From: Bifidobacterium colobi
GTDB lineage: Bacteria; Actinomycetota; Actinomycetes; Actinomycetales; Bifidobacteriaceae
Length of the DNA: 64,000 nucleotides
Reading direction: 5' to 3'
Assembly: GCF_018555455.1 (NCBI RefSeq)
Contig: NZ_JAFEJU010000002.1
Span: forward strand, 434,001-498,000
Shown here: in pieces, positions 1 through 64,000 of the stretch
Layout of the letters: the number at the start of each line of letters is the position of its first letter
How positions within the stretch are numbered: the stretch's first letter is position 1
The notes under the pieces: generated by a model
What the model was told of the DNA's origin: nothing
The model's input: the letters and a program-made list of their open reading frames with translations, nothing else
The model's database searches: none
Made by a program: the position numbers and the translations under genes

Positions 1-498
1 GCCAAAGACGCCATTGAACAGCTTAAAAAGGAAAATTTGTTAGGTGATATCTACTTCAAGCATGGGGCAGGCACTGATAATGACGAGCAGCGTATCATCG
101 ATGACAGCGCAGCAGGAATCGAATGGATTGTCACAGATACCACCCCGCATACGATACTTAGCCAGACTATTGATTTGACAGTTGACACACAGAGCAACAT
201 TGATGCGGAATCCGCTAAACAAGTGCAAGCGGATAATCTGGCAAAGAAACTTACTACGAGTGCTGCCCTTGCTGCATGTCGTGCATATGGCAAGCAGCAA
301 TACCCCTATGGTTTTAAGACTCATGACATCGCGGGTGTCCTCCAGGATTTCACTCCTAGTGACGATAACACATGGTTTTACAAGGCTACTGTTGACGTGA
401 CCAATGAGTACGGGGCCACGGCTAAAGGCATGAATTACGAATGCTATGTGACCGGAACCACTGATAATCCACAGGTCAGTGAATTCAACGTATACTAA
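1..498 (+). CDS. C-terminal part of an unrecognised protein (5' end outside the window)
   Basis: The reading frame is open from the first base (AKDAIEQLKK onwards) to the TAA at 496-498, so the real start lies upstream and the TTG at 37 should not be taken as the start. The visible 165 residues are rich in Asp, Thr and Ala, have no membrane segment and contain two cysteines (in AACRAYG and NYECYV). They look like a secreted or surface-anchored small domain, but I recognise no family. The gene converges on the fetB-like gene, whose stop codon begins only 3 bases further on. No terminator hairpin separates them. Confidence 0.75.
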   Translation, partial: AKDAIEQLKKENLLGDIYFKHGAGTDNDEQRIIDDSAAGIEWIVTDTTPHTILSQTIDLTVDTQSNIDAESAKQVQADNLAKKLTTSAALAACRAYGKQQYPYGFKTHDIAGVLQDFTPSDDNTWFYKATVDVTNEYGATAKGMNYECYVTGTTDNPQVSEFNVY

Positions 499-501
499 TT
501 G

Positions 502-1293
502 TCACCGCATTTCCGGGGGCTTGTATTGGTCGTCGGCGGTGAAGCAGGTGCGGTAGACCATCGCCATGATGAGGCTGTCGGCCACCAGGGTCAGCGCGGC
601 GATGGCGGCGAACACCACGAACTGGTATTTGGCGGCTTCAAGCGGGTCGCCGCCGGCAATCACCTGACCGGCCATCATGCCCGGTATCGTCACGATGCCG
701 CAGGATGCCAACGTGGCCGTGGTGGGCAGGAGACCCAGTCGAATTGAGGAGACGATGGAGGGGCGGGCGGCTTCCCAGGCCGTGGATCCCAAGGCGAGAA
801 GTGTGTCGATCTCATCGCGGCGCTCGTTCATGCTCTCGTAGAATCGGCTCAATCCCACTGCCAATGCGGATACCGTATTGCCCAGCAGCATGCCGGTCAG
901 CGGCACCACGAGCTGCGGCGCATACCACGGGTGCGGACGCACCACGAGCTCGGTGACCAGCGAAATCATCAGCAGCATCGTGATGGTCAGGCTCAACAGC
1001 ACCGGCCCAGCTAATCCTTTCGGCACACCTTTGGCACGTGAAAGCGTGATCTGCACGGCGGCCACCAGCATCACCGCAATCACGGCGAACACCAAAAACA
1101 CGTTGTTCGCGCGAATCACATAGCCGATGATGAACCCCATCGCGCATAATTGCAGCAACGCGCGGCATGCGGACCACAGCAGCGTCTTGCCGATGTTGAT
1201 GCGCATGAGTTCGCTGATGCCAGCCGCAATGGCCACCATCGTCAGCGCGACCAAAAGGCCCCAGATATCAATGTCGTATGCGTTACCGGTCAT
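502..1293 (-). CDS. FetB-like (UPF0014) ABC exporter permease
   Basis: The 263-residue protein has about seven hydrophobic segments and the features of the UPF0014/FetB family. These include the LSRAKGVPKGL stretch after the third segment, the GMLLGNTVSALAVGLSRFYESM motif region, and a C-terminal GIVTIPGMMAGQVIAGGDPLEAAKYQ-type loop. In E. coli FetAB exports iron and raises oxidative-stress resistance; that role is inferred here from the family. Its start overlaps the end of the ATPase gene by 4 bases, so the two are translationally coupled and form one complex. The substrate is not shown by the sequence. Confidence 0.85.
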   Translation of the reverse strand: MTGNAYDIDIWGLLVALTMVAIAAGISELMRINIGKTLLWSACRALLQLCAMGFIIGYVIRANNVFLVFAVIAVMLVAAVQITLSRAKGVPKGLAGPVLLSLTITMLLMISLVTELVVRPHPWYAPQLVVPLTGMLLGNTVSALAVGLSRFYESMNERRDEIDTLLALGSTAWEAARPSIVSSIRLGLLPTTATLASCGIVTIPGMMAGQVIAGGDPLEAAKYQFVVFAAIAALTLVADSLIMAMVYRTCFTADDQYKPPEMR

Positions 1294-2195
1294 GCCTGCT
1301 CACCAGCTTGTTCGCTCAACGTTCCGTTAGCCAAAGTCACGATTCGGGAAGCGCGACCGTCCGGTGGACGATGGCGGATGCGGATAATCGCCATGCCGCG
1401 GGCTGCGGCGGTGGCCATAATATCGGCTACCTTCTCGGCGTTCTCATCATCCAACCCAGCATCCACCTCATCTGCCAGCAGCACTTTCGGCTCGGTCAAG
1501 AGCGTGCGTGCCAAGGAGACGCGTGCCGCCTGACCGCCGGACAAATCATGCGGCGGACGGTCAAGATCGATGTCCTCGCAGCCCATCGCATCCAACGTCA
1601 TACGAATCTTCTGATCGGTGAGTAGTTTGCGCGCCTGCTGATCGTTGTTGCGGAATAGTGCTATGAATTTGCGGCCGAGGCTGACTTTGCCGATGTGGTG
1701 CGGGGCGGAAGTGCTGGCGGACGCAGTATGAGGCGTGGAGATGCTGGTGGTAGCAGATGAGGCAAGCGAGGCCGCATTGGTAGCGGCTGCCGCATTGTCC
1801 GCCGCAGCATCAGCGTTCTGGCCGCCGATTCCGCTCGCCCCAGCGCGAATCACCAATGTGAACGGCAAGCGAATCGCCTCAGCCACCGTCTCACCCGGCA
1901 GAATTGGCTTCTGTGACAGATACGCCACCTCATGCCGCCATTGCTGCGGCGTGAACTCGCCGGAGTCATGCCCATTCAAGGCGAATGAGCCGGTCGCATG
2001 TGGATTAAGCCGCGCGAACGCGGTCAGCAGGCTGCTTTTACCGGAACCGGATGGTCCGACCAGATCCACAATCTCACCGGGGGCTATCGCAAAGTCAAGA
2101 TTCTCAAAAATCGTGCGGCGTTCACCTTGCGCCGGCACGATACACGTCACCCCATTCGCGGTGAACACATGCTCCGTATTGCTCATAGTGCGCAC
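1290..2195 (-). CDS. FetA-like ABC exporter ATP-binding subunit with a low-complexity insert
   Basis: ATPase partner of the downstream permease. It has Walker A (GPSGSGKSS, about residue 47), a Q-loop (YLSQKP), the signature LSGGQ (about 218), and Walker B ending in ADE. The segment after Walker B is RIRHRPPD, keeping a histidine where the H-loop is expected. I chose the GTG at 2195 because GGGAG (2203-2207) lies 7 bases upstream; the ATG at 2186 is the alternative and would have a 16-base spacer. An Ala/Ser/Thr-rich stretch (about residues 117-169) is inserted between Q-loop and signature. It breaks the helical subdomain and is absent from typical FetA proteins of about 220 residues. Overlaps the permease start by 4 bases. 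Confidence 0.85.
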   Translation of the reverse strand: MRTMSNTEHVFTANGVTCIVPAQGERRTIFENLDFAIAPGEIVDLVGPSGSGKSSLLTAFARLNPHATGSFALNGHDSGEFTPQQWRHEVAYLSQKPILPGETVAEAIRLPFTLVIRAGASGIGGQNADAAADNAAAATNAASLASSATTSISTPHTASASTSAPHHIGKVSLGRKFIALFRNNDQQARKLLTDQKIRMTLDAMGCEDIDLDRPPHDLSGGQAARVSLARTLLTEPKVLLADEVDAGLDDENAEKVADIMATAAARGMAIIRIRHRPPDGRASRIVTLANGTLSEQAGEQA

Positions 2196-2312
2196 GTTAC
2201 TTCTCCCACGGTATTGCGCCAATGTTTCGCGCGTTTCTTAGCAAACTCTTAGACGGTTGGCGGTCTGATATAACCGTAAGAAAAGGCTTGTTATTGTCAG
2301 GACACAGTAATA

Positions 2313-3017
2313 ATGACGACGGCGAATGAATACGCGACTGATCCGGAACGACTGCTGCTACCGGCCGTGCTGTTTATTGAAGACGACCCGAACCTGGGGG
2401 CGATGACCTCGGAAATGCTTGGTCTCGACTATCGCGTGGACTGGGTGCAGACGATTACCGATGCGAGGGCGCGTCTCGCCGCAAACACCTTTGATGCGTT
2501 GATCGTCGATCGTCGTTTGCCGGATGGTGACGGATTGGATTTGATTCGCAGATTGCGCGCGGGAGGTGTCGCGACGCCTGCACTGATGTTGACCGCGCTC
2601 GCCGAAGTGGACGATATTGTGGACGGGCTCGACGCCGGTGCCAATGATTACCTCACCAAACCATTCCATGTGGTGGAGCTTGAAGCCCGATTGCGCGCGC
2701 TGCTGCGCGGGTTCCATGCGCAGGCGGCGAGCGTCATAATCGGCGATTGGCTGCTCAAACCCAGCGCCAACATCATCGAGGACCCGGACGGCCGCGCTGT
2801 GCCGCTGACCGATGTGGAGGCGAAAATGCTGGCCACGTTGGCCGCCGCGCCAGACCATGTGTTCAGTCGCGAAGAACTGCTGAAAAACGCGTTCTCGACC
2901 GGTAGCGACATCGGTGCGGTGGACGTATACGTGTCGTATGTGCGCGGCAAAACCACGCGTGGCATTATCGCCACTGTGCGCGGCAAAGGGTACCGCATTG
3001 GGCAGCCGCAGGATTAG
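2313..3017 (+). CDS. OmpR/PhoB-family response regulator
   Basis: The 234-residue protein has a receiver domain (about 15-125) with the acidic pair E23/D24-D25, the phospho-acceptor D66 in LIVDRRLPDGDG, T94 and K116 in DYLTKPF. A winged-helix DNA-binding domain follows (about 135-232), ending in the usual VRGKGYRIG. It lies 35 bases upstream of a histidine kinase on the same strand, so the two form a two-component operon. It is divergent from the FetAB-like exporter across a 117-base gap, which makes that exporter a plausible target, but no operator is visible. Confidence 0.93.
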   Translation: MTTANEYATDPERLLLPAVLFIEDDPNLGAMTSEMLGLDYRVDWVQTITDARARLAANTFDALIVDRRLPDGDGLDLIRRLRAGGVATPALMLTALAEVDDIVDGLDAGANDYLTKPFHVVELEARLRALLRGFHAQAASVIIGDWLLKPSANIIEDPDGRAVPLTDVEAKMLATLAAAPDHVFSREELLKNAFSTGSDIGAVDVYVSYVRGKTTRGIIATVRGKGYRIGQPQD

Positions 3018-3052
3018 GCCTATTACATAGGAGACATAGGGGAGTGTGAACT

Positions 3053-4063
3053 ATGGCGAACGGCAAGCAGACGCAGCGCAAACGTAACGATCATGCCGGC
3101 ACCGTTGCCGGCCTGATCAGTCTGCGCATGACCATCGCAATGACCATCATCACCGTGGCCGGCGGGCTCATATTCGTGGCCGGCGTGCTGTTGGGGTCGC
3201 GCCACGAATTCACTGAACGAGGGCTCGATCCGAACGCCATGTCCGTCACCGAACAATTCGGCTCAGGCATGATGGTGATCGATACCAAAAAGGCCGTGGG
3301 GTTCACTGTGCTGTTCGTACTCGGCGTGATCGCCGCCGTGGCATTGGTGGGCCGATATTATTCGCGCAAGGAAGTCGCGCCGCTGGAGCACGCCTTCGAA
3401 CTGCAGAAGGATTTTGTGGCGGATGCCAGTCATGAGTTGAAGACGCCGTTGGCGGTCATCTCCACGCGTATCGACCTGATTGAATTCCGTCGCGCCCATG
3501 GGCAGTCAATCGACAGCGCCATCAATGACTTGCGCGGTGATGTGGATCGCATGAACGCGATTATCACGGACCTGCTGGTGGCAGCCCGCGGTGCTGTGGA
3601 TGCCGAACCGGTTGCGCTCGCCGGCGTGATTAGTCAGTCCGTGGATTCGGTGCAGCCGTTGGCTGACAAGCGCGGCGTGACGTTGCACACCCATATTGAT
3701 GGAGATCCAGCGCGATTTGTGGTGCGCGGCAATGCCGTGGGACTCTCGCGCTGCCTGGTGGCGGTGCTTGATAATGCCATCGCTCATTCGCCGGCTGATT
3801 CGGCGGTCACTGTTTCGCTTGGCTACCATCATCACGGTGATGTGGCGGTGCGCGTCACCGACTGCGGCAGCGGCATCGGCTCGGATCCGGAGCGACTGTT
3901 CCGACGGTTCGCGCGCGACGATGATGGCACCGAACATCAGGGATACGGCTTGGGATTGGCTTTGGCCCGTGATGTGGCGAATCGCTATGGTGGCACGCTG
4001 AGCGTGGAATCCACATCGTCGCGCGGCACCACGATGCTGATCACCTTGCCGTTGGCGGCATAG
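3053..4063 (+). CDS. Sensor histidine kinase
   Basis: A 336-residue membrane kinase paired with the preceding regulator. Two membrane segments (about 24-47 and 82-100) enclose a short extracellular loop of roughly 35 residues, so sensing probably occurs in the membrane or through a partner protein. The HisKA box is DASHELKTPLAVI with H127. The HATPase domain shows the N box (LDNAIAHS), G1 (DCGSGIG) and G2 (GYGLGLALA). GGGGAG lies just upstream of the ATG. All catalytic motifs are intact, unlike the second two-component remnant near 40.6-41 kb. Confidence 0.93.
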   Translation: MANGKQTQRKRNDHAGTVAGLISLRMTIAMTIITVAGGLIFVAGVLLGSRHEFTERGLDPNAMSVTEQFGSGMMVIDTKKAVGFTVLFVLGVIAAVALVGRYYSRKEVAPLEHAFELQKDFVADASHELKTPLAVISTRIDLIEFRRAHGQSIDSAINDLRGDVDRMNAIITDLLVAARGAVDAEPVALAGVISQSVDSVQPLADKRGVTLHTHIDGDPARFVVRGNAVGLSRCLVAVLDNAIAHSPADSAVTVSLGYHHHGDVAVRVTDCGSGIGSDPERLFRRFARDDDGTEHQGYGLGLALARDVANRYGGTLSVESTSSRGTTMLITLPLAA

Positions 4064-4189
4064 CATGTTGGCTGTTTTCTCCCACCGTGTGGTAATTCCT
4101 CACCGTGTGGTTTTAGGAAAATGGCGTTATTCTACGGTTTTTGAAAGATGCTGATTATGGCGTTTGCCACACCGTGGAGAAAAGGCCGC
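4064..4189. repeat. Convergent intergenic region with ACCGTGTGG repeats
   Basis: The gap between the kinase and the convergent LysR gene contains ACCGTGTGG twice in direct orientation (about 4085-4093 and 4103-4111). An inverted near-copy, CCACACCGTGG, lies at about 4168-4178, inside a longer imperfect inverted repeat TTTTCTCC...GGAGAAAA. It can fold into a long stem and may act as a shared terminator. The function is inferred. Confidence 0.4.
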
Positions 4190-5080
4190 TTACATCGTAG
4201 CAAGTTCGCGAATACGCGCGATGAACGCGGCGACGGCGGGGGAAGGGTCACGCGCGTACATCAATCCATAGGACATGCCAATCGGCTGCGGCCAATCCAC
4301 GGGGATAGTGGCGAACTGCGGATGCACATCAGACCAAATCGGTTTGGACATCAACAAGTCGCCATGGTCGGCACAATCATTGAACGTATCCAAGTCATAA
4401 TGATCAATGTCGATGAGTTCGATGGACGGATGGCTTGCCAGCAGATCATAGGCGGTATCGTTGCCGCCGTGATGCTGCTTCAGGATGCGGATGCGGGTGC
4501 CTTCAAGATCATCGAGCGAGACATGCGTGCGCTTGGCTAGCGCATGACTGCGCGGTATGGCAATCCAGGACGGTTCGAATCCCAGCGTCAAGGTATTGCA
4601 GACCGTGCTCCAATACTCTTCATCGAACGCAGTGGATACCATATCGATGTTCTCACCCAGATGCATGAGGATGTCGTTGATTGATTGCGTATCGTCGGGC
4701 ATGGAAACCAGTTCGAGACGAATGCCGGGATGTTTGCTGGCATCGCGTTGCCATAGGTCGAGGATGCTGCGGCCCGGGCGAAGCAGAGATATGCCAAGCC
4801 GCACGGGAGCATCGCGTTCTGATGAGTTTTGCTGCGTGCGATAGATGAGACTTCGGCATTGGCGCATGATGGGGCGCGCTTCGTCCACAAACGTTCTGCC
4901 GGCTGGAGTCAACGTCACGCCGCTGCGCGAACGGGTGAACAACGTGAGCCTGTATTCCTTTTCGAACGTGTTGACTTGCTTGGCCAATGCCGGCGTGGAG
5001 ATATGTAGCAGCCGGCCGGCGCTGGCGAAGCTGCCGGTTTCGGCCGCCGCAATCACCGCATCCAATCGTTTATCATACAT
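4190..5080 (-). CDS. LysR-family transcriptional regulator
   Basis: The 296-residue protein begins MYDKRLDAVIAAAETGSFASAG with a typical LysR helix-turn-helix (about 2-60) and a periplasmic-binding-like effector domain. It is divergent from an MFS transporter at 5213. The 132-base gap is AT-rich and contains AAACT-TTT-AGTTT, a possible operator, so it probably controls that transporter and itself. It is clearly paralogous to the LysR at 20514, which begins MYDRRLAAIIAAGECGSF and also sits beside an MFS gene. Inducer unknown. Confidence 0.9.
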   Translation of the reverse strand: MYDKRLDAVIAAAETGSFASAGRLLHISTPALAKQVNTFEKEYRLTLFTRSRSGVTLTPAGRTFVDEARPIMRQCRSLIYRTQQNSSERDAPVRLGISLLRPGRSILDLWQRDASKHPGIRLELVSMPDDTQSINDILMHLGENIDMVSTAFDEEYWSTVCNTLTLGFEPSWIAIPRSHALAKRTHVSLDDLEGTRIRILKQHHGGNDTAYDLLASHPSIELIDIDHYDLDTFNDCADHGDLLMSKPIWSDVHPQFATIPVDWPQPIGMSYGLMYARDPSPAVAAFIARIRELATM

Positions 5081-5212
5081 GATGAAGCCTTTTTTATATA
5101 AACTTTTAGTTTATGCGCTATAAACCATAATCATTGATAAATCAAGACTTTACAGTGTTTTTCAAGCGTACACTGGCTCACGCAATAACTAGAAGTATAT
5201 ATCAGAAGGATT

Positions 5213-6595
5213 ATGGTGAGCTTGGTTTCCAAATATTCCGCGAACATCACTACTGCTGCGGCTGCCATCGCGTCATTCCTGGCCGGCATGGATGTGCTCA
5301 TCGTGAACGTGGCGCTGCCGACCATTGCCAAAGACCTGGGCGGCAATATGGCCGTGCAGCAGTGGGTGGTGGACGGATACGCGCTGCTGTTCGCTGCTTT
5401 GCTGCTGCTCGCCGGCAGTCTCGCCGACCAATTTGGCGCCAAACGAATCTTCCTTATTGGTGCGGCATCGTTCGGTGCGGCTTCGCTGTTCTGTACGTTT
5501 GCTTGGTCGATGGCGGCATTGGTCGTGGGGCGTTGCATACTCGGTGTGGCTTCGGCGTTGCTGCTTCCGGCTTCGATGTCGCTGATTAACGAGGCGAGTC
5601 CGAATCCTCGTTACCGCGCGTGGGCGCTCGCACTCTGGGGTGCTGGTGGTGCCTCCGCATCGGCGGTCGGGCCATTGTTAGGTGGCTTGCTCACGCCGAT
5701 TCACTGGAGTCTGGTGTTCGCCATTAATGTGCCGTTCTGCCTGATGATTCTCGCCGTCGCACCTCGTATCGCTCCATCGCCGCAGCGCGCGACCAAATTC
5801 GACTGGATTGGTCAGGCCTTGGCGTTGATTGGCTTGAGCACGTTGGTGGCGGGCATCATCGAGGTCGGTGATGCCGGTCTGTTTGCGCCTTCAACCCTGA
5901 TATTGCTTGCCGTCGGTGTGATCACCATCGTGGTGTTTGGTTTTTCGCAAACCAAGGTTGCCTCGCCGATGATGCCGCTCGGGCTTTTCCGTGTGCGGGG
6001 TATGCAGGTGGCGTTGCAAATCGGGTTCATCATGATTTTCAACTGGTATGGCATGGCGTTTATCTGCACCATGTACTTGCAGCAGGAGCTTCATATGGAT
6101 CCGTTTGCGGCCGGTCTGGTGTTCGTTCCTGCATCCTTCGTGACCATCCTGGGCAATCTGACAGGCGGACGTATCGTCACCGCGCGCGGCTCGAAATTCT
6201 CGATTACGTTGGGGCTGGGCATTATGATTGCCGGTTTTCTATTCGAATTCTTCTCGCCGAAACCGGTGGCGGTGTGGGTGGTGGCCACTGGCATGAGCAT
6301 CGTCGGTTTCGGTGCGGCCATTACTACGCCGGCGGCGGCGGGCGTCGTTCTGAAAAGCGTGGACGATGTGCAGGCAGGCATCGCATCCGCCATGTTCAAC
6401 ACGTTCCGACAAGTCGGCGGGGCGATTGGGGTGGCCGTGTTCGGTGTCGCAGCCACGTTCCTGCCGTCGCTGGACCTCGCGCTGCGCGTGGTGTTCCTTG
6501 CCTCCGCACTGTTGCTTGTCTACGTGCTTGGCTTCGAATTGCTGCGATGGAAGGACACCGCTATTACTGCTACAACGCTCGATTCAGTGGCATAA
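5213..6595 (+). CDS. MFS transporter, DHA2 (EmrB/QacA-like) type
   Basis: A 460-residue membrane protein with 12-14 hydrophobic helices. DHA2 signatures are visible: VNVALPTIAKDL in helix 1, WVVDGYAL in helix 2, motif A as GSLADQFGAKRIFLIG, and LALWGAGGASASAVGPLLGG (motif C-like) in helix 5. Such proteins export drugs or toxic metabolites using the proton gradient. The ATG at 5213 follows GAAGGAT. It is transcribed divergently from a LysR gene, its likely regulator, and is followed after 48 bases by a dehydrogenase that may be co-transcribed. Confidence 0.88.
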   Translation: MVSLVSKYSANITTAAAAIASFLAGMDVLIVNVALPTIAKDLGGNMAVQQWVVDGYALLFAALLLLAGSLADQFGAKRIFLIGAASFGAASLFCTFAWSMAALVVGRCILGVASALLLPASMSLINEASPNPRYRAWALALWGAGGASASAVGPLLGGLLTPIHWSLVFAINVPFCLMILAVAPRIAPSPQRATKFDWIGQALALIGLSTLVAGIIEVGDAGLFAPSTLILLAVGVITIVVFGFSQTKVASPMMPLGLFRVRGMQVALQIGFIMIFNWYGMAFICTMYLQQELHMDPFAAGLVFVPASFVTILGNLTGGRIVTARGSKFSITLGLGIMIAGFLFEFFSPKPVAVWVVATGMSIVGFGAAITTPAAAGVVLKSVDDVQAGIASAMFNTFRQVGGAIGVAVFGVAATFLPSLDLALRVVFLASALLLVYVLGFELLRWKDTAITATTLDSVA

Positions 6596-6643
6596 TCAGG
6601 AATTGTTGATCGTTAACGGTAACGATGGATGGAGATGGCAGCG

Positions 6644-7645
6644 ATGGCGCAGCAGCAGGATGGCGCAACGGTACTGGGGGCAAAGAGCGCTGAAGATATT
6701 AAGGTGATTGCGAACGTAGGCACGGGCACGATGGGGCATGCCATTGCACTGCAGTTCGCGCTCGCCGGCTACGGGACACGGTTGGTCGGCCGCAGCGAGG
6801 CGTCGCTTGATCGCTCGATGGGTCGCATTCGTGCCGATGCCGAGACCTTCGCCGGTGCCGGGCTGTTGCACGCCGGTGAGACCGTGGAGGATTTGCTCGC
6901 CCGCATCACGCCGATCGTCGGCTATGAGCAGGGCGTGGCCGGCGCTGATTTCGTCATCGAATCAGTGGCTGAGAATCTGGAAGTCAAGCAGAGCGTATGG
7001 CGCGAAATTGAGAAGTTCGCGCCAAAGGATGCGATTTTCGCCACCAACACATCGGGCCTGAGCCCTACTGCCATCCAGTCAGTACTTGAGCGCCCCGAAC
7101 GATTCGTGGTGGCGCACTTCTGGAACCCGGCGCAATTGATGCCGCTGGTGGAGGTGGTGCCCGGCGCTCATACCAATCCGCATGTGGTGGACGTGACCTT
7201 CGATCTCATGAATCTCATCGGCAAGAAGCCAGCGAAAATCAAGAAGGAATCCCTGGGATTCGTGGGCAACCGACTGCAGATGGCCGTGCTGCGCGAGGAA
7301 TTCCATATCATCCAGGAAGGCATCGCGGATGCCGCCGCCGTGGACGATGTGATGAAATACAGCCTCGGCCGCCGCTGGAACCTGGTCGGCCCGGTGGCCA
7401 GCATCGATCTTGGTGGACTCGACGTGTTCTACAACATCAGCACCTACCTGTTCGACGACATGGACAATGGCACCGGCCCCTCGCCGCTGCTCGCCGAAAA
7501 AGTCAAGGAAGGCAACCTCGGCGCCAAAACCGGACGTGGATTCTTTTCATGGCAGGGCGAGGACGGCAAGCGCGTTATCGAACAGCGCGACAAGGCTCTG
7601 CTGCATGCGCTCAAGGAGGATGCGGCGGCGGAGGCTACGGAATAG
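6644..7645 (+). CDS. 3-hydroxyacyl-CoA dehydrogenase-family NAD-dependent oxidoreductase
   Basis: The protein has an N-terminal Rossmann domain (VGTGTMGHAIA, about residue 25), the family motif HFWNPAQLMPLVEVV around the catalytic His, and a C-terminal domain with GFVGNRLQMAVLREE. The family includes 3-hydroxybutyryl-CoA, L-carnitine and L-gulonate 3-dehydrogenases. The isolated position beside an exporter and the absence of beta-oxidation genes argue for a small hydroxy-acid substrate rather than fatty-acid oxidation. Start: ATG 6644 has GATGGAG nine bases upstream; in-frame ATGs at 6629 and 6635 lack spacing for a ribosome site. Gives 333 residues. Confidence 0.85.
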   Translation: MAQQQDGATVLGAKSAEDIKVIANVGTGTMGHAIALQFALAGYGTRLVGRSEASLDRSMGRIRADAETFAGAGLLHAGETVEDLLARITPIVGYEQGVAGADFVIESVAENLEVKQSVWREIEKFAPKDAIFATNTSGLSPTAIQSVLERPERFVVAHFWNPAQLMPLVEVVPGAHTNPHVVDVTFDLMNLIGKKPAKIKKESLGFVGNRLQMAVLREEFHIIQEGIADAAAVDDVMKYSLGRRWNLVGPVASIDLGGLDVFYNISTYLFDDMDNGTGPSPLLAEKVKEGNLGAKTGRGFFSWQGEDGKRVIEQRDKALLHALKEDAAAEATE

Positions 7646-7701
7646 AGCGGCGTATTATTCGCCTCCACATCATCGCACCGAACATTAGCCAGCGTGGTGA
7701 G

Positions 7702-8105
7702 CTACTGAAGATCGAACGTCAGTAGTGATACCGCGTGCGTGGGCATGGTGAATCGCACGGTTGCCGTGCCCGCGCTTGTGGCGGTTACGGTTTCTTCAGA
7801 GGCTAACGATTCCAAGGCATCCGCGGCTTTGATGCGCTCGTATTGCTCGCCGGCAGGATACTTCGGCTTACCCTCCTCGGCCCATTGTGTATGCGCATAA
7901 TAGGGCGCATCGCCGAGCTTGCCGAAGCGCTCCAGCATGCGCCGGCCTTCCGGCATGTAGGTGTAATTGCATTCGTCATAGCCGAAAAGCGCCAGTCGTG
8001 GGGCAGTGGGCCGGTTTCGTGGGCGGTGTTGACGGCGATATGTGCGGTTGCGTGTACGGTTGCGTGCGTGGTTGTCTGTGCGGTTGCCTGCGTAGTTGTC
8101 TGCAT
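7702..8105 (-). pseudogene. Remnant of a GH39-like glycosidase (internally deleted and frameshifted)
   Basis: From ATG 8105 (GGGAG upstream) one frame gives a Thr/Ala/His-rich leader and then HETGPLPHDWRFS, like the N-terminal GPLPH of GH39 xylosidase-like enzymes. One base later, in the next frame, the reading continues FGYDECNYTYMPEGRRMLERFGKL, which also fits that family. A single missing T near 8008-8012 would join the frames. After about 50 family-like residues the sequence jumps to a C-terminal-like tail (TVRFTMPTHAVSLLTFDL), so most of an enzyme of roughly 500 residues is deleted. The leader DNA (8035-8100) is a degenerate repeat of an ACGCAACC-type unit. The family assignment is by eye and tentative; the broken state is clear. 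Confidence 0.5.
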
Positions 8106-8110
8106 GGTGG

Positions 8111-8719
8111 TTACTCCCATACGTCAAGCTTCCGATCTTTGTAGTAGTATTCCTTATCCTTTTCGCCGATCGGGCGCGCGACTTTGCAAGGCACGCCATA
8201 GGCCACGGAGTTTGCCGGAATGTCGTGACTGACCACCGAGCCGGCGCCGATGACGCAGTTGTCGCCGATGGTGACGCCCGGCAGAATGGTCACGTTCGCG
8301 CCAACCCAGACGTTGCGGCCGATTGCGACCGGAATCGCGTAGACGTAATGATGCTCGCGCAGTACCGGCAGCACGGGGTGGCCGGCGGTGGCGATGACTA
8401 CATTCGGGCCGAACATGCACCAGTCGCCGATAGTGATGTCGGCGTCGTCCACGCACGTGAAGTTCACGTTGCAGTAGATGCCTTTGCCCATATGCACATG
8501 ATGGAAGCCCCAGTTCGCGTGCGCCGGCGTCTCCACGTGGCAGCCCTCGCCGATTTCGGCGAACATTTCCTTCAGGAGTTTCTGCTTGCCGGCTTGGTCC
8601 GTGGGATGCGTCTGGTTGAATTCCCAGAGCTTCTCCTGGTATTCGAGTTGGCCGCCCATGATGCTCGGGTCGTCGTAATGGTAGGGGAGTTGTTCTTCGC
8701 GCCGCCTCGCATTATCCAT
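8111..8719 (-). CDS. LacA/Maa-type sugar O-acetyltransferase (copy 1)
   Basis: The 202-residue protein belongs to the maltose/galactoside O-acetyltransferase family, which transfers acetyl from acetyl-CoA to sugar hydroxyls in a left-handed beta-helix trimer. It has the N-terminal Mac domain (KLWEFNQTHPTDQAGKQKLL), CNVNFTCVDDADITIGDWCMFGPNV with the catalytic-region histidine GHPVLP, and hexapeptide repeats ending GAGSVVSHDIPANSVAYGVPCKV. The stop lies 6 bases upstream of the GH39-like remnant start, suggesting a former sugar-modification operon. Two further copies occur at 18.2 and 38.8 kb. Confidence 0.92.
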   Translation of the reverse strand: MDNARRREEQLPYHYDDPSIMGGQLEYQEKLWEFNQTHPTDQAGKQKLLKEMFAEIGEGCHVETPAHANWGFHHVHMGKGIYCNVNFTCVDDADITIGDWCMFGPNVVIATAGHPVLPVLREHHYVYAIPVAIGRNVWVGANVTILPGVTIGDNCVIGAGSVVSHDIPANSVAYGVPCKVARPIGEKDKEYYYKDRKLDVWE

Positions 8720-8825
8720 GATTGTTGCCTCGTTATCCCAACAATTCCAATGATGTTTGCGTTATCATTATAGGCTGTTGTGAGCGGTTAGTGGAGGTGG
8801 GCGTACTCTGGGGCGCGCTATTTGG

Positions 8826-8893
8826 GTGTGATCCGCAGTGTACGGTGGCGCACCGTGGTGTGATCCGCAGTGTACGGTGGCGCACCGTGGTGT
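8826..8893. repeat. 32-bp tandem duplication with internal palindrome
   Basis: A 32-base unit starting GTGTGATCCGCAGTGTACGG occurs at 8826-8857 and again, identically, at 8858-8889. The first bases of a third, diverged unit (GTGTAATC) lead straight into hairpin cluster A. Each unit contains ACGGTGGCGCACCGT, a short palindrome. Lies in the gap between the LacA gene and the nuclease gene; no coding potential. Confidence 0.85.
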
Positions 8894-9072
8894 AATCCTC
8901 ACTAAGTATGCGGTCAAACGAAGCCTCCGCATACATAGTGAGGATTGAAGGCCCTAAACCGGCGCTATGTATGCGTCTCAACGAGGTACTCGCATACATA
9001 GTGAGGTTTTCGGCTGTCAAACCGGCGCTATGTATGCGGGGGCTTGGTCCAGCCGCATACATAGCGCCGGTT
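8894..9072. repeat. Hairpin cluster A (three BIME-like hairpins)
   Basis: A1 (8894-8946): 20-bp stem with one mismatch, outer arms AATCCTCA/TGAGGATT. A2 (8959-9006): core stem CTATGTATGCG, with unlike outer arms CCGGCG on the left and TGAGG on the right. A3 (9020-9072): perfect 20-bp stem, outer arms AACCGGCG/CGCCGGTT. From GCG to CGC every loop is 15 nt. AC-N-R lies at the same loop position, on the plus strand in A1 and A2 and on the minus strand in A3. A3 ends 2 bases before the stop codon of the nuclease gene, so it may also terminate that transcript. Confidence 0.9.
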
Positions 9073-9074
9073 GG

Positions 9075-10190
9075 TTATGCGTCCGGCCAGTTGCTATCTG
9101 CTGCCCGCTCGGTGAACGGATTCATGATGGTCATAGGGGCTCCAGCCTCAAGTAGCTTGTTGATTAGCGGAGTTTTCTGCCGTACTTCGTCATAGGTGGT
9201 TCGAACAATAGTGTTTACGCCGGCTTTGCGTATATTGTCTTCGCGTTCCCTTTCTGAATGCACGACATCCTGTATGCCTTGGCGATGAGTCATCGAAGGA
9301 TCAACGTATTTGGCGGTGCCGTCGAATTCCAATACGATGATTCGCCCACTGGGCGTATGCCAAACAAAATCTACTCGATACTCCTTCCATGGAGCGTCAG
9401 GGTTGACGAATACATGCTGCAAATCGGGAACTACGAACCCGGCTTCTATGATGATGGCGCGGCATAAAGATTCGCCCCCGTTCTCGCTGAGTGGATTCAT
9501 ATAATGAACAAGTCTCAACACGCTGCTGCAATCGATTCGTGATTGATCGCATATCTCGATGATCTGGTCGGAGGTCACGAGTTTATTGCGTGCTGCGGAA
9601 TCGAACATCGGTAGGGCTTGCGTGAATGAGAACTGCAGTCCGCAGTCGACCAAGGTTTGCGCAGGGGAGGTTATCGGTACGATATTGGTGATCTCCGGCT
9701 TTCTGCCACCGATGGTAATCTCCGCTATTCGAGGTGACTCTGGCGGAAGATCAAGGAATACTGCGCCGACTCCCGTACTCGTTCGGTAGTGCAGCATGGA
9801 CGCGATAGCTGATGTGGATGTGCTGATACGTTGTATGCCTGAATAGGTGCGCGCAGAAGTTCCTGTCTTTTGCGCAATGAACACCGTATTGTCGCGGTGA
9901 AGGCTCCAGCTGTAATCCAACTGCAGGATTGCCGCTGCGCTAAGACCTGCGAACACTCGGTTGGGGAACTGCTGAGAGAGCGTCCGAATGATATGGCGCG
10001 ACTGCTCTGCGGGATTCAGCGACTTCCAGTAATCAGTGCGCGCGTAGGCATTGCGGAATGGTCGAGTCAGGTATCCGTTGCGCAGCCGTATCAGCATTGC
10101 CTGTTTTATGGTGTTGGATGTTGAATACAAGCAGCGTAGGTTACGCTCAGCGTCATTGATGAGCTGGTCAAGGGCATGATGGGTTCTCAT
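9075..10190 (-). CDS. AbiEi-like / PD-(D/E)XK nuclease-domain protein (paralogue 1)
   Basis: A 371-residue protein. The N-terminal part (about 1-120) has features of AbiEi-type winged-helix domains (RNAYARTDYWKSLNPAEQ, then FAGLSAAAILQLDYSW). The C-terminal part (about 235-345) resembles DUF559/Vsr-like endonucleases. E240 (NGGES), D274 (YRVDFVW) and E288-x-D290 (VLEFDG), with K294 nearby, form a plausible PD-(D/E)XK site. The start ATG 10190 is chosen because the paralogue at 47359-48474 aligns from MKTHH to the same total length of 371. Hairpin clusters A and B flank the gene and a perfect DnaA box lies 84 bases upstream. Such proteins are often labelled antitoxins, but no partner toxin gene is adjacent. 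The function is unknown. Confidence 0.8.
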   Translation of the reverse strand: MRTHHALDQLINDAERNLRCLYSTSNTIKQAMLIRLRNGYLTRPFRNAYARTDYWKSLNPAEQSRHIIRTLSQQFPNRVFAGLSAAAILQLDYSWSLHRDNTVFIAQKTGTSARTYSGIQRISTSTSAIASMLHYRTSTGVGAVFLDLPPESPRIAEITIGGRKPEITNIVPITSPAQTLVDCGLQFSFTQALPMFDSAARNKLVTSDQIIEICDQSRIDCSSVLRLVHYMNPLSENGGESLCRAIIIEAGFVVPDLQHVFVNPDAPWKEYRVDFVWHTPSGRIIVLEFDGTAKYVDPSMTHRQGIQDVVHSEREREDNIRKAGVNTIVRTTYDEVRQKTPLINKLLEAGAPMTIMNPFTERAADSNWPDA

Positions 10191-10273
10191 GATTCCATGG
10201 TCGAATGGCATGCGTGCATTTGACAAGCTGGAACGGGGTATGTGGTTCGAGCTTCAGGTTTCTGACGAAAAAA

Positions 10274-10282
10274 TGTGGATAA
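10274..10282 (-). promoter_or_regulatory. DnaA box-like 9-mer upstream of nuclease gene 1
   Basis: TTATCCACA on the minus strand (TGTGGATAA on plus) matches the DnaA box consensus exactly. It lies in a 14-base string, GTGGATAACTCGAT (10275-10288), that is repeated identically upstream of the paralogous gene at 48566-48579. Conservation in both upstream regions suggests regulation rather than chance; DnaA binding is inferred. Confidence 0.5.
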
Positions 10283-10364
10283 CTCGATAACAATTGTGAT
10301 GTTGTGCGCGATTTTGTTTACGTGGATTGGATGCAAGAGGTCGGTGGGATTGTAATGGGATGCG

Positions 10365-10543
10365 AATCCTCACTATGTATGCGGCCGAACAGAGTGCTCG
10401 CATACATAGCGCCGGTTAAAGGATTGAAAGTCTCACTATGTATGCGACTGGACCAAGATGCCGCATACATCGTGAGGATTCAGCGGCCTTAATCCTCACT
10501 ATGTATGCGGATGACTCGTCGGGGCGCATACATCGTGAGGCTT
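10365..10543. repeat. Hairpin cluster B (three BIME-like hairpins)
   Basis: B1 (10365-10417): core CTATGTATGCG, unlike arms AATCCTCA left and CGCCGGTT right. B2 (10432-10476): CTCA/TGAG arms, with one mismatch in the core (CATACATCG). B3 (10491-10543): CTCA/TGAG arms, with the same core mismatch. All loops are 15 nt with AC-N-R at the same position, plus strand in B1 and B2, minus strand in B3. The B2 loop is almost the reverse complement of the A3 loop (shared CTGGACCAAG). The rest of 10191-10650 shows no gene, only the DnaA box upstream of the nuclease gene. Confidence 0.9.
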
Positions 10544-10650
10544 CACTTGTGTGCAATGGCAACTCGGTGTGTGTGACAGGTGATATAGGCGTGCAGGGCA
10601 GACGGGCGGCCAGATTGAACGGATGAGACGGCAGCCGAACGTCGTCTGCA

Positions 10651-11244
10651 CTACGGCTGCTTTACGATAAGCATATTGGTCTCGTAGTCATAGGTGGTGC
10701 GGGGATCCAACAGTGGATAGCCAGACCGTTCGAAGTCGGTGGCCCAGCGCTCGCGTTCGGTGAGCTCGCGGAGACCTTTCATGCGTATCCAACCATTGCG
10801 AATTTCCATGACGGCTTGGCGCAGTTGCCCTTGATATTCGCACGGAATTGTGAACTCCATGGCGTCGAACGCGCGGAACATGATGAAGCGAATGCGGTAG
10901 TCATACCATTCGCCGCCGGCTGAAAGACGACTCTGCGCAGCCATAAGGTCGACTCCGCCCCAGCGTGGGCGTATGGCAAGTGCGCTGATTGGCCGATGTT
11001 GGAGGCGAAAGGCAGCCCAGGCACATGCGCCAAGCAGTGGAATCACAATGCAGAACGCAACTACAGCTTCCTTGATCTGCGGGAAATCGTGCATCATGAT
11101 TCCGTCCAGAAATGTGACCACGAACATGCCCAAACAAGATATACAGGATGCGAAAACCAGCGTGTGCTTGATGCGGGTGAGCCAGGCCCAGAGCGCTAAT
11201 GTGCGTTCGCCTTGGACCCAGCCGTTTTCCGTTCGGAAGCTCAT
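10651..11244 (-). CDS. Small membrane protein of unknown function
   Basis: A 197-residue protein starting MSFRTENGWVQG at ATG 11244, 7 bases after the stop of the quinone reductase gene, so probably translated with it. Two hydrophobic segments (about residues 27-50 and 62-82) are followed by a cytoplasmic part with several Trp and Arg residues (LAIRPRWGGVDLMAAQ onwards). This two-helix plus soluble-domain layout resembles YcxB-like small membrane proteins, but I cannot assign a family with confidence. The pairing with a flavodoxin-type oxidoreductase is the only functional hint. Confidence 0.7.
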   Translation of the reverse strand: MSFRTENGWVQGERTLALWAWLTRIKHTLVFASCISCLGMFVVTFLDGIMMHDFPQIKEAVVAFCIVIPLLGACAWAAFRLQHRPISALAIRPRWGGVDLMAAQSRLSAGGEWYDYRIRFIMFRAFDAMEFTIPCEYQGQLRQAVMEIRNGWIRMKGLRELTERERWATDFERSGYPLLDPRTTYDYETNMLIVKQP

Positions 11245-11251
11245 CGGTCTA

Positions 11252-11782
11252 TCAGTCCGTAAGGAATGCTTGGTATCGCGCGGCGGTTTCGGCCAGCGCC
11301 TCATCGGAAAGCTCCATCGCGCCGAAGACCACGAATGGCTCCAACCAAGTGGCGTGCACGTAGCGGGCCATCATGCGGTATTGCGAGAGCACTTCGCGCA
11401 TTGTTGCACCATTATCTTCCGGCTGGTATTCGCTTTCCGGGCCGCCTGCCGTGGTGGCCACCGTGATTTCCTTGCCTTCAAGCGCCTTGCCGCCGGGCCC
11501 GTATGCCCAGCCGAACGCCAGCACCTGATCCTCCCATTCCTTGAGCAGGGCGGGGGAGGAGTACCAGTAGAGCGGGAACTGCAATACGATGCGATCATGT
11601 GCCTCGATGAGCTGCTGCTCGGCCGCGACGTCGATGCGGCCGTCCGGGTACAGCGCATATTCCTCGCGCACGGTAGTCTCGTTGCCGCTGTCAACAGACA
11701 GAGCTTGCGCCGCCGCCATCAATGCCGCGTTAGCGCGGGACTTCGCCATGTCAGGGTGGAATACCAGTACCAAAGTCTTCAT
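11252..11782 (-). CDS. Flavodoxin-fold NAD(P)H:quinone reductase (copy 1)
   Basis: The 176-residue protein begins MKTLVLVFHPDMAKSRANAAL, the phosphate-binding start of the KefF/YwrO/MdaB flavodoxin-like family. It has the FMN-contacting QFPLYWYSSPALLKEWEDQVL and TAGGPESEYQPE segments. These enzymes reduce quinones by two electrons with NAD(P)H, protecting against redox stress. AAAGGAG precedes the ATG. The paralogue at 15665-16186 is clearly similar over its full length. The 3' neighbour (10651-11244) starts 7 bases after its stop. Confidence 0.9.
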   Translation of the reverse strand: MKTLVLVFHPDMAKSRANAALMAAAQALSVDSGNETTVREEYALYPDGRIDVAAEQQLIEAHDRIVLQFPLYWYSSPALLKEWEDQVLAFGWAYGPGGKALEGKEITVATTAGGPESEYQPEDNGATMREVLSQYRMMARYVHATWLEPFVVFGAMELSDEALAETAARYQAFLTD

Positions 11783-12026
11783 GGTGACTGCTCCTTTGTC
11801 GGTAACCTATCTGTTTTTCGGTGTTCCTTGTCTCTATGGTACGTTCGAAGACTTGCGGACGCGAATACGACGATGCGCGCGGAGATATTCGGCGTGGTCG
11901 CTGTGGATGCCGGCTGGGTGCATGGCTATGTGGCTGTCGCTCCGATGCCGCTGTAGTTCGATGCTGTAGTTCGGTATGTGATCAATAATATGGACGCCAC
12001 TGGGCTCTCGGGCTAGCGTGAGCCGC

Positions 12027-12812
12027 ATGGTTGTATGGGATTCCGAACAGTACCTGCGCTTCAAAAACGAGCGCACGCAGCCCTCGCGTGACTTGGCAAT
12101 GCAGCTGCCGCCTGATTACGGCACAGTCAAACGTGTGCTCGACATCGGCTGTGGTCCGGGCAACAGCACGGCCGTGCTTCGCGAACGGTATCCGCAGGCG
12201 GAAATCCTCGGCATCGATAATTCTCCAGAAATGATTGAAGCCGCACTCAAAGCACATCCTGATATCGACTTCGCGCTGTGCGATGTGTCGAATCCGGAAG
12301 AGCTTGGCAGACTGCCGGGCGACTTTGACGTGGTGTTCTCCAACGCTTGCATCCAATGGGTGCCGAATCATGCGCAGCTGATTCCGGAACTGCTGGCAAG
12401 GCTCAAGCAGGGCGGCATGCTCGCCGTGCAGACGCCGATGAACTATGAGGAACCGATCCATCGCATTATCGCTGAGGTCGTGCACTTGCCGGACTATGCG
12501 GATCGACTGCCACAGCAGCGGGAATTCTATAATCTGACGCCGCCTGATTATTGGGAACTATTGCGCAACCATGCGGCGCACTTCCGCATGTGGAAGACCG
12601 CGTATATGCATACGTTGCCTTCGCATGAGGCAATTATGGATTGGTATCGCGGCACCGGATTGCGCCCATATCTGCAAGCGCTGCCGGATGATGAGTCACG
12701 TGCGATTTTCGAAGCCAGGATATTCGCACAGGTCTGTGAGGCCTACCCAACCCAGTCAGACGGCAGCGTCATCTTCCCATTCCCGCGATTCTTCTTCACC
12801 GCGGTGAGGTGA
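12027..12812 (+). CDS. Trans-aconitate 2-methyltransferase-like SAM methyltransferase
   Basis: A 261-residue class I methyltransferase. The SAM site is VLDIGCGPGNSTAVL (about residue 34-48), followed by an acidic GIDNSPEMIEAA and FDVVFSNACIQWVPN. The overall pattern closely follows Tam, which methylates trans-aconitate and removes this aconitase inhibitor. The substrate here is inferred. The ATG at 12027 is chosen because MVVWDSEQYLRF aligns with the family start; a GTG at 12018 is in frame, and neither has a clear ribosome site. Upstream, CTGTAGTTCG is directly repeated near 11950-11975. Confidence 0.82.
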   Translation: MVVWDSEQYLRFKNERTQPSRDLAMQLPPDYGTVKRVLDIGCGPGNSTAVLRERYPQAEILGIDNSPEMIEAALKAHPDIDFALCDVSNPEELGRLPGDFDVVFSNACIQWVPNHAQLIPELLARLKQGGMLAVQTPMNYEEPIHRIIAEVVHLPDYADRLPQQREFYNLTPPDYWELLRNHAAHFRMWKTAYMHTLPSHEAIMDWYRGTGLRPYLQALPDDESRAIFEARIFAQVCEAYPTQSDGSVIFPFPRFFFTAVR

Positions 12813-12867
12813 TAAGGCAGGACTCGGCATCAGCCGCGGAAAACCTTGCATAAAGAAAGGAAAGCTT

Positions 12868-13833
12868 GTGATTGCTTCGCATCACAATCGGGTGGTGATT
12901 GTCGGAACTGGCAGCGTGGGCTCGGCGGTGGCCAGTGCCATCGTGGAGCAGGGGCTGTGCAATGAGTTGGTGCTCATCAACCATAATCCACGCAAGGCGC
13001 AGGGTTTGGCTATGGATTTGGCCGACGGCTCCGAATTCCTTGGCCGATTCATCACCATTCGGCCAGGTGACTGGGATGATTGTGCCAACGCTGATGTGGT
13101 GGTCATCACTGCTGGGCCAAAACCGAAGCCGGGCGAGACCCGTATGCAGGAGCTCGATGCGGCCATCGACATTGTGGACCCGATATTGAAGCACATCAGC
13201 AACTCGGGCTTTGATGGCATCCTGATCATGCTGTCGAATCCGGTCGATGTGTTGAGCTGGTTCGCGTGGCGACGTACCGGTTTGCCGCGTGCGCAGGTGT
13301 TCGGTTCGGGCGCCGCGCTTGATACCTCCCGCATGAAAGCGATTATCGGTACAACCACGCATCTCGATCCGCGACTGGTATCGGGGTATGTGATCGGCGA
13401 ACATGGCGATTCGCAATTTGTGCCGTGGTCCACGGTCTCGTTCATCGGCAAATCGTTCGCGCGGTATCTGGAGGACAACCGCGACCGATATCCAGGCGTC
13501 ACGCTTGCCGGCATCGAAGAGCAGACCCGCCGGCGAGGCCTTGACATCAAAGGATTGCGCGGCGGAACCAGCTACGGTATCGCCGCCACCGTCGCCGGGT
13601 TGATTCGAACGATTCTCTGGAACGAACGCAGCGTCGTATCCGTGTCCACATTGATAAGCGGCGAATACGAGTATGGGGAACGGGATGTATTCCTGTCGCT
13701 CCCGGTTGCGCTCGATGGCAGTGGCGTCGGCGACTTCGTCGACCTTCATCTCAACAGGGAGGAATTGGTGAAATTCCACGCTTCCGCTGCCGTAGTGCGG
13801 GAGCATTGCGCCCTGATTGCCGACCGATTGTGA
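12868..13833 (+). CDS. L-lactate dehydrogenase-family protein
   Basis: A 321-residue member of the LDH/MDH family. The NAD site is VVIVGTGSVGSAVAS, the substrate loop region is PKPGETRMQE, and GEHGDSQFVPWS contains the catalytic H179. The loop sequence resembles LDH or L-2-hydroxyisocaproate dehydrogenase more than malate dehydrogenase. Bifidobacteria usually carry a main fructose-1,6-bisphosphate-activated Ldh; this divergent protein looks like a second, accessory enzyme. GTG start with GAAAGGAAAG upstream. It is followed convergently by a TetR gene. Confidence 0.85.
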   Translation: MIASHHNRVVIVGTGSVGSAVASAIVEQGLCNELVLINHNPRKAQGLAMDLADGSEFLGRFITIRPGDWDDCANADVVVITAGPKPKPGETRMQELDAAIDIVDPILKHISNSGFDGILIMLSNPVDVLSWFAWRRTGLPRAQVFGSGAALDTSRMKAIIGTTTHLDPRLVSGYVIGEHGDSQFVPWSTVSFIGKSFARYLEDNRDRYPGVTLAGIEEQTRRRGLDIKGLRGGTSYGIAATVAGLIRTILWNERSVVSVSTLISGEYEYGERDVFLSLPVALDGSGVGDFVDLHLNREELVKFHASAAVVREHCALIADRL

Positions 13834-13848
13834 GGTAAGGCTCGCTAG

Positions 13849-14493
13849 TCAGGCCGCTTGACAGCCGGTATGGTAACGTTCGGCGGTGGCGACGCCATGA
13901 AGCATCAAATCGGTCATGATATCGGCCAGTACCTCGTCGGGCGCATCCATGTCGTTGAGCACCCACTGGTCGATGACTTCGCACAGCGCGCCCGCCCAAT
14001 AACAGGCGGCATAGCGTGGGCCGATCTGACGGCGGGCGGCGCTGCGGTTCATGCTCGCGCGCATCCGCTCGCGAATACGGTTTCCTTGGCCGGCGCCAAG
14101 AATAAGCCGATACTGTGGTGCGATGCTGCGTACGCCGGTAAGCATGGCCAGACAGGCCTCGCGGGTCTGCGTCATCGGATCGTATTGCATCAGACTGTGA
14201 TTGATTCGCTCAAAGATTGCGGCGAGAAATCCGTCTAGAATCGCCTCTTTTGAAGCGTAATTACGGTAGTAGGCATTGCGTGAGACGCCGGCTCGTTTGG
14301 CGATGTCGGTGACGGTGATTGACTCGAATGGTTTCATCTCCATCAGTTGGATGAGCGCGCCTTCGATGCATGCGCGCACAAAAGCGTTCGATTCCTCATT
14401 ATTGCGGTGCAGGGTGGCAAGTCTGCGGGCTTTGGTGCCATCGCCGTCCGTGGGCTGCTGATCTGATGTCTTGGTCTGAGGCACATCCGCCAT
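13849..14493 (-). CDS. TetR-family regulator
   Basis: The 214-residue protein has a TetR helix-turn-helix at about residues 45-90 (ITVTDIAKRAGVSRNAYYRNYASKEAIL) and a helical ligand-binding half. The start has AAAGGAA upstream. It is divergent from the SDR gene at 14616, and the 122-base gap contains a dyad, ATGATGT-N10-ACATCAT, that is a good operator candidate. It therefore probably represses the SDR gene and itself. Ligand unknown. Confidence 0.9.
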   Translation of the reverse strand: MADVPQTKTSDQQPTDGDGTKARRLATLHRNNEESNAFVRACIEGALIQLMEMKPFESITVTDIAKRAGVSRNAYYRNYASKEAILDGFLAAIFERINHSLMQYDPMTQTREACLAMLTGVRSIAPQYRLILGAGQGNRIRERMRASMNRSAARRQIGPRYAACYWAGALCEVIDQWVLNDMDAPDEVLADIMTDLMLHGVATAERYHTGCQAA

Positions 14494-14567
14494 GTCACAG
14501 TTCCTTTCGTTCTGTCATCGCCGTGCCGAGATGCCTTGCGGCTGCCAAGTCTCGACGGTTATCGTCA

Positions 14568-14591
14568 ATGATGTCACACTTGTTACATCAT
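14568..14591. promoter_or_regulatory. Candidate TetR operator (dyad ATGATGT-N10-ACATCAT)
   Basis: Perfect 7-base arms separated by 10 bases. The same stretch also reads as a direct repeat, TGTCACA and TGTTACA. It lies between the divergent TetR and SDR genes, 25 bases before the SDR start. Its role is inferred from position and symmetry. Confidence 0.5.
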
Positions 14592-14615
14592 AACCGGAAG
14601 GTGCAGTCAAAGGCC

Positions 14616-15548
14616 ATGAATACGAGGCAATCCATCAATACATCATCGTCATCTGCAGGCAAGGTCATTCTGGTGACCGGCGCATCCAGTGGCATCGGCA
14701 AACAGACGGCGTTGGCGCTCGCAGTTCAGGGGTATACGGTCATCATGCACGGTCGCAATCCAAAGAAGACGCAGGAGGTGCGTGATTGGGTCGAACAACG
14801 CACCGGAAACCGCAACGTATACGCTCACGTGGCCGACCTGTCGCTGATGAGCGAAGTCGTACGATTCGCAAAGGAAATAACTGCCACCTATGAGCGACTC
14901 GACGTGCTCGTCAACAATGCCGGCGGGCAGTTCGGTTCCGAACGAGAAGTCACGGCGGAAGGTCACGAGAAGACGTTCGCCATCAATACGCTTGCGCCGT
15001 TCCTGCTGACCAACCTATTGCTGCCTATGCTGGAACGCAGTGAATCCGCTCGCATCGTCACCGTGGCCAGTGAATCCTACCGTCAGGGCGGCCAGCCGAT
15101 GCTTGACGACGTCGAACTGGAAAGTCATTACTCAATGATGCGCGCCTATGGTCTTTCGAAGCTGTATGTCTGGTGGCTGATGAGGCAGTTCGATGCGCGG
15201 CTCCAAGCGGCTGGCGTGCGCAACGTTACGGTGAATACCGTGGAACCCGGATCGGCCGCTACCTCGTTGCAGCGTGAGTCGCTGCGCAAAACGCCTTGGA
15301 TGCTGCCGCTGATTGTGCTCTGGCTCCCGTTTGTACGCACCGCACGGCATGGCGCGCGAACCAGCGTCGCGCTGGCTTCTTCGCCGGACGTCGAAGGGGT
15401 GAGCGGCGAGTTCTGGGGCAATATGCGGCGCAAGCGCATCCATCCGAAATGGATATCTGCAGAAGGTGAGCATCGCATTTGGCAGTATTGCGCCGAAGTA
15501 TGCCGCCCGTATCTTGAAGGCACCGATCTGGTACTGCCGTTGCGTTGA
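14616..15548 (+). CDS. Short-chain dehydrogenase/reductase
   Basis: A 310-residue SDR. The coenzyme site is ILVTGASSGIGKQTALALA (about residue 16-34), then VNNAGG and the catalytic YGLSK with an upstream Ser in TVASESYR. The start is set at ATG 14616 because the nucleotide-binding strand begins shortly afterwards; the open frame extends further 5' but overlaps the TetR gene. The AYGLSKLYVWWLMRQFDARL region resembles retinol-dehydrogenase/oxidoreductase-type SDRs. Substrate unknown. Probably controlled by the divergent TetR gene. Confidence 0.88.
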   Translation: MNTRQSINTSSSSAGKVILVTGASSGIGKQTALALAVQGYTVIMHGRNPKKTQEVRDWVEQRTGNRNVYAHVADLSLMSEVVRFAKEITATYERLDVLVNNAGGQFGSEREVTAEGHEKTFAINTLAPFLLTNLLLPMLERSESARIVTVASESYRQGGQPMLDDVELESHYSMMRAYGLSKLYVWWLMRQFDARLQAAGVRNVTVNTVEPGSAATSLQRESLRKTPWMLPLIVLWLPFVRTARHGARTSVALASSPDVEGVSGEFWGNMRRKRIHPKWISAEGEHRIWQYCAEVCRPYLEGTDLVLPLR

Positions 15549-15614
15549 TTTCGATGGAATAAACGCTGTGTGTGAATTGGTTCATGTGAGGTGAACCTGA
15601 ACCGAATATGCAAA

Positions 15615-15642
15615 ACGGCTCCTTCATGGTGGAAGGAGCCGT
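15615..15642 (-). terminator. Terminator hairpin of the quinone reductase gene
   Basis: ACGGCTCCTTC-loop-GAAGGAGCCGT, an 11-bp stem with a 6-base loop. Read on the minus strand it follows the stop of the 15665-16186 gene by 22 bases and is followed by TTTT. Confidence 0.75.
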
Positions 15643-15664
15643 GGGCGATTAAGGAACCCTCAGG

Positions 15665-16186
15665 TTACTTGGTCAGGTAATCCTTGTAGTTCTTGACGGA
15701 TTCGGCCAGAGCCTCATCGGAGATGCCGAAGGAGCCGAAGGTCACGAACGGCTTGATCCAGGTGGCGTTGATGTGGTTGGCGGTGCCCTGGAACGGCACG
15801 AGCACCTGCTCGATCTTGAACTTGTTGTCACCTTCCGGCTGGTACTTGGACTCCGGGGAACCGGTGGACACGGCAACGCCGAACTCCTTGCCTTCGAAGG
15901 CGTGGCCTTCGGAACCGTACGCCCAGCCGTGCTCCAGCACGTCATCTTCCCAGGTCTTCAGCAGAGCCGGGGAGGAGAACCAGTACAGCGGGAACTGGAA
16001 CACAACGCGGTCGGCGGCCTCGACGGCGGTCTGCTCGGCCTTGACGTCGATCTTGCCGTCCGGGTAGAGCGCGTACTCGTCACGCACGGTCACATTCTCC
16101 AGGCCCTCGGCGGCTTCGGCCAGAGCGGCGTTGACGTGGGACTGGCCCTTCAGGGACGGGTGGAATACGAGCACCAGAGTCTTCAT
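15665..16186 (-). CDS. Flavodoxin-fold NAD(P)H:quinone reductase (copy 2)
   Basis: A 173-residue paralogue of 11252-11782. It has the same MKTLVLVFHPS start, EYALYPDGKIDV, QFPLYWFSSPALLKTWEDDVL and SPESKYQPEG segments. ATG 16186 follows AAGGAGAAG at good spacing; upstream in-frame codons to 16222 are not needed. Third-base choice is strongly C-biased compared with copy 1 and most neighbours, suggesting high expression. The gene is monocistronic, with its own terminator at 15615-15642. Family role: two-electron reduction of quinones or related electrophiles. Confidence 0.92.
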   Translation of the reverse strand: MKTLVLVFHPSLKGQSHVNAALAEAAEGLENVTVRDEYALYPDGKIDVKAEQTAVEAADRVVFQFPLYWFSSPALLKTWEDDVLEHGWAYGSEGHAFEGKEFGVAVSTGSPESKYQPEGDNKFKIEQVLVPFQGTANHINATWIKPFVTFGSFGISDEALAESVKNYKDYLTK

Positions 16187-16302
16187 ATTGCTTCTCCTTG
16201 ATATGACATTCCTATGGCTCACTCAGTAATATCGCAAGCCGATATATCTCAGAATGAACTATATGCGTAACGGTGGAGCAACCGGCGCATGGCGTGTCAT
16301 AT

Positions 16303-17295
16303 TCATCTCACAGCCGACGAATCTGACGAATCACGGTCGCCATATTGCTTGCGGTATATACCGGGAGAGAGCGCGAAGTGCTCGCGGAATCGTTTGCCGA
16401 AATAACTGGCGTTGGCGAAGCCGCAGATGCGGGCGACATGGGCGATGCTGTCGTCGTCGGAGACAAGCTTTGCGGCCGCCTGACTCAGCCGGTACGACAG
16501 CAGATAGTCCACGGGGCTGCTGCCGGTATGGGTTTTGAAGAGACGGTAGCATTCTGTCCTGCTGACCGAAGCGCTCGCCGCGATATCGTTCAAATCGATC
16601 AGCTCGCCATAATGCTGCTGGATGAACACGAGCATGACTCGCATACGCTGTTCGCGGCGCTGCTCGACACTCGGCGCTTCCGGGATGTCCCTTGTGGACA
16701 GTGTCCGGAGCAATTCCTTCCACAACGTGGCCATGTGCGTCATGTAGTCCAATGCTCGCATGGGATCATGCTGGCCGACCGCGGTGAGCGCTCGAATCTC
16801 CCTCAGCATGGCGGCATCCCGTTCGGTGGTGAGTCTCAGCCCCGCGAACGGCTTGCTGGACACTGGCAGCACTTGGTCGAGATAGATGGTGCCGGCCGGT
16901 TGTCCCGAGAAGAACAGCGGGGAGACGGTCAAGCAGCTCATCACGGCACCCGGTGTGGGGTGATCCGCCGAATGCAGCATTTTCGAATTCACGAAGATGC
17001 CATCGCCCTGTTGCAGTCGAATTGTATTCGAGGTGCCATGCAGGTGATAATCGCATGCGCCTTTCAGCATGAAGGCGAATTCGAAATCCGTGTGCCAGTG
17101 GATGTTGATCTCATGGCCGATGAGTGTATCGAAATAATCCATACAGAAATGAATCGGTATGGACGCGTCGTTATAGCGGATGTCCTCCAAATAATCGTCG
17201 TTGACGGGGACGGCCTTGTTCAGGGTATTGGTGGCATCTTTCGCGGCGAGCGACAGGACATGTGGAGGGTGTGATGGGGCGGGTTCGGCTGGCAT
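16303..17295 (-). CDS. AraC-family regulator
   Basis: The 330-residue protein has an N-terminal cupin-like sensor half (IHWHTDFEFAFMLKGACDYHLHG, about residues 48-70) and two C-terminal helix-turn-helix motifs (LNDIAASASVSRTECYRLFKTHTG and IAHVARICGFANASYFGKRFREHFA). This is the layout of regulators responding to sugars or small metabolites. CAAGGAG precedes the ATG. It is divergent from the DUF1349 gene at 17521, its likely target. Confidence 0.92.
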   Translation of the reverse strand: MPAEPAPSHPPHVLSLAAKDATNTLNKAVPVNDDYLEDIRYNDASIPIHFCMDYFDTLIGHEINIHWHTDFEFAFMLKGACDYHLHGTSNTIRLQQGDGIFVNSKMLHSADHPTPGAVMSCLTVSPLFFSGQPAGTIYLDQVLPVSSKPFAGLRLTTERDAAMLREIRALTAVGQHDPMRALDYMTHMATLWKELLRTLSTRDIPEAPSVEQRREQRMRVMLVFIQQHYGELIDLNDIAASASVSRTECYRLFKTHTGSSPVDYLLSYRLSQAAAKLVSDDDSIAHVARICGFANASYFGKRFREHFALSPGIYRKQYGDRDSSDSSAVR

Positions 17296-17520
17296 GGTTG
17301 ACTCCTTGCCTATTGCAACAGTGGTGGAAATATAGTTGCATCTTCTGATTCAATAATAGCGAAAACTGGCCGTTATTTTGGTGATGGCATATTTAATCTG
17401 GAATTAATCTCATAGTACACATGGTTCAGAAAAGCCATGTCCGTAAAACATATCCCCGTACTTATATAGCGCCTGCATCCCGACAGAGGGCTGCGGGTGA
17501 GACAACCAAAGGAGATAATC

Positions 17521-18078
17521 ATGCTGCAAGGAAACTGCGCCTTCGAAATCAAAGACAACATACTGATCATGGAAGCGGAGCCGGGCAAGGACTACTTCGC
17601 CAATCCGGTCAGCGGGGAGGTCAAGGCGGACGCCGCGTTTGCGTATACGACGATCGAGGGTGATTTCACCTGTCGCGCCAAAGTGCGGTTGGAACACAAA
17701 AGCCAGTTCGACGGTGCCGGCCTGTTCGCCTTCCAGGATGATACCCATTGGGTGAAGGCCTGCTTCGAACAAGGCGACTACGGATTCAAGTCGGTGGTCA
17801 CGGTGATGACCAACGATCATTCCGATGACGGGTATGGCGTGACCATCCCGGGCGACTCCATCTGGCTCCAGCTGGCCCGTACCGGCGACGTATTCTCCAT
17901 TCACTACTCGTATGACGGCGACTTCTACTACATGTCTCGTCTGGCGCGCATGCCATTCGCCAAGACGCTCCAAGTGGGGTTCGAGGCGCAGTCGCCTACC
18001 GGTGAAGGCGGCAAGCGATACTTCACCGATTTCACCATCGTGCGTGAGGGGCTGAAGGATCCGCGTGCTGGACAGTGA
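17521..18078 (+). CDS. DUF1349-family protein (concanavalin A-like fold)
   Basis: A 185-residue soluble protein matching DUF1349 by eye: KDYFANPVSGEV, AAFAYTTIEGDFTCRAKVRLE, DGAGLFAFQDDTHWVKACFE, SIWLQLARTGDVFSIHYSYDG and FYYMSRLAR. These proteins have a jelly-roll fold related to carbohydrate-binding lectins and are often next to sugar-utilisation genes; the biochemical role is not established. AAAGGAG lies 7 bases before ATG 17521. Likely regulated by the divergent AraC gene. Confidence 0.85.
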   Translation: MLQGNCAFEIKDNILIMEAEPGKDYFANPVSGEVKADAAFAYTTIEGDFTCRAKVRLEHKSQFDGAGLFAFQDDTHWVKACFEQGDYGFKSVVTVMTNDHSDDGYGVTIPGDSIWLQLARTGDVFSIHYSYDGDFYYMSRLARMPFAKTLQVGFEAQSPTGEGGKRYFTDFTIVREGLKDPRAGQ

Positions 18079-18118
18079 AGCCTGTGGGAAGCGCTGATCT
18101 GGGTATGCGTCGGTAAAC

Positions 18119-18170
18119 CTGAGACGGGTTGGTTAGATCGTGGTGACATAATCGAGCCAACCCGTCTCAG
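18119..18170. terminator. 14-bp inverted repeat between convergent genes
   Basis: CTGAGACGGGTTGG (18119-18132) and its exact reverse complement (18157-18170) enclose a 24-base loop. It lies between the DUF1349 gene and the convergent acetyltransferase gene. Position suggests a shared terminator, but the long loop and missing T-tract leave a protein-binding site possible. Confidence 0.55.
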
Positions 18171-18222
18171 ATTCGGGAGACGGAGTATGGGGCACGGACG
18201 AGGGAGGGGTGCTCGCGAGTGC

Positions 18223-18879
18223 TCAGCGCGCGGCGTTGCGGGCGGCGATGCGCTCGCAGAAACCGGTCTTGTCCGCCTCGGTGATCGGGCGAATCACACG
18301 GGCCGGGTTGCCGACAGCGACCACGCCGGCCGGAATATCCTTGGTAACCACTGAACCGGCGCCAATCACCGAACCGCGGCCGATGGTCACGCCGCCGAGC
18401 ACGGTCACATGGCCGCCGAGCCAGACGCCATCCTCGATCACAATCGGCTTGGCCTGGCAGGCGCCGCTCTTGCGCTCCTCGAAATCAAGCGAGTGATTGG
18501 TGGCGAACAGTCCCACCATCGGCGCGATCCACACGTAGTCGCCCAAGGTGATAGGCGCGTTGTCGAGCATCACGCAGTCAAAGTTGATGTAGGCGTGCGA
18601 GCCGATGGTGATGTTGCGTCCCATTTCGCAGCGGAAGTTCGGTTCGATGAACACGTCTTCGCCGACTGCGGCGAAGAGCTGCTCCATAATCGCGCGGCGT
18701 TCGGCTTCCTGATCGTAATCAAGTTGGTTATAGGCGCGGAACAGCTTCTTGGCCTCCACGCGCTTGCGTTCGATTTCCGGATGGGAATCCTCATAGACTT
18801 CGCCGGCCACCATGCGCTGCCATTCCACCAGTCCTTCCGGAGTGAGGTCGGCAGTGACATCGTACGAATTAACAGTCAT
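18223..18879 (-). CDS. LacA/Maa-type sugar O-acetyltransferase (copy 2)
   Basis: A 218-residue hexapeptide-repeat acetyltransferase with the Mac domain (VEWQRMVAGEVYEDSHPEIE), IEPNFRCEMGRNITIGSHAYINFDC, the catalytic-region ATNHSLDFEERKSG, and the C-terminal coil ending GAGSVVTKDIPAGVVAVGNPARV. AAGGAG precedes the ATG. It differs from copy 1 in keeping the classical FATNHS histidine motif, so it is the better candidate for true maltose or galactoside acetylation. Confidence 0.92.
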   Translation of the reverse strand: MTVNSYDVTADLTPEGLVEWQRMVAGEVYEDSHPEIERKRVEAKKLFRAYNQLDYDQEAERRAIMEQLFAAVGEDVFIEPNFRCEMGRNITIGSHAYINFDCVMLDNAPITLGDYVWIAPMVGLFATNHSLDFEERKSGACQAKPIVIEDGVWLGGHVTVLGGVTIGRGSVIGAGSVVTKDIPAGVVAVGNPARVIRPITEADKTGFCERIAARNAAR

Positions 18880-19057
18880 AATCGCTCCTTTGCCTGAGAC
18901 TTGTTTGCCGCTGCACCATGGCGTGCGGCTGCCATGCCGCGCAACGGTCTCATGCCATCATAATGTCCCGTAAGCAGATGCAACGTTCGACATGGCCGGC
19001 AGATACGGCATGATGATGATTCCACCATTGCACAGCGTTGCCGCTGCCGATAACGCA

Positions 19058-20329
19058 TCATGCGGTACGAGAATCGCTTATGCGATTCGTCATCAGAGAG
19101 ATACCGATGGCGATGGGCATGGTGAGCATCAATATCGGATAGAACCATGCCAAATCAACATTGGCGTAGAGTGCTCCGCCGATGATTGGCCCCAGTGCCA
19201 TACCCAGATCGAGACCGATGTAGTATGTGGCGTTGCCGCGGCCGCCGTGCCCGGTGCCGGCAAGGCGCACGGCGGAGGATTGACTGACCGAACTCATGAT
19301 GCCGTACGATGCGGCCATGAATATCGAAGCGATTAGTAATACGCCGTTGTTGTTGAGTGCGGCAAGCACACCAAGCGCAACAATCATGCATGCGGCGCAA
19401 AACCATAGGAACCAGCGGAATGAGCGACGGTCGAACATGTTGCGCATTGCTATGCGCAGAATCAGCAGTGCCACGGCATAGAGCGGGAAGAACAGACTGA
19501 CATTGACGCTCAGATGGCGAGCTTGCGTATACGTGACGATATAGGACTGCGTGGCGCAGTAGGGGATGGCGAACAGCATGAATACCGCCGCCACGGGAAT
19601 CACACGTATGGAAATCACCTGCTCTATGCGATCGCGGAAGGTCGGATGCTGCGGTTGCTGTGTTGGTGTTGGTGTAGGCGTGGCTTCTTTGGTGGGCGTT
19701 CGTGGCGTCGATGGTGAACCGCCCCGGCGAACCAGTACAACCATGATGAGTGCCGCGGTCATCGCCGCCGTGGTCACTGCGAAAGCGGCGCGATAACCCA
19801 AGGAAGCGCATATGCGAATGCCGATGGCTGGTCCGAGTGCCATAGCCAGGGCATTGGCCAAGCCGTAATACCCCATGGCCTTACCGATGTGTGCCAGTGG
19901 AATAAGCGAAGACATCCAAGCCGCGAGACATACGGACAGGCCGGAGAATCCGATGCCATTGATGATTCGGGCTGCGAACAGCGTTGCTGCGTGAGGGGAT
20001 ACCATGTAGCCGGCATTGGCGGCAATCATCAGCAGGACGGCGATGATGGAGAACTGTTTCATCGGTATGCGGTCGCTGAGGCGGCCCGCCCAAGGCCGGC
20101 AAAACAGGGAGACGATGTTCATGGTGCCCGCGATGATGCCGGCGAACTCTCCGCTCGCTCCCAAGGTGTGCGAGTAGCCGACGATGAGCGTAGTGCCCAT
20201 CATTGTGGCGGACATGTAGAAGAACGCGGCCGCCATAATCAGAATAATGCTGCCGTTCATGAACTTGTCATTATCTTGAGGTTCGTTGGCGGGGGCAAGA
20301 CCTTGTGTTTTCGTTGATAATGCCGGCAT
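19058..20329 (-). CDS. MFS transporter (12-helix drug/metabolite type)
   Basis: A 423-residue protein with 12 hydrophobic segments and motif A as SLFCRPWAGRLSDRIPMKQF after helix 2. A long central loop with Thr-Pro repeats (TPTKEATPTPTPTQQ, about residue 215) joins the halves. It is likely a proton-driven exporter of unknown substrate. It is divergent from the LysR gene at 20514 across about 180 bases, which probably controls it, the same arrangement as the LysR/MFS pair at 4.2-6.6 kb. Confidence 0.88.
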   Translation of the reverse strand: MPALSTKTQGLAPANEPQDNDKFMNGSIILIMAAAFFYMSATMMGTTLIVGYSHTLGASGEFAGIIAGTMNIVSLFCRPWAGRLSDRIPMKQFSIIAVLLMIAANAGYMVSPHAATLFAARIINGIGFSGLSVCLAAWMSSLIPLAHIGKAMGYYGLANALAMALGPAIGIRICASLGYRAAFAVTTAAMTAALIMVVLVRRGGSPSTPRTPTKEATPTPTPTQQPQHPTFRDRIEQVISIRVIPVAAVFMLFAIPYCATQSYIVTYTQARHLSVNVSLFFPLYAVALLILRIAMRNMFDRRSFRWFLWFCAACMIVALGVLAALNNNGVLLIASIFMAASYGIMSSVSQSSAVRLAGTGHGGRGNATYYIGLDLGMALGPIIGGALYANVDLAWFYPILMLTMPIAIGISLMTNRISDSRTA

Positions 20330-20513
20330 GTGTGTTGTTTCTCCTTATGCTGCTGCAATCATTGAAACTACCCATTGCAGCGCTTCCAAGCAATGTATTG
20401 TAGAGAATCGCATGTGGATTTGGGGTGAGTCTGTGGCCTCTATTCTGGCGAGAGTGCACTCTTTTGGTGGTAACACGACGTACGCTGGCCGGAGAGGAAA
20501 GAAGGTGCCGAGC

Positions 20514-21416
20514 ATGTATGACCGACGGCTGGCCGCCATCATCGCGGCAGGGGAATGCGGTAGTTTCAATCAAGCGGCGCATAGGTTGCATCTTTCGGCA
20601 ACCGCATTGATCAAACAGGTCACCGGCTTTGAACATGAGTATGGGCTTACGTTGTTCGAACGTGGCAGCAATGGCGTAAGACCTACTGTTTCTGGTCGGG
20701 TCCTGATTGAAGACGCAAGAAATCTCATTCGGCAAAGCGAGCAAACCTTGCGCCGCGTGCGTGAACTGGAACAGTCCGATGAGTCGACCGTCAGGCTTGC
20801 CGTTTCGATGCTGCGTCCGGCGACGCCGGTGCTGGAACTTTGGCCGCGTGCCTCGGCATGGCTGGAACAGCAGCGACGGCAACAGTTGCGTTTGGAATTG
20901 GTATCGATGTCGGATTCGCCGGAGGGGTTTATGGATGCACTGAATCATCTTGGCGAGGAGGTGGATGTGGCGGCCAGTGGTTTTTCGCCCGCGAACCAAC
21001 AGCATCCATGCCGGGTGCTGAAACTCGGGGAGTATCCGCTGCAAATGGGAGTGCCAGTATCGAATTTGCTGCACGCCAAACCTGTTACGGCATTGGGCCT
21101 GAGCGATCTGGAAGGCCAGCGGATTCATATTCCTCAACCGGGCGATAATGAGGCGATGGATGAGGCGCGCAGTCTGTTACAGACCATTCCCGGGGTCACG
21201 CTGATTGACATGCCGCAATATACGTTTGATGAGTTCAATACGTGTGCCGCCAATGGCGATCTCATCGTCGCGCGAACTTTCGGCACCGGCATCCATCCGA
21301 TGATTCGCACCATGCCGGTCAACTGGAATGTGACCATCGACTACGGACTGTTCTACCCGAACAATCCTTCTGAAGCGGTGCGGCGATTCGTGGAAGCTAT
21401 TGCCGCTGTACGCTAA
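20514..21416 (+). CDS. LysR-family transcriptional regulator
   Basis: The 300-residue protein starts MYDRRLAAIIAAGECGSFNQAAHRLHL. The start follows from alignment with the paralogue at 4190-5080; the longer open frame upstream is not supported, and GAAGG lies upstream of ATG 20514. N-terminal helix-turn-helix, C-terminal effector domain. It probably regulates the divergent MFS gene. The two LysR/MFS pairs look like duplicated modules. Confidence 0.9.
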   Translation: MYDRRLAAIIAAGECGSFNQAAHRLHLSATALIKQVTGFEHEYGLTLFERGSNGVRPTVSGRVLIEDARNLIRQSEQTLRRVRELEQSDESTVRLAVSMLRPATPVLELWPRASAWLEQQRRQQLRLELVSMSDSPEGFMDALNHLGEEVDVAASGFSPANQQHPCRVLKLGEYPLQMGVPVSNLLHAKPVTALGLSDLEGQRIHIPQPGDNEAMDEARSLLQTIPGVTLIDMPQYTFDEFNTCAANGDLIVARTFGTGIHPMIRTMPVNWNVTIDYGLFYPNNPSEAVRRFVEAIAAVR

Positions 21417-21434
21417 CAGCGGGTGCGGGGCACT

Positions 21435-22250
21435 TTAGGGGAGGAGCCGATGCAGGGCTGCGGCCAAGCCGTTGTTGTCGACGTGTGGCGCAATCATGTC
21501 GGCGACTGATTTGACGGCTTCGGTGCCGTTGCCCATCGCCACGCCTATGCCGGCGGTCTGTATCATCTCAAGATCGTTGTCGCTGTCGCCGATGGCGATC
21601 GTGTCGGACAGGGGAACTCCAAGCCGTTGAGAGACTTTCATGAGCGCCGTGCCCTTGTCCACTCCGAGGATGAGGATCTCGCCGTTGTCTTCGCTGGAAG
21701 CGTTGATGGATCCGTGGATAATGGTCGCGTAGCCAGCGAGCTCGCGACGCACATCCTCCACGGTGAGGCTGCCGTTCTCGGGGACGTAGAACGTTCCTTT
21801 GCGGACTGGAGGCAGAGGGGTGGAATGGTCGGTGATGCTGTGCCAGGAGCCGCGCATCTGCGGATGCCGCAGCAGTTTGCGCCAGATGCCAAGCCGGTGC
21901 AGGTAGCGTTCGGTGGCGTGCATGCCGTCGGGGCAGTGCCAAGCATACGGCATAGAGTGAGAGATGAAGAACGAGGTCGCCGTGCGGACGGATTCAGTGG
22001 GCATACGCTCGTCTATGATGGTCTCACCGTTGAGCTCGGCGTATGCGCCACCGTCGGATACGATACCGTCGAACCCGAGTTCGAGCACAGGCGGATCGAT
22101 ATCCAACGCCGCACGGCCTGAACAAATGAACAGTTTGTGTCCGGCCTGCTGTGCGCGCTGGCACTCCTTGCGCGCGGATTCAGGAATATGATGACTGCTA
22201 TCAAGCAGTGTTCCGTCAATGTCGATGAACACTAGCGTGGGCTTTCTCAT
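21435..22250 (-). CDS. Cof-type HAD-family phosphatase
   Basis: The 271-residue HAD hydrolase has motif I FIDIDGTLLDSS (nucleophile Asp), motif II FICSGRA, Lys in motif III (VDKGTALM) and motif IV GDSDNDLEMI. The C2-type cap and length place it with Cof/YidA sugar-phosphate phosphatases. AGGAGAG precedes the start. It lies upstream of, and divergent from, the PTS regulator gene. It could recycle sugar phosphates, but no direct link to the PTS is visible beyond proximity to two TCATTCGAATGA-type sites. Confidence 0.9.
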   Translation of the reverse strand: MRKPTLVFIDIDGTLLDSSHHIPESARKECQRAQQAGHKLFICSGRAALDIDPPVLELGFDGIVSDGGAYAELNGETIIDERMPTESVRTATSFFISHSMPYAWHCPDGMHATERYLHRLGIWRKLLRHPQMRGSWHSITDHSTPLPPVRKGTFYVPENGSLTVEDVRRELAGYATIIHGSINASSEDNGEILILGVDKGTALMKVSQRLGVPLSDTIAIGDSDNDLEMIQTAGIGVAMGNGTEAVKSVADMIAPHVDNNGLAAALHRLLP

Positions 22251-22315
22251 GCGCGTACTCTCCTATGGAATGTCGACATCAGCGTCTGGACTGTAAATGG
22301 CGTTCCCTAAGAATA

Positions 22316-22331
22316 ATTCATTCGAATGAAT
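22316..22331. promoter_or_regulatory. Operator O1, perfect palindrome ATTCATTCGAATGAAT
   Basis: A perfect 16-bp palindrome 125 bases upstream of the GntR gene. The TCATTCGAATGA core recurs at the PTS promoter, which makes it the likely GntR-family repressor site. It could also affect the divergent HAD gene. Confidence 0.7.
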
Positions 22332-22358
22332 CATGCAATTGTAGGTGGTAGACGTGTC

Positions 22359-22374
22359 TGCAATTCGAATGAAT
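22359..22374. promoter_or_regulatory. Operator O2, imperfect copy
   Basis: TGCAATTCGAATGAAT keeps the right half-site and central bases of the O1 palindrome. It lies 82 bases before the GntR start, suggesting autoregulation with O1. Confidence 0.5.
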
Positions 22375-22455
22375 ATGAGTCATGCGATAATATGGATTAT
22401 GCGTGCTGCGGCGATGTAGCGCGGCTGGATGATGCAACTGTGGAGGGCATGTCAT

Positions 22456-23154
22456 ATGAAGTACCGTGAACTGGCGAAGATTCTCAAGGTGGAGATTGAT
22501 AAGGGCAAGTACCGTGACACAGGAAAGCTGCCCACCGAGCCCGAGCTCATGGAGCAGTTCGGCGCGACCCGGTACTGCGTGCGTAACGCCATAGCCCTGC
22601 TGGCCGAGCTCGGCGACGTGTACCCGGTGCAGGGCAGCGGCATGTTCGTCCGGGAGAACAGGCGCGAGGGCTGCCTCAACATCAACGGCACGAGAGGCAT
22701 GACTTCGGAGTTTCCCGGCCATTCCGTGTCATCCAAGCTGATCAAGCTGGAGCAGCGCGAGGCGGGCGCGGACTCTGCGCGCCTCAAGTGCGCCGCCGAC
22801 GCCAAAGTCTATAGCGTCTCGCGCCTGCGCCTGCTGGACGACGAGCCGTTCGCCATCGAGTACGCCCTGTATCTCAAGGAGTTCGTGCCGTATCTCAGTG
22901 AGGAGATTGCCAGCGGCTCCATCTATGCGTATATTCGCGAGGACCTGGGGCTGAGCACGGGCTTTGCGGACAAGCTGATATACGCGCGAGAGCTGGATCA
23001 TGGCCGGGCCGACCTCCTCGGCCTGTCGGCTGGGGATCCCGCCCTGGTGGTCGAGGACGACGCCTATCTGGCCAGCGGCCGCATGTTCAACGCCGGCACG
23101 GTCTACTACCACTACAAGAAGGCCACGTTTTTTAATTTCGCCGACCTGAAGTAG
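22456..23154 (+). CDS. GntR/HutC-family regulator of the PTS cluster
   Basis: The 232-residue protein has an N-terminal winged helix (MKYRELAKILKVEIDKGKY, then LPTEPELMEQFGATRYCVRNAIALLAELGDVYPVQGSGMFV) and a C-terminal UTRA effector domain (AKVYSVSRLRLLDDEPFAIEYALYL). UTRA regulators sense sugar phosphates or similar ligands. GGAGG lies 9 bases before ATG 22456. It is followed by the PTS promoter with three copies of the palindrome also found upstream of its own gene. The inferred role is repression relieved by a phospho-beta-glucoside. Confidence 0.92.
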   Translation: MKYRELAKILKVEIDKGKYRDTGKLPTEPELMEQFGATRYCVRNAIALLAELGDVYPVQGSGMFVRENRREGCLNINGTRGMTSEFPGHSVSSKLIKLEQREAGADSARLKCAADAKVYSVSRLRLLDDEPFAIEYALYLKEFVPYLSEEIASGSIYAYIREDLGLSTGFADKLIYARELDHGRADLLGLSAGDPALVVEDDAYLASGRMFNAGTVYYHYKKATFFNFADLK

Positions 23155-23243
23155 TCCTTTATGTACGTGAGGCGGCGTTGCCGGTTGGACGGCGCGTCGT
23201 CTTGCGGTATTCCCTCGGGGAGGCGACACGCCATATCCAAAAA

Positions 23244-23255
23244 TCATTCGAATGA
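23244..23255. promoter_or_regulatory. Operator O3, TCATTCGAATGA
   Basis: A perfect 12-bp palindrome ending 2 bases before the -35 element of the PTS promoter. Bound repressor here would block RNA polymerase. Confidence 0.7.
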
Positions 23256-23257
23256 AT

Positions 23258-23286
23258 TTGACACAGACGGATGAAATTCGTATATT
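23258..23286 (+). promoter_or_regulatory. PTS operon promoter
   Basis: TTGACA (23258-23263) and TATATT (23281-23286) are separated by exactly 17 bases, close to the sigma-70/SigA ideal. This is the best promoter match I noticed in the window. It is bracketed by O3 upstream and O4/O5 downstream and lies about 120 bases before the EIIC start. Confidence 0.7.
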
Positions 23287-23291
23287 GTAGT

Positions 23292-23330
23292 CAAGTCATT
23301 CGAATTACGCCTATTCATTCGAATGACTTG
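23292..23330. promoter_or_regulatory. Operators O4 and O5 in a 14-bp inverted repeat
   Basis: CAAGTCATTCGAAT (23292-23305) and its exact reverse complement (23317-23330) enclose an 11-base gap. Each arm carries a TCATTCGAATGA-type site (23296-23307 with one mismatch; 23315-23326 perfect). It lies just downstream of the -10, so occupied sites would block transcription start or elongation. The leader RNA could also fold as a hairpin. Confidence 0.65.
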
Positions 23331-23406
23331 ATACTGAACAAGAGGAATCGGGCCGGCAACAAGGACGCCGGCCCGGGGACGTCAACCAGTCCAAAGGAGG
23401 ACGAGA

Positions 23407-24768
23407 ATGAGGGAGTTCGGCAACAAACTGCTCAACGGCTTCATGAAATTCGCGACGACCAAGGCGGTCACCGCTCTGAAGGACGGCTTCGTGCTCACGA
23501 TGCCGGCCACCCTGGTGGGATCGCTGTTCCTGCTGCTTGCGAACCTGCCGTTCGAGGGCTACACAGACTTCATGAACAACCTGCTCACCGACAAGTGGAA
23601 CATCGGCCTGAACCAGGTGTCCGCCGGCACATTCAACATCCTGGCCATCGTCATCGCCGTCGGCATCGGCTACGCCTACGCGCGCAACGAGAAGGAGGAC
23701 GGCATCTCCTCCGGCCTGCTGGCCCTGGTCGCTTTCTTCATCCTCTCGCCATCCTCGGTGAGCATCGACCACAGCACCGTCGACGCTTTGAAGGAAGGCA
23801 CCACAGCGTCCGTGTCCGGCGCGATCTCCACCTCGTGGACCGGCGGCAACGGCGTGATTACCGCCATCATCGTCGGCCTGCTGTCCGGTCTGGTGTTCGT
23901 CAAGTGCATGAAGCACAACCTCAAGATCAAGCTGCCCGACTCCGTGCCCGAAGGCGTGTCCAACGCGTTCTCCGCCATGATCCCTGGCTTCTTCGTGGTG
24001 CTCGGCTCCGCCGTCATCTACCACCTATGCCAGGTGTTCGGTGGCGTGAGCTTCACCGAACTCATCTTCAAGATCCTGCAGACCCCGATGCAGAACCTCA
24101 CCGACAATTGGGCCGGCGCGATTATCATCACCCTGCTCATCTCGGTGCTTTTCTGGTGCGGCATCCACGGCCCGAACGTTGTCATGGGCATCATGGCCCC
24201 GCTGCTGACCGCCAATTCCGTGGCAAATCAGGCCCTTATGGACGCCGGCAAGGCCGTGAACACCGCCGACGGCGGCCATATCCTCACCCCGCAGATCGTC
24301 GACTGCTTCGTCAAGTTCGGCGGCACCGGCATCACCCTTGGTCTGCTTATCGCCGGCCTGATCGTGGCCAAGTCGAGCCAGATGAAGGGAATGTCGAAGC
24401 TGTCCATCGTGCCTGGCCTGTTCAACATCAACGAGCCGGTCATCTTCGGTCTTCCGATCGTATTCAACCCGTTCTTCCTGATTCCGTTCATCGTCGTTCC
24501 GCTGATCGCCATGATCATCACCTACGGCGCGATGTACATCGGCTTCATGCCTCCATTCGGCGCCGTCCAGGTGCCGTGGACCACCCCAGTGATCATCTCC
24601 GGCTTCCTGCTGGGCGGTTGGAAGGGTGCGCTCATCCAGCTCATCATCCTCGTGATTTCCGTGGTCGTCTACCTGCCTTTCGTCAAGAAGCAGGATCAGG
24701 CATGGGTCGCCGAGCAGGCCGCCAACGACGCCGATCTCCAGACCGCCGCCGAGGCCGCTAAGGCCTGA
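23407..24768 (+). CDS. PTS EIIC, lactose/cellobiose family
   Basis: The 453-residue membrane channel subunit of a Lac-family PTS has about 8-10 hydrophobic segments. It carries the family motif region WCGIHGPNVVMGIMAPLL and PGLFNINEPVIFGLPIVFNPFFLIPF, the conserved NEP sugar-binding loop. It moves the sugar across the membrane while EIIB phosphorylates it. AAAGGAGG precedes the ATG. First gene after the operator-rich promoter. Codon usage is strongly G/C-ending throughout this operon compared with the flanking accessory genes. Confidence 0.94.
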   Translation: MREFGNKLLNGFMKFATTKAVTALKDGFVLTMPATLVGSLFLLLANLPFEGYTDFMNNLLTDKWNIGLNQVSAGTFNILAIVIAVGIGYAYARNEKEDGISSGLLALVAFFILSPSSVSIDHSTVDALKEGTTASVSGAISTSWTGGNGVITAIIVGLLSGLVFVKCMKHNLKIKLPDSVPEGVSNAFSAMIPGFFVVLGSAVIYHLCQVFGGVSFTELIFKILQTPMQNLTDNWAGAIIITLLISVLFWCGIHGPNVVMGIMAPLLTANSVANQALMDAGKAVNTADGGHILTPQIVDCFVKFGGTGITLGLLIAGLIVAKSSQMKGMSKLSIVPGLFNINEPVIFGLPIVFNPFFLIPFIVVPLIAMIITYGAMYIGFMPPFGAVQVPWTTPVIISGFLLGGWKGALIQLIILVISVVVYLPFVKKQDQAWVAEQAANDADLQTAAEAAKA

Positions 24769-24817
24769 GCTGCGGGCGGAACGGCTCCGCTCTTCTGATT
24801 GACGACAATCGGATCAT

Positions 24818-24855
24818 GGGAGCCCGGTATGAGCGACCACCCTTACCGGGCTCCC
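24818..24855 (+). terminator. Hairpin between EIIC and EIIB
   Basis: GGGAGCCCGGT (24818-24828) and ACCGGGCTCCC (24845-24855) form a perfect 11-bp stem with a 16-base loop. It is followed by TCCTTATC, not a clean T-tract, so it probably acts as a partial terminator or RNA-stability element inside the operon and may set different EIIC and EIIB levels. Confidence 0.5.
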
Positions 24856-24931
24856 TCCTTATCAAAACTCAACGCATATAGAGAACCAATCGTCCCACAA
24901 TCGGTGTGGGCCCATTGAAAGGAATAACACC

Positions 24932-25231
24932 ATGAAGATCGTACTGTGCTGCAATGCCGGAATGTCCACCAGCATGCTGGTCAAGAAGATGCGTACCGCC
25001 GCCGAGACCAAGGGCATCGAGGCCGAAATCGACGCCTACCCGATCTCCGAGGTCGAGGAGAAGGCCGCGAACGCCGACGCCGTGCTGCTCGGCCCGCAGG
25101 TGCGCTACGAGCTCGACCACGTCAAGAAGCTGCTGCCCGGCAAGCCGGTCGAGGCCATCAACCCGCAGGACTACGGCATGGTGCGCGGCGACAAGGTGCT
25201 CGAACACGCCATCGCCATCGCCTCCAAGTAA
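24932..25231 (+). CDS. PTS EIIB, lactose/cellobiose family
   Basis: A 99-residue cytoplasmic phosphocarrier. MKIVLCCNAGMSTSMLVKKM holds the phosphorylated cysteine in a CxAGMSTS P-loop; alignment with other EIIB proteins points to C7. It receives phosphate from EIIA and passes it to the sugar bound by EIIC. The length is normal for the family. GAAAGGAAT precedes the ATG. It lies in the same operon as EIIC. Confidence 0.94.
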   Translation: MKIVLCCNAGMSTSMLVKKMRTAAETKGIEAEIDAYPISEVEEKAANADAVLLGPQVRYELDHVKKLLPGKPVEAINPQDYGMVRGDKVLEHAIAIASK

Positions 25232-25277
25232 CCCGACACCAACAGACAACCAAACGAACGAACCAAGGGCGGTAACA

Positions 25278-27081
<1,804 letters not shown>

Positions 27082-27101
27082 AACGCATAAGGAGCATCAT
27101 C

Positions 27102-27362
27102 ATGTCTCAGGAATTCACGTTCACCGTATCCGACCCCGAGGGCATGCACGCCCGTCCCGCAGGTCTGCTGGTCGCCAAGGCGCAGCAGTATGATTCGACC
27201 ATCATCGTCAGCCATGACGGCAAATCCGTGGACGCCAAACGCATCTTCGGTGTCATGGGACTCGGCGTCAAGCAGGGAGACGAAGTCACCGTCAAGGTGC
27301 AGGGCAATGACGAGGCCAAGGCCGCCGCCGAATTCGAGCAGTTCCTCAAGGAGAACCTGTGA
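27102..27362 (+). CDS. HPr-family phosphocarrier dedicated to the PTS cluster
   Basis: The 86-residue HPr has the active histidine H16 in PEGMHARPAG. The regulatory serine of Gram-positive HPr (Ser46, in KSILGVM) is replaced: the sequence reads VDAKRIFGVMGLG with R47 at that position. It can therefore carry phosphate from enzyme I to EIIA but cannot be phosphorylated at that serine. TAAGGAG precedes ATG 27102. Its stop codon overlaps the enzyme I start (TGATG), so the two are translationally coupled. Confidence 0.93.
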   Translation: MSQEFTFTVSDPEGMHARPAGLLVAKAQQYDSTIIVSHDGKSVDAKRIFGVMGLGVKQGDEVTVKVQGNDEAKAAAEFEQFLKENL

Positions 27363-28990
27363 TGAGAACGATACAAGGCGTCGGCGTATCTGCCGGCATC
27401 GCCATCGGCGCGATCCGCGTGCTCGATACCGCCGACCACGCTGTCGAACGCCGCGTGGTCGACGATTCGCAGGCCGAGGTGGAACGCTTCCGCACGGCCC
27501 GTGACACAGCCGTCTCACAACTCAAGCAACTACGCGACAAAACCGCAGCGGAGTTCGGCGAGGGCAAGGCCGAATTGTTCGACACCCACCAGCTCATGCT
27601 CCAGGACCCGGACTACGTGGAAAGCATCGAGGACCTGATCACTCAGAGCAAGGTAAACGCCGAGTTCGCGGTCAACAGCACCGCCGAGCAGTTCGCTGCT
27701 ATGTTCGCCGCGATGGACAACTCGTACATGCAGGCGCGCGCCTCCGACGTCAAGGATGTATCCCGCCGCGTGATCAACGTGCTCGAAGGCAAGCGCGGCG
27801 GAGCTGCGGCGGATGATGAGGATGGCGAGAGTCATATCATCCTTGCCGAGGATTTGGCTCCTAGTGAGACCGTGCAGCTCGATCGGGCCAAGGTGCTTGG
27901 ATTCGTGACCGCTAAAGGCTCTGCGAATTCGCACACCGCGATCTTGGCCCGCACGATGGGATTGCCCGCCATTATCGGCATCGGCGATGCTTTCGATCCA
28001 GCCGACGACGGCCATACCGCGGTGATTGACGGCACCAGTGGTCTGGTGTTCGTTGACCCGGACGAGAAGACCCTCGCTGAATACCGTGGCAGAAAGGCCA
28101 AGTACGAGGAACACATGCGCCTTCTGCAGGAGCTCAAGGGCAAGCCCACCGAGACCAAGAGCGGCCAGAAGGTTCGCTTGTATGCCAATATTGGCCGTCC
28201 GTCCGATGTGGCCGCGGTGCTGGCCAACGATGCCGAGGGCATCGGCCTGTTCCGCAGCGAATTCCTGTATCTGGAGAGAGGGGATTACCCGACCGAGGAG
28301 TTCCAGTTCGAGGCATACAAGGAAGTCGCGCAGAGGATGGGCGACCGTCTGGTCGTCATCCGCACGCTTGACATCGGTGCGGATAAGCAGGTCGGCTACT
28401 TCAACCTGGAACACGAGGACAACCCCGCGCTCGGCTACCGTGCCATCCGTATCTGCCTGACCCGTCCGGAGATCTTCAAGGTGCAGCTGCGCGCCCTGCT
28501 GCGCGCCTCGGTGTATGGCAACATCGCCATCATGCTGCCCATGATCACCTCCGTGCAGGAAGTGCGCGACGCTAGGAAGATTCTCGAAGAGGTCAAGGAG
28601 GAGCTGCGCGGTGAGCACATCGACTTCAATGAGCACATCCAGGTCGGCATCATGATCGAGACGCCTGCTTCGGTGATCATGGCCGACGAACTGGCCGCTG
28701 AAGTCGACTTCTTCTCCATCGGCACCAACGATTTGACCCAGTACACGCTGGCATGCGACCGTCAGAACCCGAACCTCGGACGCTTCGCGGACCCACACTC
28801 GCCAGCCGTGCTGCGCATGATCAAGATGGCCACCGAAGCCGCCCATCGCCACGGCATCTGGTGCGGCATTTGCGGCGAACTCGGCGCTGATTTGAGCCTG
28901 ACTGACAAGTTCCTCGAGATTGGTCTCGACGAACTGTCCGTTTCGCCTACCAGCGTGCTACCTCTGCGCGACGCCATTCGCAATCACTGA
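27362..28990 (+). CDS. ptsI: PTS enzyme I (phosphoenolpyruvate-protein phosphotransferase)
   Basis: A 542-residue enzyme I, slightly short of the usual 570. It has the phosphohistidine in GSANSHTAILARTMGLPA, the PEP-binding FRSEFLYLERGDYPTEEFQF and RTLDIGADKQ, the signature FFSIGTNDLTQYTLACDRQN, and the catalytic cysteine in GICGELG. ATG 27362 has AAGGAG 8 bases upstream; a GTG at 27359 is in frame but worse placed. It transfers phosphate from PEP to HPr. Having ptsH and ptsI inside a sugar-specific operon makes the cluster independent of any general PTS. Confidence 0.93.
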   Translation: MRTIQGVGVSAGIAIGAIRVLDTADHAVERRVVDDSQAEVERFRTARDTAVSQLKQLRDKTAAEFGEGKAELFDTHQLMLQDPDYVESIEDLITQSKVNAEFAVNSTAEQFAAMFAAMDNSYMQARASDVKDVSRRVINVLEGKRGGAAADDEDGESHIILAEDLAPSETVQLDRAKVLGFVTAKGSANSHTAILARTMGLPAIIGIGDAFDPADDGHTAVIDGTSGLVFVDPDEKTLAEYRGRKAKYEEHMRLLQELKGKPTETKSGQKVRLYANIGRPSDVAAVLANDAEGIGLFRSEFLYLERGDYPTEEFQFEAYKEVAQRMGDRLVVIRTLDIGADKQVGYFNLEHEDNPALGYRAIRICLTRPEIFKVQLRALLRASVYGNIAIMLPMITSVQEVRDARKILEEVKEELRGEHIDFNEHIQVGIMIETPASVIMADELAAEVDFFSIGTNDLTQYTLACDRQNPNLGRFADPHSPAVLRMIKMATEAAHRHGIWCGICGELGADLSLTDKFLEIGLDELSVSPTSVLPLRDAIRNH

Positions 28991-29019
28991 GCGATACTAG
29001 ATACTAAAAGACACTCATG

Positions 29020-29055
29020 GCCCGCCCCGCAACATATATGTTGCGGTGTGCGGGC
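29020..29055 (+). terminator. Hairpin ending the PTS operon
   Basis: GCCCGC...GCGGGC encloses a perfect 20-bp palindrome, CCGCAACATATATGTTGCGG (29027-29046). It begins 30 bases after the enzyme I stop. No strong T-tract follows (TATTAG). Confidence 0.6.
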
Positions 29056-29413
29056 TATTAGCGTCTTTGCGGCTATGCGGTTTGCCGCTGTTGTGCCGTG
29101 TTCCAAGAATTGGACATAGCGCGCCAGATGCAGACGGCATGTCAATGTCGATGATTATGGTCAGCAACTATGTGTTCTATGCGTTGCATGATGACAATGG
29201 CGCGATTCGCGCTGAAGCCCGCGATCTAACGGGTAGATAGGCCCACGGGTGGGCCTTGGCATACCTGGATTCGCGCTTATGACTGCGCGTCGGTATGCCG
29301 GTTTGTCATATGCAAATCAATCAATGCTTGGATGGCATGTGATGTGCGAATAGGCGGCTCTGTCTCAGTCCGTTCATCGCGCGTCGAGAGAATAAAGAAA
29401 GTTAAGAACACGT
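29056..29413. other. Intergenic region, no convincing gene
   Basis: I see no supported gene here. A short frame at 29139-29240 could encode 33 residues (MSMSMIMVSNYVFYALHDDN onwards) and is followed at once by a GC-rich hairpin, GGCCCAC-GG-GTGGGCC (29240-29255). It has no ribosome site and no recognised relative, so it may be a gene fragment. The remaining sequence before the MFS start at 29414 shows no clear promoter. Confidence 0.3.
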
Positions 29414-30784
29414 ATGTCCCAATCTTCTGTGGAAGAACCAACTGTTTCTGAAACCGGATGGATGCGACGGGCCGCACTGCTGCTCGCGGGTCAGGCATTC
29501 TCGCTGCTTGGCTCCAGTGTGGTGCAATTCGCTATCTGGTGGTGGATTGTGCTGCAAGCACGCACCGGTTCGGCCATGCTGCTGGCCACCCTATTCGGTG
29601 TATTGCCGCAGTCGCTGGTCTCGATTTTCGGCGGACCGATGGCAGACCGATACAATCGCAAGGCGCTGATTATTCTGCCGGATTTGATCATCGCCGGCGT
29701 GACGGTGTTGCTGTCGGTCAGCTTCGCGCTCGACTGGGCGAGTCTATCGCTGATTTTCGTCGTACTGCTCATCCGTTCGGCGGGCGGCGGTATTCAGCAA
29801 CCGGCCGTGCAATCGTTCATTCCGGACGTGGTACCGGAAAGCAAACTGCTGCGCGTCAATGCGATATTCGGTGTAATAGATTCCGCGAACCGCATCGCAG
29901 CGCCGGCGCTCGCCGCAGTTCTTGTCAATTTGGTGCCGTTGTGGGCGATCTTGCTGGTGGATGTGACCACGGCGGTGATTGGTGTGAGCTTCGTGGCAAT
30001 GATTCGTGTGCCGCATATGGCTGCGCGGAATAGTACGGCGGTGCAGAGCAGTGCAGTTTCCGAGGTTGCCGTCCATGCTGAGGTTGCTGAGGCCTCCGCT
30101 GCCGCCAATCCCATCGCAGTCCTACGTCGTACCTTCGCTGATTTGAAGGTCGGTCTGACGTATGCGATGCGTCATCCGTATCTGAAAGGCGTGATTCTGG
30201 GCGATGCGCTGACCTGCTTGATGTCGGTCGCGCCGATGAACCTGACCTTGCTGCTCATGACCCGCGAATTCGAGGGCATTGATCTGAACCTCGGATTCAT
30301 CAACCTCACCACCGCATCCGACAAGCTCGCCGCCAATGAACTGGGCCTGAGCGTCGGTATGCTGCTTGGTGGCGCGATCATGTCTGCCATCGGCCCGAAG
30401 CTGCTGCGCAGAAGTGTTGCGCAAATGGTTGCGGTCGCATTCGGCATCGCCATGGTCGGCGTGACCGTTATTGGTTTGGGTATTTCCCGGAATCTGCTGC
30501 TTTACCTTGCCGTCGATGTGTTGAACGGTATTGCCTCGGCGGTTTGCGTGGGGCCGATGCGCACGGTGATGCAGACCGAATCGGACGAGTCGATGGTCGG
30601 CCGCGTGTTCGGCCTTGACACCATGCTCTCCACGCTGGGTATGCCGTTGGGCATGCTCATTTTCGCGCCGCTCGCCGACGTGATCCCGATCGCATGGGTG
30701 TTCATCGCTGGTGGTCTGCTGACACTGCCGGTTGCTTGGTATGTGCTAGTGCTGTCACGCAAGGATGTGCCGGTGCACGCATGA
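29414..30784 (+). CDS. MFS transporter, EntS/MFS-3-like exporter
   Basis: A 456-residue transporter with about 12 helices. GQAFSLLGSSVVQFAIWWWIV in helix 1 and FGGPMADRYNRKALIILPDL after helix 2 match the EntS/macrolide-efflux (MFS_3) group. The long middle loop (about residues 200-240) is Ala/Val-rich, and SDKLAANELGLSVGMLLGG follows. These pumps export siderophores or macrolides; the substrate here is unknown. The ribosome site before ATG 29414 is weak (AAAGAAAG further upstream). No regulator gene is adjacent on the 5' side. Confidence 0.85.
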   Translation: MSQSSVEEPTVSETGWMRRAALLLAGQAFSLLGSSVVQFAIWWWIVLQARTGSAMLLATLFGVLPQSLVSIFGGPMADRYNRKALIILPDLIIAGVTVLLSVSFALDWASLSLIFVVLLIRSAGGGIQQPAVQSFIPDVVPESKLLRVNAIFGVIDSANRIAAPALAAVLVNLVPLWAILLVDVTTAVIGVSFVAMIRVPHMAARNSTAVQSSAVSEVAVHAEVAEASAAANPIAVLRRTFADLKVGLTYAMRHPYLKGVILGDALTCLMSVAPMNLTLLLMTREFEGIDLNLGFINLTTASDKLAANELGLSVGMLLGGAIMSAIGPKLLRRSVAQMVAVAFGIAMVGVTVIGLGISRNLLLYLAVDVLNGIASAVCVGPMRTVMQTESDESMVGRVFGLDTMLSTLGMPLGMLIFAPLADVIPIAWVFIAGGLLTLPVAWYVLVLSRKDVPVHA

Positions 30785-31084
30785 CTGAATAATCTTTTTC
30801 TGGTTAGACGATGTAACGCAGCCGGTACATGCCCGGCTGACTGCGCTCGGCGATGTCATTGAAGGCAACTGGGCAAATGATGGAGAGGTGGCTTCATTGA
30901 ATTCGTTTCAATGAAGCCGTTGGACAATCGTTGCCCAGCTGACTTTGTTGACAGCGTTTTTGTGAAGCCGATTGGGTAGGTGATGGCCGAACGACTTCAC
31001 GGAGGCATAGTGATGGAGCAAGAGTGACGTGGGCTGGGCAAGCCGTGGCAGTATGCCATCTCTTTTTGCCACTGTGCCGTCCTA
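30785..31084. other. Convergent gap with a perfect hairpin
   Basis: A 300-base gap between two convergent MFS genes. The only structure I see is GGCTTCATTGAA (30890-30901) and its exact reverse complement (30907-30918) around a 5-base loop. It is a likely bidirectional terminator without a T-tract. No gene is supported. Confidence 0.5.
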
Positions 31085-32488
31085 TCACCTGCGGTCGTGC
31101 ACGAAAAGCGACAGCACGAATGCTGCCACCGCCACGATGGTGGAGGCAAGGAACACCGCATCCACGCCATGGGCGAGGCCGGCGGCCACGGAACCAGCCA
31201 CCGATGCCGGCTGCGTGTTCATTGTCATGATGGTGAAGTTGATGGCGATGCCGATGGCAGCACATGTTTGACGCAACGTGTTGTTCATCGCCGTGCCATG
31301 AGGCAGCTGTGGGCCAGACAGTTGATTGAGCGCCGTGGTGGTGAGCGGCATCAGACAAAATGCCACACCGGTCATCATGATGGTGAAGAACACAGCCGGA
31401 TACCATGCCGGCGTGCTGGCGGTCATGCGAGACAAGGCAAACGTGGTTATGGCGATCACGGCAATGGCGGGCGGGGCGATACGCCGGATACCGATACGGT
31501 CGAACAGTCGGCCGGCAACCGGATTGAACACGCCTTCGGCCACTCCACCGCCCATCAACAACAAGCCGGACTGCAAAGCGGTCATACCCAGCGAATTTTG
31601 TATGTACATCGGCAAGATGTTCATCGTGGCGATGAAGGTGACGAACACCAGCACAATCACCAGCATCGATAGGGCAAACATCGGCCGGGCGAATACGCGG
31701 AAGTCAAGCATCGGGCGCTCGAGATGCATCTGACGGTGAATAAACACGCACAGACTGACTGCGCCAACGATAAGCGAACCAAGTGTATCAGGGGAAAGCC
31801 AGCCTGACTGGCCGGCAAGACTGAAACCGAGCAATAATCCGCCAAAACCAAGTGTGGAGAGCGCAACCGAAAGCATGTCAATCGTTGGATTGGTTTGCCT
31901 GGTCACATTCTTCACCGTTGGAATGGCGATGGCCAATACAATGACGGCGATGACGATGAGCGGCACAAAGAGAAATCGCCATGGCAGGAAATCGATAATC
32001 AGACCGGAGAGAGTCGGGCCAAGCGCTGGAGCGAACGCAATGACCAAGCCGAACCAGCCCATTGCCGTGCCTCGTTTGTCCGGCGGGAACGTAAGGAACA
32101 GCACGGTTTGTAGCAACGGCATCACAATGCCGGCGCCAGTGGCTTGCAGTATTCGGCCCAGCAACAGCACCCAGAATCCTGGTGCGAACGTGCAGACGAT
32201 GGTGCCGAACAGGAACATGCCGATGGCGTAGAAGAACAACTGCCGTGTGGTGAACCGTTGGATCAAAAACGCAGTAACCGGAATCATGATGCCGTTGGTG
32301 AGCATAAAGCCGGTGCTCAACCATTGCACGGTGTTGCTGGGCAGATTGAATTCGCGCATCAAATGCGGCAATGCCGACGTCATCAATGTCTGGTTCAGGA
32401 TTGCGGTAAAGCTGCCGACCATCATCACAATGATCGGTACCAATGACTGCGTTTTGTTTGCTTTGTTCGCGGGCGCGACGGAATTCAT
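31085..32488 (-). CDS. MFS transporter, DHA2 (EmrB/QacA/LmrB) type
   Basis: The 467-residue protein has 12-14 helices. ILNQTLMTSALPHLMREF in helix 1, WLSTGFMLTNGIMIPVTAFLIQRFTTRQLF (helix 2 and motif A) and GRILQATGAGIVMPLLQTVLF, the DHA2 motif region, are present. It is likely a proton-coupled multidrug exporter. GAGGT precedes the ATG. The related gene at 41314-42684 shares the same pattern but is broken by a stop codon. The SDR gene upstream on the same strand ends 246 bases before this start, with a hairpin in between. Confidence 0.9.
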   Translation of the reverse strand: MNSVAPANKANKTQSLVPIIVMMVGSFTAILNQTLMTSALPHLMREFNLPSNTVQWLSTGFMLTNGIMIPVTAFLIQRFTTRQLFFYAIGMFLFGTIVCTFAPGFWVLLLGRILQATGAGIVMPLLQTVLFLTFPPDKRGTAMGWFGLVIAFAPALGPTLSGLIIDFLPWRFLFVPLIVIAVIVLAIAIPTVKNVTRQTNPTIDMLSVALSTLGFGGLLLGFSLAGQSGWLSPDTLGSLIVGAVSLCVFIHRQMHLERPMLDFRVFARPMFALSMLVIVLVFVTFIATMNILPMYIQNSLGMTALQSGLLLMGGGVAEGVFNPVAGRLFDRIGIRRIAPPAIAVIAITTFALSRMTASTPAWYPAVFFTIMMTGVAFCLMPLTTTALNQLSGPQLPHGTAMNNTLRQTCAAIGIAINFTIMTMNTQPASVAGSVAAGLAHGVDAVFLASTIVAVAAFVLSLFVHDRR

Positions 32489-32643
32489 GGAATACCTCGG
32501 TTGGTTGGAAACGAATCCAGCTGATTTCGGTCAACGCCGCATGATTGCAGCGCCGTAGCCCCTGCCGGCGATGTCAGCGACCAGTGTAGTGGTTGGGTTG
32601 ACATGGGTGATCCGAGGTGCGAATGAAGTCCTTATATATGATC

Positions 32644-32699
32644 GCGCGCGATAGCTCGGTGTTGCACGCAGTATGTGCAGTACCTTGACTATCGCGCGC
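32644..32699 (-). terminator. Long-loop hairpin downstream of the SDR gene
   Basis: GCGCGCGATAG (32644-32654) pairs perfectly with CTATCGCGCGC (32689-32699). A smaller TGCAC/GTGCA stem can form in the 34-base loop. It follows the stop of the minus-strand SDR gene by about 35 bases and precedes the MFS gene on the same strand, so termination is the simplest role. The T-rich TGTTTATGTTTT lies on its plus-strand side. Confidence 0.45.
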
Positions 32700-32734
32700 T
32701 GTTTATGTTTTGTTTGAGGCGCTGATGGCAGTGG

Positions 32735-33454
32735 TCACCACGGCAGCGGCTGGCCGTCGCGGAAGAATCCGCCGGTCGGACCGTCGTCGGGCAGGGTTGC
32801 CGCCCAGGTCACGCTTTTGGCACTGACTTCGACCGGGCGGCCGAACATGCCGGAGCCGAAGGTGTCGGTGATGTCCGGGCAGACCGCGTTGACGAGAATG
32901 TGGTTGGCGGCCAGTTCCTTTGCGGTTTTGATGGTCAGGCCGTTGAGTGCGAGCTTGGAGATGCCATAGCCGGAAGCGGGGATGCCCATCGAACCATGCA
33001 GGAAACCATACTGCGGGTCGCCATAGGAGCCGGCTCCGCTGGACACGTTGACGATGCGGCCGTGCTCCGACTTGCGCAGCAGCGGAATGAACTTCTGCGT
33101 GACATTCCATGTGCCGATCACATTGGTGTCGAGCACCATGCGCATTTCAGTAAGGTTTTGCTGCTCCACCGAGTCGCCGGCGCGCATGGATGCGGCATTG
33201 TTGATCAGCACGTCGAGCCGGCCGAATCGGCGAGCGACTTCCGCGGCGGCTGCCTTGACGCTTGCCTCATCGGTGGTGTCCATCACCACGTAGCTAGCGG
33301 AGATGCCTTGATCGATAAGGGCTTGGGCGAGCTGCGCGAGCTCAGGGCGGCGCGCGGCAAGAATAACGTGATAACCGGCTTCGCCTAGCTGGCGGGCGGT
33401 TTCGTACCCGAGACCGCCTTTGCGACCGGAACCGGTGATGAGTGCGATTTGCAT
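32735..33454 (-). CDS. Short-chain dehydrogenase/reductase
   Basis: A 239-residue SDR with coenzyme site ALITGSGRKGGLGYETARQL (a Gly-rich loop with Lys inserted), ILAARRP favouring NADPH, LINNAASM, and the catalytic SSGAGSYGDPQYG and GYGISK. The ending PTGGFFRDGQPLPW resembles carbonyl-reductase-type SDRs. CAAGGAG precedes the ATG. It follows the flavodoxin-like gene (33502-34017) on the same strand with a 47-base gap, so the two probably form a redox operon under the divergent HxlR regulator. Confidence 0.9.
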   Translation of the reverse strand: MQIALITGSGRKGGLGYETARQLGEAGYHVILAARRPELAQLAQALIDQGISASYVVMDTTDEASVKAAAAEVARRFGRLDVLINNAASMRAGDSVEQQNLTEMRMVLDTNVIGTWNVTQKFIPLLRKSEHGRIVNVSSGAGSYGDPQYGFLHGSMGIPASGYGISKLALNGLTIKTAKELAANHILVNAVCPDITDTFGSGMFGRPVEVSAKSVTWAATLPDDGPTGGFFRDGQPLPW

Positions 33455-33501
33455 GATGATGCTCCTTGGGGTGATGGGTTGGCGGAAGAGACGTGGCAGG
33501 A

Positions 33502-34017
33502 TCAGAATTCGCGGCCGAGCTCGCGGGCCTTATCGAGGTAGGGCGTGCTGGCAACCTGACCGGGTGCGAATATGCCGGCGGCGATCACCGAACCCTTGAT
33601 CTTCCAGCCGAGGCTTTCGCCGAAGCACATCTGGTAGTAGCCGAACACGTTCTTGGTGAGCACTTCTTCAGGGCTGGCGCCGGCGACCAGCAGCGCGGAT
33701 TCCTTGCCGGCCAGATCGTCATGTGCGTCGAACGGCAGGCGATCCATCATCGCCTTGATTTGCGCGGAGAACTGCATCCAGTAGGTCGGGGTAGCAATCA
33801 CGATGCCGTCCGCGGCCTTCATCTGCTCCATCACCTGTGTCATATCGTCGGCCGGCTGGTCATAACCGGTGAATGGCGCGATGTTCATATCCGCAAGTGT
33901 GAGCTTGGTGGCGGTGTTGCCTGCGGCTTCTACGCCCTCGATGAAGGCGTCGGCGAGCATGTCGGCGTTGCCACCCTTGGTGGGGCTGCCTTGGATGACG
34001 AGAATGTGCTTGGTCAT
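33502..34017 (-). CDS. NAD(P)H-dependent FMN reductase-like flavodoxin-fold protein
   Basis: A 171-residue protein starting MTKHILVIQGSPTKGGNADML, the FMN-phosphate loop of the NADPH-dependent FMN reductase / iron-sulfur flavoprotein group. ATPTYWMQFSAQIKAMMDRLP (the FMN isoalloxazine loop) and LLVAGASPEEVL follow. It belongs to a different branch from the two MKTLVLVFHP quinone reductases of this window. GAAAGGAA precedes the start. It is divergent from an HxlR regulator, a common pairing for redox-stress or electrophile-sensing genes. Confidence 0.9.
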   Translation of the reverse strand: MTKHILVIQGSPTKGGNADMLADAFIEGVEAAGNTATKLTLADMNIAPFTGYDQPADDMTQVMEQMKAADGIVIATPTYWMQFSAQIKAMMDRLPFDAHDDLAGKESALLVAGASPEEVLTKNVFGYYQMCFGESLGWKIKGSVIAAGIFAPGQVASTPYLDKARELGREF

Positions 34018-34162
34018 GATGATTTCTGTTCCTTTCGATTATCGCTACGGCTATGCCGTCGTGTTCTTGATAAGGACAGTATGCATCAGTACATATACTT
34101 TTCGTTCTTAGAATAAAAAAACTGATTTTTGTGATATGGCAACGATGTTAGGATGGGAAACC

Positions 34163-34555
34163 ATGAGCAAGCAAGTTGAGAACACCGGAACTGACGGCAT
34201 CACCTCGCCCACGTGTGCGATGGGTTACGCGTTCAAGGCCATCGAGGGCAAATGGAAGTTGCCGGTCATGTATGTGCTCAGTGAGCGTGGTGCTGCGCGA
34301 TACAACGAAATCAAACGTGAGCTTGGCATCACCAATATGATGCTCACCAATACTTTGCGCGATCTGGAGGAATACGGGCTCGTCAATCGCACCCAGTACA
34401 ACGAAGTTCCGCCGCGCGTCGAATACTCGCTCACGCCCAACGGTTACGCCATCATTCCCGCCCTCAGGGAATTCGAAAAGTGGGGCCAGCTGCTGCTCGA
34501 CGCCAAACCTACGGCGGGTGAAACGATAACTCCTGACGGCTCAGCTGGTCGCTAG
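34163..34555 (+). CDS. HxlR-family regulator
   Basis: A 130-residue MarR-like winged-helix protein. CAMGYAFKAIEGKWKLPVMYVLSE with the conserved Cys is typical of HxlR/YodB-type electrophile sensors. It is followed by FNEI-like RYNEIKRELGITNMMLTNTLRDLEEYGLVNR and the wing PPRVEYSLTPNGYAI. It is divergent from the FMN reductase gene, its probable target. Its 3' two-thirds is duplicated at 35222-35527. Start ATG 34163 is preferred over an upstream ATG at 34136. Confidence 0.92.
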   Translation: MSKQVENTGTDGITSPTCAMGYAFKAIEGKWKLPVMYVLSERGAARYNEIKRELGITNMMLTNTLRDLEEYGLVNRTQYNEVPPRVEYSLTPNGYAIIPALREFEKWGQLLLDAKPTAGETITPDGSAGR

Positions 34556-35085
34556 GCGAGCATCACGAACGACATCGCGATGGTGGCCAGCAGCGTCGCC
34601 ACGCCGAACGCCGAGAAGATGATGCCCACGGGCGGCATGTAGTTCGGCACCCGCTGTGCGAACGCATGCGTCGGGTTCTTCGGATCGTAGTACACGGGCA
34701 TCGTACTGCCCTGCGGCCACAGCTGCTGTGCCATGGTTCGGTAGTTCGTGACCATGCCGGAGCTTATGTGCAGCATGTCCTTGTCCGACACATAGGCGCC
34801 GGAATCCACATAGGGGTTCAGTGGCGTGATATTGGAGGTGGTGACATACCCACGGAACCGGCGGTTGACCTTGTAGTTCCGTCCATCCACCTGATAGCCG
34901 ATCACGGGGTAGAACTGATCCCCACCGGGGAAGCGGTAGTCAATCACCCAGCCGGTGGTCACGGCCGTGCAGCGACGCGCCTTGCCGCGCTGGATGGTGA
35001 TAATGACGATGCCGGCGATGAGCATGGCCAGTCCGGGGAGTCCAAGGGTAGCGAGCATCAGGATTGCGATCTGTGTGTGCGTCAT
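34552..35085 (-). CDS. DUF3592-like membrane protein
   Basis: The 177-residue protein has an N-terminal membrane helix (about 7-28), an extracytoplasmic beta-rich domain (VTTGWVIDYRFPGGDQFYPVIGYQVDGRNY and MPVYYDPKNPTHAFA, typical of DUF3592), and a C-terminal helix (about 150-175). The function of the family is unknown. It lies between the HxlR gene (overlapping its last 4 bases, convergently) and the partial HxlR copy. An insertion or duplication event probably separated the two HxlR-like sequences around it. Starts at ATG 35085. Confidence 0.8.
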   Translation of the reverse strand: MTHTQIAILMLATLGLPGLAMLIAGIVIITIQRGKARRCTAVTTGWVIDYRFPGGDQFYPVIGYQVDGRNYKVNRRFRGYVTTSNITPLNPYVDSGAYVSDKDMLHISSGMVTNYRTMAQQLWPQGSTMPVYYDPKNPTHAFAQRVPNYMPPVGIIFSAFGVATLLATIAMSFVMLA

Positions 35086-35221
35086 TGCGGTTCCGTTGCC
35101 TTCATTCGCGTGGATGTATGTGGTATATGAGCTAAATCTACTCCGGTGGGCCTGATTCTTCCAGACATTCGATCGGTCCGAGGCTTCGGCGTGCCCCTCA
35201 TGCGATTCCGGCTGGGCTTCA

Positions 35222-35527
35222 GTGATGCCGGTCATGTATGTGCTCAGTGAGCGTGGTGCTGCGCGATATAACGAAATCAGACGTGAGCTTGGCATCACCA
35301 ATATGATGCTCACCAACATGATGCTCACCAATACTTTGCGTGATCTCGAGGAATACGGGCTCGTCAATCGCACCCAATACAACGAAGTCCCGCCGCGCGT
35401 CGAATACTCACTCACGCCCAACGGCTACGCCATCATTCCCGCCCTCAAGGAATTCGAAAAGTGGGGCCTCTGCTGCCCGACGCCAAAGAAGGCGGCACTC
35501 AATACTGAATGTCGCCTTCTAACGTGA
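35222..35527 (+). pseudogene. Partial duplicate of the HxlR gene
   Basis: From about 35224 to 35466 the DNA is nearly identical to 34259-34487 of the intact HxlR gene and in the same frame. The N-terminal 40 residues, including the sensing Cys, are missing. A 15-base tandem duplication adds NMMLT (NMMLTNMMLTNTL), and the C-terminus differs after FEKWG. It has no ribosome site for the ATG at 35222. It looks like a non-functional copy left by a segmental duplication, although a truncated winged-helix peptide is possible. Confidence 0.8.
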
Positions 35528-35576
35528 ACTGAACGCGGATTACGCCGCTTGGTAACGTCGCCCTTTGGCCTTGTGG

Positions 35577-36017
35577 CTATTCCGCGCGCCAGATCATGCC
35601 GATGTGGGGAATGCCATCTTCCAGGAATTCGTCGGAGACCTGTGTGAAACCGAGGCGCTCATAGAGTTTACGCGCGTAGGTTTGGGCCTCGATGTGCACG
35701 GTATCGGCGTGCATGCGTTCCTGTGCCACTTTGAGGCCCTCGCGTACGATTCTGCTGCCTAAACCTTGCCTACGGCGAGTAGCCAATACGCGGCCGATGG
35801 ATGCTTCGGGGAAGGTGATACCCGGGTCAATCACGCGACAGTAAGCGGCGATGCCGTTCTCATCATGCAGGAACACATGCCAGCAATGCCGGTCCGCATC
35901 ATCCACCTCTTGATAGGCGCAGTGCTGCTCCACCACGAACACCGCCACGCGCACGCGGTAGATCTCATACAATTCCGCTGCGCTGAGCTCTTCGAACCGT
36001 TTGACCGTCAACTGCAT
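35577..36017 (-). CDS. ElaA-like GNAT acetyltransferase
   Basis: A 146-residue GNAT protein close to E. coli ElaA by pattern: LSAAELYEIYRVRVAVFVVEQHCAYQEVD, the acetyl-CoA-binding SIGRVLATRRRQGLGSRIV, EAQTYARKLYERLGF and the ending EDGIPHIGMIWR. The substrate of ElaA proteins is not firmly known. ATG 36017 aligns with the family N-terminus; the longer open frame is unsupported. It is divergent from the aldo-keto reductase gene. Confidence 0.9.
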   Translation of the reverse strand: MQLTVKRFEELSAAELYEIYRVRVAVFVVEQHCAYQEVDDADRHCWHVFLHDENGIAAYCRVIDPGITFPEASIGRVLATRRRQGLGSRIVREGLKVAQERMHADTVHIEAQTYARKLYERLGFTQVSDEFLEDGIPHIGMIWRAE

Positions 36018-36202
36018 GCGGCCAGTGTATAAGCCGCATGCGAATTGCATACTTGACATGCATGGCTGGGTATGAAGCAGGAGTATTAGACACGGAAAAT
36101 GGCTCGTTGTGTAATACATTACGGAAGCTCGTGATCGGCCGGGCAAGGCGCTGGTAATGATGCATCGCATGTTCGGCCACGTTGAGGTTAAGGAGATTTT
36201 CG

Positions 36203-37195
36203 ATGGAATACACCAAGTTAGGCAACAGCGACGTGACCGTGTCCCGAATCTGCATGGGTTGTATGGGATTCGGCGACGCGACCAAAGGCCATCATTCCTG
36301 GATTCTCGACGCCGACCAGTCTCACGAGATCATCAAATACGGCTTCGAACATGGCATCACGTTCTACGACACCGCCATCGGCTACGCGGACGGTACTAGT
36401 GAGGAATATGTAGGCCGCGCGCTGCGCTCCATCGCCAGCAAGCGCGAGGATTATCAGGTGGCCACCAAGTTCCTGCCGTGCACGGATGCCGAGCGAGAGG
36501 CCGGCGTAACCGGCCAACAGCATGTGCTGAACAATCTTGACGCCAGCCTGAAGCACCTTGGCCTCGACTACGTGGACCTGTACATCTGCCACATGTGGGA
36601 CTACCACACCGACATGGCCGAGATTATGGAAGGCATGAACGAAGCCGTCAAGGCCGGCAAAGTGCGCGCGATCGGTATTTCCAATTGCTATGCCTACCAG
36701 CTCGCCAAGATGAACGCGCTCGCCGAGACCAACGGCTGGGCCAAGTTCGTTTCCATCCAAAGCCATTACAACCTCATCGCCCGCGAGGATGAGCGTGAAC
36801 TGACCAAGCTGTGCAAAGAAGACAACATTGCCATGACTCCGTACAGTGCGCTCGCTGCCGGCCGTCTGGCTCGCAAACCTGGCTCGGCTGCCACCAAGCG
36901 ACTGACCGAGGATCAGGTGGCGCATTCCAAGTACGATGCCACCGAAGCTCAGGATGACGTGATCATCGAGCGCGTGGCCGAAGTCGCCGCCAAGCGTGGC
37001 ACTTCAATGACCGCCGTGTCGCTCGCCTGGCTCTTGACCAAGGTGACCGCGCCTGTGGTCGGCATGACCAAGCCGCATCATGTGGATGGTGCGCTCGATG
37101 CCGTGGCGTTGAAGCTTACGGACGAGGAGATCGCCTACTTGGAGGAGCCGTACGTGCCTCACAAGCTCGTCGGCGTGATGGCGTTCAACCACTGA
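36203..37195 (+). CDS. Aldo/keto reductase
   Basis: A 330-residue AKR with catalytic Asp and Tyr in GITFYDTAIGYADGTSEEYVG, Lys in YQVATKFLP, and His in YVDLYICHMWD. The segment SAIGISN is represented by VRAIGISNCYAYQLAK, and KVTAPVVGMTKPHHVDGALDAV is the C-terminal NADP site. Such proteins reduce aldehydes and ketones with NADPH. AAGGAG lies 8 bases before ATG 36203. It is apparently monocistronic, followed by hairpin cluster C. Confidence 0.93.
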   Translation: MEYTKLGNSDVTVSRICMGCMGFGDATKGHHSWILDADQSHEIIKYGFEHGITFYDTAIGYADGTSEEYVGRALRSIASKREDYQVATKFLPCTDAEREAGVTGQQHVLNNLDASLKHLGLDYVDLYICHMWDYHTDMAEIMEGMNEAVKAGKVRAIGISNCYAYQLAKMNALAETNGWAKFVSIQSHYNLIAREDERELTKLCKEDNIAMTPYSALAAGRLARKPGSAATKRLTEDQVAHSKYDATEAQDDVIIERVAEVAAKRGTSMTAVSLAWLLTKVTAPVVGMTKPHHVDGALDAVALKLTDEEIAYLEEPYVPHKLVGVMAFNH

Positions 37196-37266
37196 TTGTC
37201 GTCGAAGGCCCTCGTATTCGCCATTATTGCGGGTACAAGGCGCTTGGATCGCCTCCCAGAAGTCCA

Positions 37267-37384
37267 AAACGTCCGTATGTTCGCGCAATCCACGGACCCT
37301 GCGCGTACATACGGACGTTTTTCAGTGCAAAATCCTCCGTATGTATGCGCAGTACTCGTCAGTTGCGCGTACATACGGAGGATT
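37267..37384. repeat. Hairpin cluster C (two BIME-like hairpins, no nuclease gene nearby)
   Basis: C1 (37267-37320): 21-bp stem with one mismatch, AAACGTCCGTATGT start. C2 (37331-37384): 21-bp stem with one mismatch, AATCCTCCGTATGT start. Both have 12-nt loops between CGCA and TGCG, with AC-N-R at loop position 5, plus strand in C1 and minus strand in C2. Stems are of the CCGTATGTATGCGC type shared with clusters D and E. It lies between the AKR and methyltransferase genes without an adjacent nuclease gene, so the element can exist alone. Confidence 0.9.
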
Positions 37385-37491
37385 CGCTGATGTTTGGCTG
37401 CAGTTAATCCACGATCCTGTTGTGCATATCACATCTGATACTGAAAAACCAGTCTGTTGCATCGGTGATTGATTCCGTATGCTTGAGGCCT

Positions 37492-38325
37492 ATGAACGAA
37501 CGTAACAGTACTATGGCGGCAACGTCCATTGAATCATCGCAGCTGCCTCAAGCCGATCGTGGAGCAGAGCATATGCAGGGCCATTGGGTGCTGGCCCAGC
37601 TTGGCAAACGCGTGCTCAGGCCGGGTGGCGAGAAGCTGACCAAGCGCATGCTGGCGCACCTGCCGATTGCCGGCAAACGCGTGGTGGAGTTTGCGCCAGG
37701 GCTGGGACGTACTACTCGGCTGATTCTGAACGCTGGGCCGGCTGGCTACACTGGCGTCGACCGGGACGAGCAGGTGGTGAAGATTATCAGTCCATTAGCG
37801 GTATCGGTGGGTGGTACCTGCATCAATGCCGACGCTGCACAGACCGGTCTGCCGGACGAATCGGCGGACGTGGTAATCGGCGAGGCAATGCTGACTATGC
37901 AGTCCGAACGTGGCAAACATGCGATTATCAGCGAAGCCCATCGTATCCTGAAGCCGGGCGGCCTATATGCGATTCATGAAATGGGTCTTGCGCCAGACGA
38001 TTTGGACGAATCCATCAAAGACTCGATTCGTAAGGATCTGGCACGTGCCATCAAGGTCAACGCGCGTCCGCTGACCGCAGCAGAATGGCGAGCTGTACTG
38101 GAATCGGAAGGATTCGAAGTGCTATGGAACGGTGTGGAGCCGATGGCATTGCTCAAAATGCGCCGCAATCTTGCGGACGAAGGCATCGACGGCGTGCTGC
38201 GCATCATGCGCAATGTGCTGACACATCCGGATTTGCGTGCGCGCGTGTTCGAGATGCGCCGCGTGTTCAATACGTATGGTGATGCGCTTACCGGCATCGC
38301 ATTCGTGGTGCGACGCAAGGATTGA
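37492..38325 (+). CDS. SAM-dependent methyltransferase (small-molecule type)
   Basis: A 277-residue class I methyltransferase. VVEFAPGLGRTTRLIL replaces the usual DIGCGxG loop; GVDRDEQVVKII and PDESADVVIGEAMLTM, then HRILKPGGLYAIHEMGL, fit the Methyltransf_11 pattern. The substrate is unknown. It is followed 125 bases later by a cupin gene; a SAM methyltransferase next to a cupin suggests handling of a toxic compound or metal, which is speculative. Start ATG 37492 has GAGG upstream; ATG 37513 is an alternative. Confidence 0.85.
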   Translation: MNERNSTMAATSIESSQLPQADRGAEHMQGHWVLAQLGKRVLRPGGEKLTKRMLAHLPIAGKRVVEFAPGLGRTTRLILNAGPAGYTGVDRDEQVVKIISPLAVSVGGTCINADAAQTGLPDESADVVIGEAMLTMQSERGKHAIISEAHRILKPGGLYAIHEMGLAPDDLDESIKDSIRKDLARAIKVNARPLTAAEWRAVLESEGFEVLWNGVEPMALLKMRRNLADEGIDGVLRIMRNVLTHPDLRARVFEMRRVFNTYGDALTGIAFVVRRKD

Positions 38326-38450
38326 TGCCAGCAAAGCTTAAGCCGTGAGACTAAGCTGATGCCTAAGTTTCAATATTGCATACGTAGGTTGTGCATGGCA
38401 TTGAAGCCGTGTGCAACACTGACAACTTACTATAGATAAGGAGTTCTGAT

Positions 38451-38801
38451 ATGACTGGCGAAGCCGCAGCCGAAAACAACGAGCCGATGGTGATGGAATT
38501 CATCGACGATTTGAATCCGCTGGTCGAGATTCAGCCGGAGGCCACTGTCTCCCGCACGGTGCTGCAGGTCGAGGGTGCCAATGTGGTCCTGTTTTCCTTC
38601 GACAAAGGCCAGGAGCTCAGCGAGCATACCGCTGCCATGCCGGTGCTGGTGCAGTGCCTCGAAGGTCATCTCAAGGTGACCGGCGGCGGCAAGACCGTGG
38701 ATCTCAAGCCAGGCGGCATCCTGCACTTCCCGACCCGTCTGCCACACGCGGTCTACGCCGAAGAGGCCTCCAAAATGATGCTCATCATGATGCGTCACTG
38801 A
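38451..38801 (+). CDS. Small cupin-domain protein
   Basis: A 116-residue single-domain cupin. Motif 1 region is SEHTAAMPVLVQCLEGHLKV, with only one of the usual metal-binding His residues plus Glu, and motif 2 is PGGILHFPTRLPHAVYA. Such proteins are sensors or isomerase-like enzymes of unknown substrate in many gut bacteria. AAGGAG lies before ATG 38451. Probably transcribed with the upstream methyltransferase or alone. Confidence 0.88.
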   Translation: MTGEAAAENNEPMVMEFIDDLNPLVEIQPEATVSRTVLQVEGANVVLFSFDKGQELSEHTAAMPVLVQCLEGHLKVTGGGKTVDLKPGGILHFPTRLPHAVYAEEASKMMLIMMRH

Positions 38802-38822
38802 GCAGTTGACTGTTAGCGGGGA

Positions 38823-39392
38823 TCACACACGCCCGATTTCGCGGGCGGGATTGCCGGCCACGATGCTGCCCGCTGGCACATCGTGGGTCACTACCGCGCC
38901 CGCGCCCACGATGGCACCGTCGCCGATGGTCACGTTTTGCAGCACGATGGCTCCCGCGCCGATCCACACATGCTTGCCGATGGTGATGGGCAGGCTCATG
39001 GTGGTGGCGCGATCCATCGGATTCTTGCTGTGATTGATGGTAATGAGCTGCGCATTTGGCCCGATGAACGTGCCGTCGCCGATGGTGATACCGCCGCGAT
39101 CCATCAGCGTGCAGCCCCAGTTGATGAACACGCCCCGGCCAATTTGGATGTTATGTCCGAAATCCGTGTAAAACGGCGGATTGAAGCGGAAGGATGGGTC
39201 AACCGGGTGTCCGACGATGCGCTCGAAAAGCATGTGCGCTTCCTGCTGGTCGTGGTACCCGGTGTTGAGCTCGGCACAGAGCCGTTTGGTCTCTTTGATA
39301 ATGGTGGCGATGGCGCAATAGCCGGGATCGCATGGGTTGACTGGTGCTCCGGTGCGGTCGCGCTCAAGAATATCGGCTGCTTTGGCTGTCAT
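38823..39392 (-). CDS. LacA/Maa-type sugar O-acetyltransferase (copy 3)
   Basis: A 189-residue hexapeptide acetyltransferase. It has [42 protein letters not shown], then the histidine motif [12 protein letters not shown], and the C-terminal coil [25 protein letters not shown]. The Mac domain is shortened compared with copies 1 and 2. CAAGGAG precedes the ATG. The acceptor sugar is unknown. Its three-fold presence suggests repeated gain or duplication of this family in the region. Confidence 0.92.
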
Positions 39393-39512
39393 GATGGCTC
39401 CTTGGTTGAATCTGCCATCATTGAACCGCGCAGGTTTGGCACTGTCTAATACCTAGGGTTTATGCGCTCTCATGCCGGCAGGGCATGCAACGCCAGCACC
39501 TGACTGATGCTG

Positions 39513-39617
39513 CTCTCCCTCAGTCAGCTTCGCTGACAGCTCCCTCACCAGAGGGGGACCGAGTCTGTGCGATCCGGTAATCTCCCACGATTCTTACAGC
39601 TCCCTCACCAGAGGGGC
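39513..39617. repeat. CTCCCTCAGTCAGC-type intergenic repeat, with a 21-bp direct repeat
   Basis: The stretch 39513-39559 (CTCTCCCTCAGTCAGCTTCG, then ACAGCTCCCTCACCAGAGGGGGACC) is an imperfect dyad. Its right half, ACAGCTCCCTCACCAGAGGGG, recurs at 39596-39616. A diverged inverted copy lies at 62994-63039. It looks like an interspersed repeat family unrelated to the TATGTATGCG hairpins. Confidence 0.75.
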
Positions 39618-39629
39618 CGAGGAAAGCAA

Positions 39630-40493
39630 TCACATGGTCTGCAGGAATCTGGCGAACGCGGCCGCCGCCGGGGAGACAGCCCCTTGCTTCTTCCACACCA
39701 GTACCGAGCTGCTTTCCAGCGCGGGTTCCAGCGGCACCGCGCGTACGCCCGGATAAGTGGTGCCGTGGTCGAGGCACAAGTACAGACCCAAACCACTTGC
39801 TGCCATTGCCGCACCATTGGCTGGCAGATTGCAGGTGCCGGCTATGTTGAGGTGCGGGGCATAAGGGCCGAACCAGTTCATCACCACACGACGCACCGGT
39901 TCGCGTGAAGGCAGCAGCAGCGACTCGTTGGCCAGATCGGCGGGGGAGAGGGAGTCGTGGGCCTGCAATGCATGACCGTTCGGGATCATCGCACACCAAT
40001 GCTCGGTGATATTGGTGCGTAAGAATTCGTATCGGCTCGTATCCACCGGGTCGGCGAGCAGACCGAAATCCAGCAATCCCTGCTCGAGCTGATCCTGAAT
40101 CACGTCCGCCGTGGTGCTGACCACGTTGAACCGTACGCCCGGGTGTAGGGTACGGAACGCGGCCATACGGTCGGCGAGGAACATCATGGCGCGCACTTCG
40201 CCGCAGCCGGCCATAATGTCGCCGCTTAGTTCGTAACTGGACTGCTTGAGCTCGAATTCCGCCTTGTCTGCCAAGGAAACAATGGTTTGCGCGCGCTCGC
40301 GTAAGAGCCGGCCTGCCTCGGTCAGTGTGATGGTGTGACTGCCACGCTCGAATAAGGTGACGCCGAGTTCCTCTTCCAGCTGCTTCAACTGTCGGGAGAG
40401 CGTCGGCTGGGAGATGCGCAGCAACTGCGCCGCCCACGTGATATTGCCTTCCTCGGCCACTGCCAGAAAATACCTGAGCACGCGCAGTTCCAT
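39630..40493 (-). CDS. LysR-family regulator (CynR/CbbR-like branch)
   Basis: The 287-residue protein has the helix-turn-helix MELRVLRYFLAVAEEGNITWAAQLLRISQPTLSRQLKQLEEELGVTLFERG and an effector domain. The branch differs from the MYDxR-type LysR proteins at 4.2 and 20.5 kb. GGGAG precedes ATG 40493; the larger open frame upstream has no support. It is divergent from a decayed two-component system and a broken MFS gene, so its former target may be gone. Confidence 0.92.
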   Translation of the reverse strand: MELRVLRYFLAVAEEGNITWAAQLLRISQPTLSRQLKQLEEELGVTLFERGSHTITLTEAGRLLRERAQTIVSLADKAEFELKQSSYELSGDIMAGCGEVRAMMFLADRMAAFRTLHPGVRFNVVSTTADVIQDQLEQGLLDFGLLADPVDTSRYEFLRTNITEHWCAMIPNGHALQAHDSLSPADLANESLLLPSREPVRRVVMNWFGPYAPHLNIAGTCNLPANGAAMAASGLGLYLCLDHGTTYPGVRAVPLEPALESSSVLVWKKQGAVSPAAAAFARFLQTM

Positions 40494-40602
40494 GATTTCC
40501 GCTCCCTTCCGGCAGATTCGACTCATCCATTGTAAATGGTTAGACTCGCTAAAAGGATTCGCGCGGCAGGCTTGATACGGCTGAACAGGGGGAGGACTGC
40601 AT

Positions 40603-40725
40603 ATGACCAGAATTTTGGTTGTGGAAGATGAGCAGGCGCTCAACGACATCACCTGCGATACCCTGCGCGACGCCGGATACGAAGTGACCGGCCGCGTGCC
40701 CAAGGCGATTTTTCCGCATATGTGA
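40603..40725 (+). pseudogene. Truncated response regulator
   Basis: GGGGGAGG precedes ATG 40603, and MTRILVVEDEQALNDITCDTLR is a normal receiver start with the acidic pair. After 40 codons the frame ends at TGA 40723-40725, before the phospho-acceptor Asp. The following DNA encodes a kinase fragment, so a deletion has joined the regulator start to the middle of the adjacent kinase gene. Confidence 0.85.
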
Positions 40726-40995
40726 CGCCTCGGCATGTGGAGGGCACCCGGCAATGGAACTCCACCGATCAGATGTTCGCCGATTTCAACACAATGGTGG
40801 CTGAATTGGGCAGCATCGAGACCATGAAAAACGATTTCGTGTCCAATGTGAGTCATGAAATCAAGAACCCGCTTGCCATCATCACTACGCATGCCAAGGC
40901 TTTGGAGCATGCCACCGTGGAGATTATCGATGACGGCTGCGGTATGAGCGAGACCGAAGCCGCCCACATATTCGATAAGTTCTACCAGGGGGGGG
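40726..40995 (+). pseudogene. Histidine kinase remnant (two deleted pieces)
   Basis: The frame gives a HAMP-to-HisKA segment, SIETMKNDFVSNVSHEIKNPLAII, ending near KALEH at about 40910. It then runs directly into the G1 box, VEIIDDGCGMSETEAAHIFDKFYQG. The dimerisation helix end, N box and everything after the F box are missing. A run of seven G follows at the 3' break point (about 40989-40995). Confidence 0.8.
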
Positions 40996-40999
40996 CACC

Positions 41000-41224
41000 G
41001 CGCATGCCGCAGCGCAGATCGCGAATCTGGGCGCGGCTCCAGCGTGCAACGGTCGTATCGCCGGGCTGAGCCTCGGCCTCATTGGCTGCGCATTCCTTGC
41101 CGGCGCGACGTTCTCCTATCTCGCCTCCATGATTGCGCTGATGGTCATTCTCGCCATTCCCGGCTTCGCCTGCTGGATTGCCGCATACCCCGTATGCCGC
41201 AAAGCAAGCCAATTGCTTGCGTAA
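41000..41224 (+). pseudogene. C-terminal fragment of a small membrane protein
   Basis: In a different frame from the kinase remnant, 41000-41224 encodes about 74 residues with two hydrophobic stretches (GLSLGLIGCAFLAGATFSYL and IALMVILAIPGFACWIAAYP) ending ASQLLA-stop. No start codon or ribosome site is present. It looks like the tail of a deleted gene; the family is not recognised. Confidence 0.5.
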
Positions 41225-41313
41225 ATCATTGTCCGAGTGATTGAGGTATGTTGCGCTATTGCGAGCGTGCATTGCATGCCACATGATGCTGAAGAGGGGA
41301 TACCACGCAAAGT

Positions 41314-42684
41314 ATGACAGAGAAGAATCAGACGCCGATAACCGATAAACAGCGCACGGCGATTTTCGCGGTACTCCTGGCCGCGTGCATCGCCGGTGCG
41401 TTTGCGCAAACATCGCTGACCACCGCACTGCCGGCAATCATGACAAGCCTCGACATTTCCGCGGTGCTCGGCAACTGGCTGACCAGCGGATTCTCGCTGG
41501 CGATGGGCGTGATTATCCCGGCTACCGCGTTCATGATGAAACGGTTCAACACCAAGCCGCTGTTTTTGACAGGTCTTGCGCTATTCGCCGGCGGTCTGCT
41601 GCTGGCCGCCGTTTCGCACAGTTTCCCGCTGCTCATGACCGCGCGCATCATCTAGGCACTCGGTTCCGGCATCTCACTGTCGATGACGCAGGTGATCATT
41701 CTTGCGTTGTACGCCGAATCCGGCGTTGGCGCGGCGATGGGATTCTACGGGCTCGCCGTTTCCGCGGCGCCGGTCATCGCCCCGACGCTCTCCGGCCTCA
41801 TGGTCGACCACTGGGGATGGCAGTCGATCTTCTGGGCGGCGGGTGGTATCTCGACGCTTGTGCTGGTGATTGCATTCCCGGTGATGCGCAACGTGTTGAA
41901 AACCTCGGCGGACGCGCACCTCGACGTGCTCTCGTTCATTCTTGCCGCATTCGGCTTCGTCGGCCTCCAACTCGGTTTCAGTAATCTTGGCGTAGCGCCA
42001 GCATTGAGTTGGCAGGTCCTCGGCGCGCTCGCCGTGGGTGCCATCTGCCTGGCTGTGTTCGTGGTGCGTCAGCTTAAGATCGGCCATCCGATGCTGCAGC
42101 TGCGCATTTTCGCCACGCGCGACTTTGCGGTGGCGGTGCTGCTCAGCATGTTCCTGTATGCCATTCTGATTGCCGGCTCCACGATTCTGCCGATGTACAT
42201 GCAGCAGATGGATGGTGCGACGGTGACGATATCCGCGCTCGCCATGCTGTCCGGCTCGTTGGTGATGGCGGTGTCTTCGCCGGTTACCGGCCGAGTATTT
42301 GACCGGTTTGGCATTCGCCCGCTGGCCATCGGTGGCATGGCATTGCTGGCCGTTACGATGATTCCGTTCGGATTCCTAACGGATAACACGCCGATTTGGT
42401 GGATCGCTGTGGTGTTCGCCGTACGTTCGGTGGCTGTGGCGATGGTGATGATGCCGGCCGCCACTTGGGGTTTGGCTTCGGTGGAGCGCCGGTATGCCAG
42501 CGATGCCAGCGCACTGCTGACATCGCTGCGCACGATTGCCGGAGCGCTCGGTTCCGCGGTGTTCGTGGCGGTGATGGTTGCCTGCGGTAATAATCCGACC
42601 GGTGTTTCCATTGCTTTCTGGGCCATGGTCGGCGTCGCCGTGGTCGGCCTCATTATGGCCGTGGTGTGCTGCCGCCGGCGGTAA
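41314..42684 (+). pseudogene. DHA2-type MFS transporter interrupted by an in-frame TAG
   Basis: A single frame of 457 codons would encode a complete DHA2 transporter (TTALPAIMTSLDISAVLGNWLTSGFSLAMGV and so on). The stop TAG at 41653-41655 interrupts it at residue 114. The context RII-stop-ALGSG matches the conserved RIxQAxGSG motif, so CAG to TAG explains the break. Downstream frame 41683-42684 encodes the remaining 10 or so helices without a normal start. It overlaps the convergent TetR gene by 32 bases. Confidence 0.85.
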
Positions 42685-43279
42685 TATCGTTCTGCTCTTT
42701 CAGTGAATTGATGAGCTGGGCGATGATGGTCGGCAATACCGAGTGGCTCAGCCATTCGATATTGCTCGGTGTGAACACCTCCGGTGCTTTGGCCAAGACG
42801 CCGAGCATGCCACTGGATGCGAATTCCAGTAGAATGTGCTGACCGGGATTGAGCGTTGCCGGATCGCGACCGAGCGTCGCCAGCCAGATTTCGATGACGT
42901 GGGTTTTCAGCTGATTGGCCAATCCCGTGGAACCATGTGGGCCGGCAATCAGCGCCAGCCTACGAATGCTGGCAATGCGCTGCGGTGAGGCTATGCTGGC
43001 GATGGCATAGTCGCGAATCGCGTCAGTGCCTTCATCCTGCTGAATGATATGCGCAATAAACGCGGTGATATCCGGGTCCCCATAGATTGAAGCGATGGCA
43101 TCGTCCGCCAGTTCGGGAATGTTGCCGTAATGGTAGTAGAACGCACTGCGATTCAAACCGCTCAGGCGTGTAACGTCGCTGATGGTGATCTGCGCATACG
43201 GCTTGAGCTCCAGCAGCTGCCAGAGCGCATCCTGCATTTTCTCCGGTGCGCCTTGCTCGCCTGTCTTCGGTCGTGCCAT
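42653..43279 (-). CDS. TetR-family regulator
   Basis: The 208-residue protein has a helix-turn-helix at about 28-60 (ITISDVTRLSGLNRSAFYYHYGNIPEL) and an alpha-helical ligand domain. GAAGGAAG precedes the ATG. Its 5' region faces an ABC transporter at 43570 with three repeats of ACCCAACATAATGATG between them, which are likely binding sites. That makes the ABC transporter the probable target. Its 3' end overlaps the broken MFS gene. Confidence 0.9.
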   Translation of the reverse strand: MARPKTGEQGAPEKMQDALWQLLELKPYAQITISDVTRLSGLNRSAFYYHYGNIPELADDAIASIYGDPDITAFIAHIIQQDEGTDAIRDYAIASIASPQRIASIRRLALIAGPHGSTGLANQLKTHVIEIWLATLGRDPATLNPGQHILLEFASSGMLGVLAKAPEVFTPSNIEWLSHSVLPTIIAQLINSLKEQNDITAGGSTPRP

Positions 43280-43316
43280 ACGTGTCTTCCTTCTAGTTCC
43301 TCATCTGCAATCAATA

Positions 43317-43417
43317 ACCCAACATAGTATCGTGTTTTCCGCATGATACTGCGGTTTCCGGGCGTAAACCCAACATAATGATGAATTGCGTGGATTTAAT
43401 TACCCAACAGAGTGATG
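43317..43417. promoter_or_regulatory. Three direct repeats ACCCAACATAATGATG upstream of TetR/ABC
   Basis: Copies at 43317-43330 (ACCCAACATAGTAT), 43368-43383 (ACCCAACATAATGATG) and 43402-43417 (ACCCAACAGAGTGATG). They occupy the divergent region between the TetR gene and the ABC transporter genes. Regulator binding is inferred; the copies are spaced 51 and 34 bases apart start to start. Confidence 0.5.
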
Positions 43418-43569
43418 TATTTCTTGATATGCGATGCAAGGCGCCAACAGCATCCAGCCTGCATCCGTCCTCAAGTCGACTATGGCTGCGGCTCGCGCGA
43501 TTAGGAGAGCCGGAGGGCGGCAGGCTCAATGATTGAATCCAGCAATCGTAAGAGAGGACTTCACATACC

Positions 43570-44271
43570 ATGGCTTTCCTTGAATTCCATGACGTAGTGC
43601 GCCAATACGGCAGCGGTGAATCCGCGGTATTGGCACTCAACCATGCCAGCTTCGATATCGAACAGGGTGAACTTGCCGTCATCCTTGGCGCATCCGGCGC
43701 CGGCAAATCCACCACATTGAACATTCTGGGTGGCATGGATCGCGCCACCTCGGGCTCCGTGGTCATCGATGGCAAAGACATCACCAAAGCCAACGAAGCT
43801 CAACTTACCGACTACCGCCGGTTCGATGTGGGCTTCGTGTTCCAGTTCTACAATCTCGTGCCCAATCTGACTGCCCTCGAAAACGTGGAGCTCGCCTCGC
43901 AAATCTGCCCGAACGCATTGGATGCCAGCGAAACCCTGAAGAAAGTCGGACTTGGCGATCGACTCGCCAACTTCCCCGCGCAGCTCTCCGGCGGCGAACA
44001 GCAGCGCGTCTCCATCGCCCGCGCACTTGCCAAGAACCCGAAGCTGCTCTTGTGCGATGAGCCAACCGGCGCGCTTGATTACAACACCGGCAAGGAAGTG
44101 CTTCAGCTTCTGCAGGACTCCTGCCGACAGCATGGCATCACCGTGGCGCTGGTGACGCATAATTCCGCGTTGGCGCCGATGGGCGATCGCCTGATCCGCT
44201 TCCGCTCCGGCAAGGTCACCGAAATCACCGAGAACCCGAACCCCACGCCCATCGCGGACATCGAATGGTAG
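43570..44271 (+). CDS. MacB/LolD-type ABC transporter ATP-binding protein
   Basis: A 233-residue ATPase with Walker [18 protein letters not shown], a Q-loop VFQFYNL, signature [15 protein letters not shown], Walker [13 protein letters not shown] and H-loop LVTHNS. The family energises FtsX-fold permeases that export peptides or lipids by a mechanotransmission mechanism. It lies 19 bases upstream of the permease pseudogene, its natural partner, so the ATPase is probably useless unless the stop is read through. Likely controlled by the divergent TetR protein. Confidence 0.93.
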
Positions 44272-44290
44272 GGGAGCGGCGAGAACAGTC

Positions 44291-46984
44291 ATGAAGAAAA
44301 CAGCACTTTGGAAAGACGCATGGCGCGCCATCGCCGGCAACGGCAAGCGCTTCGCCGCCATGCTGGTCATCGTGGCGGTCGGCGTGATGATGCTCGGCGG
44401 TCTTAATACCATCGCCAAGGATATTCGCGCCGGCTTGGACGAATTCTTTGACTCCACATCCATGCACGACGTGGCCATCATCTCCACTCTCGGTTTTGAT
44501 GATGACGATATCGCCGCACTGCAGCAGGTTGACGGCGTTGCCAAGGTCGCCGGCGTGCGTGCCGCCAGTGTGACCACCGCAGTCGACGGCAAGCAATCCT
44601 CGGCAACCGTCACCACCCTGAACGATCAGGGCATCGAATAGCCGTATCTCAAGGACGGCAGGCTGCCGAAATCCGCCCGCGAAATCGCAGTCACCGAGCA
44701 GTACCTGAACGACAGCGGCAAGTCGGTGGGCGATACCCTGACGTTCAAGCCAGACGATTCCGGCGCTGCAGGCAGTGTCGCAGTCAGTGCTGCAGGCAGT
44801 GCGGCGGACGATTCGGAAGGAGCATTCGCGCGCGGCAAGTACACCATTGTCGGCACCGTGATCGACCCGAACGATATCGTGAACCCAACCGGCTCGCTGG
44901 CTTTGGTCTCCGGTTCGAAAACCGTGTATTCGATGTTCGTTGCGGAAAACTCGCTGAGCAACTCGGACGCTCCTTATACATCAGTGGTGCTTACGGTGAG
45001 TGACGCGAAAGCGCAGAACACATACGATGCCGGCTATCTCAACGCCGTCGATGCCACGGTCACTAACATCGAAGCCATCCAGGCCGAGCGCGAACAGGCG
45101 CGGACGGATACCGTGCATCAAGCCGCACTCGACAAGGCGACGGCATCCATTAATGCGCAAAAGGCCAAAGTCGATGCTTTGCCGGATGGGCTGCCGGCCA
45201 AAGCGGCAGCCGAGCAGAAGATCACCGAAGCACAAGCCAAAGCCAAGGCAACGGTGGATGCCATGCCGAAAGCCAAGTGGATCATTCGCGACCGCAGTGC
45301 CGTGACCAGTTATGAGGATGTCAAAACCCAAACCGAAATGATCGCACGCTTGGGCACCATGTTCCCGGTGCTGTTCCTCGTCATTGCGCTGCTGGTGAGT
45401 CTGACCGCAATCACGCGCATGGTTGAGGAGGATCGCGGGCTCATTGGCACCTATAAGGCGCTCGGCTACACGCGCCACGAAATCATGCTCAAGTACGTAG
45501 TGTATGCGGCCGCTGCATGCCTGTTCGGCGGACTGATTGGCGATGTATTGGGTCTTATTGGATTGCCATTCGCGTTCACGCGCAAAATCATCACCAATAT
45601 GTATGTGCTGCCGAACTATCCGTTGCTGGTGGACTGGAGACTCGCGTTAGGCGGCGTGCTGCTGTTCGTGATCATCATCACCGGTGCCGCGATGGTGGCA
45701 TGCACAGGCTCGCTGCGATTGGAACCGGCTACACTGATGCGTCCCAAGGCGCCTAAGGCCGGCAAGACCATTGTGCTGCAGCGCATCGGATTCATCTGGA
45801 ATCATTTGAGCTTCCTCGGCAAGGTGACCGCGCGTAACCTGTTCCGTTACAAGTCCCGTGCGCTGATGGTCATCATCGGTGTGCTCGGCTGCACGGCATT
45901 GATGACCGCCGGCTTTGGCATGGGCTCGTCCGCTCTGACGCTGATGCCGCGTCAGCACAGTGAGATTGCGCCGTACGATGTGATGGCTGTGACCTCGGCG
46001 GCTGATCACAGCAAGGCGCAGTCGGTGCTGGATAAGGATTCCGATGTGGAGTCCACGTTGCCGTTGCAGCTCGGCAGCGTCACGCTTGCACCGGTGCAAG
46101 AGAGCGAGAGCGAGAGCGCTGGCGCTGGCGCTGCGACAGACGATGCCAAGCTCACCGCGCAGCTGATGGTCATTCCGGACGGCAAGTCAACGGACGGCTA
46201 CATCAACCTGCAAACGCCTGACGGGTCACCCATCGAACTGAAGTTTGCGGATGGCGACGTTATCGTCACCGCCAATGCCGCGCGCAAACTGGCGCTCGCC
46301 GCAGGCTCCAGTGTGAACCTCACCGACCAGATGGCCAACACGGCGGACGCAACCGTGCACGAAGTTGCCCAGTACTACACCGGCAACCTGGTGGTCATGT
46401 CCCAGTCCACGTATGAGCAGATGTTCGATGCCGACTTCGCGCCGAATGCCGATCTCATTAACGTAAAGGGCGATGCGGATGCGCAGATCGCCTTCGCCGA
46501 TGATCTGGCCGAGCATAGCGAGTACGTTGCGGTAACGAGCTCCGCCGAACAGGAGCGCGACTTCTCGAAGAGTTTCCAGCTGTTCTTCGTGATGATCGGG
46601 TTCATCGTGGTCATGGCCGCGGTCCTTGCCGTGGTGGTGCTCTATACGTTGGCGAGCACGAACATTTCCGAGCGTGAGCGCGAGCTGGCCACCATCAAGG
46701 TGCTCGGCTTCCGGCGCGGCGAGGTGCATGGCTATGTGAATAAGGAGATGCTGTTGCTCAGCGCCATCGGCATTGTTCTTGGCATGCCATGCGGGCGCGG
46801 TTTGCTCGGTTTCCTTGTGAGTCAGTTGGATCTGCCCGGCATGAACATCGTGCCGAACGTGCTCTGGTTCTGTTACGCAGGCGCCGCGGCACTGGCATTT
46901 GCCTTCACGCTGCTGGTGAGTCTCGCCACCAACCGTTCGCTTGACCGCATCGACATGGTCGGCGCGCTGAAAAGCCCGGAGTAA
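44291..46984 (+). pseudogene. FtsX-domain ABC permease interrupted by an in-frame TAG
   Basis: One frame of 898 codons spans the region, broken only by TAG at 44639-44641 (QGIE-stop-PYLKDGRLP). The N-terminal part has one membrane helix (LVIVAVGVMMLGG). After the stop come an extracytoplasmic segment with an Ala/Lys-rich coiled coil (about 45060-45270), then FtsX domain 1 (IALLVSLTAITRMVEEDRGLIGTYKALGYT), a middle domain, and FtsX domain 2 (STNISERERELATIKVLGFRRGEVH). Such large permeases work with an ATPase like 43570-44271. The Gln codon CAG mutated to TAG is the likely history. No restart codon with a ribosome site follows. Confidence 0.85.
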
Positions 46985-47040
46985 CGGCTGAGCGGATGCG
47001 GCCTCGCTGTGGTTGTGGCGGGATTGTGGTCGCGCTGTGG

Positions 47041-47112
47041 CGGGTTGGGCGGTTACGCCGGGTTGAGCGGTGACGCCGGGTTGAGCGATTACGCCGGGTT
47101 GAGCGGCTGCGG
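47041..47112. repeat. Four tandem 18-bp repeats
   Basis: Units of CGGGTTGAGCGGTTACGC-type begin at 47041, 47059, 47077 and 47095, each with 1-5 differences. They lie in the gap after the broken ABC permease, before hairpin cluster D. The unit length keeps a reading frame, but no gene is supported, so a variable-number tandem repeat is the simplest reading. Confidence 0.8.
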
Positions 47113-47167
47113 TTGACTGTTGCTGAGCTACTGTGCTGATGTCTTCTGCCCGGCTATTAACTCCTAT

Positions 47168-47342
47168 CCTCCGTATGTACGCGCATCTGACGGATGCTGC
47201 GCGTACATACGGAGGTTTTAGGGGGTGAATTCGTCCGTATGTATGCGCAGGCTCTGTTATTTGCGCGTACTTGGGGACGAATTATGCGTTGGCAGAGTCC
47301 GTATGTATGCGCAGGTCTGGTGAATTGCGCATACATACGGAC
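47168..47342. repeat. Hairpin cluster D (three BIME-like hairpins)
   Basis: D1 (47168-47215): perfect 18-bp stem CCTCCGTATGTACGCGCA. D2 (47228-47283): diverged right arm with a mismatched block. D3 (47297-47342): perfect 17-bp stem. All loops are 12 nt with AC-N-R at position 5, plus strand in D1, minus strand in D2 and D3. The 82 bases of D1 plus the left part of D2 (47168-47249) recur at 48597-48678 in cluster E. D3 ends 16 bases before the stop of the nuclease gene. Confidence 0.9.
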
Positions 47343-47358
47343 GTTTGCATGAGCTGAA

Positions 47359-48474
47359 TCACCAAACGCGCCCTTGCACATCGGTGTACCTTTCGTAAAA
47401 AGGATGGGCGCGAGCCATGGGAACGTGGGCTTCCAACAATTTCCTGACCAGTGGATTGCGTTGTCTCACTTCGTTATAATTGACTCGGATGATTGCGGTC
47501 ACGCCAGCTTGCTTCAGGAAATCCTCTCGTTGGCGCTCGTCATTGACGACGCGTTGAACGCTGTGATTGTCGGTCATAGCAGGATCGACGTATTTCTCTG
47601 TTCCGTCGAATTCCAGAACAATGACGCGACCGTCCTCGGTATGCCATACGAAATCGACTCGAAAAGTGCCTTGCGGTGATTGCGGAGCAATAAAAACATG
47701 CTGCAATTCGGGGACTGCGAATCCCTCATCGATGATGGTGGCATAGCAGAGTGATTCGCCGCCATTTTCGTTTAATGGATTCGTGTAACGCAGCAGACGA
47801 AGCACCGGGCCGCAGTCTTTTTGCAGTGAATCGCAGATCTCCATCACCTGTTCGCGAGTCACGATTCCTTGACGTAGAGCGGAATCGAACATGGCCATTG
47901 CCTGGACAAAGGGATATTGCAATCCGCAATCGACCAGTGTTCGTGCCGGCGATGTTACCGGCACGATATTGGTGAGAATGGCGTTCTGGGGAAGATTTGT
48001 CATTATGCTATCAGCGGTGTTCGGGGCATTCGCGGGCATAAGCAAGGTGCAGAACTGCTGATTGAACAGGTAATGAACAACGTTATGTGTTGGCGGTCGC
48101 CTAATGATTACATGCTGTATGCTGCTGTGCGTCCGAACGGAATTGCCGCTGGACGATGCGAGAAAAATGGTCCCTTCGCGATTCAGACTCCAACTGTATT
48201 CCAAGTTGAGCATGGCAGCAGCACTGATGCCGGCGAACGTTCGATTCGGATATTGCGTGGACAATGTCCGTATGACGTGGCGGCATTGTTCTGCCGGATT
48301 GAGACTGTTCCAGTACGCCTGGCGGGCATAGACATTGCGATGCGGACGGACCAGTAGGCCGCGCTGGACACGTGTACGTGCTGCGTGGCGCTCGCTGTCA
48401 TTGGTGTGGTAGAAGCAGCGGCGTTTTTGCTCTGCGTCATTGCAGAGTTGTTCTATGCGGTGATGTGTTTTCAT
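47359..48474 (-). CDS. AbiEi-like / PD-(D/E)XK nuclease-domain protein (paralogue 2)
   Basis: A 371-residue paralogue of 9075-10190. It has the same length, the same orientation and a similar sequence throughout (for example RNVYARQAYWNSLNPAEQCRHVIRTLS, FAGISAAAMLNLEYSW). The nuclease-like centre has E240 (NGGES), D274 (FRVDFVW), E288-x-D290 (VLEFDG) and K294. ATG 48474 is chosen because MKTHHRIEQL aligns with MRTHHALDQL; the longer open frame to 48945 runs through hairpins and tandem repeats and is rejected. Clusters D and E flank it and two DnaA-box 9-mers lie upstream. No toxin partner is adjacent. The role is unknown. Confidence 0.8.
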   Translation of the reverse strand: MKTHHRIEQLCNDAEQKRRCFYHTNDSERHAARTRVQRGLLVRPHRNVYARQAYWNSLNPAEQCRHVIRTLSTQYPNRTFAGISAAAMLNLEYSWSLNREGTIFLASSSGNSVRTHSSIQHVIIRRPPTHNVVHYLFNQQFCTLLMPANAPNTADSIMTNLPQNAILTNIVPVTSPARTLVDCGLQYPFVQAMAMFDSALRQGIVTREQVMEICDSLQKDCGPVLRLLRYTNPLNENGGESLCYATIIDEGFAVPELQHVFIAPQSPQGTFRVDFVWHTEDGRVIVLEFDGTEKYVDPAMTDNHSVQRVVNDERQREDFLKQAGVTAIIRVNYNEVRQRNPLVRKLLEAHVPMARAHPFYERYTDVQGRVW

Positions 48475-48524
48475 GCAGCCATGATGAATGACGGTTGAGG
48501 AAGCAGGCAAGCTGTTCCGGCTTA

Positions 48525-48573
48525 TGTGGATAACGGTTGTTTTTGCGGTGTGTCGCGGGTTTGATGTGGATAA
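48525..48573 (-). promoter_or_regulatory. Two DnaA box-like 9-mers upstream of nuclease gene 2
   Basis: TGTGGATAA occurs on the plus strand at 48525-48533 and 48565-48573 (TTATCCACA on the minus strand, the gene sense). The second lies in GTGGATAACTCGAT (48566-48579), identical to the string upstream of nuclease gene 1. Confidence 0.5.
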
Positions 48574-48596
48574 CTCGATGAAAATGAGCGGGCGTT

Positions 48597-48708
48597 CCTC
48601 CGTATGTACGCGCATTTGACGGATGGAGCGCGTACATACGGAGGTTTTAAGGGGTGAATTCGTCCGTATGTATGCGCAGCCATCGTGATTTGCGCGTACA
48701 TACGGACG
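48597..48708. repeat. Hairpin cluster E (two BIME-like hairpins)
   Basis: E1 (48597-48644): CCTCCGTATGTACGCGC stem, loop differing from the D1 loop at two of 12 positions. E2 (48661-48708): 18-bp stem with one mismatch. AC-N-R lies at loop position 5, plus strand in E1 and minus strand in E2. With cluster D it forms a direct repeat around the nuclease gene, as if the gene plus one cluster were a unit. Confidence 0.9.
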
Positions 48709-48779
48709 AGATTGGCTGGAGTTGGGTCGGTGGGCCAGGTTGCAGACTGGGTCGGAGTGCCGAGACGGACGTGCTGAGC

Positions 48780-49140
48780 CGGATGTGCTGGCCGGAGGCC
48801 TGGGACAGGACTGGGCTGGGATGGAGACACCGGGCTGGAAGGCAGGGATGGAAACCGGTCTGGACATGCTAGCGCGGGGACAGGAATGAGCCGGAGGCCT
48901 GGGACAGGACTGGACTGGACTGGACTGGAGCGCCGGGCTGGGCATGCTAGCGCGGAGACGGTGGGGTACCTGGGGCTGGGCGACCAGGTTGGATTGGCCG
49001 GAGGCCTGGGACTGGACTGGGCTGGGGTGGAGCGCCGGGCTGGAAGGCAGGGATGGAAACCGGTCTGGACATGCAGCGCGGGGACAGGGATGGGCCGGAG
49101 GACTGGGCTGGGCGTGCTGGCCGGAGGGCTGGATGGAGAT
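48780..49140. repeat. G-rich imperfect tandem repeats of about 100 bp
   Basis: A roughly 105-base segment (GGCCGGAGGCCTGGGAC start, with CCGGGCTGGAAGGCAGGGAT inside) occurs near 48790-48898 and again near 48994-49098, with a shorter diverged unit between. It contains a CTGGA pentamer run at about 48907-48928. The plus strand is strikingly G-rich with many GGG runs. I see no gene; open frames here arise because stop codons are rare in this composition. Confidence 0.75.
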
Positions 49141-49241
49141 TTCGCGGCGAAGGGTCCGCTCGGTGATTGTTGGGGGCTGGCGTATGTTTTACTAGTATCC
49201 GCACATTATCTGAATCGATTGATTATGCCGGGGGGAAACGT

Positions 49242-49991
49242 ATGACTGTGGCGCATCATGCGAGTGCAACGGCGGGAACGCGTGCTCGTGCCCGCGCCCG
49301 TGCGCGTGCACGAGCACGTATGCGGCGCATCTACGCGATTCGTCGCACCATGGTAGCCACGTTCACCGTCTTGATTTTCCTGTTCGCTGGGCTGGATACC
49401 CATGCGGCGATGGCTGCTTGGCCGCGCAAGGCCGTTAATGAGACCGCGGTGGTGGCCCAAACCTCGGTGAGGCCAATCAATACAACTATTTCGGCGGATT
49501 TGCAACGCGGCCAAGTGCCACAGGCAAACCAGGCCATCCAAGAGCAACGTGATCAGGAAGCAGCCCGCGCCCGCTGGACGAATCCTACTGGTGGCGAGCA
49601 GCCCGACCTGTCTCAATACTCTGATTTGAGTGTGGATGTCAGCCTCGCCGAGCAGAAGGTATATGTGAAATCCGGCGGCACTACCATCTACACGATGATC
49701 GCCAGCAGTGGCATGTATGATTCCACGCCGCGCGGCAATTATGTGATCAATGGTCGTGGCACGCATTTCTTCAATGCCAGTGAAGGTATGGGTGCGGATT
49801 ATTGGGTGCGTTTTAAAGGCAACTTTTTGTTCCATACCGTGCCGACCACTACCCAATTCGGGGACTATATTGCGAGCGAAGGCGAGAAGCTTGGCCAGCC
49901 CGCATCCCACGGCTGCGTTCGTCTCAGCGTAGCCGATGCGCAATGGTTCTACGAGCAGTTGCCGGAAGGCACTCCGGTTACCATCGCCTAA
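49242..49991 (+). CDS. L,D-transpeptidase (YkuD domain) with an Arg-Ala-rich N-terminus
   Basis: The 249-residue protein has a cytoplasmic N-terminus with a perfect Arg-Ala repeat (residues about 14-26), one membrane anchor (about 36-52) and a YkuD catalytic domain (about 130-249). H223 and C225 lie in ASHGCVRLS. It cross-links peptidoglycan stem peptides outside the membrane or attaches proteins. ATG 49242 has a G-run ribosome site 7 bases upstream. The Arg-Ala coding DNA contains CGTGCTCGTGC and its reverse complement (49281-49291, 49308-49318), so the mRNA start can fold. Confidence 0.92.
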   Translation: MTVAHHASATAGTRARARARARARARMRRIYAIRRTMVATFTVLIFLFAGLDTHAAMAAWPRKAVNETAVVAQTSVRPINTTISADLQRGQVPQANQAIQEQRDQEAARARWTNPTGGEQPDLSQYSDLSVDVSLAEQKVYVKSGGTTIYTMIASSGMYDSTPRGNYVINGRGTHFFNASEGMGADYWVRFKGNFLFHTVPTTTQFGDYIASEGEKLGQPASHGCVRLSVADAQWFYEQLPEGTPVTIA

Positions 49992-50238
49992 TCTGACGGC
50001 ATTCCATAAGGACGGATGACCAAGCTCCTGCACAAGCGGCGTCGCAATTCATAGAGATTTCTCGCTGTGTTGTGCATGGCTTTGCAACCCGATGATTAGC
50101 TGTATTCCCAAGTGTGTTGCGTGCGCATGCAAAGCGTACGCAACCCCGGAAAACGTGCTGGCTACCCGTTGTGGCATAATTGCCAAGGCAATTTTTGGGC
50201 ATTGCCCTAGAAGTTTGATTTGAAAACAGGTGAATAAC

Positions 50239-50802
50239 GTGGCACAGACTACCAATGACATCAAGAACGGTTCCGTCCTGAACCTGGACGGCCAGCTGTG
50301 GACCGTCATGAAGTTCCAGCACGTCAAGCCGGGCAAGGGTCCCGCCTTCGTGCGCACCACCATCAAGAACGTGCTCTCCGGCAAGATCGTTGACAAGACC
50401 TTCAACGCTGGCATGAAGATGGAATTCGAGACCGTGGACAACCGCACCCTCCAGTACTCCTACGAGGATGGCGACAACTTCGTGTTCATGGACATGACCA
50501 CCTACGACCAGATCATGGTGCCGAAGGCCCTCGTGGGCGACAAGGCCAAGTTCCTGCTCGAAGGCACCGACTGCCTCGTGTCCTTCCATGACGGCACCCC
50601 GCTCAACGTTGATCTGCCGGGCTCCGTGGTCCTGACCATCACCCACACCGAGCCGGGCCTGCAGGGCAACCGCTCCAACGCCGGCACCAAGCCGGCCACC
50701 GTTGAGACCGGCGCCGAGATTCAGGTGCCGCTGTTCATCAACGAGGGCGACCGCGTCAAGATCAACACCGAAGACGGCTCCTACACCGGCCGCGAGAACT
50801 GA
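50239..50802 (+). CDS. efp: Translation elongation factor P
   Basis: The 187-residue EF-P has the three-domain OB/KOW layout with the tip-loop KPGKGPAF (K33). Actinobacterial EF-Ps of this loop type work without the beta-lysine modification found in E. coli; that is family knowledge. GTG 50239 is chosen because [11 protein letters not shown] is the family start and AGGTG lies 7 bases upstream; a GTG at 50230 is also in frame. EF-P relieves stalling at polyproline, relevant to the Pro-rich protein at 58872-60521. It lies 33 bases upstream of nusB. Confidence 0.96.
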
Positions 50803-50835
50803 TTCTTTCCACAACACTGGAGGATTAGCAACAGC

Positions 50836-51330
50836 ATGGCACGTTCCACCGCGCGTAAGAGGGCTCTGAACACCCTGTACGAGGCAGATGAAAAGAGCCA
50901 GGATATCCTGTCTCTGCTCGACGAGCGCATCGCCCATCCGGGCGCTCAGACTCCGCTTCCCGACTATGCCATTGAAATCGTTCGTGGCGTGGCCGAGCAC
51001 AGGCGTCACATCGACCGCACCCTGGATGATTGCTCCACGGGTTGGAAGGTCAGGCGCATGGGCGTGGTCGACCGCAACATCCTGCGTATTGCAGCTTGGG
51101 AAATTCTGTTCAACGATGAGGTGCCGGATAAGGTAGCCATCGATGAGGCTTTGGCATTGGCCAAGACTCTGTGCGATGACGATGCGCCGGCATTCATCCA
51201 TGGTCTGCTTTCCGCAGTGTGCAATGCGAAGGAAGCCGAGGCGGCAGAGGAAACAACCGCTTCGGATGATTCCGCTCATGCCGTTGATTCTGCAGCCCCG
51301 TCCGTTGAAGATCAGCAGACGGCTGAATAG
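50836..51330 (+). CDS. nusB: Transcription antitermination factor NusB
   Basis: A 164-residue all-helical NusB beginning ARSTARKRALNTLYEADEK, with the RNA-binding N-terminal arginines, VRRMGVVDRNILRIAAWEIL and PDKVAIDEALALAKT. The last 30 residues are an acidic Ala/Glu/Asp tail not needed for the fold. NusB with NusE promotes rRNA antitermination. It follows efp by 33 bases with GGAGG upstream, and the pair ends at a strong terminator. Confidence 0.96.
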   Translation: MARSTARKRALNTLYEADEKSQDILSLLDERIAHPGAQTPLPDYAIEIVRGVAEHRRHIDRTLDDCSTGWKVRRMGVVDRNILRIAAWEILFNDEVPDKVAIDEALALAKTLCDDDAPAFIHGLLSAVCNAKEAEAAEETTASDDSAHAVDSAAPSVEDQQTAE

Positions 51331-51342
51331 TTATTGATTGAA

Positions 51343-51367
51343 GCCTCCCCTTTGGGGGAGGCTTTTT
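51343..51367 (+). terminator. Rho-independent terminator after nusB
   Basis: GCCTCCCC-TTTG-GGGGAGGC followed by TTTTT, 12 bases after the nusB stop. The best terminator in the window. Confidence 0.92.
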
Positions 51368-51553
51368 CATGGGTAAGCACGCCATTATGCGCCATGTGCC
51401 GGAAGTGCTGCCCGGAACCGAAGTCGGCGCAGATCCGACTGCCTTCGTCAGCGGGCATGAACTTGTGCGCGCACGTTCTCGATGAACGGCGTGTGAGTCT
51501 TAGCTGACCGTTAACCTTGGTACGAATACCCGAAACAGCATAAGGGGGTTTTG

Positions 51554-52798
51554 GTGAGCCAGAACGAGTCCGGAACCATCGCTATTCCGATGTATGACAA
51601 GGACGATGCAGTCCTCGTTTTGGAAGACGGACAGGTGTATGTGGGAGAGCCATATGGCGCCCTGGGCAAGACGACCGGTGAGATCGTCTTCGCCACCGGT
51701 ATGACCGGATACCAGGAGACGCTCACCGATCCGAGCTACGATCGCCAGATCGTGGTGCAGACCTTCCCGCACATCGGTGATACCGGTGTGAACAGCGAGG
51801 ATCCCGAATCCTCCCGCATTTGGGTTGCCGGCTACGTGGTACGCGATCCCTCCCCGAACGTGAGCAACTGGCGTGCCGAAGGCAGCCTGGATGATGACCT
51901 CAAGAAGAACGGCATCGTCTCCCTGAGCCATATTGACACCCGTAAGCTCGTACGCCACCTGCGCTCCGCAGGTGTGATGCGCGCCGGCATCTTCTCCGGT
52001 GACGCTCTGCTCAACCCGGAGACCGGCAAGCTGCGTGACATCGACAGCATGCTGGAAGACGTGAAGAACACCCCGCAGATGCAGGGTCTGAGCCTGTACG
52101 ATGAAGTCTCCACCAAGGAGATGTACACCATCGAACCGTGCGGCGAATACGAGGGCAAGGAGCCGCTGTACACCGTGGCCGCTGTGGATCTCGGCATCAA
52201 GGGCATGACCCCGCATCGCATGGCCGAGCGCGGCTGCCGCGTGCACGTGGTGCCGTCCACCACCACCTTCGAGCAGATCGAAGCCCTGAATCCGGATGGC
52301 GTCTTCTTCTCCAACGGCCCGGGCGACCCGGAGCAGGCCGGCCCGGAAATCGAGCTGCTCCGCAAGGTGCTGGACGCCGGCTACCCGTTCTTCGGCATCT
52401 GCTTCGGCAACCAGCTGCTGGGCCGCTCCCTTGGATTCGGCACCTACAAGCTGAAGTTCGGCCACCGCGGCATCAACCAGCCGGTCAAGGATCTGACCAC
52501 CGGCAAGGTGGAAGTCACCGCCCACAACCATGGCTTTGCGGTCGACGCTCCAATCGGCGAGACCGTGGACGCTCCGTTTGAAAACGGCAAGTACGGCAAG
52601 GTGTTCGTCTCCCACATCGATCTGAACGATGACGTGGTCGAAGGCCTGCAGTGCGTGGACATCCCCGCATTCTCCGTGCAGTACCACCCGGAGGCCGCAG
52701 CAGGCCCGCATGACGCGGCCTACCTGTTCGACCGTTTCTGCGAACTGATGAAGAACAATCCGCGCGACGCTCGCGCCAACAGCAAGGAAGGTAAGTGA
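51554..52798 (+). CDS. carA: Carbamoyl-phosphate synthase small subunit
   Basis: A 414-residue glutaminase subunit. The N-terminal domain begins [18 protein letters not shown]. The C-terminal GATase has the nucleophile C283 in [12 protein letters not shown] and the triad partners H378 and E380 in QYHPEAA. It supplies ammonia to CarB for arginine and pyrimidine synthesis. GTG 51554 follows GGGGG at 5 bases. About 186 bases of leader after the nusB terminator hold its own promoter. The stop is 1 base before carB. Confidence 0.96.
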
Positions 52799-52799
52799 T

Positions 52800-56182
<3,383 letters not shown>

Positions 56183-56183
<1 letters not shown>

Positions 56184-57106
56184 TGGTTACCACTAGCGGC
56201 GAGGAGCTGAAGGCTCAGCGTTCCGATTTCGGTTTACGATTGAGTAATTCAATGGCCAAGTACGGGCCGTTATGTGTGGGTATCGATCCACACCGAAAGC
56301 TCCTCACCGACTGGGGGTATAACGTCGACGCCGAGGGCGCGGAACTCTTCTCCATGCGCATGCTGCAGGCCGCCAACGGCAGGGCTGCAGCCGTGAAATT
56401 CCAGTCATCCATGTTCGAGCGTTACGGATCCAAGGGATTCGAAGCGCTCGAGCGTGTGCTCTACGCGGCACGCCAGATGGGTGTCATTACCATTGTGGAC
56501 TGCCTGCATGGTGGTCTTTCCACCACGATTTCCGCCATTGCGGACGCCTACTTCAAGCCGGGTGCCCCAATGTTGGCTGATGCGATCACGCTGCTGCCGT
56601 ACTATGGCGCTCGTTCTTTGAACGGTCTGATCTCCGAAGCATTGGAAAACGGCCGAGGCGTGTTCGTGGCATCGCTGACCTCCAATCCGGAAGGTATGAG
56701 CCTGCAGACCTCGATTCGCCAAAGCGGCGAATACAAGGGACGCACGGTGGCCTACGGTATTGCCTCCACTGCGCAAAAGCACAATGAAGGCATTGACGGC
56801 ATGGGTTCCGTGGGCCTGATCATCGGCGCGACCATCGGCCAGTGGATGCAGGATTCCGGCGTGGATCCATCCAAGTTCACCGGTCCGATTTTGTCTCCGG
56901 GTTACGGCTGGCAGGGCGCTGAAGCCAAGGATCTGAAGACCGTGTTCAAGGGCACGCGTGGCAATGTGCTGGTCACCGTCTCCCGTTTCATCGCTTCCCA
57001 TGGTCCGGATATCGCAGCCCTGAGCCAAGCCACTGAATCCATCGCTCTTGATGTGCGGCAGGCGTTGCTGGAAGCCACTGAAGAAGGCGAACAGCAGAGC
57101 AAGTAA
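56183..57106 (+). CDS. PyrF-like (type 2 OMP decarboxylase) protein with a degenerate active site
   Basis: A 307-residue protein aligning well with actinobacterial PyrF: GPLCVGIDPHRKLLTDWGY, AAVKFQSSMFERYG (K72), FVASLTSNPEG and PILSPGYGWQGA. The catalytic DAKRGD motif of type 2 enzymes reads D106-C-L-H-G-G111, so the essential Lys and second Asp are absent. There is no frame break. Position after carB and before gmk matches pyrF of other actinobacteria. It may be a divergent enzyme or a non-catalytic relic if a true pyrF lies elsewhere. The final step of UMP synthesis should not be assigned to it on similarity alone. Confidence 0.75.
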
Positions 57107-57224
57107 TTCCATCGAGCGTTTGCAAATCTGACTTGCCTACGCTACGTGCGCATACTATCGGCATTCGTCATCAGAATGCCGATATTTTGTTACTCATAAA
57201 GAACAGAATGGTAAAGGAGGAACT

Positions 57225-57815
57225 ATGAGCGAACATACTCCTGCAGGTCGTTTGATTGTACTGACCGGTCCCACTGCCGTCGGCAAAGGCACGGTTGAGG
57301 CGAAACTGCGCGCCGACCACCCTGAAGTATGGGTTTCGGTTTCCGCCACCACTCGTCAGCCGCGTCCGGGCGAGGTCAATGGTGTGAACTACTGGTTCCT
57401 GACTGAAGACGAATTCGTGGCCAAGGAACAGGCCGGCGAATTCCTTGAAACCGCAGTGGTGCATGGCATGGCGCATTATGGCACTCTGCTCAAGCCTGTC
57501 GAAGAGCATCTGGCCAAGGGCGTTCCCACAATTCTTGAGATTGATTTGCAGGGTGCCCGCCGTGTGAAGCAGCGCGCCGCCGAACTTGGTCTTGAAGTGG
57601 TGTACGTGTTCATCGCGCCGCCGAGTTTCGAGGAATTGAAGCGTCGTTTGATCGGTCGCGGCACCGAAACTCCGGAGCAGCAGGCGCGACGTTTGGAAAC
57701 CGCCAAGGTTGAATTGGCTGCCGAAAACGAGTTCGACGTGACTATCGTCAACAACACGGTTGATCAGGCCGCCGAAGATCTGTGGCACATCATCGCCAAG
57801 GAATACGGTCTGTAA
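57225..57815 (+). CDS. gmk: Guanylate kinase
   Basis: A 196-residue nucleotide kinase with P-loop LTGPTAVGKGTV, the GMP-binding VSVSATTRQPRPGEVNGVNYWF, and EILEIDLQGARRVK, here as TILEIDLQGARRVKQ. The C-terminal lid is RLIGRGTETPEQQARRLETA. It phosphorylates GMP to GDP. AAAGGAGG lies 5 bases before the ATG. It is followed by a terminator hairpin at 57840-57864. Confidence 0.96.
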   Translation: MSEHTPAGRLIVLTGPTAVGKGTVEAKLRADHPEVWVSVSATTRQPRPGEVNGVNYWFLTEDEFVAKEQAGEFLETAVVHGMAHYGTLLKPVEEHLAKGVPTILEIDLQGARRVKQRAAELGLEVVYVFIAPPSFEELKRRLIGRGTETPEQQARRLETAKVELAAENEFDVTIVNNTVDQAAEDLWHIIAKEYGL

Positions 57816-57839
57816 ATACTTGCGGCAACTTATGCACTT

Positions 57840-57864
57840 GAAGCCCCTCACCATGAGGGGCTTC
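57840..57864 (+). terminator. Terminator-like hairpin after gmk
   Basis: GAAGCCCCTCA-CCA-TGAGGGGCTTC, a perfect 11-bp stem, 24 bases after the gmk stop. It is followed by ATTGGT rather than a long T-tract. It also lies at the 3' end of the convergent exonuclease gene. Confidence 0.75.
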
Positions 57865-57907
57865 ATTGGTAGTGCCGCGCCCAAGTGTTGCGCCTAAGTG
57901 TTGCGCA

Positions 57908-58606
57908 TTATCGCAGCATAAGCTGCTGATGAATAATCGGCGTACTGGATTTCGCCGGCACCGCGCGCCAGTCGACATGCGCCAAATCACGATGCTGAGC
58001 AGTGTACTGGTGCATCCATTCGAAACATTGCTGTGTCTGAATCGCATCACTCAAAGCGCGATGCTCCTCATTTTCGGCAATGCCGAAGCGCACAATCAGA
58101 TCAGCCAACCGATGATGCTGATGGGCGGGGAACAGCACGCGGCTGATTTGCATCGTGTCGTAATCCGTGCAGGGGAATCCGCTGCCGACAACATGGCGAG
58201 CATTGTAATCCAGAAAACGAAGATCGAAACTTACGTTATGGCCCACAATCGGCTCGGTAAGCTCAGCTGATGAAGCATCTGCCAGCCAGCTGATGAAACG
58301 GGGGAGTACCTGATCGATGGAATCGCGATCGGCCACCATGGCATTGCTGATACCGGTGAGGGTGGTGATCTGGCGGGGGATGGGGCGTCGGGGATTCACG
58401 AGCTCCTGAAATTGGTCGACAATCCGTCCGCCGCGCACACGAACGGCACCGATTTCCGTAATCGCACTGCGGGACGGGTATAGGCCGGTGGTCTCCAAAT
58501 CAAGCGTCACATAATCGCGAGGGAATCCCAAATCATCCAGCGAATGCGATTCTGCTGCCTGCGTTTCGGAAGGCCTGCCGAACACGCTGATACCGGAAAC
58601 TGCCAC
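57908..58606 (-). CDS. DnaQ-like 3'-5' exonuclease
   Basis: The 232-residue DEDDh exonuclease shows ExoI YVTLDLETTGLYP, ExoII VGHNVSFDLRFLD and ExoIII HRALSDAI with the catalytic His. It resembles the epsilon-subunit exonuclease domain of DNA polymerase III or an RNase T-type enzyme; it stands alone without a UvrC-like C-terminus. GTG 58606 has AAGGAG upstream. It converges with gmk. Confidence 0.92.
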   Translation of the reverse strand: MAVSGISVFGRPSETQAAESHSLDDLGFPRDYVTLDLETTGLYPSRSAITEIGAVRVRGGRIVDQFQELVNPRRPIPRQITTLTGISNAMVADRDSIDQVLPRFISWLADASSAELTEPIVGHNVSFDLRFLDYNARHVVGSGFPCTDYDTMQISRVLFPAHQHHRLADLIVRFGIAENEEHRALSDAIQTQQCFEWMHQYTAQHRDLAHVDWRAVPAKSSTPIIHQQLMLR

Positions 58607-58737
58607 ACTTGCTCCTTGGAAACTCGTTCATTGCGGGGTGCGTTGTCTGCTGTACTGTCTTTGCCATTGTAGCGTCAGCGGCAGCGGCATCCGTACATGC
58701 GCTCGGTGCAGCTCCATGCGCACAGCTCGCAATACCG

Positions 58738-58835
58738 CAGCACCATAGCGCAGCACCATAGCGCAGCGTCATGCAGCGCAAACGCATACAGTAGCGCCCT
58801 GCCGATGAGCATCAAACACATCGGCAGGGCGCTAC
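58738..58835 (-). terminator. Direct repeat and 17-bp terminator hairpin downstream of the Pro-rich gene
   Basis: GTAGCGCCCTGCCGATG (58791-58807) pairs perfectly with 58819-58835 around an 11-base loop. It begins 37 bases after the stop of the minus-strand Pro-rich gene; there is no T-tract. Next to it, CAGCACCATAGCG is tandemly repeated (about 58738-58763). Confidence 0.6.
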
Positions 58836-58871
58836 ACTACCTTTACTACCGAGGAATAATCATCAGTGCGA

Positions 58872-60521
58872 TTACTTCTTATCGAGATGCTCGGTTACCT
58901 TATCCTGAATCAAATCAGTAAGATTGTTGAGCTCTTTGGATGGGTCGCTGCTCTCCTCCAACTTGTCGAGTGTATCGTACAGTTTGGTTTGCGCATCGTA
59001 TGGGGGTTCGATGTCGTAGTACTTGTCGATAAGGTCACGCATCTTGGTGTACGCATCCGTACCGTATTCGATGTTGTTCGGGTCTCCCAGCTCCTTCATC
59101 TGCTTGATGATATCGCCGACGGAGGTGAGGTAATCCTTGAGCGAGGTGCTGTATTCCTTGATGCCGTCGACCTTGGATTTGCCTAGCTCATCAAGTGCCG
59201 CGCTGCAATCGTTGATATACGACTCATACGAGCTATAGAAGTCGCTGTCGTACATCGTGGAGGTCGGAGTATCATCGCAAGCCTTGGCTGCCTTGTTCAT
59301 TGGTAGGGCCAGATCCGCCAGATTATTGGACAACGTGGAGAACTTCTTAGCCTTCGTCTGATACTTGTCGAACTGCTTCTTGATGTCCTCGTCGTTCTGG
59401 TAGGCCTTCAGCGTGGTGAACTTGGTGTTCGCTTCGTCGAAGGCTTTGACTTCGTTTTTCACCTTGTCGACATCCGACTGGCTGAACTTGGTAGTAGTTC
59501 CAGATGCGGCGGATATGGCATTCGAAAGCTCCCAAGAGGCGGTTGCGTACTTGCCTTGAATGAGCGCGGCCTGCTTGCTGGTATCGAGGTAATCATCGGT
59601 GGTGAGCGAGCCGGGCTTGAAGAGCATGAATATCACCAGCGCGATGATTACCACTGCGGCCACGGCGCCAACGATGATGCCGATCAGGGCCTTCTGCGAC
59701 AGCTTCTTCTTGGGTGCTGGAGCGCCGGGCTGTCCAGGCTGCTGCCAACCTGGGGCTCCAGGAGGAACCGGTGCGCCGGGCTGTCCCGGCTGCTGCTGCC
59801 ACGAGGGAGCTCCGGGTACGGGTTGGCCGGGCACAGGAGCGCCTGGCTGGCCCGGTTGCTGCCATGCAGGGGCACCGGCAGGAACCGGAGCGTTCGGCTG
59901 ACCGGGTTGCTGTTGCCATACAGGGGCACCGGGTGCAGACTGACCTTGCGGCGCGGTATTGGCAGAGCCCGCGGGGTCAGACGATGGCGTAAATGGATTT
60001 GACGATGGAGCTCCAGGCTGATTGTGCGGAACAGGTTGACCGGGAGCAGGCTGGCCCGGAACAGGCTGACCCGGCTGCTGCCATGGCGCAGGCTGCCCTG
60101 CATAAGGCTGGCCAGTGCCCGGAGCCGGCTGCTGCTGCCACGGTGCCGGCTGGTTCTGAGGGGCTGACGGTGCCGGCTGGCTCGGTGCCGGCTGGCTCGG
60201 TGCCTGCTGCCATGGTGCCGGTGTATTGGAACCGGTCGGCGCCTGCTGCTGCCATGGTTGACCGGCCGGTGCGGGGAATGCCTGTGTGGGAGCTCCGGAC
60301 TGCACTGGCAGCACTTGCGTGGGCTGGATCGGCTGGGCTGGAGCTGTGGGGAACGCTTGCGTCGGCTGGTCGGCAGACGACTGGTATGGTGCTGCAGGCT
60401 GTCCGCTCTGTGGTGTCGGTGCAGTTGCAGGATCTCCGGCTGCCGCAGGTGGGGCAGATGGCTGGTCGAAAGGCACTTGTCCGCTGCCTTGCAGTGCTTC
60501 GTTGGATTGTTCTTCGCTCAT
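58872..60521 (-). CDS. Pro/Gln-rich single-pass membrane protein
   Basis: A 549-residue protein. Residues 1-275 are a disordered Pro/Gln/Ala/Gly tract with repeats such as PGQPGAPVPGQP and WQQPGQPGAPVP. One membrane helix follows (about 282-304, GIIVGAVAAVVIIALVIFML). An extracytoplasmic helical domain follows (about 315-549) with a C-terminal Lys tail. The repeats resemble cytoplasmic tails of actinobacterial cell-envelope or growth-associated proteins. The polyproline content implies dependence on EF-P. AAAGGA precedes the ATG. Specific function unknown. Confidence 0.88.
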   Translation of the reverse strand: MSEEQSNEALQGSGQVPFDQPSAPPAAAGDPATAPTPQSGQPAAPYQSSADQPTQAFPTAPAQPIQPTQVLPVQSGAPTQAFPAPAGQPWQQQAPTGSNTPAPWQQAPSQPAPSQPAPSAPQNQPAPWQQQPAPGTGQPYAGQPAPWQQPGQPVPGQPAPGQPVPHNQPGAPSSNPFTPSSDPAGSANTAPQGQSAPGAPVWQQQPGQPNAPVPAGAPAWQQPGQPGAPVPGQPVPGAPSWQQQPGQPGAPVPPGAPGWQQPGQPGAPAPKKKLSQKALIGIIVGAVAAVVIIALVIFMLFKPGSLTTDDYLDTSKQAALIQGKYATASWELSNAISAASGTTTKFSQSDVDKVKNEVKAFDEANTKFTTLKAYQNDEDIKKQFDKYQTKAKKFSTLSNNLADLALPMNKAAKACDDTPTSTMYDSDFYSSYESYINDCSAALDELGKSKVDGIKEYSTSLKDYLTSVGDIIKQMKELGDPNNIEYGTDAYTKMRDLIDKYYDIEPPYDAQTKLYDTLDKLEESSDPSKELNNLTDLIQDKVTEHLDKK

Positions 60522-60793
60522 TGCATGAGTCCTTTCTCTGCGATGCCCGCCCCTTCGCTCTTCGGTTGAGCTCCCAACTGCAAGCGGATATCTGAGAAAA
60601 AGCCTAGCACTGTTCGAAGCCGATATCAGTAACGGCTGCTTTGGACTTGATTGTGTATGCCTCTATAGGCTTAGGGCAGCGCCTTGACCGGTATCTCGAA
60701 CGATTCGTGCGGCATGGCTCGTTTTCTGCGTGACGAATGTATATTGGTATGCCGAACTATGCAATGAGCGTTTGGAAAGAAAAGCGGGGCGGT

Positions 60794-62980
60794 ATGAAGC
60801 GGATTGTGGCGGGCATTGTGGCTCATGTGGACGCCGGTAAAACCACATTGTCCGAAGCGTTGCTGTATCGCAGTGGGGAAATCCGCAAACTGGGTCGCGT
60901 GGATCATGGTGACGCATTTCTCGACACGAACGCGCTGGAGAAGGCACGCGGCATCACCATCTTCGCTCATCAGGCATTGGTGGAACACGGCGATTTGAAG
61001 CTTACGTTGCTGGATACGCCGGGGCATGTGGATTTCGCTGCGGAAACCGAATGTGTACTGACCGTACTGGATTACGCGATTGTGGTGGTATCCGGCACGG
61101 ACGGTGTGCAAGGGCATACCGAAACGTTGTGGCGATTGCTGACGCGCTATCAGGTGCCGACCTTCATTTTCGTGAACAAGTGCGATGCCGCCGGATTCGA
61201 TCATGATGCCGTGCTGGCTCAGCTGCGCACACGCTTGAGCGACGCGATTTATGAACTACCCAGTGCCGTTGACGCGGGTGTTGACGATGCTTCAATCATC
61301 GACCTTGGAACGGCTACTGAGGATATCGCCACGCTGGATGAGCAGGCGATGGAGGAGTATCTCGACGACGGTTCGTTGAGCATGGGCACAGTACGCGGCA
61401 TGATCGCACGCCGGTCATTGTTCCCGGTGTATTTCGGCTCCGCGTTGAAACTGCAGGGCGTGGAGGAATTCCTGGATGGTATGGCGGCCTTCACCAAAGA
61501 ACCGGATTGGGCGGCGGATTTCGGTGCGAAAGTATTCAAAATCTCTCATGACGGGCAACATAACCGCATGACTTGGCTGCGAGTCACCGGTGGCGTGTTG
61601 AAAGCCAAGGCGATAGTCGGCTCGGGGGCGTCTCATGGTGGGGAAGATAGCGACCCATCAGCGCAATCATGGAGCGAGAAAATCGATCAGGTGCGTGTCT
61701 ACAATGGCGCGAAATTCGAAACCGTTACCGAAGTGCCGGCCGGCGGCGTGTGCGCGGTCACTGGTCTGACCCACACATTCCCCGGAGCGGGACTGGGAGC
61801 CGAACCAGATGCCGCAGCTCCCGAATTGCAGCCAGTGCTGACGTATACCGTGTTGCCGGCTGGCGCAGTCGTACCGGACGAACAGTCAGCCAAGGCTACC
61901 CAGTCAGACAATGCTGCGGACGATACCGAGGAGAACTCGGCGGCCGCTGACGAATCATATGCGCAGCCGCATGCGAAGTTCGATGACCTGACCTTGCATA
62001 AGGTGCTTGCCGCATTACGGGAGCTTCAGGATGAGGATCCGCTGCTGCACGTGGTGTGGGTGGAGCGTTTGCAGGAAATCCATGTGCAGCTGATGGGCGC
62101 CGTGCAGTTGGAAATCATTCAGCAGACGCTGGCCGAACGGTTCGGATTGGATGTTGCCTTCGGTGCGGGGTCGATTCTCTACCGGGAGACCATCACCGCG
62201 TCGATTGAGGGCGTAGGACACTTCGAGCCGCTACGTCATTATGCGGAAGCGCATATTCTGCTGGAGCCGGGGGAGCCTGGCAGCGGCGTGCATGTGGCGT
62301 CGGCGTTGAGCGAGAATGACTTGGATCGCAACTGGCAGCGTTTGATTCTTACGCATCTGACCGAACGCGAGCATTTGGGTGTGCTGATTGGCGCGCCGCT
62401 GACCGATATCACGATGACGTTGGTGGCGGGCAAGGCGCATCTGAAGCATACGGAAGGCGGTGATTTCCGCCAAGCCACCTATCGCGCGATTCGACAGGGG
62501 CTCATGGAAGCGCATGCCGGAGTCAGCGGCCATCCGGATATTCCGGTGGATGGGCGTCCGGATACCAGCGCTCCCGGCAATTGTCGGATTCTTGAACCTT
62601 GGTATCGATTCCGTTTGGAAGTGCCGAGCGAGATGATTGGCCGTGCGATGAGTGATGTCCAGCGCATGTCCGGCACGTTCGACGCGCCGGCCGAGATGCA
62701 CGATTACGCGGTGATTACCGGCGAGGCTCCGGTCTCCGAAATGCGCGATTATGCGATGGAAGTGAGCCAGTACACGCATGGTCGCGGTCGCTTCTCCGCC
62801 ACTTTCGGCGGCTACCGGCCGTGCCATGATGAGGAGCGGGTGATTCGCGAAGCTCATTACGATCCGGAATCCGATGTGGATAACACTCCGGATTCCGTCT
62901 TTTGCGCCCACGGTGCCGGCTATCCCGTCAAATGGTACAAAGTTCCCGAATTCAAGCATCTCGACTACGCGAGTGAATGA
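60794..62980 (+). CDS. Tet(M/W)-like translation GTPase (ribosome-protection family)
   Basis: A 728-residue EF-G-like GTPase with G1 AHVDAGKTT, switch I KARGITIFAHQ, G3 LDTPGHVDF and G4 VNKCDAAG, then domains II-V to the C-terminus (RGRFSATFGGYRPCHDEE). It belongs with the TetM/TetW/TetO group, but divergence and an Ala/Glu/Asp-rich insert (about residues 375-395) suggest a chromosomal homologue rather than an acquired resistance gene. Tetracycline protection is therefore not assured. ATG 60794 is preferred (MKRIVAGIVAHVDAGK is the family start); an ATG at 60737 is in frame. Confidence 0.9.
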   Translation: MKRIVAGIVAHVDAGKTTLSEALLYRSGEIRKLGRVDHGDAFLDTNALEKARGITIFAHQALVEHGDLKLTLLDTPGHVDFAAETECVLTVLDYAIVVVSGTDGVQGHTETLWRLLTRYQVPTFIFVNKCDAAGFDHDAVLAQLRTRLSDAIYELPSAVDAGVDDASIIDLGTATEDIATLDEQAMEEYLDDGSLSMGTVRGMIARRSLFPVYFGSALKLQGVEEFLDGMAAFTKEPDWAADFGAKVFKISHDGQHNRMTWLRVTGGVLKAKAIVGSGASHGGEDSDPSAQSWSEKIDQVRVYNGAKFETVTEVPAGGVCAVTGLTHTFPGAGLGAEPDAAAPELQPVLTYTVLPAGAVVPDEQSAKATQSDNAADDTEENSAAADESYAQPHAKFDDLTLHKVLAALRELQDEDPLLHVVWVERLQEIHVQLMGAVQLEIIQQTLAERFGLDVAFGAGSILYRETITASIEGVGHFEPLRHYAEAHILLEPGEPGSGVHVASALSENDLDRNWQRLILTHLTEREHLGVLIGAPLTDITMTLVAGKAHLKHTEGGDFRQATYRAIRQGLMEAHAGVSGHPDIPVDGRPDTSAPGNCRILEPWYRFRLEVPSEMIGRAMSDVQRMSGTFDAPAEMHDYAVITGEAPVSEMRDYAMEVSQYTHGRGRFSATFGGYRPCHDEERVIREAHYDPESDVDNTPDSVFCAHGAGYPVKWYKVPEFKHLDYASE

Positions 62981-62993
62981 CGGAGTGTTGTTT

Positions 62994-63039
62994 GGCCCCC
63001 CTCTGACGAGGTGGCTGGCAGCGAAGCTGACTGGGGGAG
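62994..63039. repeat. Inverted copy of the CTCCCTCAGTCAGC-type repeat
   Basis: The reverse complement of this stretch begins CTCCCCCAGTCAGCTTCGCT and ends GTCAGAGGGGGCC, matching 39513-39559 with about eight differences. It lies between the GTPase stop and the convergent esterase gene. Confidence 0.7.
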
Positions 63040-63070
63040 AGACAGCCGTTCAGCAGAGGTCATCCCACCT

Positions 63071-63721
63071 CTACCAAATCTTGGGGCGCACGAAATTATT
63101 CTCCTCCAGGAAACGCTGAATATCGCGCATCTCCGGCATATTAATGGAATGTGCCATACCGGGGTAGATCTGTTCGGTCAGCTTGCTGTGCGCGGCCCAG
63201 AAATCACTCATGGCCTGAACGTCGGCGGCCGGGAAAATATCATCGATGGCACCATGACCGTAGAAAACCGGGCGCTGCAGGGACGCAAGTTCGTCGTCAC
63301 CGGGCATTGCTCCCGGAGCAAGCCAACCGGAGCAGGAGACCGCGGCAGCATACCGGTCAGGATTGAGGCGCAGCATATGGCAGGCCAGCAGACCACCTTG
63401 CGAGAATCCCAATGCAACCACCGGGCGGGCGGCCGGAATATTGGCATTCACCCAATCGTCGATGGCTTGCGCAGCGTCGAGTGCCTGACAAGTTAGCGAC
63501 TCGCCTTCCGGCACGCCTTCGTGAGCCCAGTCGCCAAACCATGTGTATCCCATACCATAGGCGATCGGTGCCTGCAAACTGGCGTAATCCGATGAGCCTG
63601 CACCACAATAGTTCAGTAAATCAGGCAAATCATATTCATTGGAACCCCAGCCATGCAGCAGCAGGAACACGGGGGAGGAATCAGCACCCTGCAAACGGGT
63701 CAGCGCTTTGGTGATCTTCAT
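63071..63721 (-). CDS. Alpha/beta hydrolase, carboxylesterase/phospholipase type
   Basis: A 216-residue hydrolase with oxyanion region FLLLHGWGSNEYDLPDLL, nucleophile Ser in ALGFSQGGLLA, Asp in GHGAIDDIFPA and His in PGMAHSINMPE. It matches the phospholipase/carboxylesterase (YpfH-like) branch, which hydrolyses short acyl esters. It is monocistronic, convergent with the GTPase gene and divergent from the PLP-enzyme gene at 63878. Confidence 0.92.
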   Translation of the reverse strand: MKITKALTRLQGADSSPVFLLLHGWGSNEYDLPDLLNYCGAGSSDYASLQAPIAYGMGYTWFGDWAHEGVPEGESLTCQALDAAQAIDDWVNANIPAARPVVALGFSQGGLLACHMLRLNPDRYAAAVSCSGWLAPGAMPGDDELASLQRPVFYGHGAIDDIFPAADVQAMSDFWAAHSKLTEQIYPGMAHSINMPEMRDIQRFLEENNFVRPKIW

Positions 63722-63877
63722 GCCTCACCAGTGTAGTCGGCCACATAACCGCCTATAAGCAACCCATATAGCCACGCCGGTGACATACCGAGCCGTCCGC
63801 GTTATCGTCGTAATCGTGCCGCGTGGGGAGGGGCCTCACAAGCGGCTCGCGCTACAACGATTTAAAGGGGGTGCGCA

Positions 63878-64000
63878 ATGACCAGGTTCAACACTCAGCT
63901 CGTCCACGGACTGCCGGTGCAAGACAACAACACCGGAGCCGTGAACCCGCCGATCTACAACTCCACGACATATGCCTTCGAGAAGGTCGATGCGATGCCT
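63878..64000 (+). CDS. Start of a Cys/Met-metabolism PLP-dependent enzyme
   Basis: The first 41 residues (MTRFNTQLVHGLPVQDNNTG, then AVNPPIYNSTTYAFEK) match the N-terminus of cystathionine gamma-synthase/lyase or O-acetylhomoserine sulfhydrylase enzymes. The PLP-lysine and specificity residues lie beyond the window, so the exact enzyme cannot be chosen. AAAGGGGG precedes ATG 63878. Confidence 0.85.
   Translation, partial: MTRFNTQLVHGLPVQDNNTGAVNPPIYNSTTYAFEKVDAMP

Follow-up and report, generated by a model that had tools for sequence, protein, structure and literature searches.

Predicted AbiEi-like/Vsr-like nuclease genes of Bifidobacterium lie between their own palindromic repeats in a REP–RAYT-like arrangement

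Introduction

What connects a pair of paralogous genes with the clusters of DNA hairpins that enclose them? The question arises from a 64,000-nucleotide stretch of the gut bacterium Bifidobacterium colobi (the window), in which a preliminary description, made from the letters alone, had proposed a possible RAYT/REP-like system with a nuclease in the place of the transposase. Here, we examined the two genes, their hairpins, and related loci across Bifidobacterium and further genera of its order.

Results

Two genes and five hairpin clusters in the window

The two paralogous genes (54% identity) were confirmed on the minus strand at the positions given in the preliminary description (Table 1); the same coordinates on the plus strand contain many stops. 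The gaps reported between genes and hairpins were also reproduced: cluster A lies 2 nt past the stop codon of gene 1 and cluster B 174 nt away, and clusters D and E lie about 12–16 and 120–122 nt from gene 2. As had been noted, four of the five clusters in the 64 kb flank the two genes, accounting for 11 of the 13 cluster hairpins. Cluster C has an aldo/keto reductase gene on one side and a methyltransferase gene on the other.

Table 1. Coordinates of the two family genes and the five hairpin clusters in the window
Feature	Position	Strand	Description
Gene 1 (P0001/P0003)	9075..10190	minus	371 aa; start 10190; ORF open to 10226
Gene 2 (P0002)	47359..48474	minus	371-aa form; start 48474; ORF open to 48945
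Cluster A	8894..9072		three type-1 hairpins: 8894-8946, 8957-9009, 9020-9072; 63-nt pitch
Cluster B	10365..10543		three type-1 hairpins: 10365-10417, 10428-10480, 10491-10543; 63-nt pitch; upstream of gene 1
Cluster C	37266..37384		dispersed type-2 unit, two hairpins: 37266-37321, 37331-37384; without family gene
Cluster D	47165..47346		three type-2 hairpins: 47165-47217, 47228-47283, 47294-47346; 64-nt pitch; downstream of gene 2
Cluster E	48594..48712		two type-2 hairpins: 48594-48648, 48657-48712; 64-nt pitch; upstream of gene 2

The 13 hairpins have stems of about 17–22 bp, some imperfect, and loops of mostly 12–15 nt. Clusters A and B have a common arm sequence with the inner core TATGTATGCG, and clusters D and E a different one, CCGTATGTAYGCGC. 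When folded as single-stranded DNA, all 13 hairpins folded better than their own dinucleotide shuffles (200 per hairpin; z −3.5 to −10.7). The background density in 20 arbitrarily placed 20-kb Bifidobacterium stretches was 0.12 hairpins/kb at a score of at least 13, and the hairpin clustering in the window exceeds chance. Four single hairpins with scores of at least 14 and sequences unrelated to the clusters were also detected in the window, at 18119, 23291, 49281, and 58791. Four or five T residues directly follow some hairpins. An Rfam scan gave no match and a promoter scan no promoter-like site. A terminator scan found 2 and 3 terminator-like sites, none of them at the clusters, against 1.4 and 1.9 in shuffles; it recognizes loops of 3–8 nt only and so says nothing on these hairpins as terminators.

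Predicted fold of the proteins

The predicted structures of both proteins combined an AbiEi-like N-terminal part with a Vsr-like nuclease C-terminal part containing a Vsr/EDxHD-type catalytic fold. By comparison of predicted folds, the nuclease domain best matched the homing endonuclease I-Bth0305I, and the putative nuclease-site residues were invariant across 49 homologs. Profile matches to AbiEi were weak. The earlier assignment as a Vsr/DUF559-type nuclease fused to an AbiEi-like half is retained for the AbiEi-like and Vsr-like predicted folds and lacks support for DUF559 as a Pfam match: the DUF559 profile, which we take to be Pfam PF04480, had no match at E ≤ 1 in the two proteins and none at E ≤ 0.01 in the 49 homologs. 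HUH (Y1) tyrosine transposases had no Pfam match in either protein or in the 49 homologs, NCBIfam gave no match, a PDB sequence search gave nothing credible (best E 0.11), and Foldseek on its own gave no match at E ≤ 0.001. Many family proteins are labelled "CTP synthase," and the analysis suggests that this label is a misname.

Consistent with the earlier remark that a toxin partner is lacking, a Pfam scan of 10 ORFs from the neighborhoods of the genes and of cluster C revealed no recognizable toxin. Six of these ORFs had matches (acetyltransferase, 3HCDH, FtsX, YkuD, methyltransferase, and aldo/keto reductase) and four had none.

The gene–palindrome link across the order

The family had a match in 94 of the 112 Bifidobacterium genomes; across the order, where 149 genomes were sampled, 94 likewise had one. 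We analyzed 40 loci from Bifidobacterium and 23 from other genera, which are the best-scoring matches with their own paralogs, a non-random set including some mutual orthologs; the controls were mechanical ORFs of 300–480 aa in arbitrarily placed stretches. Duplicates of other loci (L001–L018 and L050/L051) were left uncounted, and the order count is without L169–L173. A palindromic repeat common to the left and right flanks was found at 29/40 Bifidobacterium loci and at 0/121 control ORFs, contrary to the possibility, raised in advance, that the gene usually has no hairpins nearby. The REP/RAYT-like logic proposed for the window extended far beyond it, to other loci and genera: the corresponding counts in the other genera were 14/23 and 0/137. 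The shared palindrome was absent from 11 of 40 and 9 of 23 loci, with L184, whose flanks were mis-set at a contig edge, entered as a miss. By hairpin score, both sides were positive at 23/40 loci compared with 1/124 controls, and one side or more at 32/40 compared with 35/124. Many loci without good hairpins had flanking imperfect repeats of about 80–300 nt.

Where hairpins stood on either side of the gene (23 loci), arm similarity was 0.957 within a locus and 0.240 between loci, a result reached by none of 20,000 permutations. Gene and palindrome also covaried (Mantel rho 0.39, 2/5000). The middle part of the protein (residues 92–169) was 27–38% identical between syntenic partners whose arms differ and 51–99% identical in pairs sharing an arm type; a partial Mantel test on which protein part tracks the arms gave no clear result for any of the three parts. 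Comparison of flank orientation at the 63 loci favored direct copies at 36 (including L184, an artefact), inverted copies at 18, and neither at nine, the units being near-palindromic themselves. The flanks were often close direct copies of the whole unit.

Hairpin families in the home genome

The B. colobi genome (G000; 2.70 Mb in 19 contigs) contains ten family members (18 matching pieces at ten places). Three of these paralogs each have their own dispersed hairpin family, types 1, 2, and 3, with 14, 18, and 15 exact-core copies, respectively; the arms are predetermined by the way these exact-core patterns were built, and degenerate copies are left uncounted. Reversed-pattern controls for all three types gave 0 copies in this genome. 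One of the type-1 cores is the cluster D hairpin at 47294-47346, and seven type-1 sites lie away from genes 1 and 2. The type-3 hairpin belongs to a third paralog at C19:63048. As for other members, the paralog at C13:214408 has a palindrome of another sequence on one side, that at C1:430711 has 80-nt hairpins of another palindrome on both sides, and those at C12:106524 and C17:104368 have repeated, less perfect units of other sequence; for the paralogs of L033 and L034, no palindrome was found within 700–900 nt. By a mechanical ORF rule that performs poorly in GC-rich DNA, 24/44 dispersed units were intergenic compared with 149/1350 random intervals. The orientation of mechanical ORFs beside dispersed units followed no clear pattern.

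Architecture and history of dispersed units

Dispersed type-1 units are mostly inverted doublets: at 22 of 29 sites, some of them orthologous, a + hairpin is followed by a − hairpin at 63 nt, as oriented by the loop motif. The remainder comprise three triple arrays with 63-nt spacing, three single hairpins, and one pair of ambiguous orientation. Among 17 further type-1 sites, eight have one pattern-exact hairpin, all in genomes without a close gene. Type-2 pairs are spaced at 64 nt, and type 3 consists mostly of single hairpins.

The type-1 loop has the conserved motif RAC[G/C]A[A/T]G. The outer arms occur in a few recurrent forms. Outer-arm covariation, with kinship uncontrolled, was higher than in any of 2000 shuffles at positions 2 and 4, tied at position 7, and did not exceed the shuffles at the other five. 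Of 72 outer arms, five differed at three or more of six sites against about 1.6 expected, a count in which the pairs are non-independent and core conservation is biased by the search pattern. Gene conversion of the outer arms is no more than suggested by these data.

Type-1 hairpins occurred in eight of the 112 Bifidobacterium genomes. All three genomes with a 79–100% gene had them, in 14, 14, and 11 copies (phylogeny uncorrected), as did five of the 109 genomes without a close (79%) ortholog, in 6, 5, 4, 3, and 1 copies. The preliminary description had regarded abundant hairpins in genomes without the gene as evidence against a link; this is borne out in part, in that genomes with type-1 hairpins and no close ortholog do exist, with few copies each, and 104 of the 112 have none. 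A single orthologous site compared in seven species carried 3, 2, 2, 2, 1, 0, and 0 hairpins.

The exact type-3 pattern was restricted to 1/112 genomes. Most type-3 copies sit within their own inverted repeat extending past the common core, which type 2 shows to a far lesser degree. Two origins would fit: entry of type 3 into palindromes already in place, or an insertion that duplicates the flank in inverted form. At the intergenic region of G016 that matches L233, another short inverted repeat was seen by eye, which is compatible with insertion into a pre-existing palindrome and no proof of it. The flanks of L240 and G054 were too diverged to delimit an inserted segment.

Gene addresses in relatives

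At the gene-1 address, B. colobi, B. callitrichidarum (G016; L049), and B. miconisargentati (G047; L048) share a type-1 unit–gene–unit arrangement, and the latter two encode a protein with 79% identity to gene 1. In G021, G031, and G070, the same address carries a gene with 58–59% protein identity and GCGCAGTTACTGCC arms, and its neighbors on both sides have 83–90% DNA identity to the window compared with 84–89% in G016 and G047. At L052–L054, gene-1 proteins of 58–59% lie beside a neighbor protein of 94–97%. Differing genes and arms between equally conserved neighbors would fit a replacement in which gene and hairpins move together as one cassette. At this address, a solo type-1 unit without a gene is present in G073, and G054 has neither unit nor gene.

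The gene-2 address is occupied by family genes with other arms in G073 and G054, where both neighbors are kept (84–89%), and in G047, where one neighbor is present and the contig ends. In G016, the gene, its hairpins, and the adjoining YkuD gene are all absent.

Discussion

In the sequences, palindromes flank the genes, have gene-specific arms, are dispersed and form doublets, are present or absent at orthologous sites, and change jointly with the gene at fixed addresses. Since each gene sits between copies of its own hairpin, which are also scattered genome-wide, we consider it on balance likely that the protein recognizes its own palindrome, cuts DNA there, and so spreads and maintains the palindrome, much as has been proposed for RAYT proteins with REPs. 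The AbiEi-like half of the predicted fold would read the palindrome, as an extruded DNA hairpin or as a dyad, and the Vsr-like half would nick or cut it. Repair or strand copying might then carry the unit to a new site or, alternatively, convert existing units or add or remove a tandem hairpin. With a private recognition sequence for each gene copy, several systems could therefore exist side by side in one genome. A more ambitious proposal, which we put forward tentatively, is that these genes represent mobile or selfish DNA of a new class with a wide distribution in Actinomycetota: private-palindrome Vsr-fold nucleases that cut hairpin DNA, seed copies inside existing palindromes, have independently invented the REP–RAYT lifestyle, and are swapped, gene and code together, as a cassette at fixed addresses.

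The strongest rival, though an unlikely one, is a homing-type gene whose nuclease cuts solo units, allelic or elsewhere, and which is inserted when these are repaired from a unit–gene–unit copy, making the hairpins a target and not a passenger. The match to I-Bth0305I, the solo unit in G073, the close direct copies of complete units at many flanks, and the variation of gene and arms as a cassette at one address between equally conserved neighbors would all suit homing. However, G000 has more units than genes, type-3 hairpins occur at 12 places away from their own gene, the inverted orientation gives the better match in 18 of the 54 flank pairs that match, and the solo unit is equally explicable by gene loss. 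We give still less credence to an autoregulator or regulon, in which an AbiEi-type winged-helix repressor would bind the dyads as operators, both at its own gene and elsewhere, and the nuclease fold would merely aid binding. Dyads downstream of the genes, directly past the stop codon, sit poorly with such a repressor, as do the invariance of the putative nuclease-site residues in 49 homologs and the tandem arrays and species-specific burst, which would be unusual for operators; the AbiEi-like predicted fold, the weak AbiEi profile matches, and the dyads upstream of the genes speak for it.

An action in RNA, in which the protein would cut or cap hairpins that function in transcripts, for instance as processing sites or terminators, appears improbable: Rfam gave no match, although Vsr-like folds also occur in RAP domains of RNA-binding proteins, the N-terminal part is similar to the RNA-binding winged helix of SelB, and some hairpins are followed by 4–5 T. 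Least probable of all is that independent miniature elements or terminators were already there and the genes landed among them by accident. Dispersed units that remain in genomes without the cognate gene and type-3 cores within longer palindromes could be read in this way, but the arms are gene-specific on both flanks and the link recurs in other genera of the order. The simplest account would be a nuclease that acts at its own palindrome, the spreading being left to repair or copying.

These results suggest that a different predicted enzyme fold runs a REP-like partnership in Bifidobacterium and further genera of its order, with several copies operating in parallel in one genome. As each gene is accompanied left and right by an arm sequence of its own, genome sequence gives access to the specificity of many family members; the code can therefore be put to a direct test, as can possible programmable hairpin nucleases.

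Among known systems, I-Bth0305I, a Vsr-type homing endonuclease, shares the predicted nuclease fold; unlike it, the present proteins are fused to an AbiEi-like half and have palindromes at their flanks, and the Rfam scan gave no intron or intein. They differ from AbiE toxin–antitoxin systems in their extra nuclease domain and in the absence of an AbiEii nucleotidyltransferase toxin among the 10 scanned ORFs. In the open-access literature, the titles and opening abstract lines of the matches listed did not tie AbiEi–Vsr or DUF559 proteins to palindromes. The closest parallel is RAYT/REP, for which PMC2817692 describes palindromes tied to HUH transposases, flanking palindromes that coevolve with a fast-evolving gene, regularly spaced alternating repeats, and usually, not obligatorily, >100 palindromes per genome; PMC3116915 describes inverted palindrome doublets as units (REPINs). 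Our family resembles RAYT/REP in a gene placed between cognate palindromes, in the joint change of both, and in a gene that evolves faster than its neighbors, and resembles REPINs in dispersed inverted doublets of regular spacing and alternating orientation. In contrast, a predicted AbiEi-like plus Vsr-like nuclease replaces the HUH/tyrosine transposase, the exact-core families in G000 are far from >100 copies (with degenerate copies uncounted), flank units, though near-palindromic themselves, tend to match better as direct than as inverted copies, and several private systems share a genome. On this comparison, the family works like REP–RAYT in its genetic logic without being a member of it.

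Hairpins away from the genes and a site lacking the type-3 hairpin

The GCGCAGTTACTGCC hairpin type found in Bifidobacterium miconisargentati (G047) was that of the G070, G031, and G021 genes. In G166, from another genus of the order, the palindrome had two copies next to the gene and a single further copy at another place in the genome (L187 and L217-L219).

The site in B. callitrichidarum orthologous to L233 (L270, on G016:C1) is intergenic and lacks the type-3 hairpin, a family private to one B. colobi paralog. Because this intergenic sequence contains, as judged by eye, a different short inverted repeat, there is a hint that the hairpin sites may be targets. A type-4 palindrome family was also present, at L105 in B. 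colobi and at L036; in the L105 copies the apex is CACTGA-N7-TCAGTG, as in type 3, but the lower stem differs.

Positions of hairpins and neighboring repeats
Feature	Coordinates	Remark
GCGCAGTTACTGCC-type hairpin	L080:2619-2664 (G047:C9:22619-22664)	Not beside G047's own gene copies
L040 paralog locus	G000:C1:424500-437500	Flanked by two imperfect 80-nt hairpins
L105, type-4 palindromes	G000:C12:300001-320000
Imperfect tandem repeats	window 48776-49155	GC-rich; upstream of gene 2
Perfect 32-bp tandem duplication	window 8825-8888	Adjoins cluster A
12-bp periodic repeat	window 8029-8111	Near the 32-bp duplication

Repeats beside the genes and naming of the family

At L040, both hairpins sit within 214-nt direct repeats that are 94% identical. 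A longer, 528-aa ORF of gene 2 reads partly through the GC-rich repeats and hairpin cluster E.

Many family proteins among P0004-P0105 carry the NCBI name 'CTP synthase'. Since the motifs and predicted fold are AbiEi plus Vsr-like, this label is probably a misannotation.
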